Source: Malachius bipustulatus (Eukaryota; Arthropoda; Insecta; Coleoptera; Melyridae). Taken from it: 64,000 nt of DNA. Where the stretch lies: positions 6,058,437-6,122,436 of the forward strand of contig OU342636.1 in assembly GCA_910589415.1 (NCBI GenBank). The letters run 5' to 3'. Below the pieces are notes generated by a model, which worked only from the letters and a program-made list of their open reading frames with translations, had not been told where the DNA came from and searched no databases. The translations under genes were made by a program, and so were the position numbers. Shown here in pieces: positions 1-64,000 of the stretch; the first letter of the stretch is position 1; each line of letters starts with the position of its first letter.

Positions 1-182
1 TCACGTCGTTTAAAAATTGATCTTGTGCCAAGCACATATAATCTTACGTGTTGATCGGGATTCGAACTCTACCTTCAGGTGGGTAAGTCAAAAGATCTGT
101 ACAAGACCTGAAAAAAAATTGAATGAAAACCTAATTTAAAAGAAACTCTGCTACAAACACTTGGATGAATAATAAAGTAAGG

Positions 183-389
183 TTACATTGCGTTCTTTTG
201 AAGAGCTTCTGAGTTTTTCGTTAATCGCAATCTTCTAGACTTCCTAGTCCTAGAGGTTCTTAATTTCTTAACATGCTTATTTTTATTTCTAACCATATTT
301 TTCCATTTTTTCGTTTTGCATCTTAAAACTTTGACTTGCAAAATTGTATTGCACAATAACAACATTCCGACAATGTACCACTTATTCAC
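183..389 (-). CDS. small basic ORF in the Gypsy 3' region (copy A)
   Basis: A 68-codon ORF lies beyond the polypurine tract, so inside the probable LTR. The product starts with a hydrophobic stretch (about residues 4-20, rich in Leu, Ile and Val) that could be a signal peptide or membrane anchor, followed by a strongly basic tail rich in Lys and Arg. Copy B has the same ORF with one residue changed. The copies are too young for conservation to mean selection. I recognise no family; it may be a chance ORF in LTR sequence. Confidence 0.2.
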   Translation of the reverse strand: MNKWYIVGMLLLCNTILQVKVLRCKTKKWKNMVRNKNKHVKKLRTSRTRKSRRLRLTKNSEALQKNAM

Positions 390-442
390 GGCTTCAAATT
401 GAAATACTTGAAATTATGAAAATCAGGAGCACAATAGTTATT

Positions 443-532
443 TACATTACAAGCTACGAAAGTTCACTTTTAGGTGTGAGGGGTATTTAAAAACTCCGAG
501 CACCTGAAAGAGCTTTCGTAGCGTGTAATGTA
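443..532. repeat. 90-bp imperfect palindrome in the Gypsy LTR (copy A)
   Basis: Arms at 443-462 and 513-532 are inverted repeats matching at 19 of 20 positions (TACATTACA-A/C-GCTACGAAAG). The central 50 bp holds a second short inverted pair, AGGTG/CACCT. The ends read TA/TA, so it could be a tiny mariner-like MITE (TA target) carried by the element, or a hairpin native to the LTR. The same structure occurs in copy B. Confidence 0.6.
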
Positions 533-544
533 TTAAACTTTTCA

Positions 545-557
545 TTCTCCCCTTGCC
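545..557 (-). promoter_or_regulatory. polypurine tract, copy A
   Basis: On the minus strand the sequence GGCAAGGGGAGAA directly precedes TGAAAA, the expected start of a 3' LTR. This is where plus-strand DNA synthesis would be primed in reverse transcription. The same tract sits at 3478-3490 in copy B, followed there by TGAAACG. Confidence 0.55.
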
Positions 558-816
558 ATATTGAACCACGGATTAAGAAGAAATTAGTAAAATAATACTG
601 TAACAATTTTTACTTAATTGTTCTTCGGGTTCGTTTATCGATTGGTAAAACTCAGATCTTATTTTCAACTAATTTAATAACATTTGACTATTTATTTTTA
701 TAACACCAAATAAGTACTACTTATCTATTTTCATTTATATTGCACCACTAATTACGGCTTATTCTTTTATCTGTCATTTTTCGGAGAGACGCCATCCAGA
801 CGGTTACTCCGGAAAC

Positions 817-1806
817 CTACGTCAGGGTCGCACCAGCTGCCGGCGCCTCTAATAGACCGCGGGCATTTGTGAGCGGAATCTCGTTACACTGCCCTCTCCT
901 TAAAGACCTTTCGTCCCGAAAGGTAGTCCTTTCCGGACGATGTAAATATCTGCAGGCTGATCCGTTTCTGCAGCTTGATGTCTGGTAGAAGTAGCAGTCA
1001 ATGGTCTTCTTTCCTCCGACCCTTCGGTTACAGCTGCACACCAGCACGTCAATCCCCGTATGTCGGAACAGGACCTCCAACATACTACGGACAAGACGCC
1101 AATCCAAATTATCCCTTCCATATGCCAATTTTGGTATCGCTAAGTTAGTCTCATTGCTGGCCACCATCACTTCCCTGAGTCTGGTGAGTGCATTCCATAA
1201 TACGTGGTAGGTAGGTTTTTCTTGTGACTTTTCTTTGATGACTAAGTGATAGATACTTCTTCTCACTCCACGTTCCACGTGCTCAATGCGTAGTGCGTCT
1301 CCTAACCGAGGGTTCTGCTTCCGTAGCTCATCAAGTTGGCCAAATTTTGCTCGGAAGACATTTGCGATTTCTCGGTACATCAGAAGGTCTCTTGCGACGC
1401 AATGAGCCAGGCTGTAATGCGAGGGTACTTCAAAAAGGCCACCGGGCTCCTCTCGAACCACACCAAACCGAGACCTATGTGTGCCTGAGTGCAAAGCCAT
1501 GAAGTCTTCGAATGAGCAGTCGTTGTCTCGTTTGATCACCCTGGCTTCTGCTGTCGGATCGTCATTGTCCCCAACATAAGGTGTTAATCGGTTGAAGTGG
1601 ACAACTCTTGGTTTTCCCCTGGGCTGCTTCTGGATTCTATATACCACATCGTTGATCCTTGCTAGCACTCGATATGGACCCTCCCACGACGACTGTAGTT
1701 TTGGTGATAGACCTCGACGTCGTTGAGGATTATGAAGCCAGACCATATCTCCGGGTTGATAGCCGCCTTCCTGCGCCTTGATGTCATGTTTCCAGAAATC
1801 CGCCAT
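817..1806 (-). pseudogene. Gypsy integrase C-terminus fused to a macrodomain and a CCCH zinc finger (copy A, 5'-truncated)
   Basis: The open frame gives 329 residues; about the first seven come from non-homologous flanking DNA. Residues 8-80 are the integrase C-terminal GPY/F module (WEGPYRVL near 41-48). Residues about 123-258 look like a macrodomain of the TARG1/OARD1 type: SLAHCV at 132-137, KPTY at 197-200, and a GRD segment at 230-232 before NLDW. Lys191 and Asp232 fall where that family has its catalytic Lys and Asp. The glycine-rich MGAG-like ligand loop instead reads MYREIA, so binding may be altered. Cys271, Cys279, Cys285 and His289 form a C-x7-C-x5-C-x3-H zinc finger, usually RNA-binding. 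Unlike copy B, the frame is continuous from integrase into the macrodomain. Lacking the rest of pol, this copy cannot act alone. Confidence 0.75.
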
Positions 1807-2932
1807 GCAATATACATGTTATTGGGGTCGAAGAATTCCTCAACTGATCAGGATATTCGGGTCTTTGAATGGATACTGAGCCACTGAGACAACATTAATT
1901 AGGTGATTGAATTTAGTAAATGCGCATCGCATTTACTATCTAATCAATGTAATAAACAGACTGATAAGTTTGAAAATATATCCCCCCCCCACAATCAATA
2001 GCAACTGTTCTAATAATTCCAATATTCATGAGGTAATTTTGGAATTTGTCAGAACTTTTAGATTGTCATTATACAGGGTGAGTCAATAGTGAGAGATCGG
2101 AACATTGCTATTCAACCGTACAAGATAAAACAAAATTTCAAACGCCATCCCAAATCGTTTGTTACTTTGCATATTTCAAAAATATTTTCAATTATACAGA
2201 GTGGACCATATTTTGCCTACACGTATCCATTTTTTTCTTCAAATAGAATCCCCTATATTTTATGACATATTCTTATTCGACTGTGAAATAGCTTTATGTC
2301 AACACATATTGTTTGACATTTAGGTGCGGCGTTGACATTTAAAAAAATGTTTTCAAAAAAATTCATCACATGCATGTATTTACTGAAAAGAATCCTCAGA
2401 ACATAGTTTTGCAGTTTTAAGATTGAAATTTGGTATCCACATGGAGAAAGCCAGGTCTATCATCGCGATATAATAAGATTGAGATCTACTATACAGGTGA
2501 GTCACAAATAACTGTCAAATTTTGCTTACTTCGGAAGGTCATAACTTCACTTTTTCAAATGACACACTCGGTATTTTTTTCCACAATTAGATCCACCTCT
2601 GATCTGACTACATTTTTTATCTAGTATGTCATATACCTAAAATGCACAGCATTGCTCTTATGGCGCTCATAGTTGCCGCTTTTGTCGTACTTCTGGGAAG
2701 CAAGCGTCCACGAGCGTACGCTCTTCATTTTGAAAATTATTTAATTCATTGCACTTCTGTAACGTTTTGTACCTCCGCAGACTGCCCTTTTAACATTGAT
2801 CTCGTTCATAAGTGAGGATTGCACAATATGGAACAGCACAGTAGAGTTTATAACTTCATACATTATTACAATATTCAGATAATTATTTATATTCTTTTGA
2901 ATCCGACCGTGAATTTAATATAAAAATCTATA
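1788..2932. other. AT-rich spacer between the Gypsy copies
   Basis: I see no convincing gene. It holds a run of nine C at about 1982-1990 and repeated relics resembling TACAGGGTGAGTCA (about 2073-2087 and, degenerate, about 2493-2506), plus a weaker TACAGAGTGGACC near 2196. Such motifs look like eroded ends of an insect DNA transposon or MITE, but no pair of terminal repeats could be matched up. Confidence 0.4.
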
Positions 2933-3115
2933 ATCACGTCGTTTAAAAATTGATCTTGTGCCAAGCACATATAATCTTCCGTGTTGATCGGGATTCGAAC
3001 TCTACCTTCAGGTGGGTAAGTCAAAAGATCTGTACAAGACCTGAAAAAAAATTGAATGAAAACCTAATTTAAAAGAAACTCTGCTACAAACACTTGGATA
3101 AATAATAAAGTAAGG

Positions 3116-3322
3116 TTACATTGCGTTCTTTTGAAGAGCTTCTGAGTTTTTCGTTAATCGCAATCTTCTAGACTTCCTAGTCCTAGAGGTTCTTAATTTC
3201 TTAACATGCTTATTTTTATTTCTAACCATATTTTTCCATTTTTTCGCTTTGCATCTTAAAACTTTGACTTGCAAAATTGTATTGCACAATAACAACATTC
3301 CGACAATGTACCACTTATTCAC
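3116..3322 (-). CDS. small basic ORF in the Gypsy 3' region (copy B)
   Basis: This 68-codon ORF is the counterpart of 183-389 and differs by one residue (Ala for Thr in the RCK/TKK segment). It is hydrophobic at the N-terminus and rich in Lys and Arg afterwards. It lies downstream of the polypurine tract in the probable LTR, which argues against a conventional gene. Confidence 0.2.
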   Translation of the reverse strand: MNKWYIVGMLLLCNTILQVKVLRCKAKKWKNMVRNKNKHVKKLRTSRTRKSRRLRLTKNSEALQKNAM

Positions 3323-3375
3323 GGCTTCAAGTTGAAATACTTGAAATTATGAAAATCAGGAGCACAATAGTTATT

Positions 3376-3465
3376 TACATTACAAGCTACGAAAGTTCAC
3401 TTTTAGGTGTGAGGGGTATTTAAAAACTCCGAGCACCTGAAAGAGCTTTCGTAGCGTGTAATGTA
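3376..3465. repeat. 90-bp imperfect palindrome in the Gypsy LTR (copy B)
   Basis: Arms at 3376-3395 and 3446-3465 carry the same one-mismatch inverted repeat as copy A. It ends about 12 bp from the presumed LTR start, so in this family it would sit at the outer edge of U3. Confidence 0.6.
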
Positions 3466-3477
3466 TTAAACGTTTCA

Positions 3478-3490
3478 TTCTCCCCTTGCC
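3478..3490 (-). promoter_or_regulatory. polypurine tract, copy B
   Basis: Minus-strand GGCAAGGGGAGAA is followed at once by TGAAACG, the proposed first bases of the 3' LTR (3477 downward). Confidence 0.6.
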
Positions 3491-3749
3491 ATATTGAACC
3501 ACGGATTAAGAAGAAATTAGTAAAATAATACTGTAACAATTTTTACTTAATTGTTCTTCGGGTTCGTTTATCGATTGGTAAAACTCAGATCTTATTTTCA
3601 ACTAATTTAATAACATTTGACTATTTATTTTTATAACACCAAATAAGTACTACTTATCTATTTTCATTTATATTGCACCACTAATTACGGCTTATTCCTT
3701 TATCTGTCATTTTTCGGAGAGACGCCATCCAGACGGTTACTCCGGAAAC

Positions 3750-4373
3750 CTACGTCAGGGTCGCACCAGCTGCCGGCGCCTCTAATAGACCGCGGGCATT
3801 TGTGAGCGGAATCTCGTTACACTGCCCTCTCCTTAAAGACCTTTCGTCCCGAAAGGTAGTCCTTTCCGGACGATGTAAATATCTGCAGGCTGATTCGTTT
3901 CTGCAGCTTGATGTCTGGTAGAAGTAGCAGTCAATGGTCTTCTTTCCTCCGACCCTTCGGTTAAAGCTGCACACCAGCACGTCAATCCCCGTATGTCGGA
4001 ACAGGACCTCCAACATACTACGGACAAGACGCCAATCCAAATTATCCCTTCCATATGCCAATTTTGGTATCGCTAAGTTAGTCTCATTGCTGGCCACCAT
4101 CACTTCCCTGAGTCTGGTGAGTGCATTCCATAATACGTGGTAGGTGGGTTTTTCTTGTGACTTTTCTTTGATGACTAAGTGATAGATACTTCTTCTCACT
4201 CCACGTTCCACGTGCTCAATGCGTAGTGCGTCTCCTAACCGAGGGTTCTGCTTCCGTAGCTCATCAAGTTGGCCAAATTTTGCTCGGAAGACATTTGTGA
4301 TTTCTCGGTACATCAGAAGGTCTCTTGCGACGCAATGAGCCAGGCTGTAATGCGAGGGTACTTCAAAAAAGGC
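3750..4373 (-). CDS. macrodomain plus CCCH zinc-finger accessory region of Gypsy copy B
   Basis: This is the same accessory module as in copy A: a TARG1/OARD1-like macrodomain, then a C-x7-C-x5-C-x3-H zinc finger and a basic tail. The open frame extends to 4400, but codons above about 4373 are out of register. It is in a different frame from the integrase because the T-run on the coding strand has six T here against five in copy A. Expression would therefore need its own start or a +1 shift. In known enzymes of this group the macrodomain removes ADP-ribose from proteins; a role here in countering host ADP-ribosylation is only an inference. The ligand loop is altered as in copy A. Confidence 0.7.
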   Translation of the reverse strand, partial: AFFEVPSHYSLAHCVARDLLMYREITNVFRAKFGQLDELRKQNPRLGDALRIEHVERGVRRSIYHLVIKEKSQEKPTYHVLWNALTRLREVMVASNETNLAIPKLAYGRDNLDWRLVRSMLEVLFRHTGIDVLVCSFNRRVGGKKTIDCYFYQTSSCRNESACRYLHRPERTTFRDERSLRRGQCNEIPLTNARGLLEAPAAGATLT

Positions 4374-6191
4374 CACCGGGCTCCTCTCGAACCACACCAA
4401 ACCGAGACTTATGTGTGCCTGTGTGCAAAGCCATGAAGTCTTCGAATGAGCAGTCGTTGTCTCGTTTGATCACCCTGGCTTCTGCTGTCGGATCGTCATT
4501 GTCCCCAACATAAGGTGTTAATCGGTTGAAGTGGACAACTCTTGGTTTTCCCCTGGGCTGCTTCTGGATTCTATATACCACATCGTTGATCCTTGCTAGC
4601 ACTCGATATGGACCCTCCCACGACGACTGTAGTTTTGGTGATAGACCTCGACGTCGTTGAGGATTATGAAGCCAGACCATATCTCCGGGTTGATAGCCGC
4701 CTTCCTGCGCCTTGATGTCATAAGCCTCCTTCATTCGGTCGCTAGCACCCTGTATATGAACTCGTACTCGTTCGTGCATATCGTCCATCTTCTTGCGGAG
4801 CTCGCTGACGTAGTCCTCTCCAGCAACCTCTGATCCGGGAGGGCACCCAAACTGCAAGTCGCAAGGCAACCTCAATTCTCGTCCCATTACGATCTTCGCC
4901 GGTGTTTGGCCCGTGGTTTCGTGTACGGCAGATCTGTAGGCTAACAGAAAGAGGTGCAGACATTTGTCCCAAACTCTTTGGTGGTCAGAGACAACCTTTG
5001 ATAAATATCGGTTCATAGTGCGGTTCATGCGTTCCACCATTCCATCAGATTGCGGATGCAAGGCAGTTGTTCTTGTCTTGCGTATACCCAGAAGTCTGCA
5101 GATATTTTGAAACAGGTTGGACTCAAAATTTCTACCCTGGTCGGAATGAAGCTCCAAAGGCACTCCAAATCGACAGACCCATTCTTTTACTAATACTTCT
5201 GCGATCGTCACAGCCTCCTGATTCGGCAACGCATACGCTTCGACCCATTTGCTAAAATAATCCATAACGACCACGATGTACTTGTTCCCCGCCTCGCTTT
5301 CCGGGAACGGTCCAGCTACATCGATTGCGATTCTCTCAAATGGGCTGCCTACGGTGTACTGCTTCATTGGGGCTCTCTTCCGCCTCTGGGGTCCATTGCT
5401 CGCTGCACAGGTAACGCATTTTCTGCACCAATCTTTCACGTCTTCCTTGCTGTTAACCCAGTAGAAGCGTTCTCTTAACTTGCCCAGCGTCTTCGCCACT
5501 CCAAGATGTCCGCCGGATGCGCCGTTATGCATTTCCCTGAGTACTTCAGCGACACGATTGTTAGGGACTATAATCTGCTTACGCTTCTCCCTGCCGTCTT
5601 CTCCTTCTAGGATGCGTTTCAGTATTCCATCATGGAGTATGATGGAATCCCACTGTGCCCAGTAGCACTTTACAGCCGGGGAATGTCGTGCTACCTGTTG
5701 CCAAGCTGGTCTATGGCCTGCTCTCTTCCAAGCCATCACAAGTCCTAAGACAGGGTCACCTTCTTGGTCTACTTCAATTGCTGCTAGTTGCCAGTTGTCA
5801 GACACAACCGTTGTTCTTCTGCAGAGAACAGACTCTTTTTCTTCAGCTCGCTGGCTGTGTTTGCAGTCCGGAGGACAAGGTCTTCTGGACAAGGCGTCAG
5901 CATTCCCATGGATCTTCCCGGCACGATGCTCTGTGTCGAAGTCGAATTCCTGTAGCCTTTCGATCCATCTGGCTACCTGTCCTTCCGGGTTCTTGAATTG
6001 TAGTAGCCATTTGAGAGCTGCGTGGTCGGTCCTGAGGAGGAAGTTCCTTCCATAGAGGTATTTATAGAAGTGTTCTACCGACTTCACGACTGCCAAGAGT
6101 TCTCTGCGAGTCACACAATAATTCCGTTCTGGCTTGGATAAAGTTTTACTGAAATACCCGATAACCCTTTCTTGGCCTCCCTGTATTTGTA
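4363..6191 (-). pseudogene. Gypsy pol, RNase H C-terminal part and integrase (copy B)
   Basis: After the RNase H break the frame continues with RNase H tail motifs (TDHAALKWLL, then HGNADALSRRP). The integrase follows, with an HHCC zinc domain (GGHLGVAKTL, then CRKC-VTCAA), the catalytic triad Asp (AIDVAGPF), Asp (HSDQGRNF) and Glu (VERMNRTMNRYL), and the C-terminal GPY/F module. The frame stops at 4363 just before the macrodomain. The open frame extends to 6315 on the upstream side, but those codons are out of register with RNase H. Apart from the two frame breaks the integrase looks intact, so the copy is young. Confidence 0.85.
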
Positions 6192-7943
6192 TCCTACGTT
6201 GCTGGCATCTGTGTCTAAGATGAACCGCCCCTCGGGCAAGGGATAACTCAAAACCGGAGCGTTGATCAAAGCAGTTTTCAGTTGTTGAAAGGATTCTTGA
6301 CATTCTCCATCCCATTGGAATCGCCTCTCTCCTTCCGTTAACCTAGTTAACGGCTTTGCGATTTTAGCAAATCCTGGAACATATCGGCGGTAATAGGTAC
6401 AGAGACCGAGGAAACTTCTGAGTTCATGTTTGTTTCCAGGTACGGGCCATTCTTTCACTGATGCAACTTTTTGCTTATCCACTGCCACACCTCTATCAGA
6501 GACTATATGTCCAAGGTACTGCACCTCCTTTTGAAACAGATGATATTTCTTTAGACTCAGTTGTAGACCAGAACCGCGTAATCTCTGGAACACCTCTTCC
6601 AGATTTTTCAAGTGGTCTTCAAATGTCTTCCCCACCACAATAATGTCATCCAGATATACCAAACAGGTATTCCAGGATAGTCCGTTCAGCACCATCTCCA
6701 TTAGCCTTTCGAAGGTAGCTGGAGCATTGCATAACCCGAAGGGCATTACATTAAATTGATACAGCCCCGAGCCGACAGTGAAAGCCGTTTTCTCCTTGTC
6801 GTCAGGATCCATTTCAACCTGCCAGTACCCACTCTTCAGATCCAAAGTTGAGAAGAATTTTGACCCAGCTAGCGTGTCTATGGTGTCATCTATGCGAGGA
6901 AGGGGATAGCTGTCCTTCTTCGTTACGTTATTCAACTGACGATAATCGACACAGAATCTTGTTGAGCCATCCTTCTTCTTTACCAGGACAACTGGCGAAA
7001 CCCATGGACTATTGGAAGGTTCAATCACCCCTTCTTTTTCCATCTCTTGGATGATCCGATTTGCTTCCTCCCTCTTAGCTATTGGCAATCGTCTGGCTGT
7101 CTGTCGGATAGGCTGAGCGTCACCAGTGTTGATCTTGTGCTTAACAATCATCGTTCTTCCTTTCTTTCCTTGACCCAAGTCAAAGATGTCCTCATATTTG
7201 TAGAGCAAATTCTTCAGTTTTAACTTCTGCTCCTTTCCAAAATTCTCCGATGCGTCCGCCAATAATTTCAGCAGCTCCCTGGAGTTTGTCGTCTTTACAC
7301 GATCTTCCACCACGACTTTCCGAACAATGGAGGAAACTGTAGTTCCTTGACCCAGAACTATACCTCTCTTCAATGTCAGAGGGTAGTCGTTGACATTTGC
7401 CACCCTCACAGGTATGTTCTCGTCAGCATGCGAAAGACTTTTCGCAACTACTACACCACGTCCAATTTCGTTGTCGTGAATTCTGGGTTCCACCATTATT
7501 ATGCTGTTATGGTCGCATTTGTGTTCTAGCTGGCCTCTCACAATTACTTCACTTCGTTCTGGAATCGATGCATCTTCGGCTAACATGACTCGTACTGCTT
7601 TCTCGTTCTTTCCATGCAATACCAATTCTTCATCATCGATTCGTAGAACGCCGCGCTTAAGATCCAACTCGAAGTCGTTCGAATTCATGATGTCCATTCC
7701 GAGGATTACCTCATCTTCTATTACTGCTACCAATGCTTGATGTTTGAAGGACTTGCCGCCGATTGTAAGTGTGATGTTGGCCTCACCGTGAACTTCCGCT
7801 GGTTTTCCTGTAGCTGTTCGTAGGCGCCATCTTGTTGGTTTAATCCTCACTGCAGGTGTTATAATGTCGGGGCGAACTATTGTTTTAGTTGCACCTGTGT
7901 CCAGCAGCAGCGCCCTCAATTTACCGTCAACAAAACCATCCAC
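6192..7943 (-). pseudogene. Gypsy pol, protease, reverse transcriptase and start of RNase H (copy B)
   Basis: An aspartic protease with the active-site DTGA is at residues 15-18. The RT follows, with LDLKSGYWQV near 367-376, PFGLCNAPATF near 401-411 and the catalytic YLDD at 430-433. RNase H begins with LDTDASN near 577-582 and is then lost: about 20 bp that should encode the next conserved segment appear deleted near 6192, throwing the downstream part into another frame. The open stretch begins at a GTG, so the true start of the protease region is probably by frameshift from gag. The products would copy element RNA into DNA in cytoplasmic particles. This copy should not be autonomous. Confidence 0.85.
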
Positions 7944-7949
7944 TATGAT

Positions 7950-8400
7950 GCTGTTGGACTGATGTCGGAGAGAGGCAACTCTTGCGTGTTTCTTGGGGGC
8001 ATACTGATGGCAGGTCGATGATTGCCCCTTCTCATCGACCCTTCCTAGTTTTCCGACGGCTTCAATTCCTCGTATTCAAGGTCCAAACTACCTTGAATTT
8101 CCCGAACTCGAACTTGGTTTCTCGAGACTTGTTTAGCTGCTTCAAATTCCAGTGCACGAGTCAAGGCGTCAATCAACGTCACTGGACGAGCTAAAGTTAA
8201 GGCTTGTCCCATATCCGCGTCACGGAGGCCATCGAGGAATGATTGAACGGCTAAACGCTCCAGAATATTCTCAGGGGTTCCCGGGTAAGCCCTATTATAT
8301 TCTTCCAGTTACGCGAACTTTCTGGCCTCTCCCATTAGGACAGTCGGCCAGTACAATACTTCTTCTTCGGATTTATGGCCTTGAGCTTTTTCCAGACTAT
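7950..8400 (-). pseudogene. gag remnant of Gypsy copy B
   Basis: Minus-strand translation shows a capsid-like C-terminal stretch (LAVQSFLDGLRDADMGQAL, then TLIDALTRALEFEAAKQ), preceded by one in-frame stop at about 8310. The last codons overlap the start of the protease region in a different frame, as usual for gag-pol. The N-terminal half of gag is missing, and no CCHC zinc knuckle lies between this stretch and the protease, so an internal deletion is likely. Confidence 0.65.
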
Positions 8401-9355
8401 TTAGCCGGATGGTACTTCATGAATAGAATGAAAGTATACACAGTTCACATATTAAAAACGCACTAGGTGGCCATGAACTTTTGTTTTTAGGTTTACAAAA
8501 ATGAAAACTCCCTAGATCTCGATTGACAATATCAGCTGATCGAGATATTAAAGGTTAAGTAAACACTGACATTTGTCAAATCACTCAAAGTGTCTCAGCT
8601 GATTAACAGCCTTGTTGTCTAATTGAAGTTTTAGTACTAGGATATCTATCTAGAATGATTTTTTACTCTGATCAATTTTTCTCAAACTGACAAATAAAAT
8701 TATTAAATTTTTGACATTTTAAATTTCAAAAGAGCAAAATGACGAAAATAATATCTTTAAGATGAATAAATCCGCATTTAGAAAGCATTTCAATGATTAA
8801 GATCCAGAAAGTACAAAATTGAGCAAACATTTAAGTCATTCTGAAGGTGAAATATATTTGGAATGTAAGTATTGAGTATGTGTATCTCGATCTGCTAAAT
8901 TGCTGGTAACATAGACCTAGAATATAATGGACGAACCCTTGAGACTAAAATTTGTTGCCAACCAAAGTTAGGCAACCATACATACAAGTATAAGGGTAAA
9001 GCGACGAATTCAATTCAACAAAACAAATTCAAACAAAGAATAATCAAAAATTCCGCATTCTTGGTGTTTTTTGAGCGATAGAACAATAATTAATGTTAAT
9101 ATTATTATCTGACATTAGTATAAATAAATAAATATTTATTACTGGCCTTGTATGGAAATTGTAGGTGTATAACAAATAGATTTGATTTTAATATCCGTAC
9201 TGGTTAAAAGCATATTTACATATATTTACTCTAAATACCTTCTCTGTTGATTTAAAATTTAATATTAATGATGGTCCAGTCTTGTGCAGCTTATAATAAT
9301 TGTGTAAATCGTGTATCAAAATTATAATTGTAATAAATAGTTATTCTATTATTCT
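8401..9355. other. AT-rich region without recognised genes
   Basis: No long ORF, RNA gene or terminal repeat is recognised. It separates the minus-strand Gypsy remnant from the plus-strand LTR. It may be host intergenic DNA or an eroded transposon. Confidence 0.4.
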
Positions 9356-9474
9356 TGTAACGAATTCCGAGGCATTCGTAGTTAATTATTATTTATTTTA
9401 ATTAATCGAGGGGTTTTATCAGAAGGATTCAGTTTTTACAGCGGTGATTAGCAGCTTATCTCGCCGGCACCGGC

Positions 9475-9482
9475 TATATAAG
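9475..9482 (+). promoter_or_regulatory. TATA box of the plus-strand LTR
   Basis: TATATAAG lies about 120 bp inside the LTR, a normal position for an LTR promoter. Transcription would start about 25-30 bp downstream. Confidence 0.7.
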
Positions 9483-10089
9483 CAGACCCAACGGAGATGC
9501 AGGTCAGATGGATCCGAGGAACTGACTCGAGAACCACTCTCCCTCCCGGTGTACTGAGCTAGGAGGTCTACAGCAGGAGGCATGTAATGAGTGCACTCCG
9601 TCTACAGTAGCCGGCTACAGCAGGACGATGGAATGAGCCGAGCATAGCTGTAACTGGACGTCGGGAGGTCGATGAGAGTGAACTGAGCTCTTATCGACTG
9701 CCGTTCGTAACAAGGAGTCAACCGGGGCTGTATTGAAGTCCCGGCGGATTCTCTCAGGCAACGCCTGGCCTGTATTGAGGGCCAGGTAAACCAGACGTCG
9801 GATCGCTATGTAATGAGTGGTCGATCCGGCAATCCCGTCACGACGCGTATTCTGGAGGCAACGGCAGCGGCAGATGCGACACACAATGTGCCGTGGTTAG
9901 AGGGATACTGATGCAGCAGAGCTAGAGGTGAAACGTCCGTCTAATCGACCAATTAACAGAGGTGCGTGCACCGAGGCGATATCTTTCGCCAATCAGAGGG
10001 GCTGCCGTGAACGAGAGCCGGCCCACATTGTTCAGGATTCGACAATATTAATTTAATAGGTACAGATATGTGTAAATATCGTTATTGTA

Positions 10090-10095
10090 AATAAA
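10090..10095 (+). promoter_or_regulatory. polyadenylation signal of the plus-strand LTR
   Basis: AATAAA is followed by a T-rich stretch (GGTTTTATTATTCT), as expected near the R/U5 border. Confidence 0.55.
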
Positions 10096-10192
10096 GGTTT
10101 TATTATTCTAATTGACTTGTCACGGGTAAAAGGGGGCAATTACCCATCCCTGGGGAATCATCTCTATCATACCGAAAATCCCGTTACAAGAT

Positions 10193-10205
10193 TGGCGCCC
10201 AACGT
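10193..10205 (+). promoter_or_regulatory. primer binding site, tRNA-Lys type
   Basis: TGGCGCCCAACGT is complementary to the 3' end of animal tRNA-Lys(CTT) including CCA. The match stops after 13 bases, where the sequence becomes A-rich. It lies four bases after the LTR, which confirms the LTR end and the plus orientation. Confidence 0.75.
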
Positions 10206-10390
10206 AAAAAATGTTAAACTCCTCAGCCACAGCACCATAGTACAGTCAGGACAGGATCAGAAGAAGACAGTAACAGTATCTAGCGGGATGAGTGACAAGA
10301 TTGACGCCGAATATTCAAGAAGTCAGTAACAGAATACAGCACACGACAGAACTGCAACAGAAGCAGACAGGAACAGAACCAAGACAAAAG

Positions 10391-10729
10391 ATGGCCGACA
10401 GAAACGGACAAAACAGAATCGCTGAATTGGAAGCCGAGTTAGCACGAGTAAAACTGGCTCTCCAATCAGCAAGGGGACCGGCAGCAGCACCAACGGGGTA
10501 CCACCATCCGCCGCAAGTGGAAATAATCAACCAGGCCCTCGAATGGGGACTGCACTTCGACCACAAGCGAGACGACTCAGTCCTTTTCATCGAACGCCTG
10601 GAAGAGTTGCGAAACGCCTACAATTTCCCGAAAAGCGGCATGCTGAAGGCGCTACCAGTGCTCCTAGAAGGGGAAACGCTGCTCTGGTACAGGGTCAACA
10701 AGGGCGACTGGCAGGACTACTTAGACACT
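10391..10729 (+). pseudogene. Gypsy gag, N-terminal part, truncated by the array
   Basis: I chose the ATG at 10391 (start MADRNGQNR); an in-frame ATG at 10292 is also possible. The product begins with a short helical segment, then a retrotransposon gag/capsid-like part (FIERLEELRNAY, PVLLEGETLLWY near the end). At 10730 the sequence passes without a gap into the array unit, so the C-terminal capsid, nucleocapsid and all of pol are missing. It is a remnant and may be the same family as the minus-strand gag at 7950-8400, but the preserved parts do not overlap enough to say. Confidence 0.7.
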
Positions 10730-11214
10730 ACTTATACGTTTACAAGGCAACTTTCGAAGATGAAACACTTGTTTTTATATCTACAGCCACTAGCCCCTAA
10801 ATCCGAAAATATATCCCCGAGAAATTTTTTTCAATTTTAAATCGGTCTATGAATGATAAGGGAAGTTACATCTTTTTGTATTGCTTTTATCATCGTTCCA
10901 ATGATAAATACGTAGACTTTAATCCCGGGATAAATGCAAATTCATATTCTGGGAATATAAAACTCGAAGAGTTTTTTCGCCATTTTCGCTTCATAATTAA
11001 ATTATTTTAAAGGGAGGTCATGGATTACCCATCATTGCGGTTCCAATAGAGTTGTTTATGAAAATTTAGAGACAATAAACCGGATCATCTTTTGTTTCAC
11101 ATGCGCAATTTTGCAAAGTTTTTTCTTTCAAAGACTTTGTAGTTGAAAGACGCAAGTTTTTTTAAAAGAATAATGCAGGTACATAACCAAATATTGTCTA
11201 TTCAAAATATTGAT

Positions 11215-11230
11215 GGCCCTGAAAAGGGCC
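11215..11230 (-). terminator. histone-type 3' stem-loop, copy 1
   Basis: The minus strand reads GGCCCT-TTTC-AGGGCC, 30 nt after the stop codon of the 76-codon ORF. Confidence 0.8.
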
Positions 11231-11260
11231 GGGTTTTAAATGATGATAGTTCAAGACCGA

Positions 11261-11491
11261 CTAGCGGTGGATTTGTTTCTCCAACATCACCAACTCTTTG
11301 AACAGCGTGTTCACCAGTTCCAGTATCCCATCGATTAACGACAAGAGTACGAGGTATTCCGTGTATCTCGTCACCTCGTCGTTTTCAATCATTTCTTCTA
11401 TTTCGTAGCGTATCTCTTGGATATTGGTGTCTAGAATTTTAATAAGCCGCCATCTCTGTTCGATTTCCTTCTTTACATCGGATGTGTTCAT
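11261..11491 (-). CDS. array small protein, copy 1 (edge copy)
   Basis: The 76-codon frame is intact with changes Q9E, R57L and K58E relative to the commonest product. Its TATA box is now about 5.8 kb away at 17343-17350 because a non-LTR element sits between it and the ATG, so this copy has probably lost its normal transcript. Confidence 0.55.
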   Translation of the reverse strand: MNTSDVKKEIEQRWRLIKILDTNIQEIRYEIEEMIENDEVTRYTEYLVLLSLIDGILELVNTLFKELVMLEKQIHR

Positions 11492-12763
11492 CTTGAACGT
11501 CTGCAGTACTCTGTTGCGGTTGTGATCGCTGTGAACATAAATGAATATTGAGTTAGTAAAATTTACTGTGACTTTAATCTTTAAATTTACTGTTGTGTGG
11601 GATGTGTGTCTTTCTTGAGGTGGGTTTTTTGTGTTTGCTGTATGTGTGTGGGGTGTGGTTTTTGAGTGGTGTGTTAGTCAATGACTATGTTTCGTATGAG
11701 TTCGCTAACGTGGAGCGGTGTGTTTTGTTTGAATGTGTTGGTGATGTTTTCCATGTATGTTTTGAGTGTGGGTGTGTTGAGTTCTGTGTGGAGTTGCTCG
11801 TTGCTCATGGTAAACGGGGCGTTTGTGATGATTCTGAATGTTTTGTTTTGGATGACTTGGAGTTTGTGTAGTGTGTGGTTGGGGAGTGTGTGCCAAGCGG
11901 GGGCGGCGTATGTGATGGCGGGTCTGATTACCTGTGTGTAGATGAGGAGTTTGTTTTTTGTGTTTAGTGTGCTGTGTTTGTTGAGGAGTGGGTAGAGGCG
12001 CCCGAGGGCGGCTCTGGCTTGTCTGATTTTGTGTTGTGTGTGGTCTTTCCAGACCAGTTGTTTGTCGTATGTGAGCCCCAGGTATTTAACCGTTGGGGCC
12101 CACGGGAGCATCTTGTGCTCGAACTCCACTCTGTGTTGGAAGTGTTTGTGTTTTGCTCCTCCGAAGAGGATGGCTTGTGTCTTGTCGGGGTTGACTTTGA
12201 TTTTCCATCTGGTCGCCCAGTCGGAAATGTATTCGAGGTGTTTTGTGATGTGTTTTGTGATGTATTCTGGTTTTTGTCTTGTGCACGCGATGGCTGTGTC
12301 ATCGGCGTACATGTAGAGTTGTGTGCTTGGGTGTTTTGGTATGTCGGCTGTGTAGATGTTGAAGAGGTGTGGGGATAGTGGGGAACCTTGAGGGACTCCC
12401 GCTTTCGCGGTTCTTTGGGTTGAGTGTTGGTTTTTGATTCGGATTTGGAAGGATCTGTTGTTTAGGAAGGAGTGTGTTAGTTTGATGATGTGTGTGGGCA
12501 GGCCGAGTTCTCTCATTTTGAACAACAGCCCGTCGTGCCAGACCTTGTCGAATGCCTTCGAAATGTCTAGCATGACGGCGCCCGTGTATTGTGGTTTTTG
12601 AGGCTTGAGACCCGTGGTGATTTGTGATGTGAGCCTTGCGGCTTGGTGTGTGGTGGAGTATCCCTCCCTGAAACCGAATTGTTCCGGGGGGAGTGTGTTT
12701 TTCTCGTCGAGTGTTTCTTTGAGTCGTGTGAGGATGATGGTTTCGAGTGTGTTGCCGAGGCAG

Positions 12764-13816
12764 TGAAACGAACTATTTTACCCTACGAGGGGAAAAATAG
12801 CCGCTGAGAGCATGAGAGAGCAAAAGATAACAAGGGTCGTAGGTTGAGTCGCTAGTCTAAGAGGGTCAACAATAACAAGTAGGTCAGCAGAACAACAGGT
12901 ACTCTTTATTAAAATAAATCACAGTTATTATCACAAATTATTAACTTGAGCACGGTTAACAACAATAAGGAGCAAGAGCGTGTAGAATCTGAATGAACTG
13001 ATCGGTTAAAACTTGGTAGGCAAAGGCACTTAGCTTCGTAGGGTCTTCGGGCGAGGGTGAAAGTTTAGCTGGTGGTAAACTTGGTTTCAGGTACAACCCC
13101 TGTGCTGCCTTCTTGTTAGAAGAAGAACCTGGCTTCCATGAAATAGTTGGTTCCGGGAATAAAGGTTGCCAACCAGGGAAAAATCAATCCGTAGGGAAAA
13201 ATTCGCCTCCGGGGAAAAAGTTGCCTCCAGGTAAAAATGTGCCTCCAGGGAAAAAACTTGTCTCCAGGTAAAAAGCTGTAATTTCAGGTGTATCAGAACC
13301 ACTCTTGCATTAATGAACGGTCCGATCGAGTCTGCTTGCCGAGGGTACATAGAATTATTCCCGTCCTCAAGATAGGTTGGGATAAAAAAATGACTGACAA
13401 AATTTTACATGCGAACGAACTCGATCGGCTTAAAAGCTATGATTAAAATTAGCATACGGTCTTAAGAAAATATGATCTGTATAATTCTAGCACAATTAAT
13501 AACATCATTTTATGACACTCACGAAGCCAAAAACGTGGGCGATGTTTAAAATAATTTAAGTGAAAGTTCACAACGCCATTTCGCTAAAAATTCCTGTGTT
13601 GCGGAAACGACCTTCCTCTAGCGAATTCCTGGAGAGAAAAGAAAGGTGAACGGGCCGGTATGAAGATGAACGCACCTGATTACCTTGACAGTCGAAGTCG
13701 ACGAGAACTCGAGTTGGTCGATGCACTAACAACCACCATCACTCACCCACTGCGCACGCCCGCCGTCGTCTCTGTGTTACCGACATCTAGCCGGTACGTA
13801 CGAAATGTACGTTACA
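12764..13816 (-). mobile_element. solo LTR (1,053 bp) nested in the non-LTR ORF2
   Basis: The intact copy at 22450-22490 shows where the insertion lies. The insert begins TGAAACG and ends CGTTACA (TG...CA) and is flanked by a 4-bp duplication GCAG at 12760-12763 and 13817-13820. There is no coding region. Read on the minus strand it starts TGTAACG and has AATAAA (12905-12910) about 140 bp before its end, so minus is the likely orientation. It is a solo LTR left by LTR-LTR recombination; the family is not known, and it does not resemble the 9356 LTR beyond the terminal bases. Confidence 0.75.
13150..13275. repeat. minisatellite inside the solo LTR
   Basis: About six to seven imperfect units of roughly 19 bp, each built on a GGGAAAAA core followed by TGCCTCCA, run head to tail. 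Variable minisatellites of this kind occur in some LTRs and often differ in copy number between insertions. Confidence 0.65.
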
Positions 13817-15356
13817 GCAGGAGAGGAGGCTGATCGGTCTGTAACTGTCTGCGTGTTTTTTTTTGGTTTTCCTGTCTTGTGTATGAGTATGATTGTGGCG
13901 TTTTTCCATTGTTGTGGAAAAAAGTTTTGTGTGAGGCAGGCGTTGAAGATTTGTGTGATGTGTTGGGTGTATGAGTCCGGGAGTAGTTTCAAAAGGATAT
14001 TGCCAATTTCGTCTTTTCCCGGGGCTTTTTTGTTTTTGAGGTGTGTGATGATGTTTTTGGACTTCGTCGTAGTCGGTGAGAGTCATGTGGTTTTGTGTGG
14101 ATGTGTTGATGATTTTTTGGACTGAGGCTTTTGTGGCTGTGTCTTGTGTTTCGCTGTTTGGGAAGTGGTTGATTTCGAACTGCTCTTGGAGGGAGTCTGC
14201 GAAGAGTTCCACTTTCTCTGCGAGTGTGTGTGCGGTTTTGTTTTTGTGTGTGATGGGGGGGATTTCTGTGTGTTTTGTTTTTGTGAGTGCTTTCGTCATT
14301 TTCCAGAGAGAGCCGTCACTTCTGTCGAGTGTTTCGAGTGTCTTTCGCCACTCTTCGTTTCTGTGTTCGTGTATTTTTGTTTTGACTTTGTTGACCAGGT
14401 GGTTTGCGATGGCCTTATAAAAAGGGTCTCGGGTTTGCCTGGCTTTTCTGAGTGCTTTGTTTTTGTGTGTGATGAGGTTTTTCAAGTATTGTGGGAGTTT
14501 TGTTTTGTTGCTGTATTTTGGGGTGGTGTGGGTGTGTGTTGCTTGGAGTTTGGCCGTTTGGATCTGTTGTGTGAGTGTGTCTATTGCGGCTTCTATTTCC
14601 CGTGGGGAACTTAGAGGGCCTGTGTTTGGTGGTGTGTTTTCCAAAATTCGTTTGAATTTGGTGTGATTGAGTTTGGTGGTTTCTGTGTTTTGGTGTGTTG
14701 CGTACAATCCCTCTATCTCGATTATCACCGGTTGGTGTCTCGAAGAGAGCTCGTGTACGACTTCTATGTTGTGTTTTTGTTTGATGTTTTTGATGATGAA
14801 GAAGTCTATTGTCGTGTTGTGACCGTTGTCGTTGAAGTGGGTTGGCTCGTCTGGGAGGAGGATTTGGAATTTGAGGAGTTGCGAGAGGTATTCAAGGCTG
14901 AGGCCTTTTGGGTTTGTTGTTGGGCCTGTCCAGTCAGTGTTTTTGGCGTTGAAGTCGCCGCCTAGCATGACTTTGTCGTGTGTGTTGAAGAGTGAGATGT
15001 ATGTGTTGTGGTGGATGATGGATTGTGGAGGCTGATAGACTGAGCCTATCAGGGTCCGTGTGTTGCCTGGTGTGTGTATGGTGATGAGGGTGGCCTCCAG
15101 GTTTGGCGGTGTTTCGATTGTGTCGAATTTGATGTGTTTGTGTATGAGAATGGCGGTGCCCCCGCCCTTCTGTGTGAGTCTGTCGTTTCTTACGGCTGTG
15201 TAGTTTGGGATGGTGAATTTGCGTGCTGGTTTGAGGAATGTTTCTTGTATGAGTGCGATGTCGATGTCATGTTGTCTTAGGAAATTTTCCACCTCAGTTT
15301 GTTTGTTGTTTACTGAGGTGGCATTCCAGGTGGATATTTTGAGTGTCATGTTTGTT

Positions 15357-16704
15357 TTAGTGTTTGAGGGCGGTCATCAGTGAGGTGATCAAGTGTTGAA
15401 GCGCTTGCTTCATTTGTGTCTCGAAAATTGCTAGGCAATTTTCTGTGGGGTTTATTGTGGTTTGTGTTGGGTTTTCTGTGGGTTTTTTGGTTTTGTGTTG
15501 TGTTGCTTGGGCGTAGGATGTTGTGGGTGTTGTGTATCTTGGTGTGGGCTTTGGTTGTGTTTGTTGTAGTGGGTGTCTGGGGCATTTTGTGTAGTTTGCG
15601 GGGTGTTTCCCTCCGCAGTTTGCGCACTTGGCATCCATTTGCGGAGGCTTTGTGCATTCGAAAGTCTTGTGTTCGAGGGCGCATTTGAGGCACCTCGGTG
15701 TGGCCGTGCAGTAATTGTGCGAGTGCCCGAAGGCCTGACAATTATAGCACTGTGTGAATCGTGTTTTGGATTTGAGTGTTTCGACGCGGATTTTTATCCC
15801 GCCGATGTGTGTGGTGTTGAAGATTTGGTGTTCCTCTTTTGGTAGTTGGATGACTACCAGAGGTGTGGGTGTCTTGTCGGGGCGGGTGAATCTCCTGATG
15901 CTGTTTGGTTTAGGGTTGTAGCCCTTCTCCGTCAGCTCAGTATGTATTTCTTGTGTTGTGATGTTTTCCGGTACTCCCCTGAGGACTACGTGTAACGTTT
16001 TGTCCTCTGGGAGTTGGAATGTGTGGTGTTGGATGTTGTTTTGTGTGAAAATTTTTGTGATTTGTTTGTGGTCTTGGATTGTCTGGGGGAAGATTTTGAT
16101 GCCTTCGTGTGTGTTGGATGCTTGTGTGATGTTGATTTTGTTTTGTGTGAAGAATTGTGAGAGTGACTTCCACTGGTCTTTGTTGTGGAGAAAGATTGGG
16201 GGTGGTTTTTGGTTTGTTGGTTGTTGTGGGGTGTGGTGAATGATTGGTTTTGTGGCTGGGAGGGTTGGTTGTGTTTTTGAGGTGGTGGGCTGGGGGGGTT
16301 GAGTGTTTGTTTGGGGGGGGGGGTTGGGTGTTTGTTTGGGGGGGCTGTGTGTTTGCGTGTGGTGTTTGTGTGGTGTTTTGTGGTGGTGCTGGTGTTTGTG
16401 TTTTGGCCTTTGACCGCTTTACCCTTTTGTTCTTACGAACTGCCTGGGAGAAAGGCTGGTCGTCGGCTCCAGAGACCTCTCCGGTGGACTCGGATTCGGT
16501 GCCGAAGTCCATCTTGTTGGAGGTCTCTCCGGTGAGTGTTTCCAGGCGTTCCTGGAGTTGTTTAATGTAGTCTTGTAATGTTTTGGTTTGCTCTTGGAGT
16601 TGCTGGATTTTGTCATCTTGGCGTTTGAGTGTTTCTTGTGTTAAGGTGAGGTGGTGTTTGAGTTGTTTGTTTTCCTCGGCGAGTGAATGTATTTCGGGAC
16701 TCAT
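15357..16704 (-). pseudogene. non-LTR ORF1 (gag-like, zinc-knuckle protein), frameshifted
   Basis: The start at 16704 gives a coiled-coil N-terminus (residues about 5-60, rich in Gln, Glu, Lys and Leu), then a Pro/Thr/Gln-rich linker. The frame breaks around the G-runs on the plus strand near 16290-16344. The correct frame then runs on through a PRE_C2HC-like region (VVLRGVPENITTQEI) and cysteine knuckles (CYNCQAFGHSHNYC, CLKCALEHKTFEC, CANCGGKHPANYTKC) to a stop at 15357, eight bases before ORF2. In this clade ORF1 binds element RNA in the ribonucleoprotein. The homopolymer shift may be a real mutation or a sequencing error. Confidence 0.8.
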
Positions 16705-16726
16705 TTTGCGGGTGGGTGGATTTGTT

Positions 16727-16775
16727 TGTGTGTGTGTGTGTGTATGGTGTGGGTGTGTGTGTGTGTGTGCGTGTA
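16727..16775. repeat. GT microsatellite in the non-LTR 5' leader
   Basis: Alternating GT runs with short interruptions (GTATGG, GCGTGTACC) lie just upstream of ORF1 on the coding strand, where they read as CA repeats. Confidence 0.8.
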
Positions 16776-17169
16776 CCCTTTCGGGTATATGCCTGTGGTG
16801 TTGTGTACCTAATTCACGGAGGGGCCACTAGGGAGGATTTAGTCTTTCGACGAAATCTTCCGCTAGCGCCTGGAGCGCCCCTCTGGGTGTCTAGCAACGG
16901 TAACCTGGGTAGGGCGAATACTAGATCCAGAGGTGCGTGTGTGTGGTGTCAGTGTTGGTTTCTTACTCCCTGCGCGAGTGCGCGGTGGTCGGTTGTTGTG
17001 TGCTGGCGTCGTCGCGTGGGCGGGCTGGCTCTGTCCGCTCGCCGCCGCGTTGCGTGTCTCTGGTTGGCTGGCCTGTGGTGCTCGCTGGTTGGCTGGGTGG
17101 CTCTGGCTGGCTTGGCTGGTTTGCTGTCGCTGCGTGGCGGTGTGCTCGCTGCGGCTGCTGGGTGAAAAG

Positions 17170-17187
17170 TTTTTTTTTTTTTTTTTT
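17170..17187 (-). other. A18 tract inside the non-LTR 5' leader
   Basis: Eighteen T on the plus strand are an A18 run on the element strand. The 153 bp upstream of it (17188-17340) include a hairpin and could be the tail of a different short retroelement joined to this one, or simply 5' UTR. Confidence 0.6.
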
Positions 17188-17214
17188 GGCAAGGAGGGGA
17201 AATCCATTATGGAT

Positions 17215-17238
17215 ACCCTTATCCTCCTGGATAAGGGT
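17215..17238. other. perfect 10-bp hairpin in the non-LTR leader
   Basis: ACCCTTATCC and GGATAAGGGT are perfect inverted repeats around a 4-nt loop. This would fold stably in RNA and lies upstream of the A18 run. Confidence 0.6.
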
Positions 17239-17342
17239 TATGTGGGACTCTCACCCCCTAAAACCCCTCCTTGTGTTGCACCTGGTGTCCTCTCCGATGC
17301 AAGCGTTTGCAGCCAGGGGTTGCCCTTTTGCTGCGCATTCTA

Positions 17343-17350
17343 CTTATATA
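17343..17350 (-). promoter_or_regulatory. TATA box of unit 1, now abutting the non-LTR 5' end
   Basis: TATATAAG ends two bases from the array/element junction. The element therefore lies directly downstream, in sense, of a promoter that originally served the small array gene. Confidence 0.7.
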
Positions 17351-17994
17351 CCTTTCCTAATGTTAGCGCAACCGACGGTTACCGTGGCGCCTCGACTGAA
17401 TGCTAATTGATATGGCGCTCACGAGAACTACAACGAGATGAAGCGTAAACGCTAAAATTTGTTATTTTTTTTATAAACCTATTTCGTTGAAATATGATAA
17501 AGGCGCATCACTTATACGTTTACATGGCAACTTTCGAAGATGAAACACTTGTTTTTATATCTACAGCCACTAGCCCCTAAATCCGAAAATATATCCCCGA
17601 GAAATTTTTTTCAATTTTAAATCGGTCTATGAATGATAAGGGAAGTTACATCTTTTTGTATTGCTTTTATCATCGTTCCAATGATAAATACGTAGACTTT
17701 AATCCCGGGATAAATGCAAATTCATATTCTGGGAATATAAAACTCGAAGAGTTTTTTCGCCATTTTCGCTTCATAATTAAATTATTTTAAAGGGAGGTCA
17801 TGGATTACCCATCATTGCGGTTCCAATAGAGTTGTTTATGAAAATTTAGAGACAATAAACCGGATCATCTTTTGTTTCACATGCGCAATTTTGCAAAGTT
17901 TTTTCTTTCAAAGACTTTGTAGTTGAAAGACGCAAGTTTTTTTAAAAGAACAATGCAGGTACATAACCAAATATTGTCTATTCAAAATATTGAT

Positions 17995-18010
17995 GGCCCT
18001 GAAAAGGGCC
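17995..18010 (-). terminator. histone-type mRNA 3' stem-loop (representative, copy 2)
   Basis: The minus strand reads GGCCCTTTTCAGGGCC: six base pairs (GGCCCT/AGGGCC) closing a UUUC loop, flanked by AAAACCC on the 5' side and ATCA on the 3' side. This fits the consensus bound by SLBP on replication-dependent histone mRNAs, including the GG start, the U-A closing pair and the UUUC loop. It lies 30 nt after the stop codon. Downstream, GAATAGACAA is a weak candidate for the U7 snRNA-binding element. Known function of the element: cleavage without polyadenylation, and S-phase-linked stability. Equivalent hairpins lie 31-46 bp below every ORF in the array. Confidence 0.85.
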
Positions 18011-18040
18011 GGGTTTTAAATGATGATAGTTCAAGACCGA

Positions 18041-18271
18041 CTAGCGGTGGATTTGTTTCTCCAACATCACCAACTCTTTGAACAGCGTGTTCACCAGTTT
18101 CCGTATCCCATCGATTAACGACAAGAGTACGAGGTATTCCGTGTATCTCGTCACCTCGTCGTTTTCAATCATTTCTTCTATTTCGTAGCGTATCTCTTGG
18201 ATATTGGTGTCTAGAATTTTAATAAGCCGCCATCTCTGTTCGATTTGCTTCTTTACATCGGATGTGTTCAT
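18041..18271 (-). CDS. array small protein, representative copy 2: 76-residue helical protein with histone-like gene layout
   Basis: I do not recognise the family. The product has 76 residues, is near neutral (about 14 acidic, 12 basic) and lacks Cys and Pro. Residues 10-36 show a heptad pattern (hydrophobic residues at 10, 17, 20, 24, 27, 31 and 34). Residues about 47-74 form a second amphipathic Leu/Ile-rich helix after a polar link (ENDEVTRYT). A helical hairpin or coiled-coil dimer is the likely fold, and it has no histone fold or basic tail. The ATG at 18271 is the first after the TATA box (TATATAAG 18321-18328, 49 nt upstream). A stem-loop at 17995-18010 follows the stop. The predicted mRNA is only about 310 nt and intronless. 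Role unknown; chromatin or cell-cycle work is only a guess from the 3' end type. Confidence 0.65.
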   Translation of the reverse strand: MNTSDVKKQIEQRWRLIKILDTNIQEIRYEIEEMIENDEVTRYTEYLVLLSLIDGIRKLVNTLFKELVMLEKQIHR

Positions 18272-18320
18272 CTTGAACGTCTGCAGTACTCTGTTGCGGT
18301 TGTGATCGTCTCTACGCCTA

Positions 18321-18328
18321 CTTATATA
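18321..18328 (-). promoter_or_regulatory. TATA box of the array gene (representative, copy 2)
   Basis: The minus strand reads TATATAAG. About 25 nt downstream lies GATCACAACC, whose TCA resembles an insect initiator. Just upstream on the minus strand are short dyads: AACCG-T-CGGTT (18345-18355) and GGCGCC. The same box lies 50-57 bp above the first ATG base of each uninterrupted unit. Confidence 0.75.
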
Positions 18329-19018
18329 CCTTTCCTAATGTTAGCGCAACCGACGGTTACCGTGGCGCCTCGACTGAATGCTAATTGATATGGCGCTCAC
18401 GAGAACTACAACGAGATGAAGCGTAAACGCTAAAATTTGTTATTTTCTTTATAAACCTATTTCGTTGAAATATGATAAAGGCGCATCACTTATACGTTTA
18501 CATGGCAACTTTCGAAGATGAAACACTTGTTTTTATATCTACAGCCACTAGCCCCTAAATCCGAAAATATATCCCCGAGAAATTTTTTTCAATTTTAAAT
18601 CGGTCTATGAATGATAAGGGAAGTTACATCTTTTTGTATTGCTTTTATCATCGTTCCAATGATAAATACGTAGACTTTAATCCCGGGATAAATGCAAATT
18701 CATATTCTGGGAATATAAAACTCGAAGAGTTTTTTCGCCATTTTCGCTTCATAATTAAATTATTTTAAAGGGAGGTCATGGATTACCCATCATTGCGGTT
18801 CCAATAGAGTTGTTTATGAAAATTTAGAGACAATAAACCGGATCATCTTTTGTTTCACATGCGCAATTTTGCAAAGTTTTTTCTTTCAAAGACTTTGTAG
18901 TTGAAAGACGCAAGTTTTTTTAAAAGAACAATGCAGGTACATAACCAAATATTGTCTATTCAAAATATTGATGGCCCTGAAAAGGGCCGGGTTTTAAATG
19001 ATGATAGTTCAAGACCGA

Positions 19019-19249
19019 CTAGCGGTGGATTTGTTTCTCCAACATCACCAACTCTTTGAACAGCGTGTTCACCAGTTTCCGTATCCCATCGATTAACGAC
19101 AAGAGTACGAGGTATTCCGTGTATCTCGTCACCTCGTCGTTTTCAATCATTTCTTCTATTTTGTAGCGTATCTCTTGGATATTGGTGTCTAGAATTTTAA
19201 TAAGCCGCCATCTCTGTTCGATTTGCTTCTTTACATCGGATGTGTTCAT
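19019..19249 (-). CDS. array small protein, copy 3
   Basis: Intact; one change, E30K. TATA box 19299-19306, stem-loop 18973-18988. Confidence 0.6.
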   Translation of the reverse strand: MNTSDVKKQIEQRWRLIKILDTNIQEIRYKIEEMIENDEVTRYTEYLVLLSLIDGIRKLVNTLFKELVMLEKQIHR

Positions 19250-19996
19250 CTTGAACGTCTGCAGTACTCTGTTGCGGTTGTGATCGTCTCTACGCCTACT
19301 TATATACCTTTCCTAATGTTAGCGCAACCGACGGTTACCGTGGCGCCTCGACTGAATGCTAATTGATATGGCGCTCACGAGAACTACAACGAGATGAAGC
19401 GTAAACGCTAAAATTTGTTATTTTTTTTATAAACCTATTTCGTTGAAATATGATAAAGGCGCATCACTTATACGTTTACATGGCAACTTTCGAAGATGAA
19501 ACACTTGTTTTTATATCTACAGCCACTAGCCCCTAAATCCGAAAATATATCCCCGAGAAATTTTTTTCAATTTTAAATCGGTCTATGAATGATAAGGGAA
19601 GTTACATCTTTTTGTATTGCTTTTATCATCGTTCCAATGATAAATACGTAGACTTTAATCCCGGGATAAATGCAAATTCATATTCTGGGAATATAAAACT
19701 CGAAGAGTTTTTTCGCCATTTTCGCTTCATAATTAAATTATTTTAAAGGGAGGTCATGGATTACGGATCATTGCGGTTCCAATAGAGTTGTTTATGAAAA
19801 TTTAGAGACAATAAACCGGATCATCTTTTGTTTCACATGCGCAATTTTGCAAAGTTTTTTCTTTCAAAGACTTTGTAGTTGAAAGACGCAAGTTTTTTTA
19901 AAAGAACAATGCAGGTACATAACCAAATATTGTCTATTCAAAATATTGATGGCCCTGAAAAGGGCCGGGTTTTAAATGATGATAGTTCAAGACCGA

Positions 19997-20227
19997 CTAG
20001 CGGTGGATTTGTTTCTCCAACATCACCAACTCTTTGAACAGCGTGTTCACCAGTTTCCGTATCCCATCGATTAACGACAAGAGTACGAGGTATTCCGTGT
20101 ATCTCGTCACCTCGTCGTTTTCAATCATTTCTTCTATTTCGTAGCGTATCTCTTGGATATTGGTGTCTAGAATTTTAATAAGCCGCCATCTCTGTTCGAT
20201 TTGCTTCTTTACATCGGATGTGTTCAT
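19997..20227 (-). CDS. array small protein, copy 4
   Basis: Intact and identical to the commonest product. TATA box 20277-20284, stem-loop 19951-19966. Confidence 0.6.
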   Translation of the reverse strand: MNTSDVKKQIEQRWRLIKILDTNIQEIRYEIEEMIENDEVTRYTEYLVLLSLIDGIRKLVNTLFKELVMLEKQIHR

Positions 20228-20974
20228 CTTGAACGTCTGCAGTACTCTGTTGCGGTTGTGATCGTCTCTACGCCTACTTATATACCTTTCCTAATGTTAG
20301 CGCAACCGACGGTTACCGTGGCGCCTCGACTGAATGCTAATTGATATGGCGCTCACGAGAACTACAACGAGATGAAGCGTAAACGCTAAAATTTGTTATT
20401 TTTTTTATAAACCTATTTCGTTGAAATATGATAAAGGCGCATCACTTATACGTTTACATGGCAACTTTCGAAGATGAAACACTTGTTTTTATATCTACAG
20501 CCACTAGCCCCTAAATCCGAAAATATATCCCCGAGAAATTTTTTTCAATTTTAAATCGGTCTATGAATGATAAGGGAAGTTACATCTTTTTGTATTGCTT
20601 TTATCATCGTTCCAATGATAAAAACGTAGACTTTAATCCCGGGATAAATGCAAATTCATATTCTGGGAATATAAAACTCGAAGAGTTTTTTCGTCATTTT
20701 CGCTTCATAATTAAATTATTTTAAAGGGAGGTCATGGATTACGGATCATTGCGGTTCCAATAGAGTTGTTTATGAAAATTTAGAGACAATAAACCGGATC
20801 ATCTTTTGTTTCACATGCGCAATTTTGCAAAGTTTTTTCTTTCAAACACTTTGTAGTTAAAAGACGCAAGTTTTTTTAAAAGAACAATGCAGGTACATAA
20901 CCAAATATTGTCTATTCAAAATATTGATGGCCCTGAAAAGGGCCGGGTTTTAAATGATGATAGTTCAAGACCGA

Positions 20975-21205
20975 CTAGCGGTGGATTTGTTTCTCCAACA
21001 TCACCAACTCTTTGAACAGCGTTTTCACCAGTTTCCGTATTCCATCGATTAACGACAAGAGTACGAGGTATTCCGTGTATCTCGTCACCTCGTCGTTTTC
21101 AATCATTTCTTCTATTTCGTAGCGTATCTCTTGGATATTGGTGTCTAGAATTTTAATAAACCGCCATCTCTGTTCGATTTGCTTCTTTACATCGGATGTG
21201 TTCAT
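20975..21205 (-). CDS. array small protein, copy 5, cut from its promoter
   Basis: The ORF is open with L16F and N61K. The second non-LTR copy (21243-23121) separates it from its TATA box at 23146-23153. Stem-loop 20929-20944. Confidence 0.5.
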   Translation of the reverse strand: MNTSDVKKQIEQRWRFIKILDTNIQEIRYEIEEMIENDEVTRYTEYLVLLSLIDGIRKLVKTLFKELVMLEKQIHR

Positions 21206-21242
21206 CTTGAACGTCTGCAGTACTCTGTTGCGGTTGTGATCG

Positions 21243-23121
21243 CTGTGAACATAAATGAATATTGAGTTAGTAAAATTTACTGTGACTCCTGTTGTGTGGG
21301 ATGTGTGTCTTTCTTGAGGTGGGTTTTTTGTGTTTGCTGTATGTGTGTGGGGTGTGGTTTTTGAATGGTGTGTTAGTCAATGACTATGTTTCGTATGAGT
21401 TCGCTAACGTGGAGCGGTGTGTTTTGTTTGAATGTGTTGGTGATGTTTTCCATGTATGTTTTGAGTGTGGGTGTGTTGAGTTCTGTGTGGAGTTGCTCGT
21501 TGCTCATGGTGAACGGGGCGTTTGTGATGATTCTGAGTGTTTTGTTTTGGATGACTTGGAGTTTGTGTAGTGTGTGGTTGGGGAGTGTGTGCCAAGCGGG
21601 GGCGGCGTATGTGATGGCGGGTCTGATTACCTGTGTGTAGATGAGGAGTTTGTTTTTTGTGTTTAGTGTGCTGTGTTTGTTGAGGAGTGGGTAGAGGCGC
21701 CCGAGGGCGGCTCTGGCTTGTCTGATTTTGTGTTGTGTGTGGTCTTTCCAGACCAGTTGTTTGTCGTATGTGAGCCCCAGGTATTTAACCGTTGGGCCCC
21801 ACGGGAGCATCTTGTGCTCGAACTCCACTCTGTGTTGGAAGTGTTTGTGTTTTGTTCCTCCGAAGAGGATGGCTTGTGTCTTGTCAGGGTTGACTTTGAT
21901 TTTCCATCTGGTCGCCCAGTCGGAAATGTATTCGAGGTGTTTTGTGATGTGTTTTGTGATGTATTCTGGTTTTTGTCTTGTGCACGCGATGGCTGTGTCA
22001 TCGGCGTACATGTAGAGTTGTGTGTTTGGGTGTTTTGGTATGTCGGCTGTGTAGATGTTGAAGAGGTGTGGGGATAGTGGGGAACCTTTAGGGACTCCCG
22101 CTTTCGCGGTTCTTTGGGTTGAGTGTTGGTTTTTGATTCGGATTTGGAAGGATCTGTTGTTTAGGAAGGAGTGTGTGAGTTTGATGATGTGTGTGGGCAG
22201 GCCGAGTTCTCTCATTTTGAACAACAGCCCGTCGTGCCAGACCTTGTCGAATGCCTTCGAAATGTCTAGCATGACGGCGCCCGTGTATTGTGGTTTTTGA
22301 GGCTTGAGACCCGTGGTGATTTGTGATGTGAGCCTTGCGGCTTGGTGTGTGGTGGAGTATCCCTCCCTGAAACCGAATTGTTCCGGGGGGAGTGTGTTTT
22401 TCTCGTCGAGTGTTTCTTTGAATCGTGTGAGGATGATGGTTTCGAGTGTTTTGCCGAGGCAGGAGAGGAGGCTGATCGGTCTGTAACTGTCTGCGTGTTT
22501 TTTTGGTTTTCCTGTCTTGTGTATGAGTATGATTGTGGCGTTTTTCCATTGTTGTGGAAAAAAGTTTTGTGTGAGGCAGGCGTTGAAGATTTGTGTGATG
22601 TGTTGGGTGTATGAGTCCGGGAGTAGTTTCAAAAGGATATTGCCAATTTCGTCTTTTCCCGGGGCTTTTTTGTTTTTGAGGTGTGTGATGATGTTTTTGA
22701 CTTCGTCGTAGTCGGTGAGAGTCATGTGGTTTTGTGTGGGTGTGTTGATGATTTTTTGGACTGAGGCTTTTGTGGCTGTGTCTTGTGTTTCGCTGTTTGG
22801 GAAGTGGTTGATTTCGAACTGCTCTTGGAGGGAGTCTGCGAAGAGTTCCACTTTCTCTGCGAGTGTGTGTGCGGTTTTGTTTTTGTGTGTGATGGGGGGG
22901 ATTTCTGTGTGTTTTGTTTTTGTGAGTGCTTTCGTCATTTTCCAGAGAGAGCCGTCACTTGTGTCGAGTGTTTCGAGTGTCTTTCGCCACTCTTCGTTTC
23001 TGTGTTCGTGTATTTTTGTTTTGACTTTGTTGACCAGGTGGTTTGCGATGGCCTTGTAAAAAGGGTCTCGGGTTTTCCTGGCTTTTCTGAGTGCTTTGTT
23101 TTTGTGTGTGATGAGGTTTCT
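21243..23121 (-). mobile_element. Jockey-type non-LTR retrotransposon, 5'-truncated copy
   Basis: The copy is nearly identical to the 3' part of 11529-17340 but without the solo LTR and with a 3' UTR lacking about 15 bp present there. It is flanked by a 12-bp target duplication, CGGTTGTGATCG, at 21231-21242 and 23122-23133. The truncation flush with the target duplication is the signature of target-primed reverse transcription. The 3' junction is at the same base of the unit as in the first copy. Confidence 0.9.
21373..23118 (-). CDS. non-LTR ORF2, reverse transcriptase part, 5'-truncated but otherwise open
   Basis: The frame is open from the truncation to a stop at 21373; the first in-frame ATG is at 22938. 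From that Met, RT motifs are SYRPISLLS (151-159), GFREGYST (189-196), LDISKAFDKVW with Asp225, GVPKGSPLSP (281-290) and YADD (311-314). The usual Gln in the GVPQG motif is Lys here (Gln in the first copy). The endonuclease is missing, so the copy is dead. It supplies the unbroken reading for the region damaged in the first copy. Confidence 0.85.
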   Translation of the reverse strand, partial: NLITHKNKALRKARKTRDPFYKAIANHLVNKVKTKIHEHRNEEWRKTLETLDTSDGSLWKMTKALTKTKHTEIPPITHKNKTAHTLAEKVELFADSLQEQFEINHFPNSETQDTATKASVQKIINTPTQNHMTLTDYDEVKNIITHLKNKKAPGKDEIGNILLKLLPDSYTQHITQIFNACLTQNFFPQQWKNATIILIHKTGKPKKHADSYRPISLLSCLGKTLETIILTRFKETLDEKNTLPPEQFGFREGYSTTHQAARLTSQITTGLKPQKPQYTGAVMLDISKAFDKVWHDGLLFKMRELGLPTHIIKLTHSFLNNRSFQIRIKNQHSTQRTAKAGVPKGSPLSPHLFNIYTADIPKHPNTQLYMYADDTAIACTRQKPEYITKHITKHLEYISDWATRWKIKVNPDKTQAILFGGTKHKHFQHRVEFEHKMLPWGPTVKYLGLTYDKQLVWKDHTQHKIRQARAALGRLYPLLNKHSTLNTKNKLLIYTQVIRPAITYAAPAWHTLPNHTLHKLQVIQNKTLRIITNAPFTMSNEQLHTELNTPTLKTYMENITNTFKQNTPLHVSELIRNIVID

Positions 23122-23842
23122 CGGTTGTGATCGTCTCTACGCCTACTTATATACCTTTCCTAATGTTAGCGCAACCGATGGTTACCGTGGCGCCTCGACT
23201 GAATGCTAATTGATATGGCGCTCACGAGAACTACAACGAGATGAAGCGTAAACGCTAAATTTGTTATTTTTTTTATAAACCTATTTCGTTGAAATATGAT
23301 AAAGGCGCATCACTTATACGTTTACATGGCAACTTTCGAAGATGAAACACTTGTTTTTATATCTACAGCCACTAGCCCCTAAATCCGAAAACATATCCCC
23401 GAGAAATTTTTTTCAATTTTAAATCGGTCTATGAATGATAAGGGAAGTTACATCTTTTTGTATTGCTTTTATCATCGTTCCAATGATAAATACGTAGACT
23501 TTAATCCCGGGATAAATGCAAATTCATATTCTGGGAATATAAAACTCGAAGAGTTTTTTCGCCATTTTCGCTTCATAATTAAATTATTTTAAAGGGAGGT
23601 CATGAATTACCCATCATTGCGGTTCCAATAGAGTTGTTTATGAAAATTTAGAGACAATAAACCGGATCATCTTTTGTTTCACATGCGCAATTTTGCAAAG
23701 TTTTTTCTTTCAAAGACTTTGTAGTTGAAAGACGCAAGTTTTTTTAAAAGAACAATGCAGGTACATAACCAAATATTGTCTATTCAAAATATTGATGGCC
23801 CTGAAAAGGGCCGGGTTTTAAATGATGATAGTTCAAGACCGA

Positions 23843-24073
23843 CTAGCGGTGGATTTGTTTCTCCAACATCACCAACTCTTTGAACAGCGTGTTCACCAGT
23901 TTCCGTATCCCATCGATTAACGACAAGAGTACGAGGTATTCCGTGTATCTCGTCACCTCGTCGTTTTCAATCATTTCTTCTATTTCGTAGCGTATCTCTT
24001 GGATATTGGTGTCTAGAATTTTAATAAGCCGCCATCTCTGTTCGATTTGCTTCTTTACATCGGATGTGTTCAT
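23843..24073 (-). CDS. array small protein, copy 6
   Basis: Intact, commonest product. TATA box 24123-24130, stem-loop 23797-23812. Confidence 0.6.
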   Translation of the reverse strand: MNTSDVKKQIEQRWRLIKILDTNIQEIRYEIEEMIENDEVTRYTEYLVLLSLIDGIRKLVNTLFKELVMLEKQIHR

Positions 24074-24819
24074 CTTGAACGTCTGCAGTACTCTGTTGCG
24101 GTTGTGATCGTCTCTACGCCTACTTATATACCTTTCCTAATGTTAGCGCAACCGACGGTTACCGTGGCGCCTCGACTGAATGCTAATTGATATGGCGCTC
24201 ACGAGAACTACAACGAGATGAAGCGTAAACGCTAAATTTGTTATTTTTTTTATAAACCTATTTCGTTGAAATATGATAAAGGCGCATCACTTATACGTTT
24301 ACATGGCAACTTTCGAAGATGAAACACTTGTTTTTATATCTACAGCCACTAGCCCCTAAATCCGAAAACATATCCCCGAGAAATTTTTTTCAATTTTAAA
24401 TCGGTCTATGAATGATAAGGGAAGTTACTTTTTTTTGTATTGCTTTTATCATCGTTCCAATGATAAATACGTAGACTTTAATCCCGGGATAAATGCAAAT
24501 TCATATTCTGGGAATATAAAACTCGAAGAGTTTTTTCGCCATTTTCGCTTCATAATTAAATTATTTTAAAGGGAGGTCATGGATTACCCATCATTGCGGT
24601 TCCAATAGAGTTGTTTATGAAAATTTAGAGACAATAAACCGGATCATCTTTTGTTTCACATGCGCAATTTTGCAAAGTTTTTTCTTTCAAAGACTTTGTA
24701 GTTGAAAGACGCAAGTTTTTTTAAAAGAACAATGCAGGTACATAACCAAATATTGTCTATTCAAAATATTGATGGCCCTGAAAAGGGCCGGGTTTTAAAT
24801 GATGATAGTTCAAGACCGA

Positions 24820-25050
24820 CTAGCGGTGGATTTGTTTCTCCAACATCACCAACTCTTTGAACAGCGTGTTCACCAGTTTCCGTATCCCATCGATTAACGA
24901 CAAGAGTACGAGGTATTCCGTGTATCTCGTCACCTCGTCGTTTTCAATCATTTCTTCTATTTCGTAGCGTATTTCTTGGATATTGGTGTCTAGAATTTCA
25001 ATAAGCCGCCATCTCTGTTCGATTTGCTTTTTTACATCGGATGTGTTCAT
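24820..25050 (-). CDS. array small protein, copy 7
   Basis: Intact; K18E plus two silent changes (in the codons for Glu26 and a Lys at 7-8). TATA box 25100-25107, stem-loop 24774-24789. Confidence 0.6.
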   Translation of the reverse strand: MNTSDVKKQIEQRWRLIEILDTNIQEIRYEIEEMIENDEVTRYTEYLVLLSLIDGIRKLVNTLFKELVMLEKQIHR

Positions 25051-25800
25051 CTTGAACGTCTGCAGTACTCTGTTGCGGTTGTGATCGTCTCTACGCCTAC
25101 TTATATACCTTTCCTAATGTTAGCGCAACCGACGGTTACCGTGGCGCCTCGACTGAATGCTAATTGATATGGCGCTCACGAGAACTACAACGAGATGAAA
25201 CGTAAACGCTAAAATTTGTTATTTTTTTTATAAACCTATTTCGTTGAAATATGATAAAGGCGCATCACTTATACGTTTACATGGCAACTTTCGAAGGTGA
25301 AACACTTGTTTTTATATCTACAGCCACTAGCCCCTAAATCCAAAAATATATCCCCGAGAAATTTTTTTCAATTTTAAATCGGTCTATGAATGATAAGGGA
25401 AGTTACATCTTTTTGTATTGCTTTTATCATCGTTCCAATGATAAATACGTAGACTTTAATCCCGGGATAAATGCAAATTCATATTCTGGGAATATAAAAC
25501 TCGAAGAGTTTTTTCGCCATTTTCGCTTCATAATTAAATTATTTTAAAGGGAGGTCATGATGGATTACCCATCATTGCGGTTCCAATAGAGTTGTTTATG
25601 AAAATTTAGAGACAATAAACCGGATCATCTTTTGTTTCACATGCGCAATTTTGCAAAGTTTTTTCTTTCAAAGACTTTGTAGTTGAAAGACGCAAGTTTT
25701 TTTAAAAGAACAATGCAGGTACATAACCAAATATTGTCTATTCAAAATATTGATGGCCCCGAAAAGGGCCGGGTTTTAAATGATGATAGTTCAAGACCGA

Positions 25801-26031
25801 CTAGCGGTGGATTTGTTTCTCCAACATCACCAACTCTTTGAACAGCGTGTTCACCAGTTTCCGTATCCCATCGATTAACGACAAGAGTACGAGGTATTCC
25901 GTGTATCTCGTCACCTCGTCGTTTTCAATCATTTCTTCTATTTCGTAGCGTATCTCTTGGATATTGGTGTCTAGAATTTTAATAAGCCGCCATCTCTGTT
26001 CGATTTGCTTCTTTACATCGGATGTGTTCAT
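25801..26031 (-). CDS. array small protein, copy 8
   Basis: Intact, commonest product. TATA box 26081-26088. The stem-loop (25755-25770) has an A to G change that turns the closing U-A pair into U-G. Confidence 0.6.
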   Translation of the reverse strand: MNTSDVKKQIEQRWRLIKILDTNIQEIRYEIEEMIENDEVTRYTEYLVLLSLIDGIRKLVNTLFKELVMLEKQIHR

Positions 26032-26782
26032 CTTGAACGTCTGCAGTACTCTGTTGCGGTTGTGATCGTCTCTACGCCTACTTATATACCTTTCCTAATG
26101 TTAGCGCAACCGACGGTTACCGTGGCGCCTCGACTGAATGCTAATTGATATGGCGCTCACGAGAACTACAACGAGATGAAGCGTAAACGCTAAAATTTGT
26201 TATTTTTTTTATAAACCTATTTCGTTGAAATATGATAAAGGCGCATCACTTATACGTTTACATGGCAACTTTCGAAGATGAAACACTTGTTTTTATATCT
26301 ACAGCCACTAGCCCCTAAATCCGAAAATATATCCCCGAGAAATTTTTTTTCAATTTTAAATCGGTCTATGAATGATAAGGGAAGTTACATCTTTTTGTAT
26401 TGCTTTTATCATCGTTCCAATGATAAATACGTAGACTTTAATCCCGGGATAAATGCAAATTCATATTCTGGGAATATTAAACTCGAAGAGTTTTTTCGCC
26501 ATTTTCGCTTCATAATTAAATTATTTTAAAGGGAGGTCATGATGGATTACCCATCATTGCGGTTCCAATAGAGTTGTTTATGAAAATTTAGAGACAATAA
26601 ACCGGATCATCTTTTGTTTCACATGCGCAATTTTGCAAAGTTTTTTCTTTCAAAGACTTTGTAGTTGAAAGACGCAAGTTTTTTTAAAAGAACAATGCAG
26701 GTACATAACCAAATATTGTCTATTCAAAATATTGATGGCCCTGAAAAGGGCCGGGTTTTAAATGATGATAGTTCAAGACCGA

Positions 26783-27013
26783 CTAGCGGTGGATTTGTTT
26801 CTCCAACATCACCAACTCTTTGAACAGCGTGTTCACCAGTTTCCGTATCCCATCGATTAACGACAAGAGTACGAGGTATTCCGTGTATCTCGTCACCTCG
26901 TCGTTTTCAATCATTTCTTCTATTTCGTAGCGTATCTCTTGGATATTGGTGTCTAGAATTTTAATAAGCCGCCATCTCTGTTCGATTTGCTTCTTTACAT
27001 CGGATGTGTTCAT
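26783..27013 (-). CDS. array small protein, copy 9
   Basis: Intact, commonest product. TATA box 27063-27070, stem-loop 26737-26752. Confidence 0.6.
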   Translation of the reverse strand: MNTSDVKKQIEQRWRLIKILDTNIQEIRYEIEEMIENDEVTRYTEYLVLLSLIDGIRKLVNTLFKELVMLEKQIHR

Positions 27014-27760
27014 CTTGAACGTCTGCAGTACTCTCTTGCGGTTGTGATCGTCTCTACGCCTACTTATATACCTTTCCTAATGTTAGCGCAACCGACGGTT
27101 ACCGTGGCGCCTCGACTGAATGCTAATTGATATGGCGCTCACGAGAACAACAACGAAATGAAGCGTAAACGCTAAAATTTGTTATTTTTTTTATAAACCT
27201 ATTTCGTTGAAATATGATAAAGGCGCATCACTTATACGTTTACATGGCAACTTTCGAAGATGAAACACTTGTTTTTATATCTACAGCCACTAGCCCCTAA
27301 ATCCGAAAATATATCCCCGAGAAATTTTTTTCAATTTTAAATCGGTCTATGAATGATAAGGGAAGTTTCATCTTTTTGTATTGCTTTTATCATCGTTCCA
27401 ATGATAAATACGTAGACTTTAATCCCGGGATAAATGCAAATTCATATTCTGGGAATATAAAACTCGAAGTGTTTTTTCGCCATTTTCGCTTCATAATTAA
27501 ATTATTTTAAAGGGAGGTCATGGATTACCCATCATTGCGGTTCCAATAGAGTTGTTTATGAAAATTTAGAGACAATAAACCGGATCATCTTTTGTTTCAC
27601 ATGCGCAATTTTGCAAAGTTTTTTCTTTCAAAGACTTTGTAGTTGAAAGACGCAAGTTTTTTTAAAAGAACAATGCAGGTACATACCCAAATATTGTCTA
27701 TTCAAAATATTGATGGCCCTGAAAAGGGCCGGGTTTTAAATGATGATAGTTCAAGACCGA

Positions 27761-27991
27761 CTAGCGGTGGATTTGTTTCTCCAACATCACCAACTCTTTG
27801 AACAGCGTGTTCACCAGTTTCCGTATTCCATCGATTAACGACAAGAGTACGAGGTATTCCGTGTATCTCGTCACCTCGTCGTTTTCAATCATTTCTTCTA
27901 TTTCGTAGCGTATCTCTTGGATGTTGGTGTCTAGAATTTTAATAAGCCGCCATCTCTGTTCGATTTGCTTCTTTACATTGGATGTGTTCAT
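27761..27991 (-). CDS. array small protein, copy 10
   Basis: Intact; D5N with silent changes at Asn23 and Gly55, all shared with the next unit (copy 11). TATA box 28041-28048, stem-loop 27715-27730. Confidence 0.6.
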   Translation of the reverse strand: MNTSNVKKQIEQRWRLIKILDTNIQEIRYEIEEMIENDEVTRYTEYLVLLSLIDGIRKLVNTLFKELVMLEKQIHR

Positions 27992-28738
27992 CTTGAACGT
28001 CTGCAGTACTCTGTTGCGGTTGTGATCGTCTCTACGCCTACTTATATACCTTTCCTAATGTTAGCGCAACCGACGGTTACCGTGGCGCCTCGACTGAATG
28101 CTAATTGATATGGCGCTCACGAGAACTACAACGAGATGAAGCGAAAACGCTAAAATTTGTTATTTTTTTTATAAACCTATTTCGTTGAAATATGATAAAG
28201 GCGCATCACTTATACGTTTACATGGCAACTTTCGAAGATGAAACACTTGTTTTTATATCTACAGCCACTAGCCCCTAAATCCGAAAATATATCCCCGAGA
28301 AATTTTTTTCAATTTTAAATCGGTCTATGAATGATAAGGGAAGTTACATCTTTTTGTATTGCTTTTATCATCGTTCCAATGATAAATACGTAGACTTTAA
28401 TCCCGGGATAAATGCAAATTCATATTCTGGGAATATAAAACTCGAAGAGTTTTTTCGCCATTTTCGCTTCATAATTAAATTATTTTAAAGGGAGGTCATG
28501 GATTACCCATCATTGCGGTTCCAATAGAGTTGTTTATGAAAATTTAGAGACAATAAACCGGATCATCTTTTGTTTCACATGCGCAATTTTGCAAAGTTTT
28601 ATCTTTCAAAGACTTTGTAGTTGAAAGACGCAAGTTTTTTTAAAAGAACAATGCAGGTACATACCCAAATATTGTCTATTCAAAATATTGATGGCCCTGA
28701 AAAGGGCCGGGTTTTAAATGATGATAGTTCAAGACCGA

Positions 28739-28969
28739 CTAGCGGTGGATTTGTTTCTCCAACATCACCAACTCTTTGAACAGCGTGTTCACCAGTTTCC
28801 GTATTCCATCGATTAACGACAAGAGTACGAGGTATTCCGTGTATCTCGTCACCTCGTCGTTTTCAATCATTTCTTCTATTTCGTAGCGTATCTCTTGGAT
28901 GTTGGTGTCTAGAATTTTAATAAGCCGCCATCTCTGTTCGATTTGCTTCTTTACATTGGATGTGTTCAT
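28739..28969 (-). CDS. array small protein, copy 11
   Basis: Same D5N haplotype as copy 10, showing local duplication. TATA box 29019-29026, stem-loop 28693-28708. Confidence 0.6.
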   Translation of the reverse strand: MNTSNVKKQIEQRWRLIKILDTNIQEIRYEIEEMIENDEVTRYTEYLVLLSLIDGIRKLVNTLFKELVMLEKQIHR

Positions 28970-29720
28970 CTTGAACGTCTGCAGTACTCTGTTGCGGTTG
29001 TGATCGTCTCTACGCCTACTTATATACCTTTCCTAATGTTAGCGCAACCGACGGTTACCATGGCGCCTCGACTGAATGCTAATTGATATGGCGCTCACGA
29101 GAACTACAACGAGATGAAGCGTAAACGCTAAAATTTGTTATTTTTTTTATAAACCTATTTCGTTGAAATATGATAAAGGCGCATCACTTATACGTTTACA
29201 TGGCAACTTTCGAAGATGAAACACTTGTTTTTATATCTACAGCCACTAGCCCCTAAATCCGAAAATATATCCCCGAGAAATTTTTTTCAATTTTAAATCG
29301 GTCTATGAATGATAAGGGAAGTTACATCTTTTTGTATTGCTTTTATCATCGTTTCAATGATAAATACGTAGACTTTAATCCCGGGATAAATGCAAATTCA
29401 TATTCTGGGAATATAAAACTCGAAGAGTTTTTTCGCCATTTTCGCTTCATAATTAAATTATTTTAAAGGGAGGTCATGGATTACCCATCATTGCGGTTCC
29501 AAGAGAGTTGTTTATGAAAATTTAGAGACAATAAACCGGATCATCTTTTGTTTCACATGCGCAATTTTGCAAAGTTTTTTCTTTTTTTCAAAGACTTTGT
29601 AGTTGAAAGACGCAAGTTTTTTTAAAAGAACAATGCAGGTACATAACCAAATATTGTCTATTCAAAATATTGATGGCCCTGAAAAGGGCCGGGTTTTAAA
29701 TGATGATAGTTCAAGACCGA

Positions 29721-29951
29721 CTAGCGGTGGATTTGTTTCTCCAACATCACCAACTCTTTGAACAGCGTGTTCACCAGTTTCCGTATCCCATCGATTAACG
29801 ACAAGAGTACGAGGTATTCCGTGTATCTCGTCACCTCGTCGTTTTCAATCATTTCTTCTATTTCGTAGCGTATCTCTTGGATATTGGTGTCTAGAATTTT
29901 AATAAGCCGCCATCTCTGTTCGATTTGCTTCTTTACATCGGATGTGTTCAT
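29721..29951 (-). CDS. array small protein, copy 12
   Basis: Intact; first of a run of units with the four-T expansion downstream. TATA box 30001-30008, stem-loop 29675-29690. Confidence 0.6.
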   Translation of the reverse strand: MNTSDVKKQIEQRWRLIKILDTNIQEIRYEIEEMIENDEVTRYTEYLVLLSLIDGIRKLVNTLFKELVMLEKQIHR

Positions 29952-30701
29952 CTTGAACGTCTGCAGTACTCTGTTGCGGTTGTGATCGTCTCTACGCCTA
30001 CTTATATACCTTTCCTAATGTTAGCGCAACCGACGGTTACCGTGGCGCCTCGACTGAATGCTAATTGATATGGCGCTCACGAGAACTACAACGAGATGAA
30101 GCGTAAACGCTAAAATTTGTTATTTTTTTTATAAACCTATTTCGTTGAAATATGATAAAGGCGCATCACTTATACGTTTACATGGCAACTTTCGAAGATG
30201 AAACACTTGTTTTTATATCTACAGCCACTAGCCCCTAAATCCGAAAATATATCCCCGAGAAATTTTTTTCAATTTTAAATCGGTCTATGAATGATAAGGG
30301 AAGTTACATCTTTTTGTATTGCTTTTATCATCGTTCCAATGATAAATACGTAGACTTTAATCCCGGGATAAATGCAAATTCATATTCTGGGAATATAAAA
30401 CTCGAAGGGTTTTTTCTCATTTTCGCTTCATAATTAAATTATTTTAAAGGGAGGTCATGGATTACCCATCATTGCGGTTCCAATAGAGTTGTTTATGAAA
30501 ATTTAGAGACAATAAACCGGATCATCTTTTGTTTCACATGCGCAATTTTGCAAAGTTTTTTCTTTTTTTCAAAGACTTTGTAGTTGAAAGACGCAAGTTT
30601 TTTTAAAAGAACAATGCAGGTACATAACCAAATATTGTCTATTCAAAATATTGATGGCCCTGAAAAGGGCCGGGTTTTAAATGATGATAGTTCAAGACCG
30701 A

Positions 30702-30932
30702 CTAGCGGTGGATTTGTTTCTCCAACATCACCAACTCTTTGAACAGCGTGTTCACCAGTTTCCGTATCCCATCGATTAACGACAAGAGTACGAGGTATTC
30801 CGTGTATCTCGTCACCTCGTCGTTTTCAATCATTTCTTCTATTTCGTAGCGTATCTCTTGGATATTGGTGTCTAGAATTTTAATAAGCCGCCATCTCTGT
30901 TCGATTTGCTTCTTTACATCGGATGTGTTCAT
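30702..30932 (-). CDS. array small protein, copy 13
   Basis: Intact. Its spacer has a rare variant (AAGGGTTTTTTCTCATT near 30405) found again only beside copy 41. TATA box 30982-30989, stem-loop 30656-30671. Confidence 0.6.
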   Translation of the reverse strand: MNTSDVKKQIEQRWRLIKILDTNIQEIRYEIEEMIENDEVTRYTEYLVLLSLIDGIRKLVNTLFKELVMLEKQIHR

Positions 30933-31683
30933 CTTGAACGTCTGCAGTACTCTGTTGCGGTTGTGATCGTCTCTACGCCTACTTATATACCTTTCCTAAT
31001 GTTAGCGCAACCGACGGTTACCGTGGCGCCTCGACTGAATGCTAATTGATATGGCGCTCATGAGAACTACAACGAGATGAAGCGTAAACGCTAAATTTTG
31101 TTATTTTTTTTATAAACCTATTTCGTTGAAATATGATAAAGGCGCATCACTTATACGTTTACATGGCAACTTTCGAAGATGAAACACTTGTTTTTATATC
31201 TACAGCCACTAGCCCCTAAATCCGAAAATATATCCCCGAGAAATTTTTTTCAATTTTAAATCGGTCTATGAATGATAAGGGAAGTTACATCTTTTTGTAT
31301 TGCTTTTATCATCGTTCCAATGATAAATACGTAGACTTTAATCCCGGGATAAATGCAAATTCATATTCTGGGAATATAAAACTCGAAGAGTTTTTTCGCC
31401 ATTTTCGCTTCATAATTAAATTATTTTAAAGGGAGGTCATGGATTACCCATCATTGCGGTTCCAACAGAGTTGTTTATGAAAATTTAGAGACAATAAACC
31501 GGATCATCTTTTGTTTCACATGCGCAATTTTGCAAAGTTTTTTCTTTTTTTCAAAGACTTTGTAGTTGAAAGACGCAAGTTTTTTTAAAAGAACAATGCA
31601 GGTACATAACCAAATATTGTCTATTCAAAATATTGATGGCCCTGAAAAGGGCCGGGTTTTAAATGATGATAGTTCAAGACCGA

Positions 31684-31914
31684 CTAGCGGTGGATTTGTT
31701 TCTCCAACATCACCAACTCTTTGAACAGCGTGTTCACCAGTTTCCGTATCCCATCGATTAACGACAAGAGTACGAGGTATTCCGTGTATCTCGTCACCTC
31801 GTCGTTTTCAATCATTTCTTCTATTTCGTAGCGTATCTCTTGGATATTGGTGTCTAGAATTTTAATAAGCCGCCATCTCTGTTCGATTTGCTTCTTTACA
31901 TCGGATGTGTTCAT
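31684..31914 (-). CDS. array small protein, copy 14
   Basis: Intact, commonest product. TATA box 31964-31971, stem-loop 31638-31653. Confidence 0.6.
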   Translation of the reverse strand: MNTSDVKKQIEQRWRLIKILDTNIQEIRYEIEEMIENDEVTRYTEYLVLLSLIDGIRKLVNTLFKELVMLEKQIHR

Positions 31915-32665
31915 CTTGAACGTCTGCAGTAATCTGTTGCGGTTGTGATCGTCTCTACGCCTACTTATATACCTTTCCTAATGTTAGCGCAACCGACGGT
32001 TACCGTTGGGCCTCGACTGAATGCTAATTGATATGGCGCTCACGAGAACTACAACGAGATGAAGCGTAAACGCTAAAATTTGTTATTTTTTTTATAAACC
32101 TATTTCGTTGAAATATGATAAAGGCGCATCACTTATACGTTTACATGGCAAATTTCGAAGATGAAACACTTGTTTTTATATCTACAGCCACTAGCCCCTA
32201 AATCCGAAAATATATCCCCGAGAAATTTTTTTCAATTTTAAATCGGTCTATGAATGATAAGGGAAGTTACATCTTTTTGTATTGCTTTTATCATCGTTCC
32301 AATGATAAATACGTAGACTTTAATCCCGGGATAAATGCAAATTCATATTCTGGGAATATAAAACTCGAAGAGTTTTTTCGCCATTTTCGCTTCATAATTA
32401 AATTATTTTAAAGGGAGGTCATGGATTACCCATCATTGCGGTTCCAATAGAGTTGTTTATGAAAATTTAGAGACAATAAACCGGATCATCTTTTGTTTCA
32501 CATGCGCAATTTTGCAAAGTTTTTTCTTTTTTTCAAAGACTTTGTAGTTGAAAGACGCAAGTTTTTTTAAAAGAACAATGCAGGTACATAACCAAATATT
32601 GTCTATTCAAAATATTGATGGCCCTGAAAAGGGCCGGGTTTTAAATGATGATAGTTCAAGACCGA

Positions 32666-32896
32666 CTAGCGGTGGATTTGTTTCTCCAACATCACCAACT
32701 CTTTGAACAGCGTGTTCACCAGTTTCCGTATCCCATCGATTAACGACAAGAGTACGAGGTATTCCGTGTATCTCGTCACCTCGTCGTTTTCAATCATTTC
32801 TTCTATTTCGTAGCGTATCTCTTGGATATTGGTGTCTAGAATTTTAATAAGCCGCCATCTCTGTTCGATTTGCTTCTTTACATCGGATGTGTTCAT
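32666..32896 (-). CDS. array small protein, copy 15
   Basis: Intact, commonest product. TATA box 32946-32953, stem-loop 32620-32635. Confidence 0.6.
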   Translation of the reverse strand: MNTSDVKKQIEQRWRLIKILDTNIQEIRYEIEEMIENDEVTRYTEYLVLLSLIDGIRKLVNTLFKELVMLEKQIHR

Positions 32897-33647
32897 CTTG
32901 AACGTCTGCAGTACTCTGTTGCGGTTGTGATCGTCTCTACGCCTACTTATATACCTTTCCTAATGTTAGCGCAACCGACGGTTACCGTGGCGCCTCGACT
33001 GAATGCTAATTGATATGGCGCTCACGAGAACTACAACGAGATGAAGCGTAAACGCTAAAATTTGTTATTTTTTTTATAAACCTATTTCGTTGAAATATGA
33101 TAAAGGCGCATCACTTATACGTTTACATGGCAACTTTCGAATATGAAACACTTGTTTTTATATCTACAGCCACTAGCCCCTAAATCCGAAAATATATCCC
33201 CGAGAAATTTTTTTCAATTTTAAATCGGTCTATGAATGATAAGGGAAGTTACATCTTTTTGTATTGCTTTTATCATCGTTCCAATGATAAATACGTAGAC
33301 TTTAATCCCGGGATAAATGAAAATTCATATTCTGGGAATATAAAACTCGAAGAGTTTTTTCGCCATTTTCGCTTCATAATTAAATTATTTTAAAGGGAGG
33401 TCATGGATTACCCATCATTGCGGTTCCAATAGAGTTGTTTATGAAAATTTAGAGACAATAAACCGGATCATCTTTTGTTTCACATGCGCAATTTTGCAAA
33501 GTTTTTTCTTTTTTTCAAAGACTTTGTAGTTGAAAGACGGAAGTTTTTTTAAAAGAACAATGCAGGTACATAACCAAATATTGTCTATTCAAAATATTGA
33601 TGGCCCTGAAAAGGGCCGGGTTTTAAATGATGATAGTTCAAGACCGA

Positions 33648-33878
33648 CTAGCGGTGGATTTGTTTCTCCAACATCACCAACTCTTTGAACAGCGTGTTCA
33701 CCAGTTTCCGTATCCCATCGATTAACGACAAGAGTACGAGGTATTCCGTGTATCTCGTCACCTCGTCGTTTTCAATCATTTCTTCTATTTCGTAGCGTAT
33801 CTCTTGGATATTGGTGTCTAGAATTTTAATAAGCCGCCATCTCTGTTCGATTTGCTTCTTTACATCGGATGTGTTCAT
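33648..33878 (-). CDS. array small protein, copy 16
   Basis: Intact, commonest product. TATA box 33928-33935, stem-loop 33602-33617. Confidence 0.6.
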   Translation of the reverse strand: MNTSDVKKQIEQRWRLIKILDTNIQEIRYEIEEMIENDEVTRYTEYLVLLSLIDGIRKLVNTLFKELVMLEKQIHR

Positions 33879-34625
33879 CTTGAACGTCTGCAGTACTCTG
33901 TTGCGGTTGTGATCGTCTCTACGCCTACTTATATACCTTTCCTAATGTTAGCGCAACCGACGGTTACCGTGGCGCCTCGACTGAATGCTAATTGATATGG
34001 CGCTCACGAGAACTACAACGAGATGAAGCGTAAACGCTAAAATTTGTTATTTTTTTTATAAACCTATTTCGTTGAAATATGATAAAGGCGCATCACTTAT
34101 ACGTTTACATGGCAACTTTCGAAGATGAAACACTTGTTTTTATATCTACAGCCACTAGCCCCTAAATCCGAAAATATATCCCCGAGAAATTTTTTTCAAT
34201 TTTAAATCGGTCTATGAATGATAAGGGAAGTTACATCTTTTTGTATTGCTTTTATCATCGTTCCAATGATAAATACGTAGACTTTAATCCCGGGATAAAT
34301 GCAAATTCATATTCTGGGAATATAAAACTCGAAGAGTTTTTTCGCCATTTTCGCTTCATAATTAAATTATTTTAAAGGGAGGTCATGGATTACCCATCAT
34401 TGCGGTTCCAATAGAGTTGTTTATGAAAATTTAGAGACAATAAACCGGATCATCTTTTGTTTCACATGCGCAATTTTGCAAAGTTTTTTCTTTCAAAGAC
34501 TTTGTAGTTGAAAGACGCAAGTTTTTTTAAAAGAACAATGCAGGTACATAACCAAATATTGTCTATTCAAAATATTGATGGCCCTAAAAAGGGCCGGGTT
34601 TTAAATGATGATAGTTCAAGACCGA

Positions 34626-34856
34626 CTAGCGGTGGATTTGTTTCTCCAACATCACCAACTCTTTGAACAGCGTGTTCACCAGTTTCCGTATCCCATCGAT
34701 TAACGACAAGAGTACGAGGTATTCCGTGTATCTCGTCACCTCGTCGTTTTCAATCATTTCTTCTATTTCGTAGCGTATCTCTTGGATATTGGTGTCTAGA
34801 ATTTTAATAAGCCGCCATCTCTGTTCGATTTGCTTCTTTACATCGGATGTGTTCAT
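34626..34856 (-). CDS. array small protein, copy 17
   Basis: Intact. The stem-loop (34580-34595) has loop UUUU instead of UUUC with the stem unchanged. TATA box 34906-34913. Confidence 0.6.
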   Translation of the reverse strand: MNTSDVKKQIEQRWRLIKILDTNIQEIRYEIEEMIENDEVTRYTEYLVLLSLIDGIRKLVNTLFKELVMLEKQIHR

Positions 34857-35607
34857 CTTGAACGTCTGCAGTACTCTGTTGCGGTTGTGATCGTCTCTAC
34901 GCCTACTTATATACCTTTACTAATGTTAGCGCAACCGACGGTTACCGTGGCGCCTCGACTGAATGCTAATTGATATGGCGCTCACGAGAACTACAACGAG
35001 ATGAAGCGTAAACGCTAAAATTTGTTATTTTTTTTATAAACCTATTTCGTTGAAATATGATAAAGGCGCATCACTTATACGTTTACATGGCAACTTTCGA
35101 AGATAAAACACTTGTTTTTATATCTACAGCCACTAGCCCCTAAATCCGAAAATATATCCCCGAGAAATTTTTTTCAATTTTAAATCGGTCTATGAATGAT
35201 AAGGGAAGTTACATCTTTTTGTATTGCTTTTATCATCGTTCCAATGATAAATACGTAGACTTTAATCCCGGGATAAATGCAAATTCATATTCTGGGAATA
35301 TAAAACTCGAAGAGTTTATTCGCCATTTTCGCTTCATAATTAAATTATTTTAAAGGGAGGTCATGGATTACCCATCATTGCGGTTCCAATAGAGTTGTTT
35401 ATGAAAATTTAGAGACAATAAACCGGATCATCTTTTGTTTCACATGCGCAATTTTGCAAAGTTTTTTCTTTTTTTCAAAGACTTTGTAGTTGAAAGACGC
35501 AAGTTTTTTTAAAAGAACAATGCAGGTACATAACCAAATATTGTCTATTCAAAATATTGATGGCCCTGAAAAGAGCCGGGTTTTAAATGATGATAGTTCA
35601 AGACCGA

Positions 35608-35838
35608 CTAGCGGTGGATTTGTTTCTCCAACATCACCAACTCTTTGAACAGCGTGTTCACCAGTTTCCGTATCCCATCGATTAACGACAAGAGTACGAG
35701 GTATTCCGTGTATCTCGTCACCTCGTCGTTTTCAATCATTTCTTCTATTTCGTAGCGTATCTCTTGGATATTGGTGTCTAGAATTTTAATAAGCCGCCAT
35801 CTCTGTTCGATTTGCTTCTTTACATCGGATGTGTTCAT
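35608..35838 (-). CDS. array small protein, copy 18
   Basis: Intact. The stem-loop (35562-35577) has a C to U change giving a U-G pair inside the stem. TATA box 35888-35895. Confidence 0.6.
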   Translation of the reverse strand: MNTSDVKKQIEQRWRLIKILDTNIQEIRYEIEEMIENDEVTRYTEYLVLLSLIDGIRKLVNTLFKELVMLEKQIHR

Positions 35839-36586
35839 CTTGAACGTCTGCAGTACTCTGTTGCGGTTGTGATCGTCTCTACGCCTACTTATATACCTTT
35901 CCTAATGTTAGCGCAACCGACGGTTACCGTGGCGCCTCGACTGAATGCTAATTGATATGGCGCTCACGAGAACTACAACGAGATGAAGCGTAAACGCTAA
36001 AATTTGTTATTTTTTTTTATAAACCTATTTCGTTGAAATATGATAAAGGCGCATCACTTATACGTTTACATGGCAACTTTCGAAGATGAAACACTTGTTT
36101 TTATATCTACAGCCACTAGCCCCTAAATCCGAAAATATATCCCCGAGAAATTTTTTTCAATTTTAAATCGGTCTATGAATGATAAGGGAAGTTACATCTT
36201 TTTGTATTGCTTTTATCATCGTTCCAATGATAAATACGTAGACTTTAATCCCGGGATAAATGCAAATTCATATTCTGGGAATATAAAACTCGAAGAGTTT
36301 TTTCGCCATTTTCGCTTCATAATTAAATTATTTTAAAGGGAGGTCATGGATTACCCATCATTGCGGTTCCAATAGAGTTGTTTATGAAAATTTAGAGACA
36401 ATAAACCGGATCATCTTTTGTTTCACATGCGCAATTTTGCAAAGTTTTTTCTTTCAAAGACTTTGTAGTTGAAAGACGCAAGTTTTTTTAAAAGAACAAT
36501 GCAGGTACATAACCAAATATTGTCTATTCAAAATATTGATGGCCCTGAAAAGGGCCGGGTTTTAAATGATGATAGTTCAAGACCGA

Positions 36587-36817
36587 CTAGCGGTGGATTT
36601 GTTTCTCCAACATCACCAACTCTTTGAACAGCGTGTTCACCAGTTTCCGTATCCCATCGATTAACGACAAGAGTACGAGGTATTCCGTGTATCTCGTCAC
36701 CTCGTCGTTTTCAATCATTTCTTCTATTTCGTAGCGTATCTCTTGGATATTGGTGTCTAGAATTTTAATAAGCCGCGATCTCTGTTCGATTTGCTTCTTT
36801 ACATCGGATGTGTTCAT
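36587..36817 (-). CDS. array small protein, copy 19
   Basis: Open; W14S removes the only tryptophan. TATA box 36867-36874, stem-loop 36541-36556. Confidence 0.55.
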   Translation of the reverse strand: MNTSDVKKQIEQRSRLIKILDTNIQEIRYEIEEMIENDEVTRYTEYLVLLSLIDGIRKLVNTLFKELVMLEKQIHR

Positions 36818-37509
36818 CTTGAACGTCTGCAGTACTCTGTTGCGGTTGTCATCGTCTCTACGCCTACTTATATACCTTTCCTAATGTTAGCGCAACCGAC
36901 GGTTACCGTGGCGCCTCGACTGAATGCTAATTGATATGGCGCTCACGAGAACTACAACGAGATGAAGCGTAAACGCTAAAATTTGTTATTTTTTTTATAA
37001 ACCTATTTCGTTGAAATATGATAAAGGCGCATCACTTATACGTTTACATGGCAACTTTCGAAGATGAAACACTTGTTTTTATATCTACAGCCACTAGCCC
37101 CTAAATCCGAAAATATATCCCCGATAAATTTTTTTCAATTTTAAATCGGTCTATGAATGATAAGGGAAGTTACATCTTTTTGTATTGCTTTTATCATCGT
37201 TCCAATGATAAATACGTAGACTTTAATCCCGGGATAAATGCAAATTCATATTCTGGGAATATAAAACTCGAAGAGTTTATTCGCCATTTTCGCTTCATAA
37301 TTAAATTATTTTAAAGGGAGGTCATGGATTACCCATCATTGCGGTTCCAATAGAGTTGTTTATGAAAATTTAGAGACAATAAACCGGATCATCTTTTGTT
37401 TCACATGCGCAATTTTGCAAAGTTTTTTCTTTTTTTCAAAGACTTTGTAGTTGAAAGACGCAAGTTTTTTTAAAAGAACAATGCAGGTACATAACCAAAT
37501 ATTGTCTAT

Positions 37510-37797
37510 TCAAAATATTGATGGCCCTGAAAAGAGCCGGGTTTTAAATGATAATAGTTCAAGACCGTAGCGGTGGATTTGTTTCTCCAACATCACCAAC
37601 TCTTTGAACAGCGTGTTCACCAGTTTCCGTATCCCATCGATTAACGACAAGAGTACGAGGTATTCCGTGTATCTCGTCACCTCGTCGTTTTCAATCATTT
37701 CTTCTATTTCGTAGCGTATCTCTTGGATATTGGTGTCTAGAATTTTAATAAGCCGCCATCTCTGTTCGATTTGCTTCTTTACATCGGATGTGTTCAT
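37510..37797 (-). CDS. array small protein, copy 20, stop codon lost
   Basis: A two-base deletion at the stop codon (plus strand GACCGTAGCGG) makes the frame run on to 95 residues through the 3' UTR and the stem-loop (37523-37538, with the same U-G variant as copy 18). A ribosome reading through the hairpin should disturb histone-type end processing or stability. TATA box 37847-37854. Confidence 0.5.
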   Translation of the reverse strand: MNTSDVKKQIEQRWRLIKILDTNIQEIRYEIEEMIENDEVTRYTEYLVLLSLIDGIRKLVNTLFKELVMLEKQIHRYGLELLSFKTRLFSGPSIF

Positions 37798-38548
37798 CTT
37801 GAACGTCTGCAGTACTCTGTTGCGGTTGTGATCGTCTCTACGCCTACTTATATACCTTTCCTAATGTTAGCGCAACCGACGGTTACCGTGGCGCCTCGAC
37901 TGAATGCTAATTGATATGGCGCTCACGAGAACTACAACGAGATGAAGCGTAAACGCTAAAATTTGTTATTTTTTTTATAAACCTATTTCGTTGAAATATG
38001 ATAAAGGCGCATCACTTATACGTTTACATGGCAACTTTCGAAGATGAAACACTTGTTTTTATATCTACAGCCACTAGCCCCTAAATCCGAAAATATATCC
38101 CCGAGAAATTTTTTTCAATTTTAAATCGGTCTATGAATGATAAGGGAAGTTACATCTTTTTGTATTGCTTTTATCATCGTTCCAATGATAAATACGTAGA
38201 CTTTAATCCCGGGATAAATGCAAATTCATATTCTGGGAATATAAAACTCGAAGAGTTTATTCGCCATTTTCGCTTCATAATTAAATTATTTTAAAGGGAG
38301 GTCATGGATTACCCATCATTGCGGTTCCAATAGAGTTGTTTATGAAAATTTAGAGACAATAAACCGGATCATCTTTTGTTTCACATGCGCAATTTTGCAA
38401 AGTTTTTTCTTTTTTTCAAAGACTTTGTAGTTGAAAGACGCAAGTTTTTTTAAAAGAACAATGCAGGTACATAACCAAATATTGTCTATTCAAAATATTG
38501 ATGGCCCTGAAAAGGGCCGGGTTTTAAATGATGATAGTTCAAGACCGA

Positions 38549-38779
38549 CTAGCGGTGGATTTGTTTCTCCAACATCACCAACTCTTTGAACAGCGTGTTC
38601 ACCAGTTTCCGTATCCCATCGATTAACGACAAGAGTACGAGGTATTCCGTGTATCTCGTCACCTCGTCGTTTTCAATCATTTCTTCTATTTCGTAGCGTA
38701 TCTCTTGGATATTGGTGTCTAGAATTTTAATAAGCCGCCATCTCTGTTCGATTTGCTTCTTTACATCGGATGTGTTCAT
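38549..38779 (-). CDS. array small protein, copy 21
   Basis: Intact, commonest product. TATA box 38829-38836, stem-loop 38503-38518. Confidence 0.6.
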   Translation of the reverse strand: MNTSDVKKQIEQRWRLIKILDTNIQEIRYEIEEMIENDEVTRYTEYLVLLSLIDGIRKLVNTLFKELVMLEKQIHR

Positions 38780-39530
38780 CTTGAACGTCTGCAGTACTCT
38801 GTTGCGGTTGTGATCGTCTCTACGCCTACTTATATACCTTTCCTAATGTTAGCGCAACCGACGGTTACCGTGGCGCCTCGACTGAATGCTAATTGATATG
38901 GCGCTCACGAGAACTACAACGAGATGAAGCGTAAACGCTAAAATTTGTTATTTTTTTTATAAACCTATTTCGTTGAAATATGATAAAGGCGCATCACTTA
39001 TACGTTTACATGGCAACTTTCGAAGATGAAACACTTGTTTTTATATCTACAGCCACTAGCCCCTAAATCCGAAAATATATCCCCGAGAATTTTTTTTCAA
39101 TTTTAAATCGGTCTATGAATGATAAGGGAAGTTACATCTTTTTGTATTGCTTTTATCATCGTTCCAATGATAAATACGTAGACTTTAATCCCGGGATAAA
39201 TGCAAATTCATATTCTGGGAATATAAAACTCGAAGAGTTTATTCGCCATTTTCGCTTCATATTTAAATTATTTTAAAGGGAGGTCATGGATTACCCATCC
39301 ATGCGGTTCCAATAGAGTTGTTTATGAAAATTTAGAGACAATAAACCGGATTATCTTTTGTTTCACATGCGCAATTTTGCAAAGTTTTTTCTTTTTTTCA
39401 AAGACTTTGTAGTTGAAAGACGCAAGTTTTTTTAAAAGAACAATGCAGGTACATAGCCAAATATTGTCTATTCAAAATATTGATGGCCCTGAAAAGGGCC
39501 GGGTTTTAAATGATGATAGTTCAAGACCGA

Positions 39531-39761
39531 CTAGCGGTGGATTTGTTTCTCCAACATCACCAACTCTTTGAACAGCGTGTTCACCAGTTTCCGTATCCCA
39601 TCGATTAACGACAAGAGTACGAGGTATTCCGTGTATCTCGTCACCTCGTCGTTTTCAATCATTTCTTCTATTTCGTAGCGTATCTCTTGGATATTGGTGT
39701 CTAGAATTTTAATAAGCCGCCATCTCTGTTCGATTTGCTTCTTTACATCGGATGTGTTCAT
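39531..39761 (-). CDS. array small protein, copy 22
   Basis: Intact, commonest product; last of the run with the downstream four-T expansion. TATA box 39811-39818, stem-loop 39485-39500. Confidence 0.6.
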   Translation of the reverse strand: MNTSDVKKQIEQRWRLIKILDTNIQEIRYEIEEMIENDEVTRYTEYLVLLSLIDGIRKLVNTLFKELVMLEKQIHR

Positions 39762-40508
39762 CTTGAACGTCTGCAGTACTCTGTTGCGGTTGTGATCGTC
39801 TCTACGCCTACTTATATACCTTTCCTAATGTTAGCGCAACCGACGGTTACCGTGGCGCCTCGACTGAATGCTAATTGATATGGCGCTCACGAGAACTACA
39901 ACGAGATGAAGCGTAAACGCTAAAATTTGTTATTTTTTTTATAAACCTATTTCGTTGAAATATGATAAAGGCGCATCACTTATACGTTTACATGGCAACT
40001 TTCGAAGATGAAACACTTGTTTTTATATCTACAGCCACTAGCCCCTAAATCCGAAAATATATCCCCGAGAAATTTTTTTCAATTTTAAATCGGTCTATGA
40101 ATGATAAGGGAAGTTACATCTTTTTGTATTGCTTTTATCATCGTTCCAATGATAAATACGTAGACTTTAATCCCGGGATAAATGCAAATTCATATTCTGG
40201 GAATATAAAACTCGAAGAGTTTTTTCGCCATTTTCGCTTCATATTTAAATTATTTTAAAGGGAGGTCATGGATTACCCATCATTGCGGTTCCAATAGAGT
40301 TGTTTATGAAAATTTAGAGACAATAAACCGGATCATCTTTTGTTTCACATGCGCAATTTTGCAAAGTTTTTTCTTTCAAAGACTTTGTAGTTGAAAGACG
40401 CAAGTTTTTTTAAAAGAACAATGCAGGTACATAACCAAATATTGTCTATTCAAAATATTGATGGCCCTGAAAAGGGCCGGGTTTTAAATGATGATAGTTC
40501 AAGACCGA

Positions 40509-40739
40509 CTAGCGGTGGATTTGTTTCTCCAACATCACCAACTCTTTGAACAGCGTGTTCACCAGTTTCCGTATTCCATCGATTAACGACAAGAGTACGA
40601 GCTATTCCGTGTATCTCGTCACATCGTCGTTTTCAATCATTTCTTCTATTTCGTAGCGTATCTCTTGGATATTGGTGTCTAGAATTTTAATAAGCCGCCA
40701 TCTCTGTTCGATTTGCTTCTTTACATCGGATGTGTTCAT
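40509..40739 (-). pseudogene. array small protein, copy 23, nonsense mutation
   Basis: Codon 46 (Tyr) is TAG, and E39D is also present. The promoter side of the same unit has small deletions (GATGACACTTG near 40987 and a lost C near 41040). TATA box 40789-40796 and stem-loop 40463-40478 are unchanged. Confidence 0.75.
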
Positions 40740-41484
40740 CTTGAACGTCTGCAGTACTCTGTTGCGGTTGTGATCGTCTCTACGCCTACTTATATACCTT
40801 TCCTAATGTTAGCGCAACCGACGGTTACCGTGGCGCCTCGACTGAATGCTAATTGATATGGCGCTCACGAGAACTACAACGAGATGAAGCGTAAACGCTA
40901 AAATTTGTTATTTTTTTTATAAACCTATTTCGTTGAAATATGATAAAGGCGCATCACTTATACGTTTACATGGCAACTTTCGAAGATGACACTTGTTCTT
41001 ATATCTACAGCCACTAGCCCCTAAATCCGAAAATATATCCCGAGAAATTTTTTTCAATTTTAAATCGGTCTATGAATGATAAGGGAAGTTACATCTTTTT
41101 GTATTGCTTTTATCATCGTTCCAATGATAAATACGTAGACTTTAATCCCGGGATAAATGCAAATTCATATTCTGGGAATATAAAACTCGAAGAGTTTTTT
41201 CGCCATTTTCGCTTCATAATTAAATTATTTTAAAGGGAGGTCATGGATTACTCATCATTGCGGTTCCAATAGAGTTGTTTATGAAAATTTAGAGACAATA
41301 AACCGGATCATCTTTTGTTTCACATGCGCAATTTTGCAAAGTTTTTTCTTTCAAAGACTTTGTAGTTGAAAGACGCAAGTTTTTTTTAAAAGAACAATGC
41401 AGGTACATAACCAAATATTGTCTATTCAAAATATTGATGGCCCTGAAAAGGGCCGGGTTTTAAATGATGATAGTTCAAGACCGA

Positions 41485-41715
41485 CTAGCGGTGGATTTGT
41501 TTCTCCAACATCACCAACTCTTTGAACAGCGTGTTCACCAGTTTCCGTATCCCATCGATTAACGACAAGAGTACGAGGTATTCCGTGTATCTCGTCACCT
41601 CGTCGTTTTCAATCATTTCTTCTATTTCGTAGCGTATCTCTTGGATATTGGTGTCTAGAATTTTAATAAGCCGCCATCTCTGTTCGATTTGCTTCTTTAC
41701 ATCGGATGTGTTCAT
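41485..41715 (-). CDS. array small protein, copy 24
   Basis: Intact, commonest product. TATA box 41765-41772, stem-loop 41439-41454. Confidence 0.6.
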   Translation of the reverse strand: MNTSDVKKQIEQRWRLIKILDTNIQEIRYEIEEMIENDEVTRYTEYLVLLSLIDGIRKLVNTLFKELVMLEKQIHR

Positions 41716-42462
41716 CTTGAACGTCTGCAGTACTCTGTTGCGGTTGTGATCATCTCTACGCCTACTTATATACCTTTCCTAATGTTAGCGCAACCGACGG
41801 TTACCGTGGCGCCTCGACTGAATGCTAATTGATATGGCGCTCACGAGAACTACAACGAGATGAAGCGTAAACGCTAAAATTTGTTATTTTTTTTATAAAC
41901 CTATTTCGTTGAAATATGATAAAGGCGCATCACTTATACGTTTACATGGCAACTTTCGAAGATGAAACACTTGTTTTTATATCTACAGCCACTAGCCCCT
42001 AAATCCGAAAATATATCCCCGAGAATTTTTTTTCAATTTTAAATCGGTCTATGAATGATAAGGGAAGTTACATCTTTTTGTATTGCTTTTATCATCGTTC
42101 CAATGATAAATACGTAGACTTTAATCCCGGGATGAATGCAAATTCATATTCTGGGAATATAAAACTCGAAGAGTTTTTTCGCCATTTTCGCTTCATAATT
42201 AAATTATTTTAAAGGGAGGTCATGGATTACCTATCATTGCGGTTCCAATAGAGTTGTTTATGAAAATTTAGAGACAATAAACCGGATCATCTTTTGTTTC
42301 ACATGCGCAATTTTGCAAAGTTTTTTCTTTCAAAGACTTTGTAGTTGAAAGACGCAAGTTTTTTTAAAAGAACAATGCAGGTACATAACCAAATATTGTC
42401 TATTCAAAATATTGATGGCCCTGAAAAGGGCCGGGTTTTAAATGATGATAGTTCAAGACCGA

Positions 42463-42693
42463 CTAGCGGTGGATTTGTTTCTCCAACATCACCAACTCTT
42501 TGAACAGCGTGTTCACCAGTTTCCGTATCCCATCGATTAACGACAAGAGTACGAGGTATTCCGTGTATTTCGTCACCTCGTCGTTTTCAATCATTTCTTC
42601 TATTTCGTAGCGTATCTCTTGGATATTGGTGTCTAGAATTTTAATAAGCCGCCATCTCTGTTCGATTTGCTTCTTTACATCGGATGTGTTCAT
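42463..42693 (-). CDS. array small protein, copy 25
   Basis: Intact; R42K. Its spacer variants (GGGATGAATGC, GATTACCTATC) recur five units away beside copy 30. TATA box 42743-42750, stem-loop 42417-42432. Confidence 0.6.
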   Translation of the reverse strand: MNTSDVKKQIEQRWRLIKILDTNIQEIRYEIEEMIENDEVTKYTEYLVLLSLIDGIRKLVNTLFKELVMLEKQIHR

Positions 42694-43440
42694 CTTGAAC
42701 GTCTGCAGTACTTTGTTGCGGTTGTGATCGTCTCTACGCCTACTTATATACCTTTCCTAATGTTAGCGCAACCGACGGTTACCGTGGCGCCTCGACTGAA
42801 TGCTAATTGATATGGCGCTCACGAGAACTACAACGAGATGAAGCGTAAACGCTAAAATTTGTTATTTTTTTTATAAACCTATTTCGTTGAAATATGATAA
42901 AGGCGCATCACTTATACGTTTACATGGCAACTTTCGAAGATGAAACACTTGTTTTTATATCTACAGCCACTAGCCCCTAAATCCGAAAATATATCCCCGA
43001 GAAATTTTTTTCAATTTTAAATCGGTCTATGAATGATAAGGGAAGTTACATCTTTTTGTATTGCTTTTATCATCGTTCCAATGATAAATACGTAGACTTT
43101 AATCCCGGGATAAATGCAAATTCATATTCTGGGAATATAAAACTCGAAGAGTTTTTTCGCCATTTTCGCTTCATAATTAAATTATTTTAAAGGGAGGTCA
43201 TGGATTACCCATCATTGCGGTTCCAATAGAGTTGTTTATGAAAATTTAGAGACAATAAACCGGATCATCTTTTGTTTCACATGCGCAATTTTGCAAAGTT
43301 TTTTCTTTCAAAGACTTTGTAGTTGAAAGACGCAAGTTTTTTTAAAAGAACAATGCAGGTACATAACCAAATATTGTCTATTCAAAATATTGATGGCCCT
43401 GAAAAGGGCCGGGTTTTAAATGATGATAGTTCAAGACCGA

Positions 43441-43671
43441 CTAGCGGTGGATTTGTTTCTCCAACATCACCAACTCTTTGAACAGCGTGTTCACCAGTTT
43501 CCGTATTCCATCGATTAACGACAAGAGTACGAGGTATTCCGTGTATCTCGTCACCTCGTCGTTTTCAATCATTTCTTCTATTTCGTAGCGTATCTCTTGG
43601 ATATTGGTGTCTAGAATTTTAATAAGCCGCCATCTCTGTTCGATTTGCTTCTTTACATCGGATGTGTTCAT
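43441..43671 (-). CDS. array small protein, copy 26
   Basis: Intact; silent change at Gly55. TATA box 43721-43728, stem-loop 43395-43410. Confidence 0.6.
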   Translation of the reverse strand: MNTSDVKKQIEQRWRLIKILDTNIQEIRYEIEEMIENDEVTRYTEYLVLLSLIDGIRKLVNTLFKELVMLEKQIHR

Positions 43672-44418
43672 CTTGAACGTCTGCAGTACTCTGTTGCGGT
43701 TGTGATCGTCTCTACGCCTACTTATATACCTTTCCTAATGTTAGCGCAACCGACGGTTACCGTGGCGCCTCGACTGAATGCTAATTGATATGGCGCTCAC
43801 GAGAACTACAACGAGATGAAGCGTAAACGCTAAAATTTGTTATTTTTTTTATAAACCTATTTCGTTGAAATATGATAAAGGCGCATCACTTATACGTTTA
43901 CATGGCAACTTTCGAAGATGAAACACTTGTTTTTATATCTACAGCCACTAGCCCCTAAATCCGAAAATATATCCCCGAGAAATTTTTTTCAATTTTAAAT
44001 CGGTCTATGAATGATAAGGGAAGTTACATCTTTTTGTATTGCTTTTATCATCGTTCCAATGATAAATACGTAGACTTTAATCCCGGGATAAATGCAAATT
44101 CATATTCTGGGAATATAAAACTCGAAGGGTTTTTTCGCCATTTTCGCTTCATAATTAAATTATTTTAAAGGGAGGTCATGGATTACCCATCATTGCGGTT
44201 CCAATAGAGTTGTTTATGAAAATTTAGAGACAATAAACCGGATCATCTTTTGTTTCACATGCGCAATTTTGCAAAGTTTTTTCTTTCAAAGACTTTGTAG
44301 TTGAAAGACGCAAGTTTTTTTAAAAGAACAATGCAGGTACATAACCAAATATTGTCTATTCAAAATATTGATGGCCCTGAAAAGGGCCGGGTTTTAAATG
44401 ATGATAGTTCAAGACCGA

Positions 44419-44649
44419 CTAGCGGTGGATTTGTTTCTCCAACATCACCAACTCTTTGAACAGCGTGTTCACCAGTTTCCGTATCCCATCGATTAACGAC
44501 AAGAGTACGAGGTATTCCGTGTATCTCGTCACCTCGTCGTTTTCAATCATTTCTTCTATTTCGTAGCGTATCTCTTGGATATTGGTGTCTAGAATTTTAA
44601 TAAGCCGCCATCTCTGTTCGATTTGCTTCTTTACATCGGATGTGTTCAT
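44419..44649 (-). CDS. array small protein, copy 27
   Basis: Intact, commonest product. TATA box 44699-44706, stem-loop 44373-44388. Confidence 0.6.
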   Translation of the reverse strand: MNTSDVKKQIEQRWRLIKILDTNIQEIRYEIEEMIENDEVTRYTEYLVLLSLIDGIRKLVNTLFKELVMLEKQIHR

Positions 44650-45396
44650 CTTGAACGTCTGCAGTACTCTGTTGCGGTTGTGATCGTCTCTACGCCTACT
44701 TATATACCTTTCCTAATGTTAGCGCAACCGACGGTTACCGTGGCGCCTCGACTGAATGCTAATTGATATGGCGCTCACGAGAACTACAACGAGATGAAGC
44801 GTAAACGCTAAAATTTGTTATTTTTTTTATAAACCTATTTCGTTGAAATATGATAAAGGCGCATCACTTATACGTTTACATGGCAACTTTCGAAGATGAA
44901 ACACTTGTTTTTATATCTACAGCCACTAGCCCCTAAATCCGAAAATATATCCCCGAGAATTTTTTTTCAATTTTAAATCGGTCTATGAATGATAAGGGAA
45001 GTTACATCTTTTTGTATTGCTTTTATCATCGTTCCAATGATAAATACGTAGACTTTAATCCCGGGATAAATGCAAATTCATATTCTGGGAATATAAAACT
45101 CGAAGAGTTTTTTCGCCATTTTCGCTTCATAATTAAATTATTTTAAAGGGAGGTCATGGATTACCCATCATTGCGGTTCCAATAGAGTTGTTTATGAAAA
45201 TTTAGAGACAATAAACCGGATCATCTTTTGTTTCACATGCGCAATTTTGCAAAGTTTTTTCTTTCAAAGACTTTGTAGTTGAAAGACGCAAGTTTTTTTA
45301 AAAGAACAATGCAGGTACATAACCAAATATTGTCTATTCAAAATATTGATGGCCCTGAAAAGGGCCGGGTTTTAAATGATGATAGTTCAAGACCGA

Positions 45397-45627
45397 CTAG
45401 CGGTGGATTTGTTTCTCCAACATCACCAACTCTTTGAACAGCGTGTTCACCAGTTTCCGTATCCCATCGATTAACGACAAGAGTACGAGGTATTCCGTGT
45501 ATCTCGTCACCTCGTCGTTTTCAATCATTTCTTCTATTTCGTAGCGTATCTCTTGGATATTGGTGTCTATAATTTTAATAAGCCGCCATCTCTGTTCGAT
45601 TTGCTTCTTTACATCGGATGTGTTCAT
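45397..45627 (-). CDS. array small protein, copy 28
   Basis: Intact; L20I, a marker shared with copies 32, 34 and 36. TATA box 45677-45684, stem-loop 45351-45366. Confidence 0.6.
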   Translation of the reverse strand: MNTSDVKKQIEQRWRLIKIIDTNIQEIRYEIEEMIENDEVTRYTEYLVLLSLIDGIRKLVNTLFKELVMLEKQIHR

Positions 45628-46374
45628 CTTGAACGTCTGCAGTACTCTGTTGCGGTTGTGATCGTCTCTACGCCTACTTATATACCTTTCCTAATGTTAG
45701 CGCAACCGACGGTTACCGTGGCGCCTCGACTGAATGCTAATTGATATGGCGCTCACGAGAACTACAACGAGATGAAGCGTAAACGCTAAAATTTGTTATT
45801 TTTTTTATAAACCTATTTCGTTGAAATATGATAAAGGCGCATCACTTATACGTTTACATGGCAACTTTCGAAGATGAAACACTTGTTTTTATATCTACAG
45901 CCACTAGCCCCTAAATCCGAAAATATATCCCCGAGAAATTTTTTTCAATTTTAAATCGGTCTATGAATGATAAGGGAAGTTACATCTTTTTGTATTGCTT
46001 TTATCATCGTTCCAATGATAAATACGTAGACTTTAATCCCGGGATAAATGCAAATTCATATTCTGGGAATATAAAACTCGAAGAGTTTTTTCGCCATTTT
46101 CGCTTCATAATTAAATTATTTTAAAGGGAGGTCATGGATTACCCATCATTGCGGTTCCAATAGAGTTGTTTATGAAAATTTAGAGACAATAAACCGGATC
46201 ATCTTTTGTTTCACATGCGCAATTTTGCAAAGTTTTTTCTTTCAAAGACTTTGTAGTTGAAAGACGCAAGTTTTTTTAAAAGAACAATGCAGGTACATAA
46301 CCAAATATTGTCTATTCAAAATATTGATGGCCCTGAAAAGGGCCGGGTTTTAAATGATGATAGTTCAAGACCGA

Positions 46375-46605
46375 CTAGCGGTGGATTTGTTTCTCCAACA
46401 TCACCAACTCTTTGAACAGCGTGTTCACCAGTTTCCGTATTCCATCGATTAACGACAAGAGTACGAGGTATTCCGTGTATCTCGTCACCTCGTCGTTTTC
46501 AATCATTTCTTCTATTTCGTAGCGTATCTCTTGGATATTGGTGTCTAGAATTTTAATAAGCCGCCATCTCTGTTCGATTTGCTTCTTTACATCGGATGTG
46601 TTCAT
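46375..46605 (-). CDS. array small protein, copy 29
   Basis: Intact; silent change at Gly55. TATA box 46655-46662, stem-loop 46329-46344. Confidence 0.6.
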   Translation of the reverse strand: MNTSDVKKQIEQRWRLIKILDTNIQEIRYEIEEMIENDEVTRYTEYLVLLSLIDGIRKLVNTLFKELVMLEKQIHR

Positions 46606-47352
46606 CTTGAACGTCTGCAGTACTCTGTTGCGGTTGTGATCGTCTCTACGCCTACTTATATACCTTTCCTAATGTTAGCGCAACCGACGGTTACCGTGGC
46701 GCCTCGACTGAATGCTAATTGATATGGCGCTCACGAGAACTACAACGAGATGAAGCGTAAACGCTAAAATTTGTTATTTTTTTTATAAACCTATTTCGTT
46801 GAAATATGATAAAGGCGCATCACTTATACGTTTACATGGCAACTTTCGAAGATGAAACACTTGTTTTTATATCTACAGCCACTAGCCCCTAAATCCGAAA
46901 ATATATCCCCGAGAATTTTTTTTCAATTTTAAATCGGTCTATGAATGATAAGGGAAGTTACATCTTTTTGTATTGCTTTTATCATCGTTCCAATGATAAA
47001 TACGTAGACTTTAATCCCGGGATGAATGCAAATTCATATTCTGGGAATATAAAACTCGAAGAGTTTTTTCGCCATTTTCGCTTCATAATTAAATTATTTT
47101 AAAGGGAGGTCATGGATTACCTATCATTGCGGTTCCAATAGAGTTGTTTATGAAAATTTAGAGACAATAAACCGGATCATCTTTTGTTTCACATGCGCAA
47201 TTTTGCAAAGTTTTTTCTTTCAAAGACTTTGTAGTTGAAAGACGCAAGTTTTTTTAAAAGAACAATGCAGGTACATAACCAAATATTGTCTATTCAAAAT
47301 ATTGATGGCCCTGAAAAGGGCCGGGTTTTAAATGATGATAGTTCAAGACCGA

Positions 47353-47583
47353 CTAGCGGTGGATTTGTTTCTCCAACATCACCAACTCTTTGAACAGCGT
47401 GTTCACCAGTTTCCGTATTCCATCGATTAACGACAAGAGTACGAGGTATTCCGTGTATCTCGTCACCTCGTCGTTTTCAATCATTTCTTCTATTTCGTAG
47501 CGTATCTCTTGGATATTGGTGTCTAGAATTTTAATAAGCCGCCATCTCTGTTCGATTTGCTTCTTTACATCGGATGTGTTCAT
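47353..47583 (-). CDS. array small protein, copy 30
   Basis: Intact; silent change at Gly55; spacer shares two rare variants with copy 25. TATA box 47633-47640, stem-loop 47307-47322. Confidence 0.6.
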   Translation of the reverse strand: MNTSDVKKQIEQRWRLIKILDTNIQEIRYEIEEMIENDEVTRYTEYLVLLSLIDGIRKLVNTLFKELVMLEKQIHR

Positions 47584-48330
47584 CTTGAACGTCTGCAGTA
47601 CTCTGTTGCGGTTGTGATCGTCTCTACGCCTACTTATATACCTTTCCTAATGTTAGCGCAACCGACGGTTACCGTGGCGCCTCGACTGAATGCTAATTGA
47701 TATGGCGCTCACGAGAACTACAACGAGATGAAGCGTAAACGCTAAAATTTGTTATTTTTTTTATAAACCTATTTCGTTGAAATATGATAAAGGCGCATCA
47801 CTTATACGTTTACATGGCAACTTTCGAAGATGAAACACTTGTTTTTATATCTACAGCCACTAGCCCCTAAATCCGAAAATATATCCCCGAGAAATTTTTT
47901 TCAATTTTAAATCGGTCTATGAATGATAAGGGAAGTTACATCTTTTTGTATTGCTTTTATCATCGTTCCAATGATAAATACGTAGACTTTAATCCCGGGA
48001 TAAATGCAAATTCATATTCTGGGAATATAAAACTCGAAGAGTTTTTTCGCCATTTTCGCTTCATAATTAAATTATTTTAAAGGGAGGTCATGGATTACCC
48101 ATCATTGCGGTTCCAATAGAGTTGTTTATGAAAATTTAGAGACAATAAACCGGATCATCTTTTGTTTCACATGCGCAATTTTGCAAAGTTTTTTCTTTCA
48201 AAGACTTTGTAGTTGAAAGACGCAAGTTTTTTTAAAAGAACAATGCAGGTACATAACCAAATATTGTCTATTCAAAATATTGATGGCCCTGAAAAGGGCC
48301 GGGTTTTAAATGATGATAGTTCAAGACCGA

Positions 48331-48561
48331 CTAGCGGTGGATTTGTTTCTCCAACATCACCAACTCTTTGAACAGCGTGTTCACCAGTTTCCGTATCCCA
48401 TCGATTAACGACAAGAGTACGAGGTATTCCGTGTATCACGTCACCTCGTCGTTTTCAATCATTTCTTCTATTTCGTAGCGTATCCCTTGGATATTGGTGT
48501 CTAGAATTTTAATAAGCCGCCATCTCTGTTCGATTTGCTTCTTTACATCGGATGTGTTCAT
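48331..48561 (-). pseudogene. array small protein, copy 31, nonsense mutation
   Basis: Codon 42 (Arg, AGA) is TGA, and E26G is also present. TATA box 48611-48618 and stem-loop 48285-48300 are intact, so a transcript could still be made. Confidence 0.75.
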
Positions 48562-49308
48562 CTTGAACGTCTGCAGTACTCTGTTGCGGTTGTGATCGTC
48601 TCTACGCCTACTTATATACCTTTCCTAATGTTAGCGCAACCGACGGTTACCGTGGCGCCTCGACTGAATGCTAATTGATATGGCGCTCACGAGAACTACA
48701 ACGAGATGAAGCGTAAACGCTAAAATTTGTTATTTTTTTTATAAACCTATTTCGTTGAAATATGATAAAGGCGCATCACTTATACGTTTACATGGCAACT
48801 TTCGAAGATGAAACACTTGTTTTTATATCTACAGCCACTAGCCCCTAAATCCGAAAATATATCCCCGAGAAATTTTTTTCAATTTTAAATCGGTCTATGA
48901 ATGATAAGGGAAGTTACATCTTTTTGTATTGCTTTTATCATCGTTCCAATGATAAATACGTAGACTTTAATCCCGGGATAAATGCAAATTCATATTCTGG
49001 GAATATAAAACTCGAAGAGTTTTTTCGCCATTTTCGCTTCATAATTAAATTATTTTAAAGGGAGGTCATGGATTACCCATCATTGCGGTTCCAATAGAGC
49101 TGTTTATGAAAATTTAGAGACAATAAACCGGATCATCTTTTGTTTCACATGCGCAATTTTGCAAAGTTTTTTCTTTCAAAGACTTTGTAGTTGAAAGACG
49201 CAAGTTTTTTTAAAAGAACAATGCAGGTACATAACCAAATATTGTCTATTCAAAATATTGATGGCCCTGAAAAGGGCCGGGTTTTAAATGATGATAGTTC
49301 AAGACCGA

Positions 49309-49539
49309 CTAGCGGTGGATTTGTTTCTCCAACATCACCAACTCTTTGAACAGCGTGTTCACCAGTTTCCGTATCCCATCGATTAACGACAAGAGTACGA
49401 GGTATTCCGTGTATCTCGTCACCTCGTCGTTTTCAATCATTTCTTCTATTTCGTAGCGTATCTCTTGGATATTGGTGTCTATAATTTTAATAAGCCGCCA
49501 TCTCTGTTCGATTTGCTTCTTTACATCGGATGTGTTCAT
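49309..49539 (-). CDS. array small protein, copy 32
   Basis: Intact; L20I. TATA box 49589-49596, stem-loop 49263-49278. Confidence 0.6.
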   Translation of the reverse strand: MNTSDVKKQIEQRWRLIKIIDTNIQEIRYEIEEMIENDEVTRYTEYLVLLSLIDGIRKLVNTLFKELVMLEKQIHR

Positions 49540-50287
49540 CTTGAACGTCTGCAGTACTCTGTTGCGGTTGTGATCGTCTCTACGCCTACTTATATACCTT
49601 TCCTAATGTTAGCGCAACCGACGGTTACCGTGGCGCCTCGACTGAATGCTAATTGATATGGCGCTCACGAGAACTACAACGAGATGAAGCGTAAACGCTA
49701 AAATTTGTTATTTTTTTTATAAACCTATTTCGTTGAAATATGATAAAGGCGCATCACTTATACGTTTACATGGCAACTTTCGAAGATGAAACACTTGTTT
49801 TTATATCTACAGCCACTAGCCCCTAAATCCGAAAATATATCCCCGAGAATTTTTTTTCAATTTTAAATCGGTCTATGAATGATAAGGGAAGTTACATCTT
49901 TTTGTATTGCTTTTATCATCGTTCCAATGATAAATACGTAGACTTTAATCCCGGGATAAATGCAAATTCATATTCTGGGAATATAAAACTCGAAGAGTTT
50001 TTTCGCCATTTTCGCTTCATAATTAAATTATTTTAAAGGGAGGTCATGGATTACTCATCATTGCGGTTCCAATAGAGTTGTTTATGAAAATTTAGAGACA
50101 ATAAACCGGATCATCTTTTGTTTCACATGCGCAATTTTGCAAAGTTTTTTCTTTCAAAGACTTTGTAGTTGAAAGACGCAAGTTTTTTTTAAAAGAACAA
50201 TGCAGGTACATAACCAAATATTGTCTATTCAAAATATTGATGGCCCTGAAAAGGGCCGGGTTTTAAATGATGATAGTTCAAGACCGA

Positions 50288-50518
50288 CTAGCGGTGGATT
50301 TGTTTCTCCAACATCACCAACTCTTTGAACAGCGTGTTCACCAGTTTCCGTATCCCATCGATTAACGACAAGAGTACGAGGTATTCCGTGTATCTCGTCA
50401 CCTCGTCGTTTTCAATCATTTCTTCTATTTCGTAGCGTATCTCTTGGATATTGGTGTCTAGAATTTTAATAAGCCGCCATCTCTGTTCGATTTGCTTCTT
50501 TACATCGGATGTGTTCAT
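50288..50518 (-). CDS. array small protein, copy 33
   Basis: Intact; the unit shares GATTACTCATC, an eight-T run and TAATTAATATGG with copy 37. TATA box 50568-50575, stem-loop 50242-50257. Confidence 0.6.
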   Translation of the reverse strand: MNTSDVKKQIEQRWRLIKILDTNIQEIRYEIEEMIENDEVTRYTEYLVLLSLIDGIRKLVNTLFKELVMLEKQIHR

Positions 50519-51265
50519 CTTGAACGTCTGCAGTACTCTGTTGCGGTTGTGATCGTCTCTACGCCTACTTATATACCTTTCCTAATGTTAGCGCAACCGA
50601 CGGTTACCGTGGCGCCTCGACTGAATGCTAATTAATATGGCGCTCACGAGAACTACAACGAGATGAAGCGTAAACGCTAAAATTTGTTATTTTTTTTATA
50701 AACCTATTTCGTTGAAATATGATAAAGGCGCATCACTTATACGTTTACATGGCAACTTTCGAAGATGAAACACTTGTTTTTATATCTACAGCCACTAGCC
50801 CCTAAATCCGAAAATATATCCCCGAGAAATTTTTTTCAATTTTAAATCGGTCTATGAATGATAAGGGAAGTTACATCTTTTTGTATTGCTTTTATCATCG
50901 TTCCAATGATAAATACGTAGACTTTAATCCCGGGATAAATGCAAATTCATATTCTGGGAATATAAAACTCGAAGAGTTTTTTCGCCATTTTCGCTTCATA
51001 ATTAAATTATTTTAAAGGGAGGTCATGGATTACCCATCATTGCGGTTCCAATAGAGTTGTTTATGAAAATTTAGAGACAATAAACCGGATCATCTTTTGT
51101 TTCACATGCGCAATTTTGCAAAGTTTTTTCTTTCAAAGACTTTGTAGTTGAAAGACGCAAGTTTTTTTAAAAGAACAATGCAGGTACATAACCAAATATT
51201 GTCTATTCAAAATATTGATGGCCCTGAAAAGGGCCGGGTTTTAAATGATGATAGTTCAAGACCGA

Positions 51266-51496
51266 CTAGCGGTGGATTTGTTTCTCCAACATCACCAACT
51301 CTTTGAACAGCGTGTTCACCAGTTTCCGTATCCCATCGATTAACGACAAGAGTACGAGGTATTCCGTGTATCTCGTCACCTCGTCGTTTTCAATCATTTC
51401 TTCTATTTCGTAGCGTATCTCTTGGATATTGGTGTCTATAATTTTAATAAGCCGCCATCTCTGTTCGATTTGCTTCTTTACATCGGATGTGTTCAT
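51266..51496 (-). CDS. array small protein, copy 34
   Basis: Intact; L20I. TATA box 51546-51553, stem-loop 51220-51235. Confidence 0.6.
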   Translation of the reverse strand: MNTSDVKKQIEQRWRLIKIIDTNIQEIRYEIEEMIENDEVTRYTEYLVLLSLIDGIRKLVNTLFKELVMLEKQIHR

Positions 51497-52243
51497 CTTG
51501 AACGTCTGCAGTACTCTGTTGCGGTTGTGATCGTCTCTACGCCTACTTATATACCTTTCCTAATGTTAGCGCAACCGACGGTTACCGTGGCGCCTCGACT
51601 GAATGCTAATTGATATGGCGCTCACGAGAACTACAACGAGATGAAGCGTAAACGCTAAAATTTGTTATTTTTTTTATAAACCTATTTCGTTGAAATATGA
51701 TAAAGGCGCATCACTTATACGTTTACATGGCAACTTTCGAAGATGAAACACTTGTTTTTATATCTACAGCCACTAGCCCCTAAATCCGAAAATATATCCC
51801 CGATAAATTTTTTTCAATTTTAAATCGGTCTATGAATGATAAGGGAAGTTACATCTTTTTGTATTGCTTTTATCATCGTTCCAATGATAAATACGTAGAC
51901 TTTAATCCCGGGATAAATGCAAATTCATATTCTGGGAATATAAAACTCGAAGAGTTTTTTCGCCATTTTCGCTTCATAATTAAATTATTTTAAAGGGAGG
52001 TCATGGATTACCCATCATTGCGGTTCCAATAGAGTTGTTTATGAAAATTTAGAGACAATAAACCGGATCATCTTTTGTTTCACATGCGCAATTTTGCAAA
52101 GTTTTTTCTTTCAAAGACTTTGTAGTTGAAAGACGCAAGTTTTTTTAAAAGAACAATGCAGGTACATAACCAAATATTGTCTATTCAAAATATTGATGGC
52201 CCTGAAAAGGGCCGGGTTTTAAATGATGATAGTTCAAGACCGA

Positions 52244-52474
52244 CTAGCGGTGGATTTGTTTCTCCAACATCACCAACTCTTTGAACAGCGTGTTCACCAG
52301 TTTCCGTATCCCATCGATTAACGACAAGAGTACGAGGTATTCCGTGTATCTCGTCACCTCGTCGTTTTCAATCATTTCTTCTATTTCGTAGCGTATCTCT
52401 TGGATATTGGTGTCTAGAATTTTAATAAGCCGCCATCTCTGTTCGATTTGCTTCTTTACATCGGATGTGTTCAT
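52244..52474 (-). CDS. array small protein, copy 35
   Basis: Intact, commonest product. TATA box 52524-52531, stem-loop 52198-52213. Confidence 0.6.
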   Translation of the reverse strand: MNTSDVKKQIEQRWRLIKILDTNIQEIRYEIEEMIENDEVTRYTEYLVLLSLIDGIRKLVNTLFKELVMLEKQIHR

Positions 52475-53221
52475 CTTGAACGTCTGCAGTACTCTGTTGC
52501 GGTTGTGATCGTCTCTACGCCTACTTATATACCTTTCCTAATGTTAGCGCAACCGACGGTTACCGTGGCGCCTCGACTGAATGCTAATTGATATGGCGCT
52601 CACGAGAACTACAACGAGATGAAGCGTAAACGCTAAAATTTGTTATTTTTTTTATAAACCTATTTCGTTGAAATATGATAAAGGCGCATCACTTATACGT
52701 TTACATGGCAACTTTCGAAGATGAAACACTTGTTTTTATATCTACAGCCACTAGCCCCTAAATCCGAAAATATATCCCCGAGAAATTTTTTTCAATTTTA
52801 AATCGGTCTATGAATGATAAGGGAAGTTACATCTTTTTGTATTGCTTTTATCATCGTTCCAATGATAAATACGTAGACTTTAATCCCGGGATAAATGCAA
52901 ATTCATATTCTGGGAATATAAAACTCGAAGAGTTTTTTCGCCATTTTCGCTTCATAATTAAATTATTTTAAAGGGAGGTCATGGATTACCCATCATTGCG
53001 GTTCCAATAGAGTTGTTTATGAAAATTTAGAGACAATAAACCGGATCATCTTTTGTTTCACATGCGCAATTTTGCAAAGTTTTTTCTTTCAAAGACTTTG
53101 TAGTTGAAAGACGCAAGTTTTTTTAAAAGAACAATGCAGGTACATAACCAAATATTGTCTATTCAAAATATTGATGGCCCTGAAAAGGGCCGGGTTTTAA
53201 ATGATGATAGTTCAAGACCGA

Positions 53222-53452
53222 CTAGCGGTGGATTTGTTTCTCCAACATCACCAACTCTTTGAACAGCGTGTTCACCAGTTTCCGTATCCCATCGATTAAC
53301 GACAAGAGTACGAGGTATTCCGTGTATCTCGTCACCTCGTCGTTTTCAATCATTTCTTCTATTTCGTAGCGTATCTCTTGGATATTGGTGTCTATAATTT
53401 TAATAAGCCGCCATCTCTGTTCGATTTGCTTCTTTACATCGGATGTGTTCAT
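53222..53452 (-). CDS. array small protein, copy 36
   Basis: Intact; L20I. TATA box 53502-53509, stem-loop 53176-53191. Confidence 0.6.
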   Translation of the reverse strand: MNTSDVKKQIEQRWRLIKIIDTNIQEIRYEIEEMIENDEVTRYTEYLVLLSLIDGIRKLVNTLFKELVMLEKQIHR

Positions 53453-54200
53453 CTTGAACGTCTGCAGTACTCTGTTGCGGTTGTGATCGTCTCTACGCCT
53501 ACTTATATACCTTTCCTAATGTTAGCGCAACCGACGGTTACCGTGGCGCCTCGACTGAATGCTAATTGATATGGCGCTCACGAGAACTACAACGAGATGA
53601 AGCGTAAACGCTAAAATTTGTTATTTTTTTTATAAACCTATTTCGTTGAAATATGATAAAGGCGCATCACTTATACGTTTACATGGCAACTTTCGAAGAT
53701 GAAACACTTGTTTTTATATCTACAGCCACTAGCCCCTAAATCCGAAAATATATCCCCGAGAATTTTTTTTCAATTTTAAATCGGTCTATGAATGATAAGG
53801 GAAGTTACATCTTTTTGTATTGCTTTTATCATCGTTCCAATGATAAATACGTAGACTTTAATCCCGGGATAAATGCAAATTCATATTCTGGGAATATAAA
53901 ACTCGAAGAGTTTTTTCGCCATTTTCGCTTCATAATTAAATTATTTTAAAGGGAGGTCATGGATTACTCATCATTGCGGTTCCAATAGAGTTGTTTATGA
54001 AAATTTAGAGACAATAAACCGGATCATCTTTTGTTTCACATGCGCAATTTTGCAAAGTTTTTTCTTTCAAAGACTTTGTAGTTGAAAGACGCAAGTTTTT
54101 TTTAAAAGAACAATGCAGGTACATAACCAAATATTGTCTATTCAAAATATTGATGGCCCTGAAAAGGGCCGGGTTTTAAATGATGATAGTTCAAGACCGA

Positions 54201-54431
54201 CTAGCGGTGGATTTGTTTCTCCAACATCACCAACTCTTTGAACAGCGTGTTCACCAGTTTCCGTATCCCATCGATTAACGACAAGAGTACGAGGTATTCC
54301 GTGTATCTCGTCACCTCGTCGTTTTCAATCATTTCTTCTATTTCGTAGCGTATCTCTTGGATATTGGTGTCTAGAATTTTAATAAGCCGCCATCTCTGTT
54401 CGATTTGCTTCTTTACATCGGATGTGTTCAT
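54201..54431 (-). CDS. array small protein, copy 37
   Basis: Intact; spacer haplotype as copy 33, four units away. TATA box 54481-54488, stem-loop 54155-54170. Confidence 0.6.
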   Translation of the reverse strand: MNTSDVKKQIEQRWRLIKILDTNIQEIRYEIEEMIENDEVTRYTEYLVLLSLIDGIRKLVNTLFKELVMLEKQIHR

Positions 54432-55179
54432 CTTGAACGTCTGCAGTACTCTGTTGCGGTTGTGATCGTCTCTACGCCTACTTATATACCTTTCCTAATG
54501 TTAGCGCAACCGACGGTTACCGTGGCGCCTCGACTGAATGCTAATTAATATGGCGCTCACGAGAACTACAACGAGATGAAGCGTAAACGCTAAAATTTGT
54601 TATTTTTTTTATAAACCTATTTCGTTGAAATATGATAAAGGCGCATCACTTATACGTTTACATGGCAACTTTCGAAGATGAAACACTTGTTTTTATATCT
54701 ACAGCCACTAGCCCCTAAATCCGAAAATATATCCCCGAGAAATTTTTTTCAATTTTAAATCGGTCTATGAATGATAAGGGAAGTTACATCTTTTTGTATT
54801 GCTTTTATCATCGTTCCAATGATAAATACGTAGACTTTAATCCCGGGATAAATGCAAATTCATATTCTGGGAATATAAAACTCGAAGAGTTTTTTCGCCA
54901 TTTTCGCTTCATAATTAAATTATTTTAAAGGGAGGTCATGGATTACTCATCATTGCGGTTCCAATAGAGTTGTTTATGAAAATTTAGAGACAATAAACCG
55001 GATCATCTTTTGTTTCACATGCGCAATTTTGCAAAGTTTTTTCTTTCAAAGACTTTGTAGTTGAAAGACGCAAGTTTTTTTTAAAAGAACAATGCAGGTA
55101 CATAACCAAATATTGTCTATTCAAAATATTGATGGCCCTGAAAAGGGCCGGGTTTTAAATGATGATAGTTCAAGACCGA

Positions 55180-55410
55180 CTAGCGGTGGATTTGTTTCTC
55201 CAACATCACCAACTCTTTGAACAGCGTGTTCACCAGTTTCCGTATCCCATCGATTAACGACAAGAGTACGAGGTATTCCGTGTATCTCGTCACCTCGTCG
55301 TTTTCAATCATTTCTTCTATTTCGTAGCGTATCTCTTGGATATTGGTGTCTAGAATTTTAATAAGCCGCCATCTCTGTTCGATTTGCTTCTTTACATCGG
55401 ATGTGTTCAT
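55180..55410 (-). CDS. array small protein, copy 38
   Basis: Intact, commonest product. TATA box 55460-55467, stem-loop 55134-55149. Confidence 0.6.
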   Translation of the reverse strand: MNTSDVKKQIEQRWRLIKILDTNIQEIRYEIEEMIENDEVTRYTEYLVLLSLIDGIRKLVNTLFKELVMLEKQIHR

Positions 55411-56157
55411 CTTGAACGTCTGCAGTACTCTGTTGCGGTTGTGATCGTCTCTACGCCTACTTATATACCTTTCCTAATGTTAACGCAACCGACGGTTACC
55501 GTGGCGCCTCGACTGAATGCTAATTGATATGGCGCTCACGAGAACTACAACGAGATGAAGCGTAAACGCTAAAATTTGTTATTTTTTTTATAAACCTATT
55601 TCGTTGAAATATGATAAAGGCGCATCACTTATACGTTTACATGGCAACTTTCGAAGATGAAACACTTGTTTTTATATCTACAGCCACTAGCCCCTAAATC
55701 CGAAAATATATCCCCGAGAAATTTTTTTCAATTTTAAATCGGTCTATGAATGATAAGGGAAGTTACATCTTTTTGTATTGCTTTTATCATCGTTCCAATG
55801 ATAAATACGTAGACTTTAATCCCGGGATAAATGCAAATTCATATTCTGGGAATATAAAACTCGAAGAGTTTTTTCGCCATTTTCGCTTCATAATTAAATT
55901 ATTTTAAAGGGAGGTCATGGATTACCCATCATTGCGGTTCCAATAGAGTTGTTTATGAAAATTTAGAGACAATAAACCGGATCATCTTTTGTTTCACATG
56001 CGCAATTTTGCAAAGTTTTTTCTTTCAAACACTTTGTAGTTGAAAGACGCAAGTTTTTTTAAAAGAACAATGCAGGTACATAACCAAATATTGTCTATTC
56101 AAAATATTGATGGCCCTGAAAAGGGCCGGGTTTTAAATGATGATAGTTCAAGACCGA

Positions 56158-56388
56158 CTAGCGGTGGATTTGTTTCTCCAACATCACCAACTCTTTGAAC
56201 AGCGTGTTCACCAGTTTCCGTATCCCATCGATTAACGACAAGAGTACGAGGTATTCCGTGTATCTCGTCACCTCGTCGTTTTCAATCATTTCTTCTATTT
56301 CGTAGCGTATCTCTTGGATATTGGTGTCTAGAATTTTAATAAGCCGCCATCTCTTTTCGATTTGCTTCTTTACATCGGATGTGTTCAT
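56158..56388 (-). CDS. array small protein, copy 39
   Basis: Intact; Q12K. TATA box 56438-56445, stem-loop 56112-56127. The promoter has changes on both sides of the TATA box (TCTCGACGCC, TTTCCGAATG). Confidence 0.6.
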   Translation of the reverse strand: MNTSDVKKQIEKRWRLIKILDTNIQEIRYEIEEMIENDEVTRYTEYLVLLSLIDGIRKLVNTLFKELVMLEKQIHR

Positions 56389-57139
56389 CTTGAACGTCTG
56401 CAGTACTTTGTTGCGGTTGTGATCGTCTCGACGCCTACTTATATACCTTTCCGAATGTTAGCGCAACCGACGGTTACCGTGGCGCCTCGACTGAATGCTA
56501 ATTGATATGGCGCTCACGAGAACTACAACGAGATGAAGCGTAAACGCTAAAATTTGTTATTTTTTTTATAAACCTATTTCGTTGAAATATGATAAAGGCG
56601 CATCACTTATACGTTTACATGGCAACTTTCGAAGATGAAACACTTGTTTTTATATCTACAGCCACTAGCCCCTAAATCCGAAAATATATCCCCGAGAAAT
56701 TTTTTTCAATTTTAAATCGGTCTATGAATGATAAGGGAAGTTACTTACATCTTTTTGTATTGCTTTTATCATCGTTCCAATGATAAATACGTAGACTTTA
56801 ATCCCGGGATAAATGCAAATTCATATTCTGGGAATATAAAACTCGAAGAGTTTTTTCGTCATTTTCGCTTCATAATTAAATTATTTTAAAGGGAGGTCAT
56901 GGATTACTCATCATTGCGGTTCCAATAGAGTTGTTTATGAAAATTTAGAGACAATAAACCGGATCATCTTTTGTTTCACATGCGCAATTTTGCAAAGTTT
57001 TTTCTTTCAAAGACTTTGTAGTTGAAAGACGCAAGTTTTTTTAAAAGAACAATGCAGGTACATAACCAAATATTGTCTATTCAAAATATTGATGGCCCTG
57101 AAAAGGGCCGGGTTTTAAATGATGATAGTTCAAGACCGA

Positions 57140-57370
57140 CTAGCGGTGGATTTGTTTCTCCAACATCACCAACTCTTTGAACAGCGTGTTCACCAGTTTC
57201 CGTATCCCATCGATTAACGACAAGAGTACGAGGTATTCCGTGTATCTCGTCACCTCGTCGTTTTCAATCATTTCTTCTATTTCGTAGCGTATCTCTTGGA
57301 TATTGGTGTCTAGAATTTTAATAAGCCGCCATCTCTGTTCGATTTGCTTCTTTACATCGGATGTGTTCAT
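57140..57370 (-). CDS. array small protein, copy 40
   Basis: Intact; a TTAC duplication (GTTACTTACATC near 56745) lengthens its spacer. TATA box 57420-57427, stem-loop 57094-57109. Confidence 0.6.
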   Translation of the reverse strand: MNTSDVKKQIEQRWRLIKILDTNIQEIRYEIEEMIENDEVTRYTEYLVLLSLIDGIRKLVNTLFKELVMLEKQIHR

Positions 57371-58120
57371 CTTGAACGTCTGCAGTACTCTGTTGCGGTT
57401 GTGATCGTCTCTACGCCTACTTATATACCTTTCCTAATGTTAGCGCAACCGACGGTTACCGTGGCGCCTCGACTGAATGCTAATTGATATGGCGCTCACG
57501 AGAACTACAACGAGATGAAGCGTAAACGCTAAAATTTGTTATTTTTTTTATAAACCTATTTCGTTGAAATATGATAAAGGCGCATCACTTATACGTTTAC
57601 ATGGCAACTTTCGAAGATGAAACACTTGTTTTTATATCTACAGCCACTAGCCCCTAAATCCGAAAATATATCCCCGAGAAATTTTTTTCAATTTTAAATC
57701 GGTCTATGAATGATAAGGGAAGTTACATCTTTTTGTATTGCTTTTATCATCGTTCCAATGATAAATACGTAGACTTTAATCCCGGGATAAATGCAAATTC
57801 ATATTCTGGGAATATAAAACTCGAAGGGTTTTTTCTCATTTTCGCTTCATAATTAAATTATTTTAAAGGGAGGTCATGGATTACCCATCATTGCGGTTCC
57901 AATAGAGTTGTTTATGAAAATTTAGAGACAATAAACCGGATCATCTTTTGTTTCACATGCGCAATTTTGCAAAGTTTTTTCTTTTTTTCAAAGACTTTGT
58001 AGTTGAAAGACGCAAGTTTTTTTAAAAGAACAATGCAGGTACATAACCAAATATTGTCTATTCAAAATATTGATGGCCCTGAAAAGGGCCGGGTTTTAAA
58101 TGATGATAGTTCAAGACCGA

Positions 58121-58351
58121 CTAGCGGTGGATTTGTTTCTCCAACATCACCAACTCTTTGAACAGCGTGTTCACCAGTTTCCGTATCCCATCGATTAACG
58201 ACAAGAGTACGAGGTATTCCGTGTATCTCGTCACCTCGTCGTTTTCAATCATTTCTTCTATTTCGTAGCGTATCTCTTGGATATTGGTGTCTAGAATTTT
58301 AATAAGCCGCCATCTCTGTTCGATTTGCTTCTTTACATCGGATGTGTTCAT
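58121..58351 (-). CDS. array small protein, copy 41
   Basis: Intact; spacer haplotype (AAGGGTTTTTTCTCATT plus the four-T expansion) as copy 13, 28 units away. TATA box 58401-58408, stem-loop 58075-58090. Confidence 0.6.
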   Translation of the reverse strand: MNTSDVKKQIEQRWRLIKILDTNIQEIRYEIEEMIENDEVTRYTEYLVLLSLIDGIRKLVNTLFKELVMLEKQIHR

Positions 58352-59098
58352 CTTGAACGTCTGCAGTACTCTGTTGCGGTTGTGATCGTCTCTACGCCTA
58401 CTTATATACCTTTCCTAGTGTTAGCGCAACCGACGGTTACCGTGGCGCCTCGACTGAATGCTAATTGATATGGCGCTCACGAGAACTACAACGAGATGAA
58501 GCGTAAACGCTAAAATTTGTTATTTTTTTTATAAACCTATTTCGTTGAAATATGATAAAGGCGCATCACTTATACGTTTACATGGCAACTTTCGAAGATG
58601 AAACACTTGTTTTTATATCTACAGCCACTAGCCCCTAAATCCGAAAATATATCCCCGAGAAATTTTTTTCAATTTTAAATCGGTCTATGAATGATAAGGG
58701 AAGTTACATCTTTTTGTATTGCTTTTATCATCGTTCCAATGATAAATACGTAGACTTTAATCCCGGGATAAATGCAAATTCATATTCTGGGATTATAAAA
58801 CTCGAAGAGTTTTTTCGCCATTTTCGCTTCATAATTAAATTATTTTAAATGGAGGTCATGGATTACCCATCATTGCGGTTCCAATAGAGTTGTTTATGAA
58901 AATTTAGAGACAATAAACCGGATCATCTTTTGTTTCACATGCGCAATTTTGCAAAGTTTTTTCTTTCAAAGACTTTGTAGTTGAAAGACGCAAGTTTTTT
59001 TAAAAGAACAATGCAGGTACATAACCAAATATTGTCTATTCAAAATATTGATGGCCCTGAAAAGGGCCGGGTTTTAAATGATGATAGTTCAAGACCGA

Positions 59099-59329
59099 CT
59101 AGCGGTGGATTTGTTTCTCCAACATCACCAACTCTTTGAACAGCGTGTTCACCAGTTTCCGTATCCCATCGATTAACGACAAGAGTACGAGGTATTCCGT
59201 GTATCTCGTCACCTCGTCGTTTTCAATCATTTCTTCTATTTCGTAGCGTATCTCTTGGATATTGGTGTCTAGAATTTTAATAAGCCGCCATCTCTGTTCG
59301 ATTTGCTTCTTTACATCGGATGTGTTCAT
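59099..59329 (-). CDS. array small protein, copy 42
   Basis: Intact; spacer variants GGGATTATAAAAC and TAAATGGAGG recur beside copy 46. TATA box 59379-59386, stem-loop 59053-59068. Confidence 0.6.
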   Translation of the reverse strand: MNTSDVKKQIEQRWRLIKILDTNIQEIRYEIEEMIENDEVTRYTEYLVLLSLIDGIRKLVNTLFKELVMLEKQIHR

Positions 59330-60076
59330 CTTGAACGTCTGCAGTACTCTGTTGCGGTTGTGATCGTCTCTACGCCTACTTATATACCTTTCCTAGTGTT
59401 AGCGCAACCGACGGTTACCGTGGCGCCTCGACTGAATGCTAATTGATATGGCGCTCACGAGAACTACAACGAGATGAAGCGTAAACGCTAAAATTTGTTA
59501 TTTTTTTTATAAACCTATTTCGTTGAAATATGATAAAGGCGCATCACTTATACGTTTACATGGCAACTTTCGAAGATGAAACACTTGTTTTTATATCTAC
59601 AGCCACTAGCCCCTAAATCCGAAAATATATCCCCGAGAAATTTTTTTCAATTTTAAATCGGTCTATGAATGATAAGGGAAGTTACATCTTTTTGTATTGC
59701 TTTTATCATCGTTCCAATGATAAATACGTAGACTTTAATCCCGGGATAAATGCAAATTCATATTCTGGGAATATAAAACTCGAAGAGTTTTTTCGCCATT
59801 TTCGCTTCATAATTAAATTATTTTAAATGGAGGTCATGGATTACCCATCATTGCGGTTCCAATAGAGTTGTTTATGAAAATTTAGAGACAATAAACCGGA
59901 TCATCTTTTGTTTCACATGCGCAATTTTGCAAAGTTTTTTCTTTCAAAGACTTTGTAGTTGAAAGACGCAAGTTTTTTTAAAAGAACAATGCAGGTACAT
60001 AACCAAATATTGTCTATTCAAAATATTGATGGCCCTGAAAAGGGCCGGGTTTTAAATGATGATAGTTCAAGACCGA

Positions 60077-60307
60077 CTAGCGGTGGATTTGTTTCTCCAA
60101 CATCACCAACTCTTTGAACAGCGTGTTCACCAGTTTCCGTATCCCATCGATTAACGACAAGAGTACGAGGTATTCCGTGTATCTCGTCACCTCGTCGTTT
60201 TCAATCATTTCTTCTATTTCGTAGCGTATCTCTTGGATATTGGTGTCTAGAATTTTAATAAGCCGCCATCTCTGTTCGATTTGCTTCTTTACATCGGATG
60301 TGTTCAT
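60077..60307 (-). CDS. array small protein, copy 43
   Basis: Intact, commonest product. TATA box 60357-60364, stem-loop 60031-60046. Confidence 0.6.
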   Translation of the reverse strand: MNTSDVKKQIEQRWRLIKILDTNIQEIRYEIEEMIENDEVTRYTEYLVLLSLIDGIRKLVNTLFKELVMLEKQIHR

Positions 60308-61054
60308 CTTGAACGTCTGCAGTACTCTGTTGCGGTTGTGATCGTCTCTACGCCTACTTATATACCTTTCCTAATGTTAGCGCAACCGACGGTTACCGTG
60401 GCGCCTCGACTGAATGCTAATTGATATGGCGCTCACGAGAACTACAACGAGATGAAGCGTAAACGCTAAAATTTGTTATTTTTTTTATAAACCTATTTCG
60501 TTGAAATATGATAAAGGCGCATCACTTATACGTTTACATGGCAACTTTCGAAGATGAAACACTTGTTTTTATATCTACAGCCACTAGCCCCTAAATCCGA
60601 AAATATATCCCCGAGAAATTTTTTTCAATTTTAAATCGGTCTATGAATGATAAGGGAAGTTACATCTTTTTGTATTGCTTTTATCATCGTTCCAATGATA
60701 AATACGTAGACTTTAATCCCGGGATAAATGCAAATTCATATTCTGGGAATATAAAACTCGAAGAGTTTTTTCGCCATTTTCGCTGCATAATTAAATTATT
60801 TTAAAGGGAGGTCATGGATTACCCATCATTGCGGTTCCAATAGAGTTGTTTATGAAAATTTAGAGACAATAAACCGGATCATCTTTTGTTTCACATGCGC
60901 AATTTTGCAAAGTTTTTTCTTTCAAAGACTTTGTAGTTGAAAGACGCAAGTTTTTTTAAAAGAACAATGCAGGTACATAACCAAATATTGTCTATTCAAA
61001 ATATTGATGGCCCTGAAAAGGGCCGGGTTTTAAATGATGATAGTTCAAGACCGA

Positions 61055-61289
61055 CTAGCGGTGGATTTGTTTCTCCAACATCACCAACTCTTTGAACAGC
61101 GTGTTCACCTGTTTCCGTATCCCATCGATTAACGACAAGAGTACGAGGTAGGTATTCCGTGTATCTCGTCACCTCGTCGTTTTCAATCATTTCTTCTATT
61201 TCGTAGCGTATCTCTTGGATATTGGTGTCTAGAATTTTAATAAGCCGCCATCTCTGTTCGATTTGCTTCTTTACATCGGATGTGTTCAT
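61055..61289 (-). pseudogene. array small protein, copy 44, frameshifted
   Basis: A four-base duplication (plus strand GAGGTAGGTATTCC near 61145-61156) shifts the frame after about residue 47. The shifted frame runs to 60996 through the stem-loop (61009-61024). TATA box 61339-61346. Confidence 0.75.
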
Positions 61290-62040
61290 CTTGAACGTCT
61301 GCAGTACTCTGTTGCGGTTGTGATCGTCTCTACGCCTACTTATATACCTTTCCTAATGTTAGCGCAACCGACGGTTACCGTGGCGCCTCGACTGAATGCT
61401 AATTGATATGGCGCTCACGAGAACTACAACGAGATGAAGCGTAAACGCTAAAATTTGTTATTTTTTTTATAAACCTATTTCGTTGAAATATGATAAAGGC
61501 GCATCACTTATACGTTTACATGGCAACTTTCGAAGATGAAACACTTGTTTTTATATCTACAGCCACTAGCCCCTAAATCCGAAAATATATCCCCGAGAAA
61601 TTTTTTTCAATTTTAAATCGGTTTATGAATGATAAGGGAAGTTACATCTTTTTGTATTGCTTTTATCATCGTTCCAATGATAAATACGTAGACTTTAATC
61701 CCGGGATAAATGCAAATTCATATTCTGGGAATATAAAACTCGAAGAGTTTTTTCGCCATTTTCGCTTCATAATTAAATTATTTTAAAGGGAGGTCATGGA
61801 TTACCCATCATTGCGGTTCCAATAGAGTTGTTTATGAAAATTTAGAGACAATAAACCGGATCATCTTTTGTTTCACATGCGCAATTTTGCAAAGTTTTTT
61901 CTTTTTTTCAAAGACTTTGTAGTTGAAAGACGCAAGTTTTTTTAAAAGAACAATGCAGGTACATAACCAAATATTGTCTATTCAAAATATTGATGGCCCT
62001 GAAAAGGGCCGGGTTTTAAATGATGATAGTTCAAGACCGA

Positions 62041-62271
62041 CTAGCGGTGGATTTGTTTCTCCAACATCACCAACTCTTTGAACAGCGTGTTCACCAGTTT
62101 CCGTATCCCATCGATTAACGACAAGAGTACGAGGTATTCCGTGTATCTCGTCACCTCGTCGTTTTCAATCATTTCTTCTATTTCGTAGCGTATCTCTTGG
62201 ATATTGGTGTCTAGAATTTTAATAAGCCGCCATCTCTGTTCGATTTGCTTCTTTACATCGGATGTGTTCAT
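62041..62271 (-). CDS. array small protein, copy 45
   Basis: Intact, commonest product. TATA box 62321-62328, stem-loop 61995-62010. Confidence 0.6.
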   Translation of the reverse strand: MNTSDVKKQIEQRWRLIKILDTNIQEIRYEIEEMIENDEVTRYTEYLVLLSLIDGIRKLVNTLFKELVMLEKQIHR

Positions 62272-63018
62272 CTTGAACGTCTGCAGTACTCTGTTGCGGT
62301 TGTGATCGTCTCTACGCCTACTTATATACCTTTCCTAATGTTAGCGCAACCGACGGTTACCGTGGCGCCTCGACTGAATGCTAATTGATATGGCGCTCAC
62401 GAGAACTACAACGAGATGAAGCGTAAACGCTAAAATTTGTTATTTTTTTTATAAACCTATTTCGTTGAAATATGATAAAGGCGCATCACTTATACGTTTA
62501 CATGGCAACTTTCGAAGATGAAACACTTGTTTTTATATCTACAGCCACTAGCCCCTAAATCCGAAAATATATCCCCGAGAAATTTTTTTCAATTTTAAAT
62601 CGGTCTATGAATGATAAGGGAAGTTACATCTTTTTGTATTGCTTTTATCATCGTTCCAATGATAAATACGTAGACTTTAATCCCGGGATAAATGCAAATT
62701 CATATTCTGGGATTATAAAACTCGAAGAGTTTTTTCGCCATTTTCGCTTCATAATTAAATTATTTTAAATGGAGGTCATGGATTACCCATCATTGCGGTT
62801 CCAATAGAGTTGTTTATGAAAATTTAGAGACAATAAACCGGATCATCTTTTGTTTCACATGCGCAATTTTGCAAAGTTTTTTCTTTCAAAGACTTTGTAG
62901 TTGAAAGACGCAAGTTTTTTTAAAAGAACAATGCAGGTACATAACCAAATATTGTCTATTCAAAATATTGATGGCCCTGAAAAGGGCCGGGTTTTAAATG
63001 ATGATAGTTCAAGACCGA

Positions 63019-63249
63019 CTAGCGGTGGATTTGTTTCTCCAACATCACCAACTCTTTGAACAGCGTGTTCACCAGTTTCCGTATCCCATCGATTAACGAC
63101 AAGAGTACGAGGTATTCCGTGTATCTCGTCACCTCGTCGTTTTCAATCATTTCTTCTATTTCGTAGCGTATCTCTTGGATATTGGTGTCTAGAATTTTAA
63201 TAAGCCGCCATCTCTGTTCGATTTGCTTCTTTACATCGGATGTGTTCAT
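63019..63249 (-). CDS. array small protein, copy 46
   Basis: Intact, commonest product. TATA box 63299-63306, stem-loop 62973-62988. Confidence 0.6.
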   Translation of the reverse strand: MNTSDVKKQIEQRWRLIKILDTNIQEIRYEIEEMIENDEVTRYTEYLVLLSLIDGIRKLVNTLFKELVMLEKQIHR

Positions 63250-63953
63250 CTTGAACGTCTGCAGTACTCTGTTGCGGTTGTGATCGTCTCTACGCCTACT
63301 TATATACCTTTCCTAATGTTAGCGCAACCGACGGTTACCGTGGCGCCTCGACTGAATGCTAATTGATATGGCGCTCACGAGAACTACAACGAGATGAAGC
63401 GTAAACGCTAAAATTTGTTATTTTTTTATAAACCTATTTCGTTGAAATATGATAAAGGCGCATCACTTATACGTTTACATGGCAACTTTCGAAGATGAAA
63501 CACTTGTTTTTATATCTACAGCCACTAGCCCCTAAATCCGAAAATATATCCCCGAGAAATTTTTTTCAATTTTAAATCGGTTTATGAATGATAAGGGAAG
63601 TTACATCTTTTTGTATTGCTTTTATCATCGTTCCAATGATAAATACGTAGACTTTAATCCCGGGATAAATGCAAATTCATATTCTGGGAATATAAAACTC
63701 GAAGAGTTTTTTCGCCATTTTCGCTTCATAATTAAATTATTTTAAAGGGAGGTCATGGATTACCCATCATTGCGGTTCCAATAGAGTTGTTTATGAAAAT
63801 TTAGAGACAATAAACCGGATCATCTTTTGTTTCACATGCGCAATTTTGCAAAGTTTTTTCTTTTTTTCAAAGACTTTGTAGTTGAAAGACGCAAGTTTTT
63901 TTAAAAGAGCAATGCAGGTACATAACCAAATATTGTCTATTCAAAATATTGAT

Positions 63954-63969
63954 GGCCCTGAAAAGGGCC
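63954..63969 (-). terminator. histone-type 3' stem-loop, copy 47
   Basis: The hairpin of the next unit is present, and the window ends at the first base of its stop codon, so the array goes on. Confidence 0.8.
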
Positions 63970-64000
63970 GGGTTTTAAATGATGATAGTTCAAGACCGAC

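Follow-up and report, generated by a model that had tools for sequence, protein, structure and literature searches.

A tandem array in Malachius bipustulatus that probably amplifies a histone-type gene for a non-histone protein

Array A and its repeat unit

The window, the whole stretch of 64,000 nucleotides that was analysed, contains part of a tandem array, array A, whose units carry a TATA promoter and a 76-codon ORF with no intron and short UTRs, judging from the sequence alone, and end in a histone-type hairpin (Table 1). In the array A consensus, 49 nt separate the TATA box from the ATG and 30 nt separate the stop codon from the hairpin. A pattern search allowing up to two mismatches detected 47 array A hairpins in the window, all on the minus strand, with 43 exact and four carrying one mismatch, against a mean of 0.02 in shuffled sequence. 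The sequence-only reading had placed about 47 units at 17341..64000. The number holds, but the hairpin at 11215 falls outside that range, the first unit seen begins at 10730 rather than 17341, and the array is interrupted by two LINEs and exceeds the window. It extends for about 200 kb or more past the window and has at least 227 hairpins over 264 kb in total.

The start codon lies within the window in 46 of the 47 units, the unit at 63954 being clipped by the window edge. An exact 76-codon ORF was found in 42 of these 46; the unit at 61009 has a frameshift, that at 37523 has an indel near the end and has lost its stop, and those at 48285 and 40463 have premature stops. The TATA box, TATATAAG, is at the expected place in 44 of 46 units and is missing from those at 11215 and 20929 because a retrotransposon cuts the unit there. 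These counts bear out the layout described earlier, in which 49 nt, 76 codons, 30 nt and the hairpin follow each other on one strand. Mononucleotide shuffles of the array A unit yielded an ORF of at least 76 aa with its end no more than 60 nt from the hairpin in 13 of 5000 cases. AATAAA is absent from the sense strand of the consensus unit; ATTAAA has two occurrences there, one in the spacer and the other within the CDS.

Table 1. Features of array A in the window, and further loci with the same layout
Feature	Position in window	Strand	Remarks
Outermost array A unit seen	10730..11528	-	Partial; variant 76-codon CDS and hairpin
LINE I1	11529..17339	-	Endonuclease and RT frames, broken; at unit start-site position
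Array A stretch	17340..21242	-	Four hairpins (17995, 18973, 19951, 20929)
Example hairpin	17995..18010	-	GGCCCTTTTCAGGGCC; 1 of 47 in window
Example CDS	18041..18271	-	76 codons and stop: MNTSDVKKQIEQRWRLIKILDTNIQEIRYEIEEMIENDEVTRYTEYLVLLSLIDGIRKLVNTLFKELVMLEKQIHR
Example TATA box	18321..18328	-	TATATAAG; 49 nt 5' of ATG
LINE I2	21243..23121	-	Same family as I1, at the unit position of I1
Unbroken run of array A units	23122..64000	-	Continues beyond window
Further loci with the layout			Array B on contig C14; its copy on C6; C14 cluster, 27.58-27.64 Mb; C14, 39.62 Mb

The hairpin and its occurrence elsewhere in the genome

The Rfam model RF00032 (Histone3) matched 43 places in the window at 34.6 bits, a narrow pass of its gathering score of 34. 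The canonical H2A hairpin of the same genome, GGCCCTTCTCAGGGCC, is identical to the hairpin of a second array, array B, and the canonical H2B hairpin, GGTTCTTTTCAGAACC, is a compensated version. All six stem pairs form in nine of nine chosen gene types, with changes on both sides at two of the pairs. The sequence 3' of the stem is ATCAAT in array A, as against ACAAAA in the H2A and H2B genes read. By its sequence, the array A hairpin is of the same kind as the genome's own H2A and H2B hairpins, and its binding by SLBP is a prediction.

Array B, on contig C14, has at least 35 hairpins, and the 2.8-kb stretch of it that was read codes for a basic protein of 94 aa; a copy is also present on contig C6. 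Arrays A and B are both single-gene arrays, on contigs C7 and C14, with units of ~980 and 1276 bp. The layout of TATA box, small ORF and histone hairpin was found with other ORFs at four more places. One of these is a C14 cluster of ten hairpins within 29.8 kb, each preceded by a small ORF, with a full-length ORF of family B', C, D or F at eight of the ten; hairpins of histone type cluster on contig C2, apart from this group. As far as sequence can tell, several families have histone-type ends and two are amplified, so that the phenomenon is wider than array A alone.

Eight single hairpin matches lie outside the two arrays, and the seven that were read comprise one canonical H2B gene and six non-histone loci. 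No such small ORF stands in front of the single exact hairpins L001 and L002; the L002 hairpin sits, by eye, 3' of a mariner-like stretch. Dispersed hairpins (211 pattern matches) were considered as more host genes and rejected, since all six read, taken from the first 100 of the 211, belong to transposase-like genes.

Histone mRNAs are described in the relevant passages of PMC10388802 as the only known non-polyadenylated metazoan mRNAs, and the passages of PMC2781718 (2009) report no non-histone target of SLBP. Among the open-licence PubMed Central papers listed, as judged from titles, the openings of abstracts and passages of PMC1924863, PMC2781718 and PMC10388802, non-histone protein-coding genes with a histone 3' end are not reported.

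Encoded proteins and coding constraint

Protein A has a pI of 5.4, so its earlier description as neutral was slightly off. Proteins B (pI 10.4) and C (pI 12.0; 19 K/R among 59 residues) are both strongly basic, and protein D (pI 6.3 for the 69-aa form) is not. AlphaFold2 models from single sequences gave a helical hairpin for both A (mean pLDDT 91.9) and B (pLDDT 89.4), each with two long helices; the histone fold has three helices. The helical hairpin is a common fold. Foldseek with the protein A model returned no match at E <= 0.001, and the many near-equal generic helical hairpins that VIA-align gave for protein A were read as carrying no information.

Sequence searches revealed no relatives of protein A among 5.8 billion predicted proteins and none in phage DNA; in viral contigs, 34 stretches fitted the pattern and none was confirmed. 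The best PDB sequence match of protein A, TFAM at E 0.48, was taken as chance. Pfam, the database searched for C, D, F and B', gave no match over the cut-off for these four or for A and B. With nothing in Pfam over the cut-off and nothing among PDB sequences below E 0.48, the description of protein A as unlike any histone agrees with these sequence searches. For protein B, six candidates shared words with it in the protein database, none at E <= 1, and its best Pfam match, DUF632 (E 0.009), was rejected at 15.8 bits, below the cut-off of 25. Families B and B' share 44% identity across 88 aa (E 3.9e-8); pairwise tests did not unite A, B, C and D as a single family. By sequence, C and B' may be related (shuffles as good in 0 of 500 local and 112 of 500 global comparisons). 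Family F is weakly linked to A, with 18 of 500 shuffles scoring as well in global comparisons and 184 of 500 in local ones.

The 76-aa ORF is kept in 198 of 218 array A units and missing in 20. Distinct changes in array A comprise 36 nonsynonymous, 6 stop and 11 synonymous (p 0.29 against the neutral expectation), and a test of coding constraint inside array A alone gave no significant synonymous excess. Copy-weighted divergence is 0.25% in the CDS and 1.0% in the spacer, a difference not used as proof because the rates of distinct substitutions are close (22.9 and 27.9 per 100 bp, respectively). Deletions relative to the consensus affect 4 CDS positions and 190 spacer positions, the latter number being inflated by A/T runs. 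Between loci, family C (L032 compared with L034) shows 8 synonymous changes and 1 nonsynonymous (dN 0.0073, dS 0.2315) and family B shows 6 and 3 (dN 0.0136, dS 0.1096). The changes in both families are mostly at synonymous sites, which indicates protein-level constraint. Nonsynonymous and synonymous changes number 6 and 0, 6 and 1, and 2 and 1 in B' copies, and 2 and 0 in D copies, suggesting that some families are relaxed or positively selected.

A probable gene of histone type, and alternative explanations

Array A resembles metazoan replication-dependent histone genes (SLBP/U7) in its TATA box, intronless short ORF, hairpin GGYYCTTYTCAGRRCC soon after the stop codon and tandem multicopy arrangement. 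It differs from them in that arrays A and B appear to encode non-histones in single-gene units instead of a histone quintet, and in that these arrays are located on C7 and C14, whereas the genome's histone genes are in the C2 region. We consider it probable that array A represents the tandem amplification of a protein-coding gene built like a replication-dependent histone gene, with a non-histone product. The earlier proposal of an amplified gene family rather than a plain satellite gains support, at the level of sequence, from the histone kind of the hairpin, the recurrence of the layout at four further places and the constraint on two families between loci. These last two observations also weigh against a coding-looking satellite, in which a gene copy was amplified and most units are silent. 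Although the neutral look of array A substitutions with respect to amino-acid effect and the 20 of 218 units lacking the ORF fit such a satellite, retention of the ORF in the other 198 and the rarity of deletions in the CDS (4 positions as against a spacer count of 190 inflated by A/T runs) do not, and we regard it as very improbable.

Stellate-type systems are multicopy driver systems. Like these and other coding satellites, array A repeats a small, apparently coding gene in tandem, in hundreds of nearly identical copies; unlike them, several protein families here have the histone-type 3' end in common, and we know of no Stellate-type example described with such ends. Meiotic drivers or their suppressors might use a borrowed histone 3' end to be strongly expressed for a short time in the S phase before meiosis, an arms race rather than need for the product then raising copy number. 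Amplification of two families on different contigs, the lack of homologues for the small proteins A and B (the two searched), the excess of nonsynonymous over synonymous changes in B' copies and the broken copies within array A would all suit such selfish amplification. The constraint on families C and B between loci speaks against it, and we regard it as rather unlikely. Diverged linker-histone or protamine-like proteins, born in a histone cluster and retaining the histone 3' end, would be known in kind and new in sequence. They would account for the histone-like hairpin and for the strongly basic B and C, but not for the non-basic A and D (the latter in its 69-aa form), the lack of Pfam matches above cut-off for A, B, C, D, F and B', or the position of the gene cluster on C14 when histone-type hairpins cluster on C2; this origin is improbable.

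If array A is a gene of histone type, RNA polymerase II would start ~25-30 nt after the TATA box, SLBP would bind the hairpin and the U7 snRNP would cleave a few nt downstream. The mRNA would lack a poly(A) tail, and its abundance would be confined to S phase or to cells of the germline or early embryo in which mRNAs of this type are stockpiled; tandem copy number would buy output, as with histones. The model of protein A suggests an antiparallel helical hairpin, dimers of which would likely form a helical bundle. Among possible roles the likeliest, which we hold weakly, is that of a protein associated with chromatin or chromosomes whose required amount scales with DNA synthesis, and the acidic A and the basic B and C may be partners. 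More tentatively still, the lineage could possess a second set of replication-coupled genes that do not encode histones. Its products would be four or more small proteins, unrelated or distantly related, among them acidic helical hairpins, basic ones and a peptide resembling protamine. The genes would be clustered on C14 in a manner reminiscent of histone genes, amplified on C7 and C14 and expressed from histone-type mRNAs, and the proteins would act jointly on newly replicated chromatin. LINEs would have specialised on the start sites of this set and on histone genes because both lie in the same nuclear body. If true, the existence of several families with a histone 3' end would mean that new genes can recruit the pathway; such families would also serve as natural test cases for which features are sufficient, and would point to proteins required in step with DNA replication.

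R1 and R2 are site-specific LINEs of multicopy genes, in rDNA. The LINEs of array A resemble them in being sense-strand insertions that recur at a single position within a multicopy gene and are truncated to varying degrees at the 5' end. They differ in targeting the promoter/start region of a putatively protein-coding array. Three LINE lineages are inserted in array A, all at one unit site, and one of those families is also present in an H2A start region. I1 and I2 are about 98-99% identical in nucleotide sequence over their shared parts. The outermost array A unit is flanked by I1 on one side and by a Ty3/gypsy-like retroelement on the other, and a 170-bp segment at the start of I1 matches the 3' end of the I3 LINE family.

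Extent and anatomy of the array

The sequence-only reading had counted about 47 hairpin-ended units, and 47 copies of GGCCCTTTTCAGGGCC were indeed found on the minus strand of the window (contig OU342636.1, here C7, bases 6058437-6122436), 43 of them exact and four with one mismatch; at up to two mismatches, shuffles gave 0.02. The anatomy ascribed to every unit is established for nearly all of them. The 76-codon ORF is present in 42 of the 46 units whose start codon lies inside the window and fails in the other four. The TATA box TATATAAG stands at its described place in 44/46 units and is missing from two because retrotransposons cut both units there. The next-longest ATG-started ORF of the consensus unit has 53 codons. 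The array (array A) was followed 200 kb past the window, giving a joined stretch of 264 kb (including 500 N) with 227 hairpins at up to two mismatches, 220 exact, spaced 977-986 bp apart in 205 of the 226 intervals. Since the final hairpin sits at the end of this stretch, the array extends beyond it. Genome-wide (544 Mb, 52 contigs) there are 305 exact hairpins, 17 forward and 288 reverse, and none of the reversed pattern; array A would hold at most about 280 of them, since some fall in other loci.

Histone-type hairpins across the genome

The assignment of the hairpin to the histone kind is borne out by the Rfam histone 3'-end model, RF00032, whose curated threshold was exceeded at 43 sites within the window, although barely (34.6 vs 34 bits). 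Histone genes of the same genome have similar hairpins: on contig C2, a canonical divergent H2A-H2B pair carries GGCCCTTCTCAGGGCC in H2A and GGTTCTTTTCAGAACC in H2B, with ACAAAA after each. Among the first 100 of 211 matches listed by a pattern search, GGTTCTTTTCAGAACC-AC hairpins are numerous on C2 from ~61.17 Mb, a region that we take, from the one H2A-H2B pair read, to be a canonical histone array. When nine chosen gene types were compared (A, B, B', C, D, F, H2A, H2B and one transposase gene), every one of the 54 cells of the six-pair stem was paired, and changes on both sides occurred at two pairs and in three cells. Two such pairs arose in 40 of 500 shuffles and three such cells in 7 of 500. 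This covariation supports a real structure, short of proof because the set is small and hand-picked.

A genome search with RF00032, in which 75 of 115,895 candidates were scored, returned at least 72 matches: 35 in a second array (array B), 29 in array A and 8 at single places. The same search of 14 named control genomes gave a signal in one, below cut-off. Array B, read in one 2.8-kb stretch (L029), has a 1276-bp unit with TATAAAAG, a 94-aa ORF (MAEEKRAARIRKWYL...) and a hairpin 28 nt past the stop. Of the seven single places read (all except C14:39651002), six are non-histone loci and the other is a canonical histone gene, H2B. A cluster of 29,761 contiguous bases on contig C14 contains ten hairpins whose six stem pairs are all intact by the search pattern applied, each with a small ORF ahead of it; one family F copy there has ATA in place of ATG and another has only the same shortened frame. 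Recurrence of the arrangement is established at the level of the genome sequence. Families B and B' are homologous by sequence (44% identity over 88 aa, E 3.9e-8). Families A and F have a common protein start, MNT[S/E]D, and alike post-hairpin sequences (GACAATATTTGGTT and GACTATTTGGTT); their protein comparison is weak, with shuffles scoring as well in 18/500 global and 184/500 local alignments. By eye, a GGGGAGG-like run was seen upstream of the TATA box in families B, C and D (stretches L029, L035, L034 and L036), and is absent in array A.

Locations of hairpin-bearing loci and inserted elements
Feature	Location	Description
Array B	C14:23274799-23325292	
Family C		59 aa, pI 12.0; single places, three with ORF and one broken copy
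Family D		69 or 93 aa; one single place
Diverged copy of family B	C6	one single place
C14 cluster	C14	C x2, D x2, B' (96-99 aa) x3, F (72 aa) x3
LINE I1	window 11529-17339	sense, 5811 bp
LINE I2	window 21243-23121	sense, 1879 bp
LINE	C7:6160741-6163650	sense, 2910 bp
LINE	C7:6178360-6182253	sense, 3894 bp
Insert I5		12.7 kb; elsewhere in unit
Insert I6		antisense LINE; elsewhere in unit
LINE of the I3 family	within C2:61532500-61537150	at canonical H2A
Dispersed hairpin	C1:6279690	with transposase
Dispersed hairpin	C1:12927236	with transposase
Dispersed hairpin	C2:21425397	with transposase

Coding constraint and predicted products

Two family C copies (L032 and L034) differ by 8 synonymous and 1 nonsynonymous changes, and the C14 and C6 copies of family B by 6 and 3; family C upstream stretches, more than 300 bp out, differ at 41-57% of aligned positions. 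Judged between loci, the constraint on families B and C marks both as real proteins. The opposite trend was observed in duplicates of B' (nonsynonymous/synonymous 6/0, 6/1 and 2/1) and of family D (2 nonsynonymous, 0 synonymous). Array A has 53 distinct coding substitutions, where the spacer rate would predict 64.9 (p 0.075), and their division into 36 nonsynonymous, 6 stop and 11 synonymous fits the no-selection expectation (p 0.29). The ORF is kept in 198 of the 218 aligned units (intervals of 850-1100 bp, out of 226). For A, the argument for coding comes from this retention, from a layout common to the constrained families and from predicted structure, rather than from the substitution test.

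The helical product proposed for A agrees with AlphaFold2 run without an alignment, which predicts helices at 3-37 and 40-75 (mean pLDDT 91.9); for B, the predicted helices span 2-50 and 55-93 (mean pLDDT 89.4). Calculated pI values are 5.4 for A, 10.4 for B, 12.0 for C and, for the 69-aa and 93-aa forms of D, 6.3 and 8.0. A Pfam search of the families gave none above cut-off, and structure searches with the A model returned generic helical hairpins only.

Histone mRNAs are, according to PMC10388802, the only metazoan mRNAs known to lack poly(A). The histone hairpin and its downstream element are described in passages of PMC1924863, and no non-histone SLBP target is reported in those of PMC2781718 (2009). 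Because titles, abstract starts and passages of the open-licence literature yielded no non-histone genes with this 3' end, we rate the hairpin-ended genes as a new kind of gene, one that would use an RNA pathway already known. The genes are probably transcribed, and SLBP/U7 would cleave their transcripts at the hairpin end, leaving mRNAs that would lack poly(A) and be expressed under S-phase control. Their protein products may dimerise and may have a role in chromatin.

Inserted and neighbouring mobile elements

Six large inserts interrupt array A between units in the 264 kb, and four are sense LINEs that share one position in the unit to within 2 bp, immediately before ATCACAACCGC and ~20-22 nt past the TATA box's first base. 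This common position is close to the predicted start site of the units. As their lengths and upstream ends differ, the four were taken as separate events. They represent three lineages: I1 and I2 are ~98-99% alike, and the RT-bearing frames of I2, I3 and I4 are 31-39% identical in amino acids (26-29% vs I6). A LINE of the I3 family was also found at a canonical H2A gene (L033, L038), inserted in its promoter/start region and flanked by a TCGAGTTGAGCC repeat; this copy is 100% identical in the compared stretches of 769 and 214 bp. The occurrence of this family in both array A and H2A, in one H2A case, would fit a chromatin environment common to the two, such as a histone locus body.

By eye, a Tc1/mariner-like transposase gene was seen ahead of the dispersed hairpin at all six places read on C1 and C2 (L039-L044); one transposase piece from these loci had no match in Pfam. 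At two of the six (L040 and L043), the transposase-frame stop is 15 nt ahead of a histone-type hairpin, which is followed by ACAACTT. A DNA transposon may use histone-type 3' ends. Ty3/gypsy-like retroelement pieces adjoin array A at window 1-10729, and one frame in this region carries, by eye, a CCCH-like motif (DCYFYQTSSCRNGSACRYLH) in its C-terminal part.
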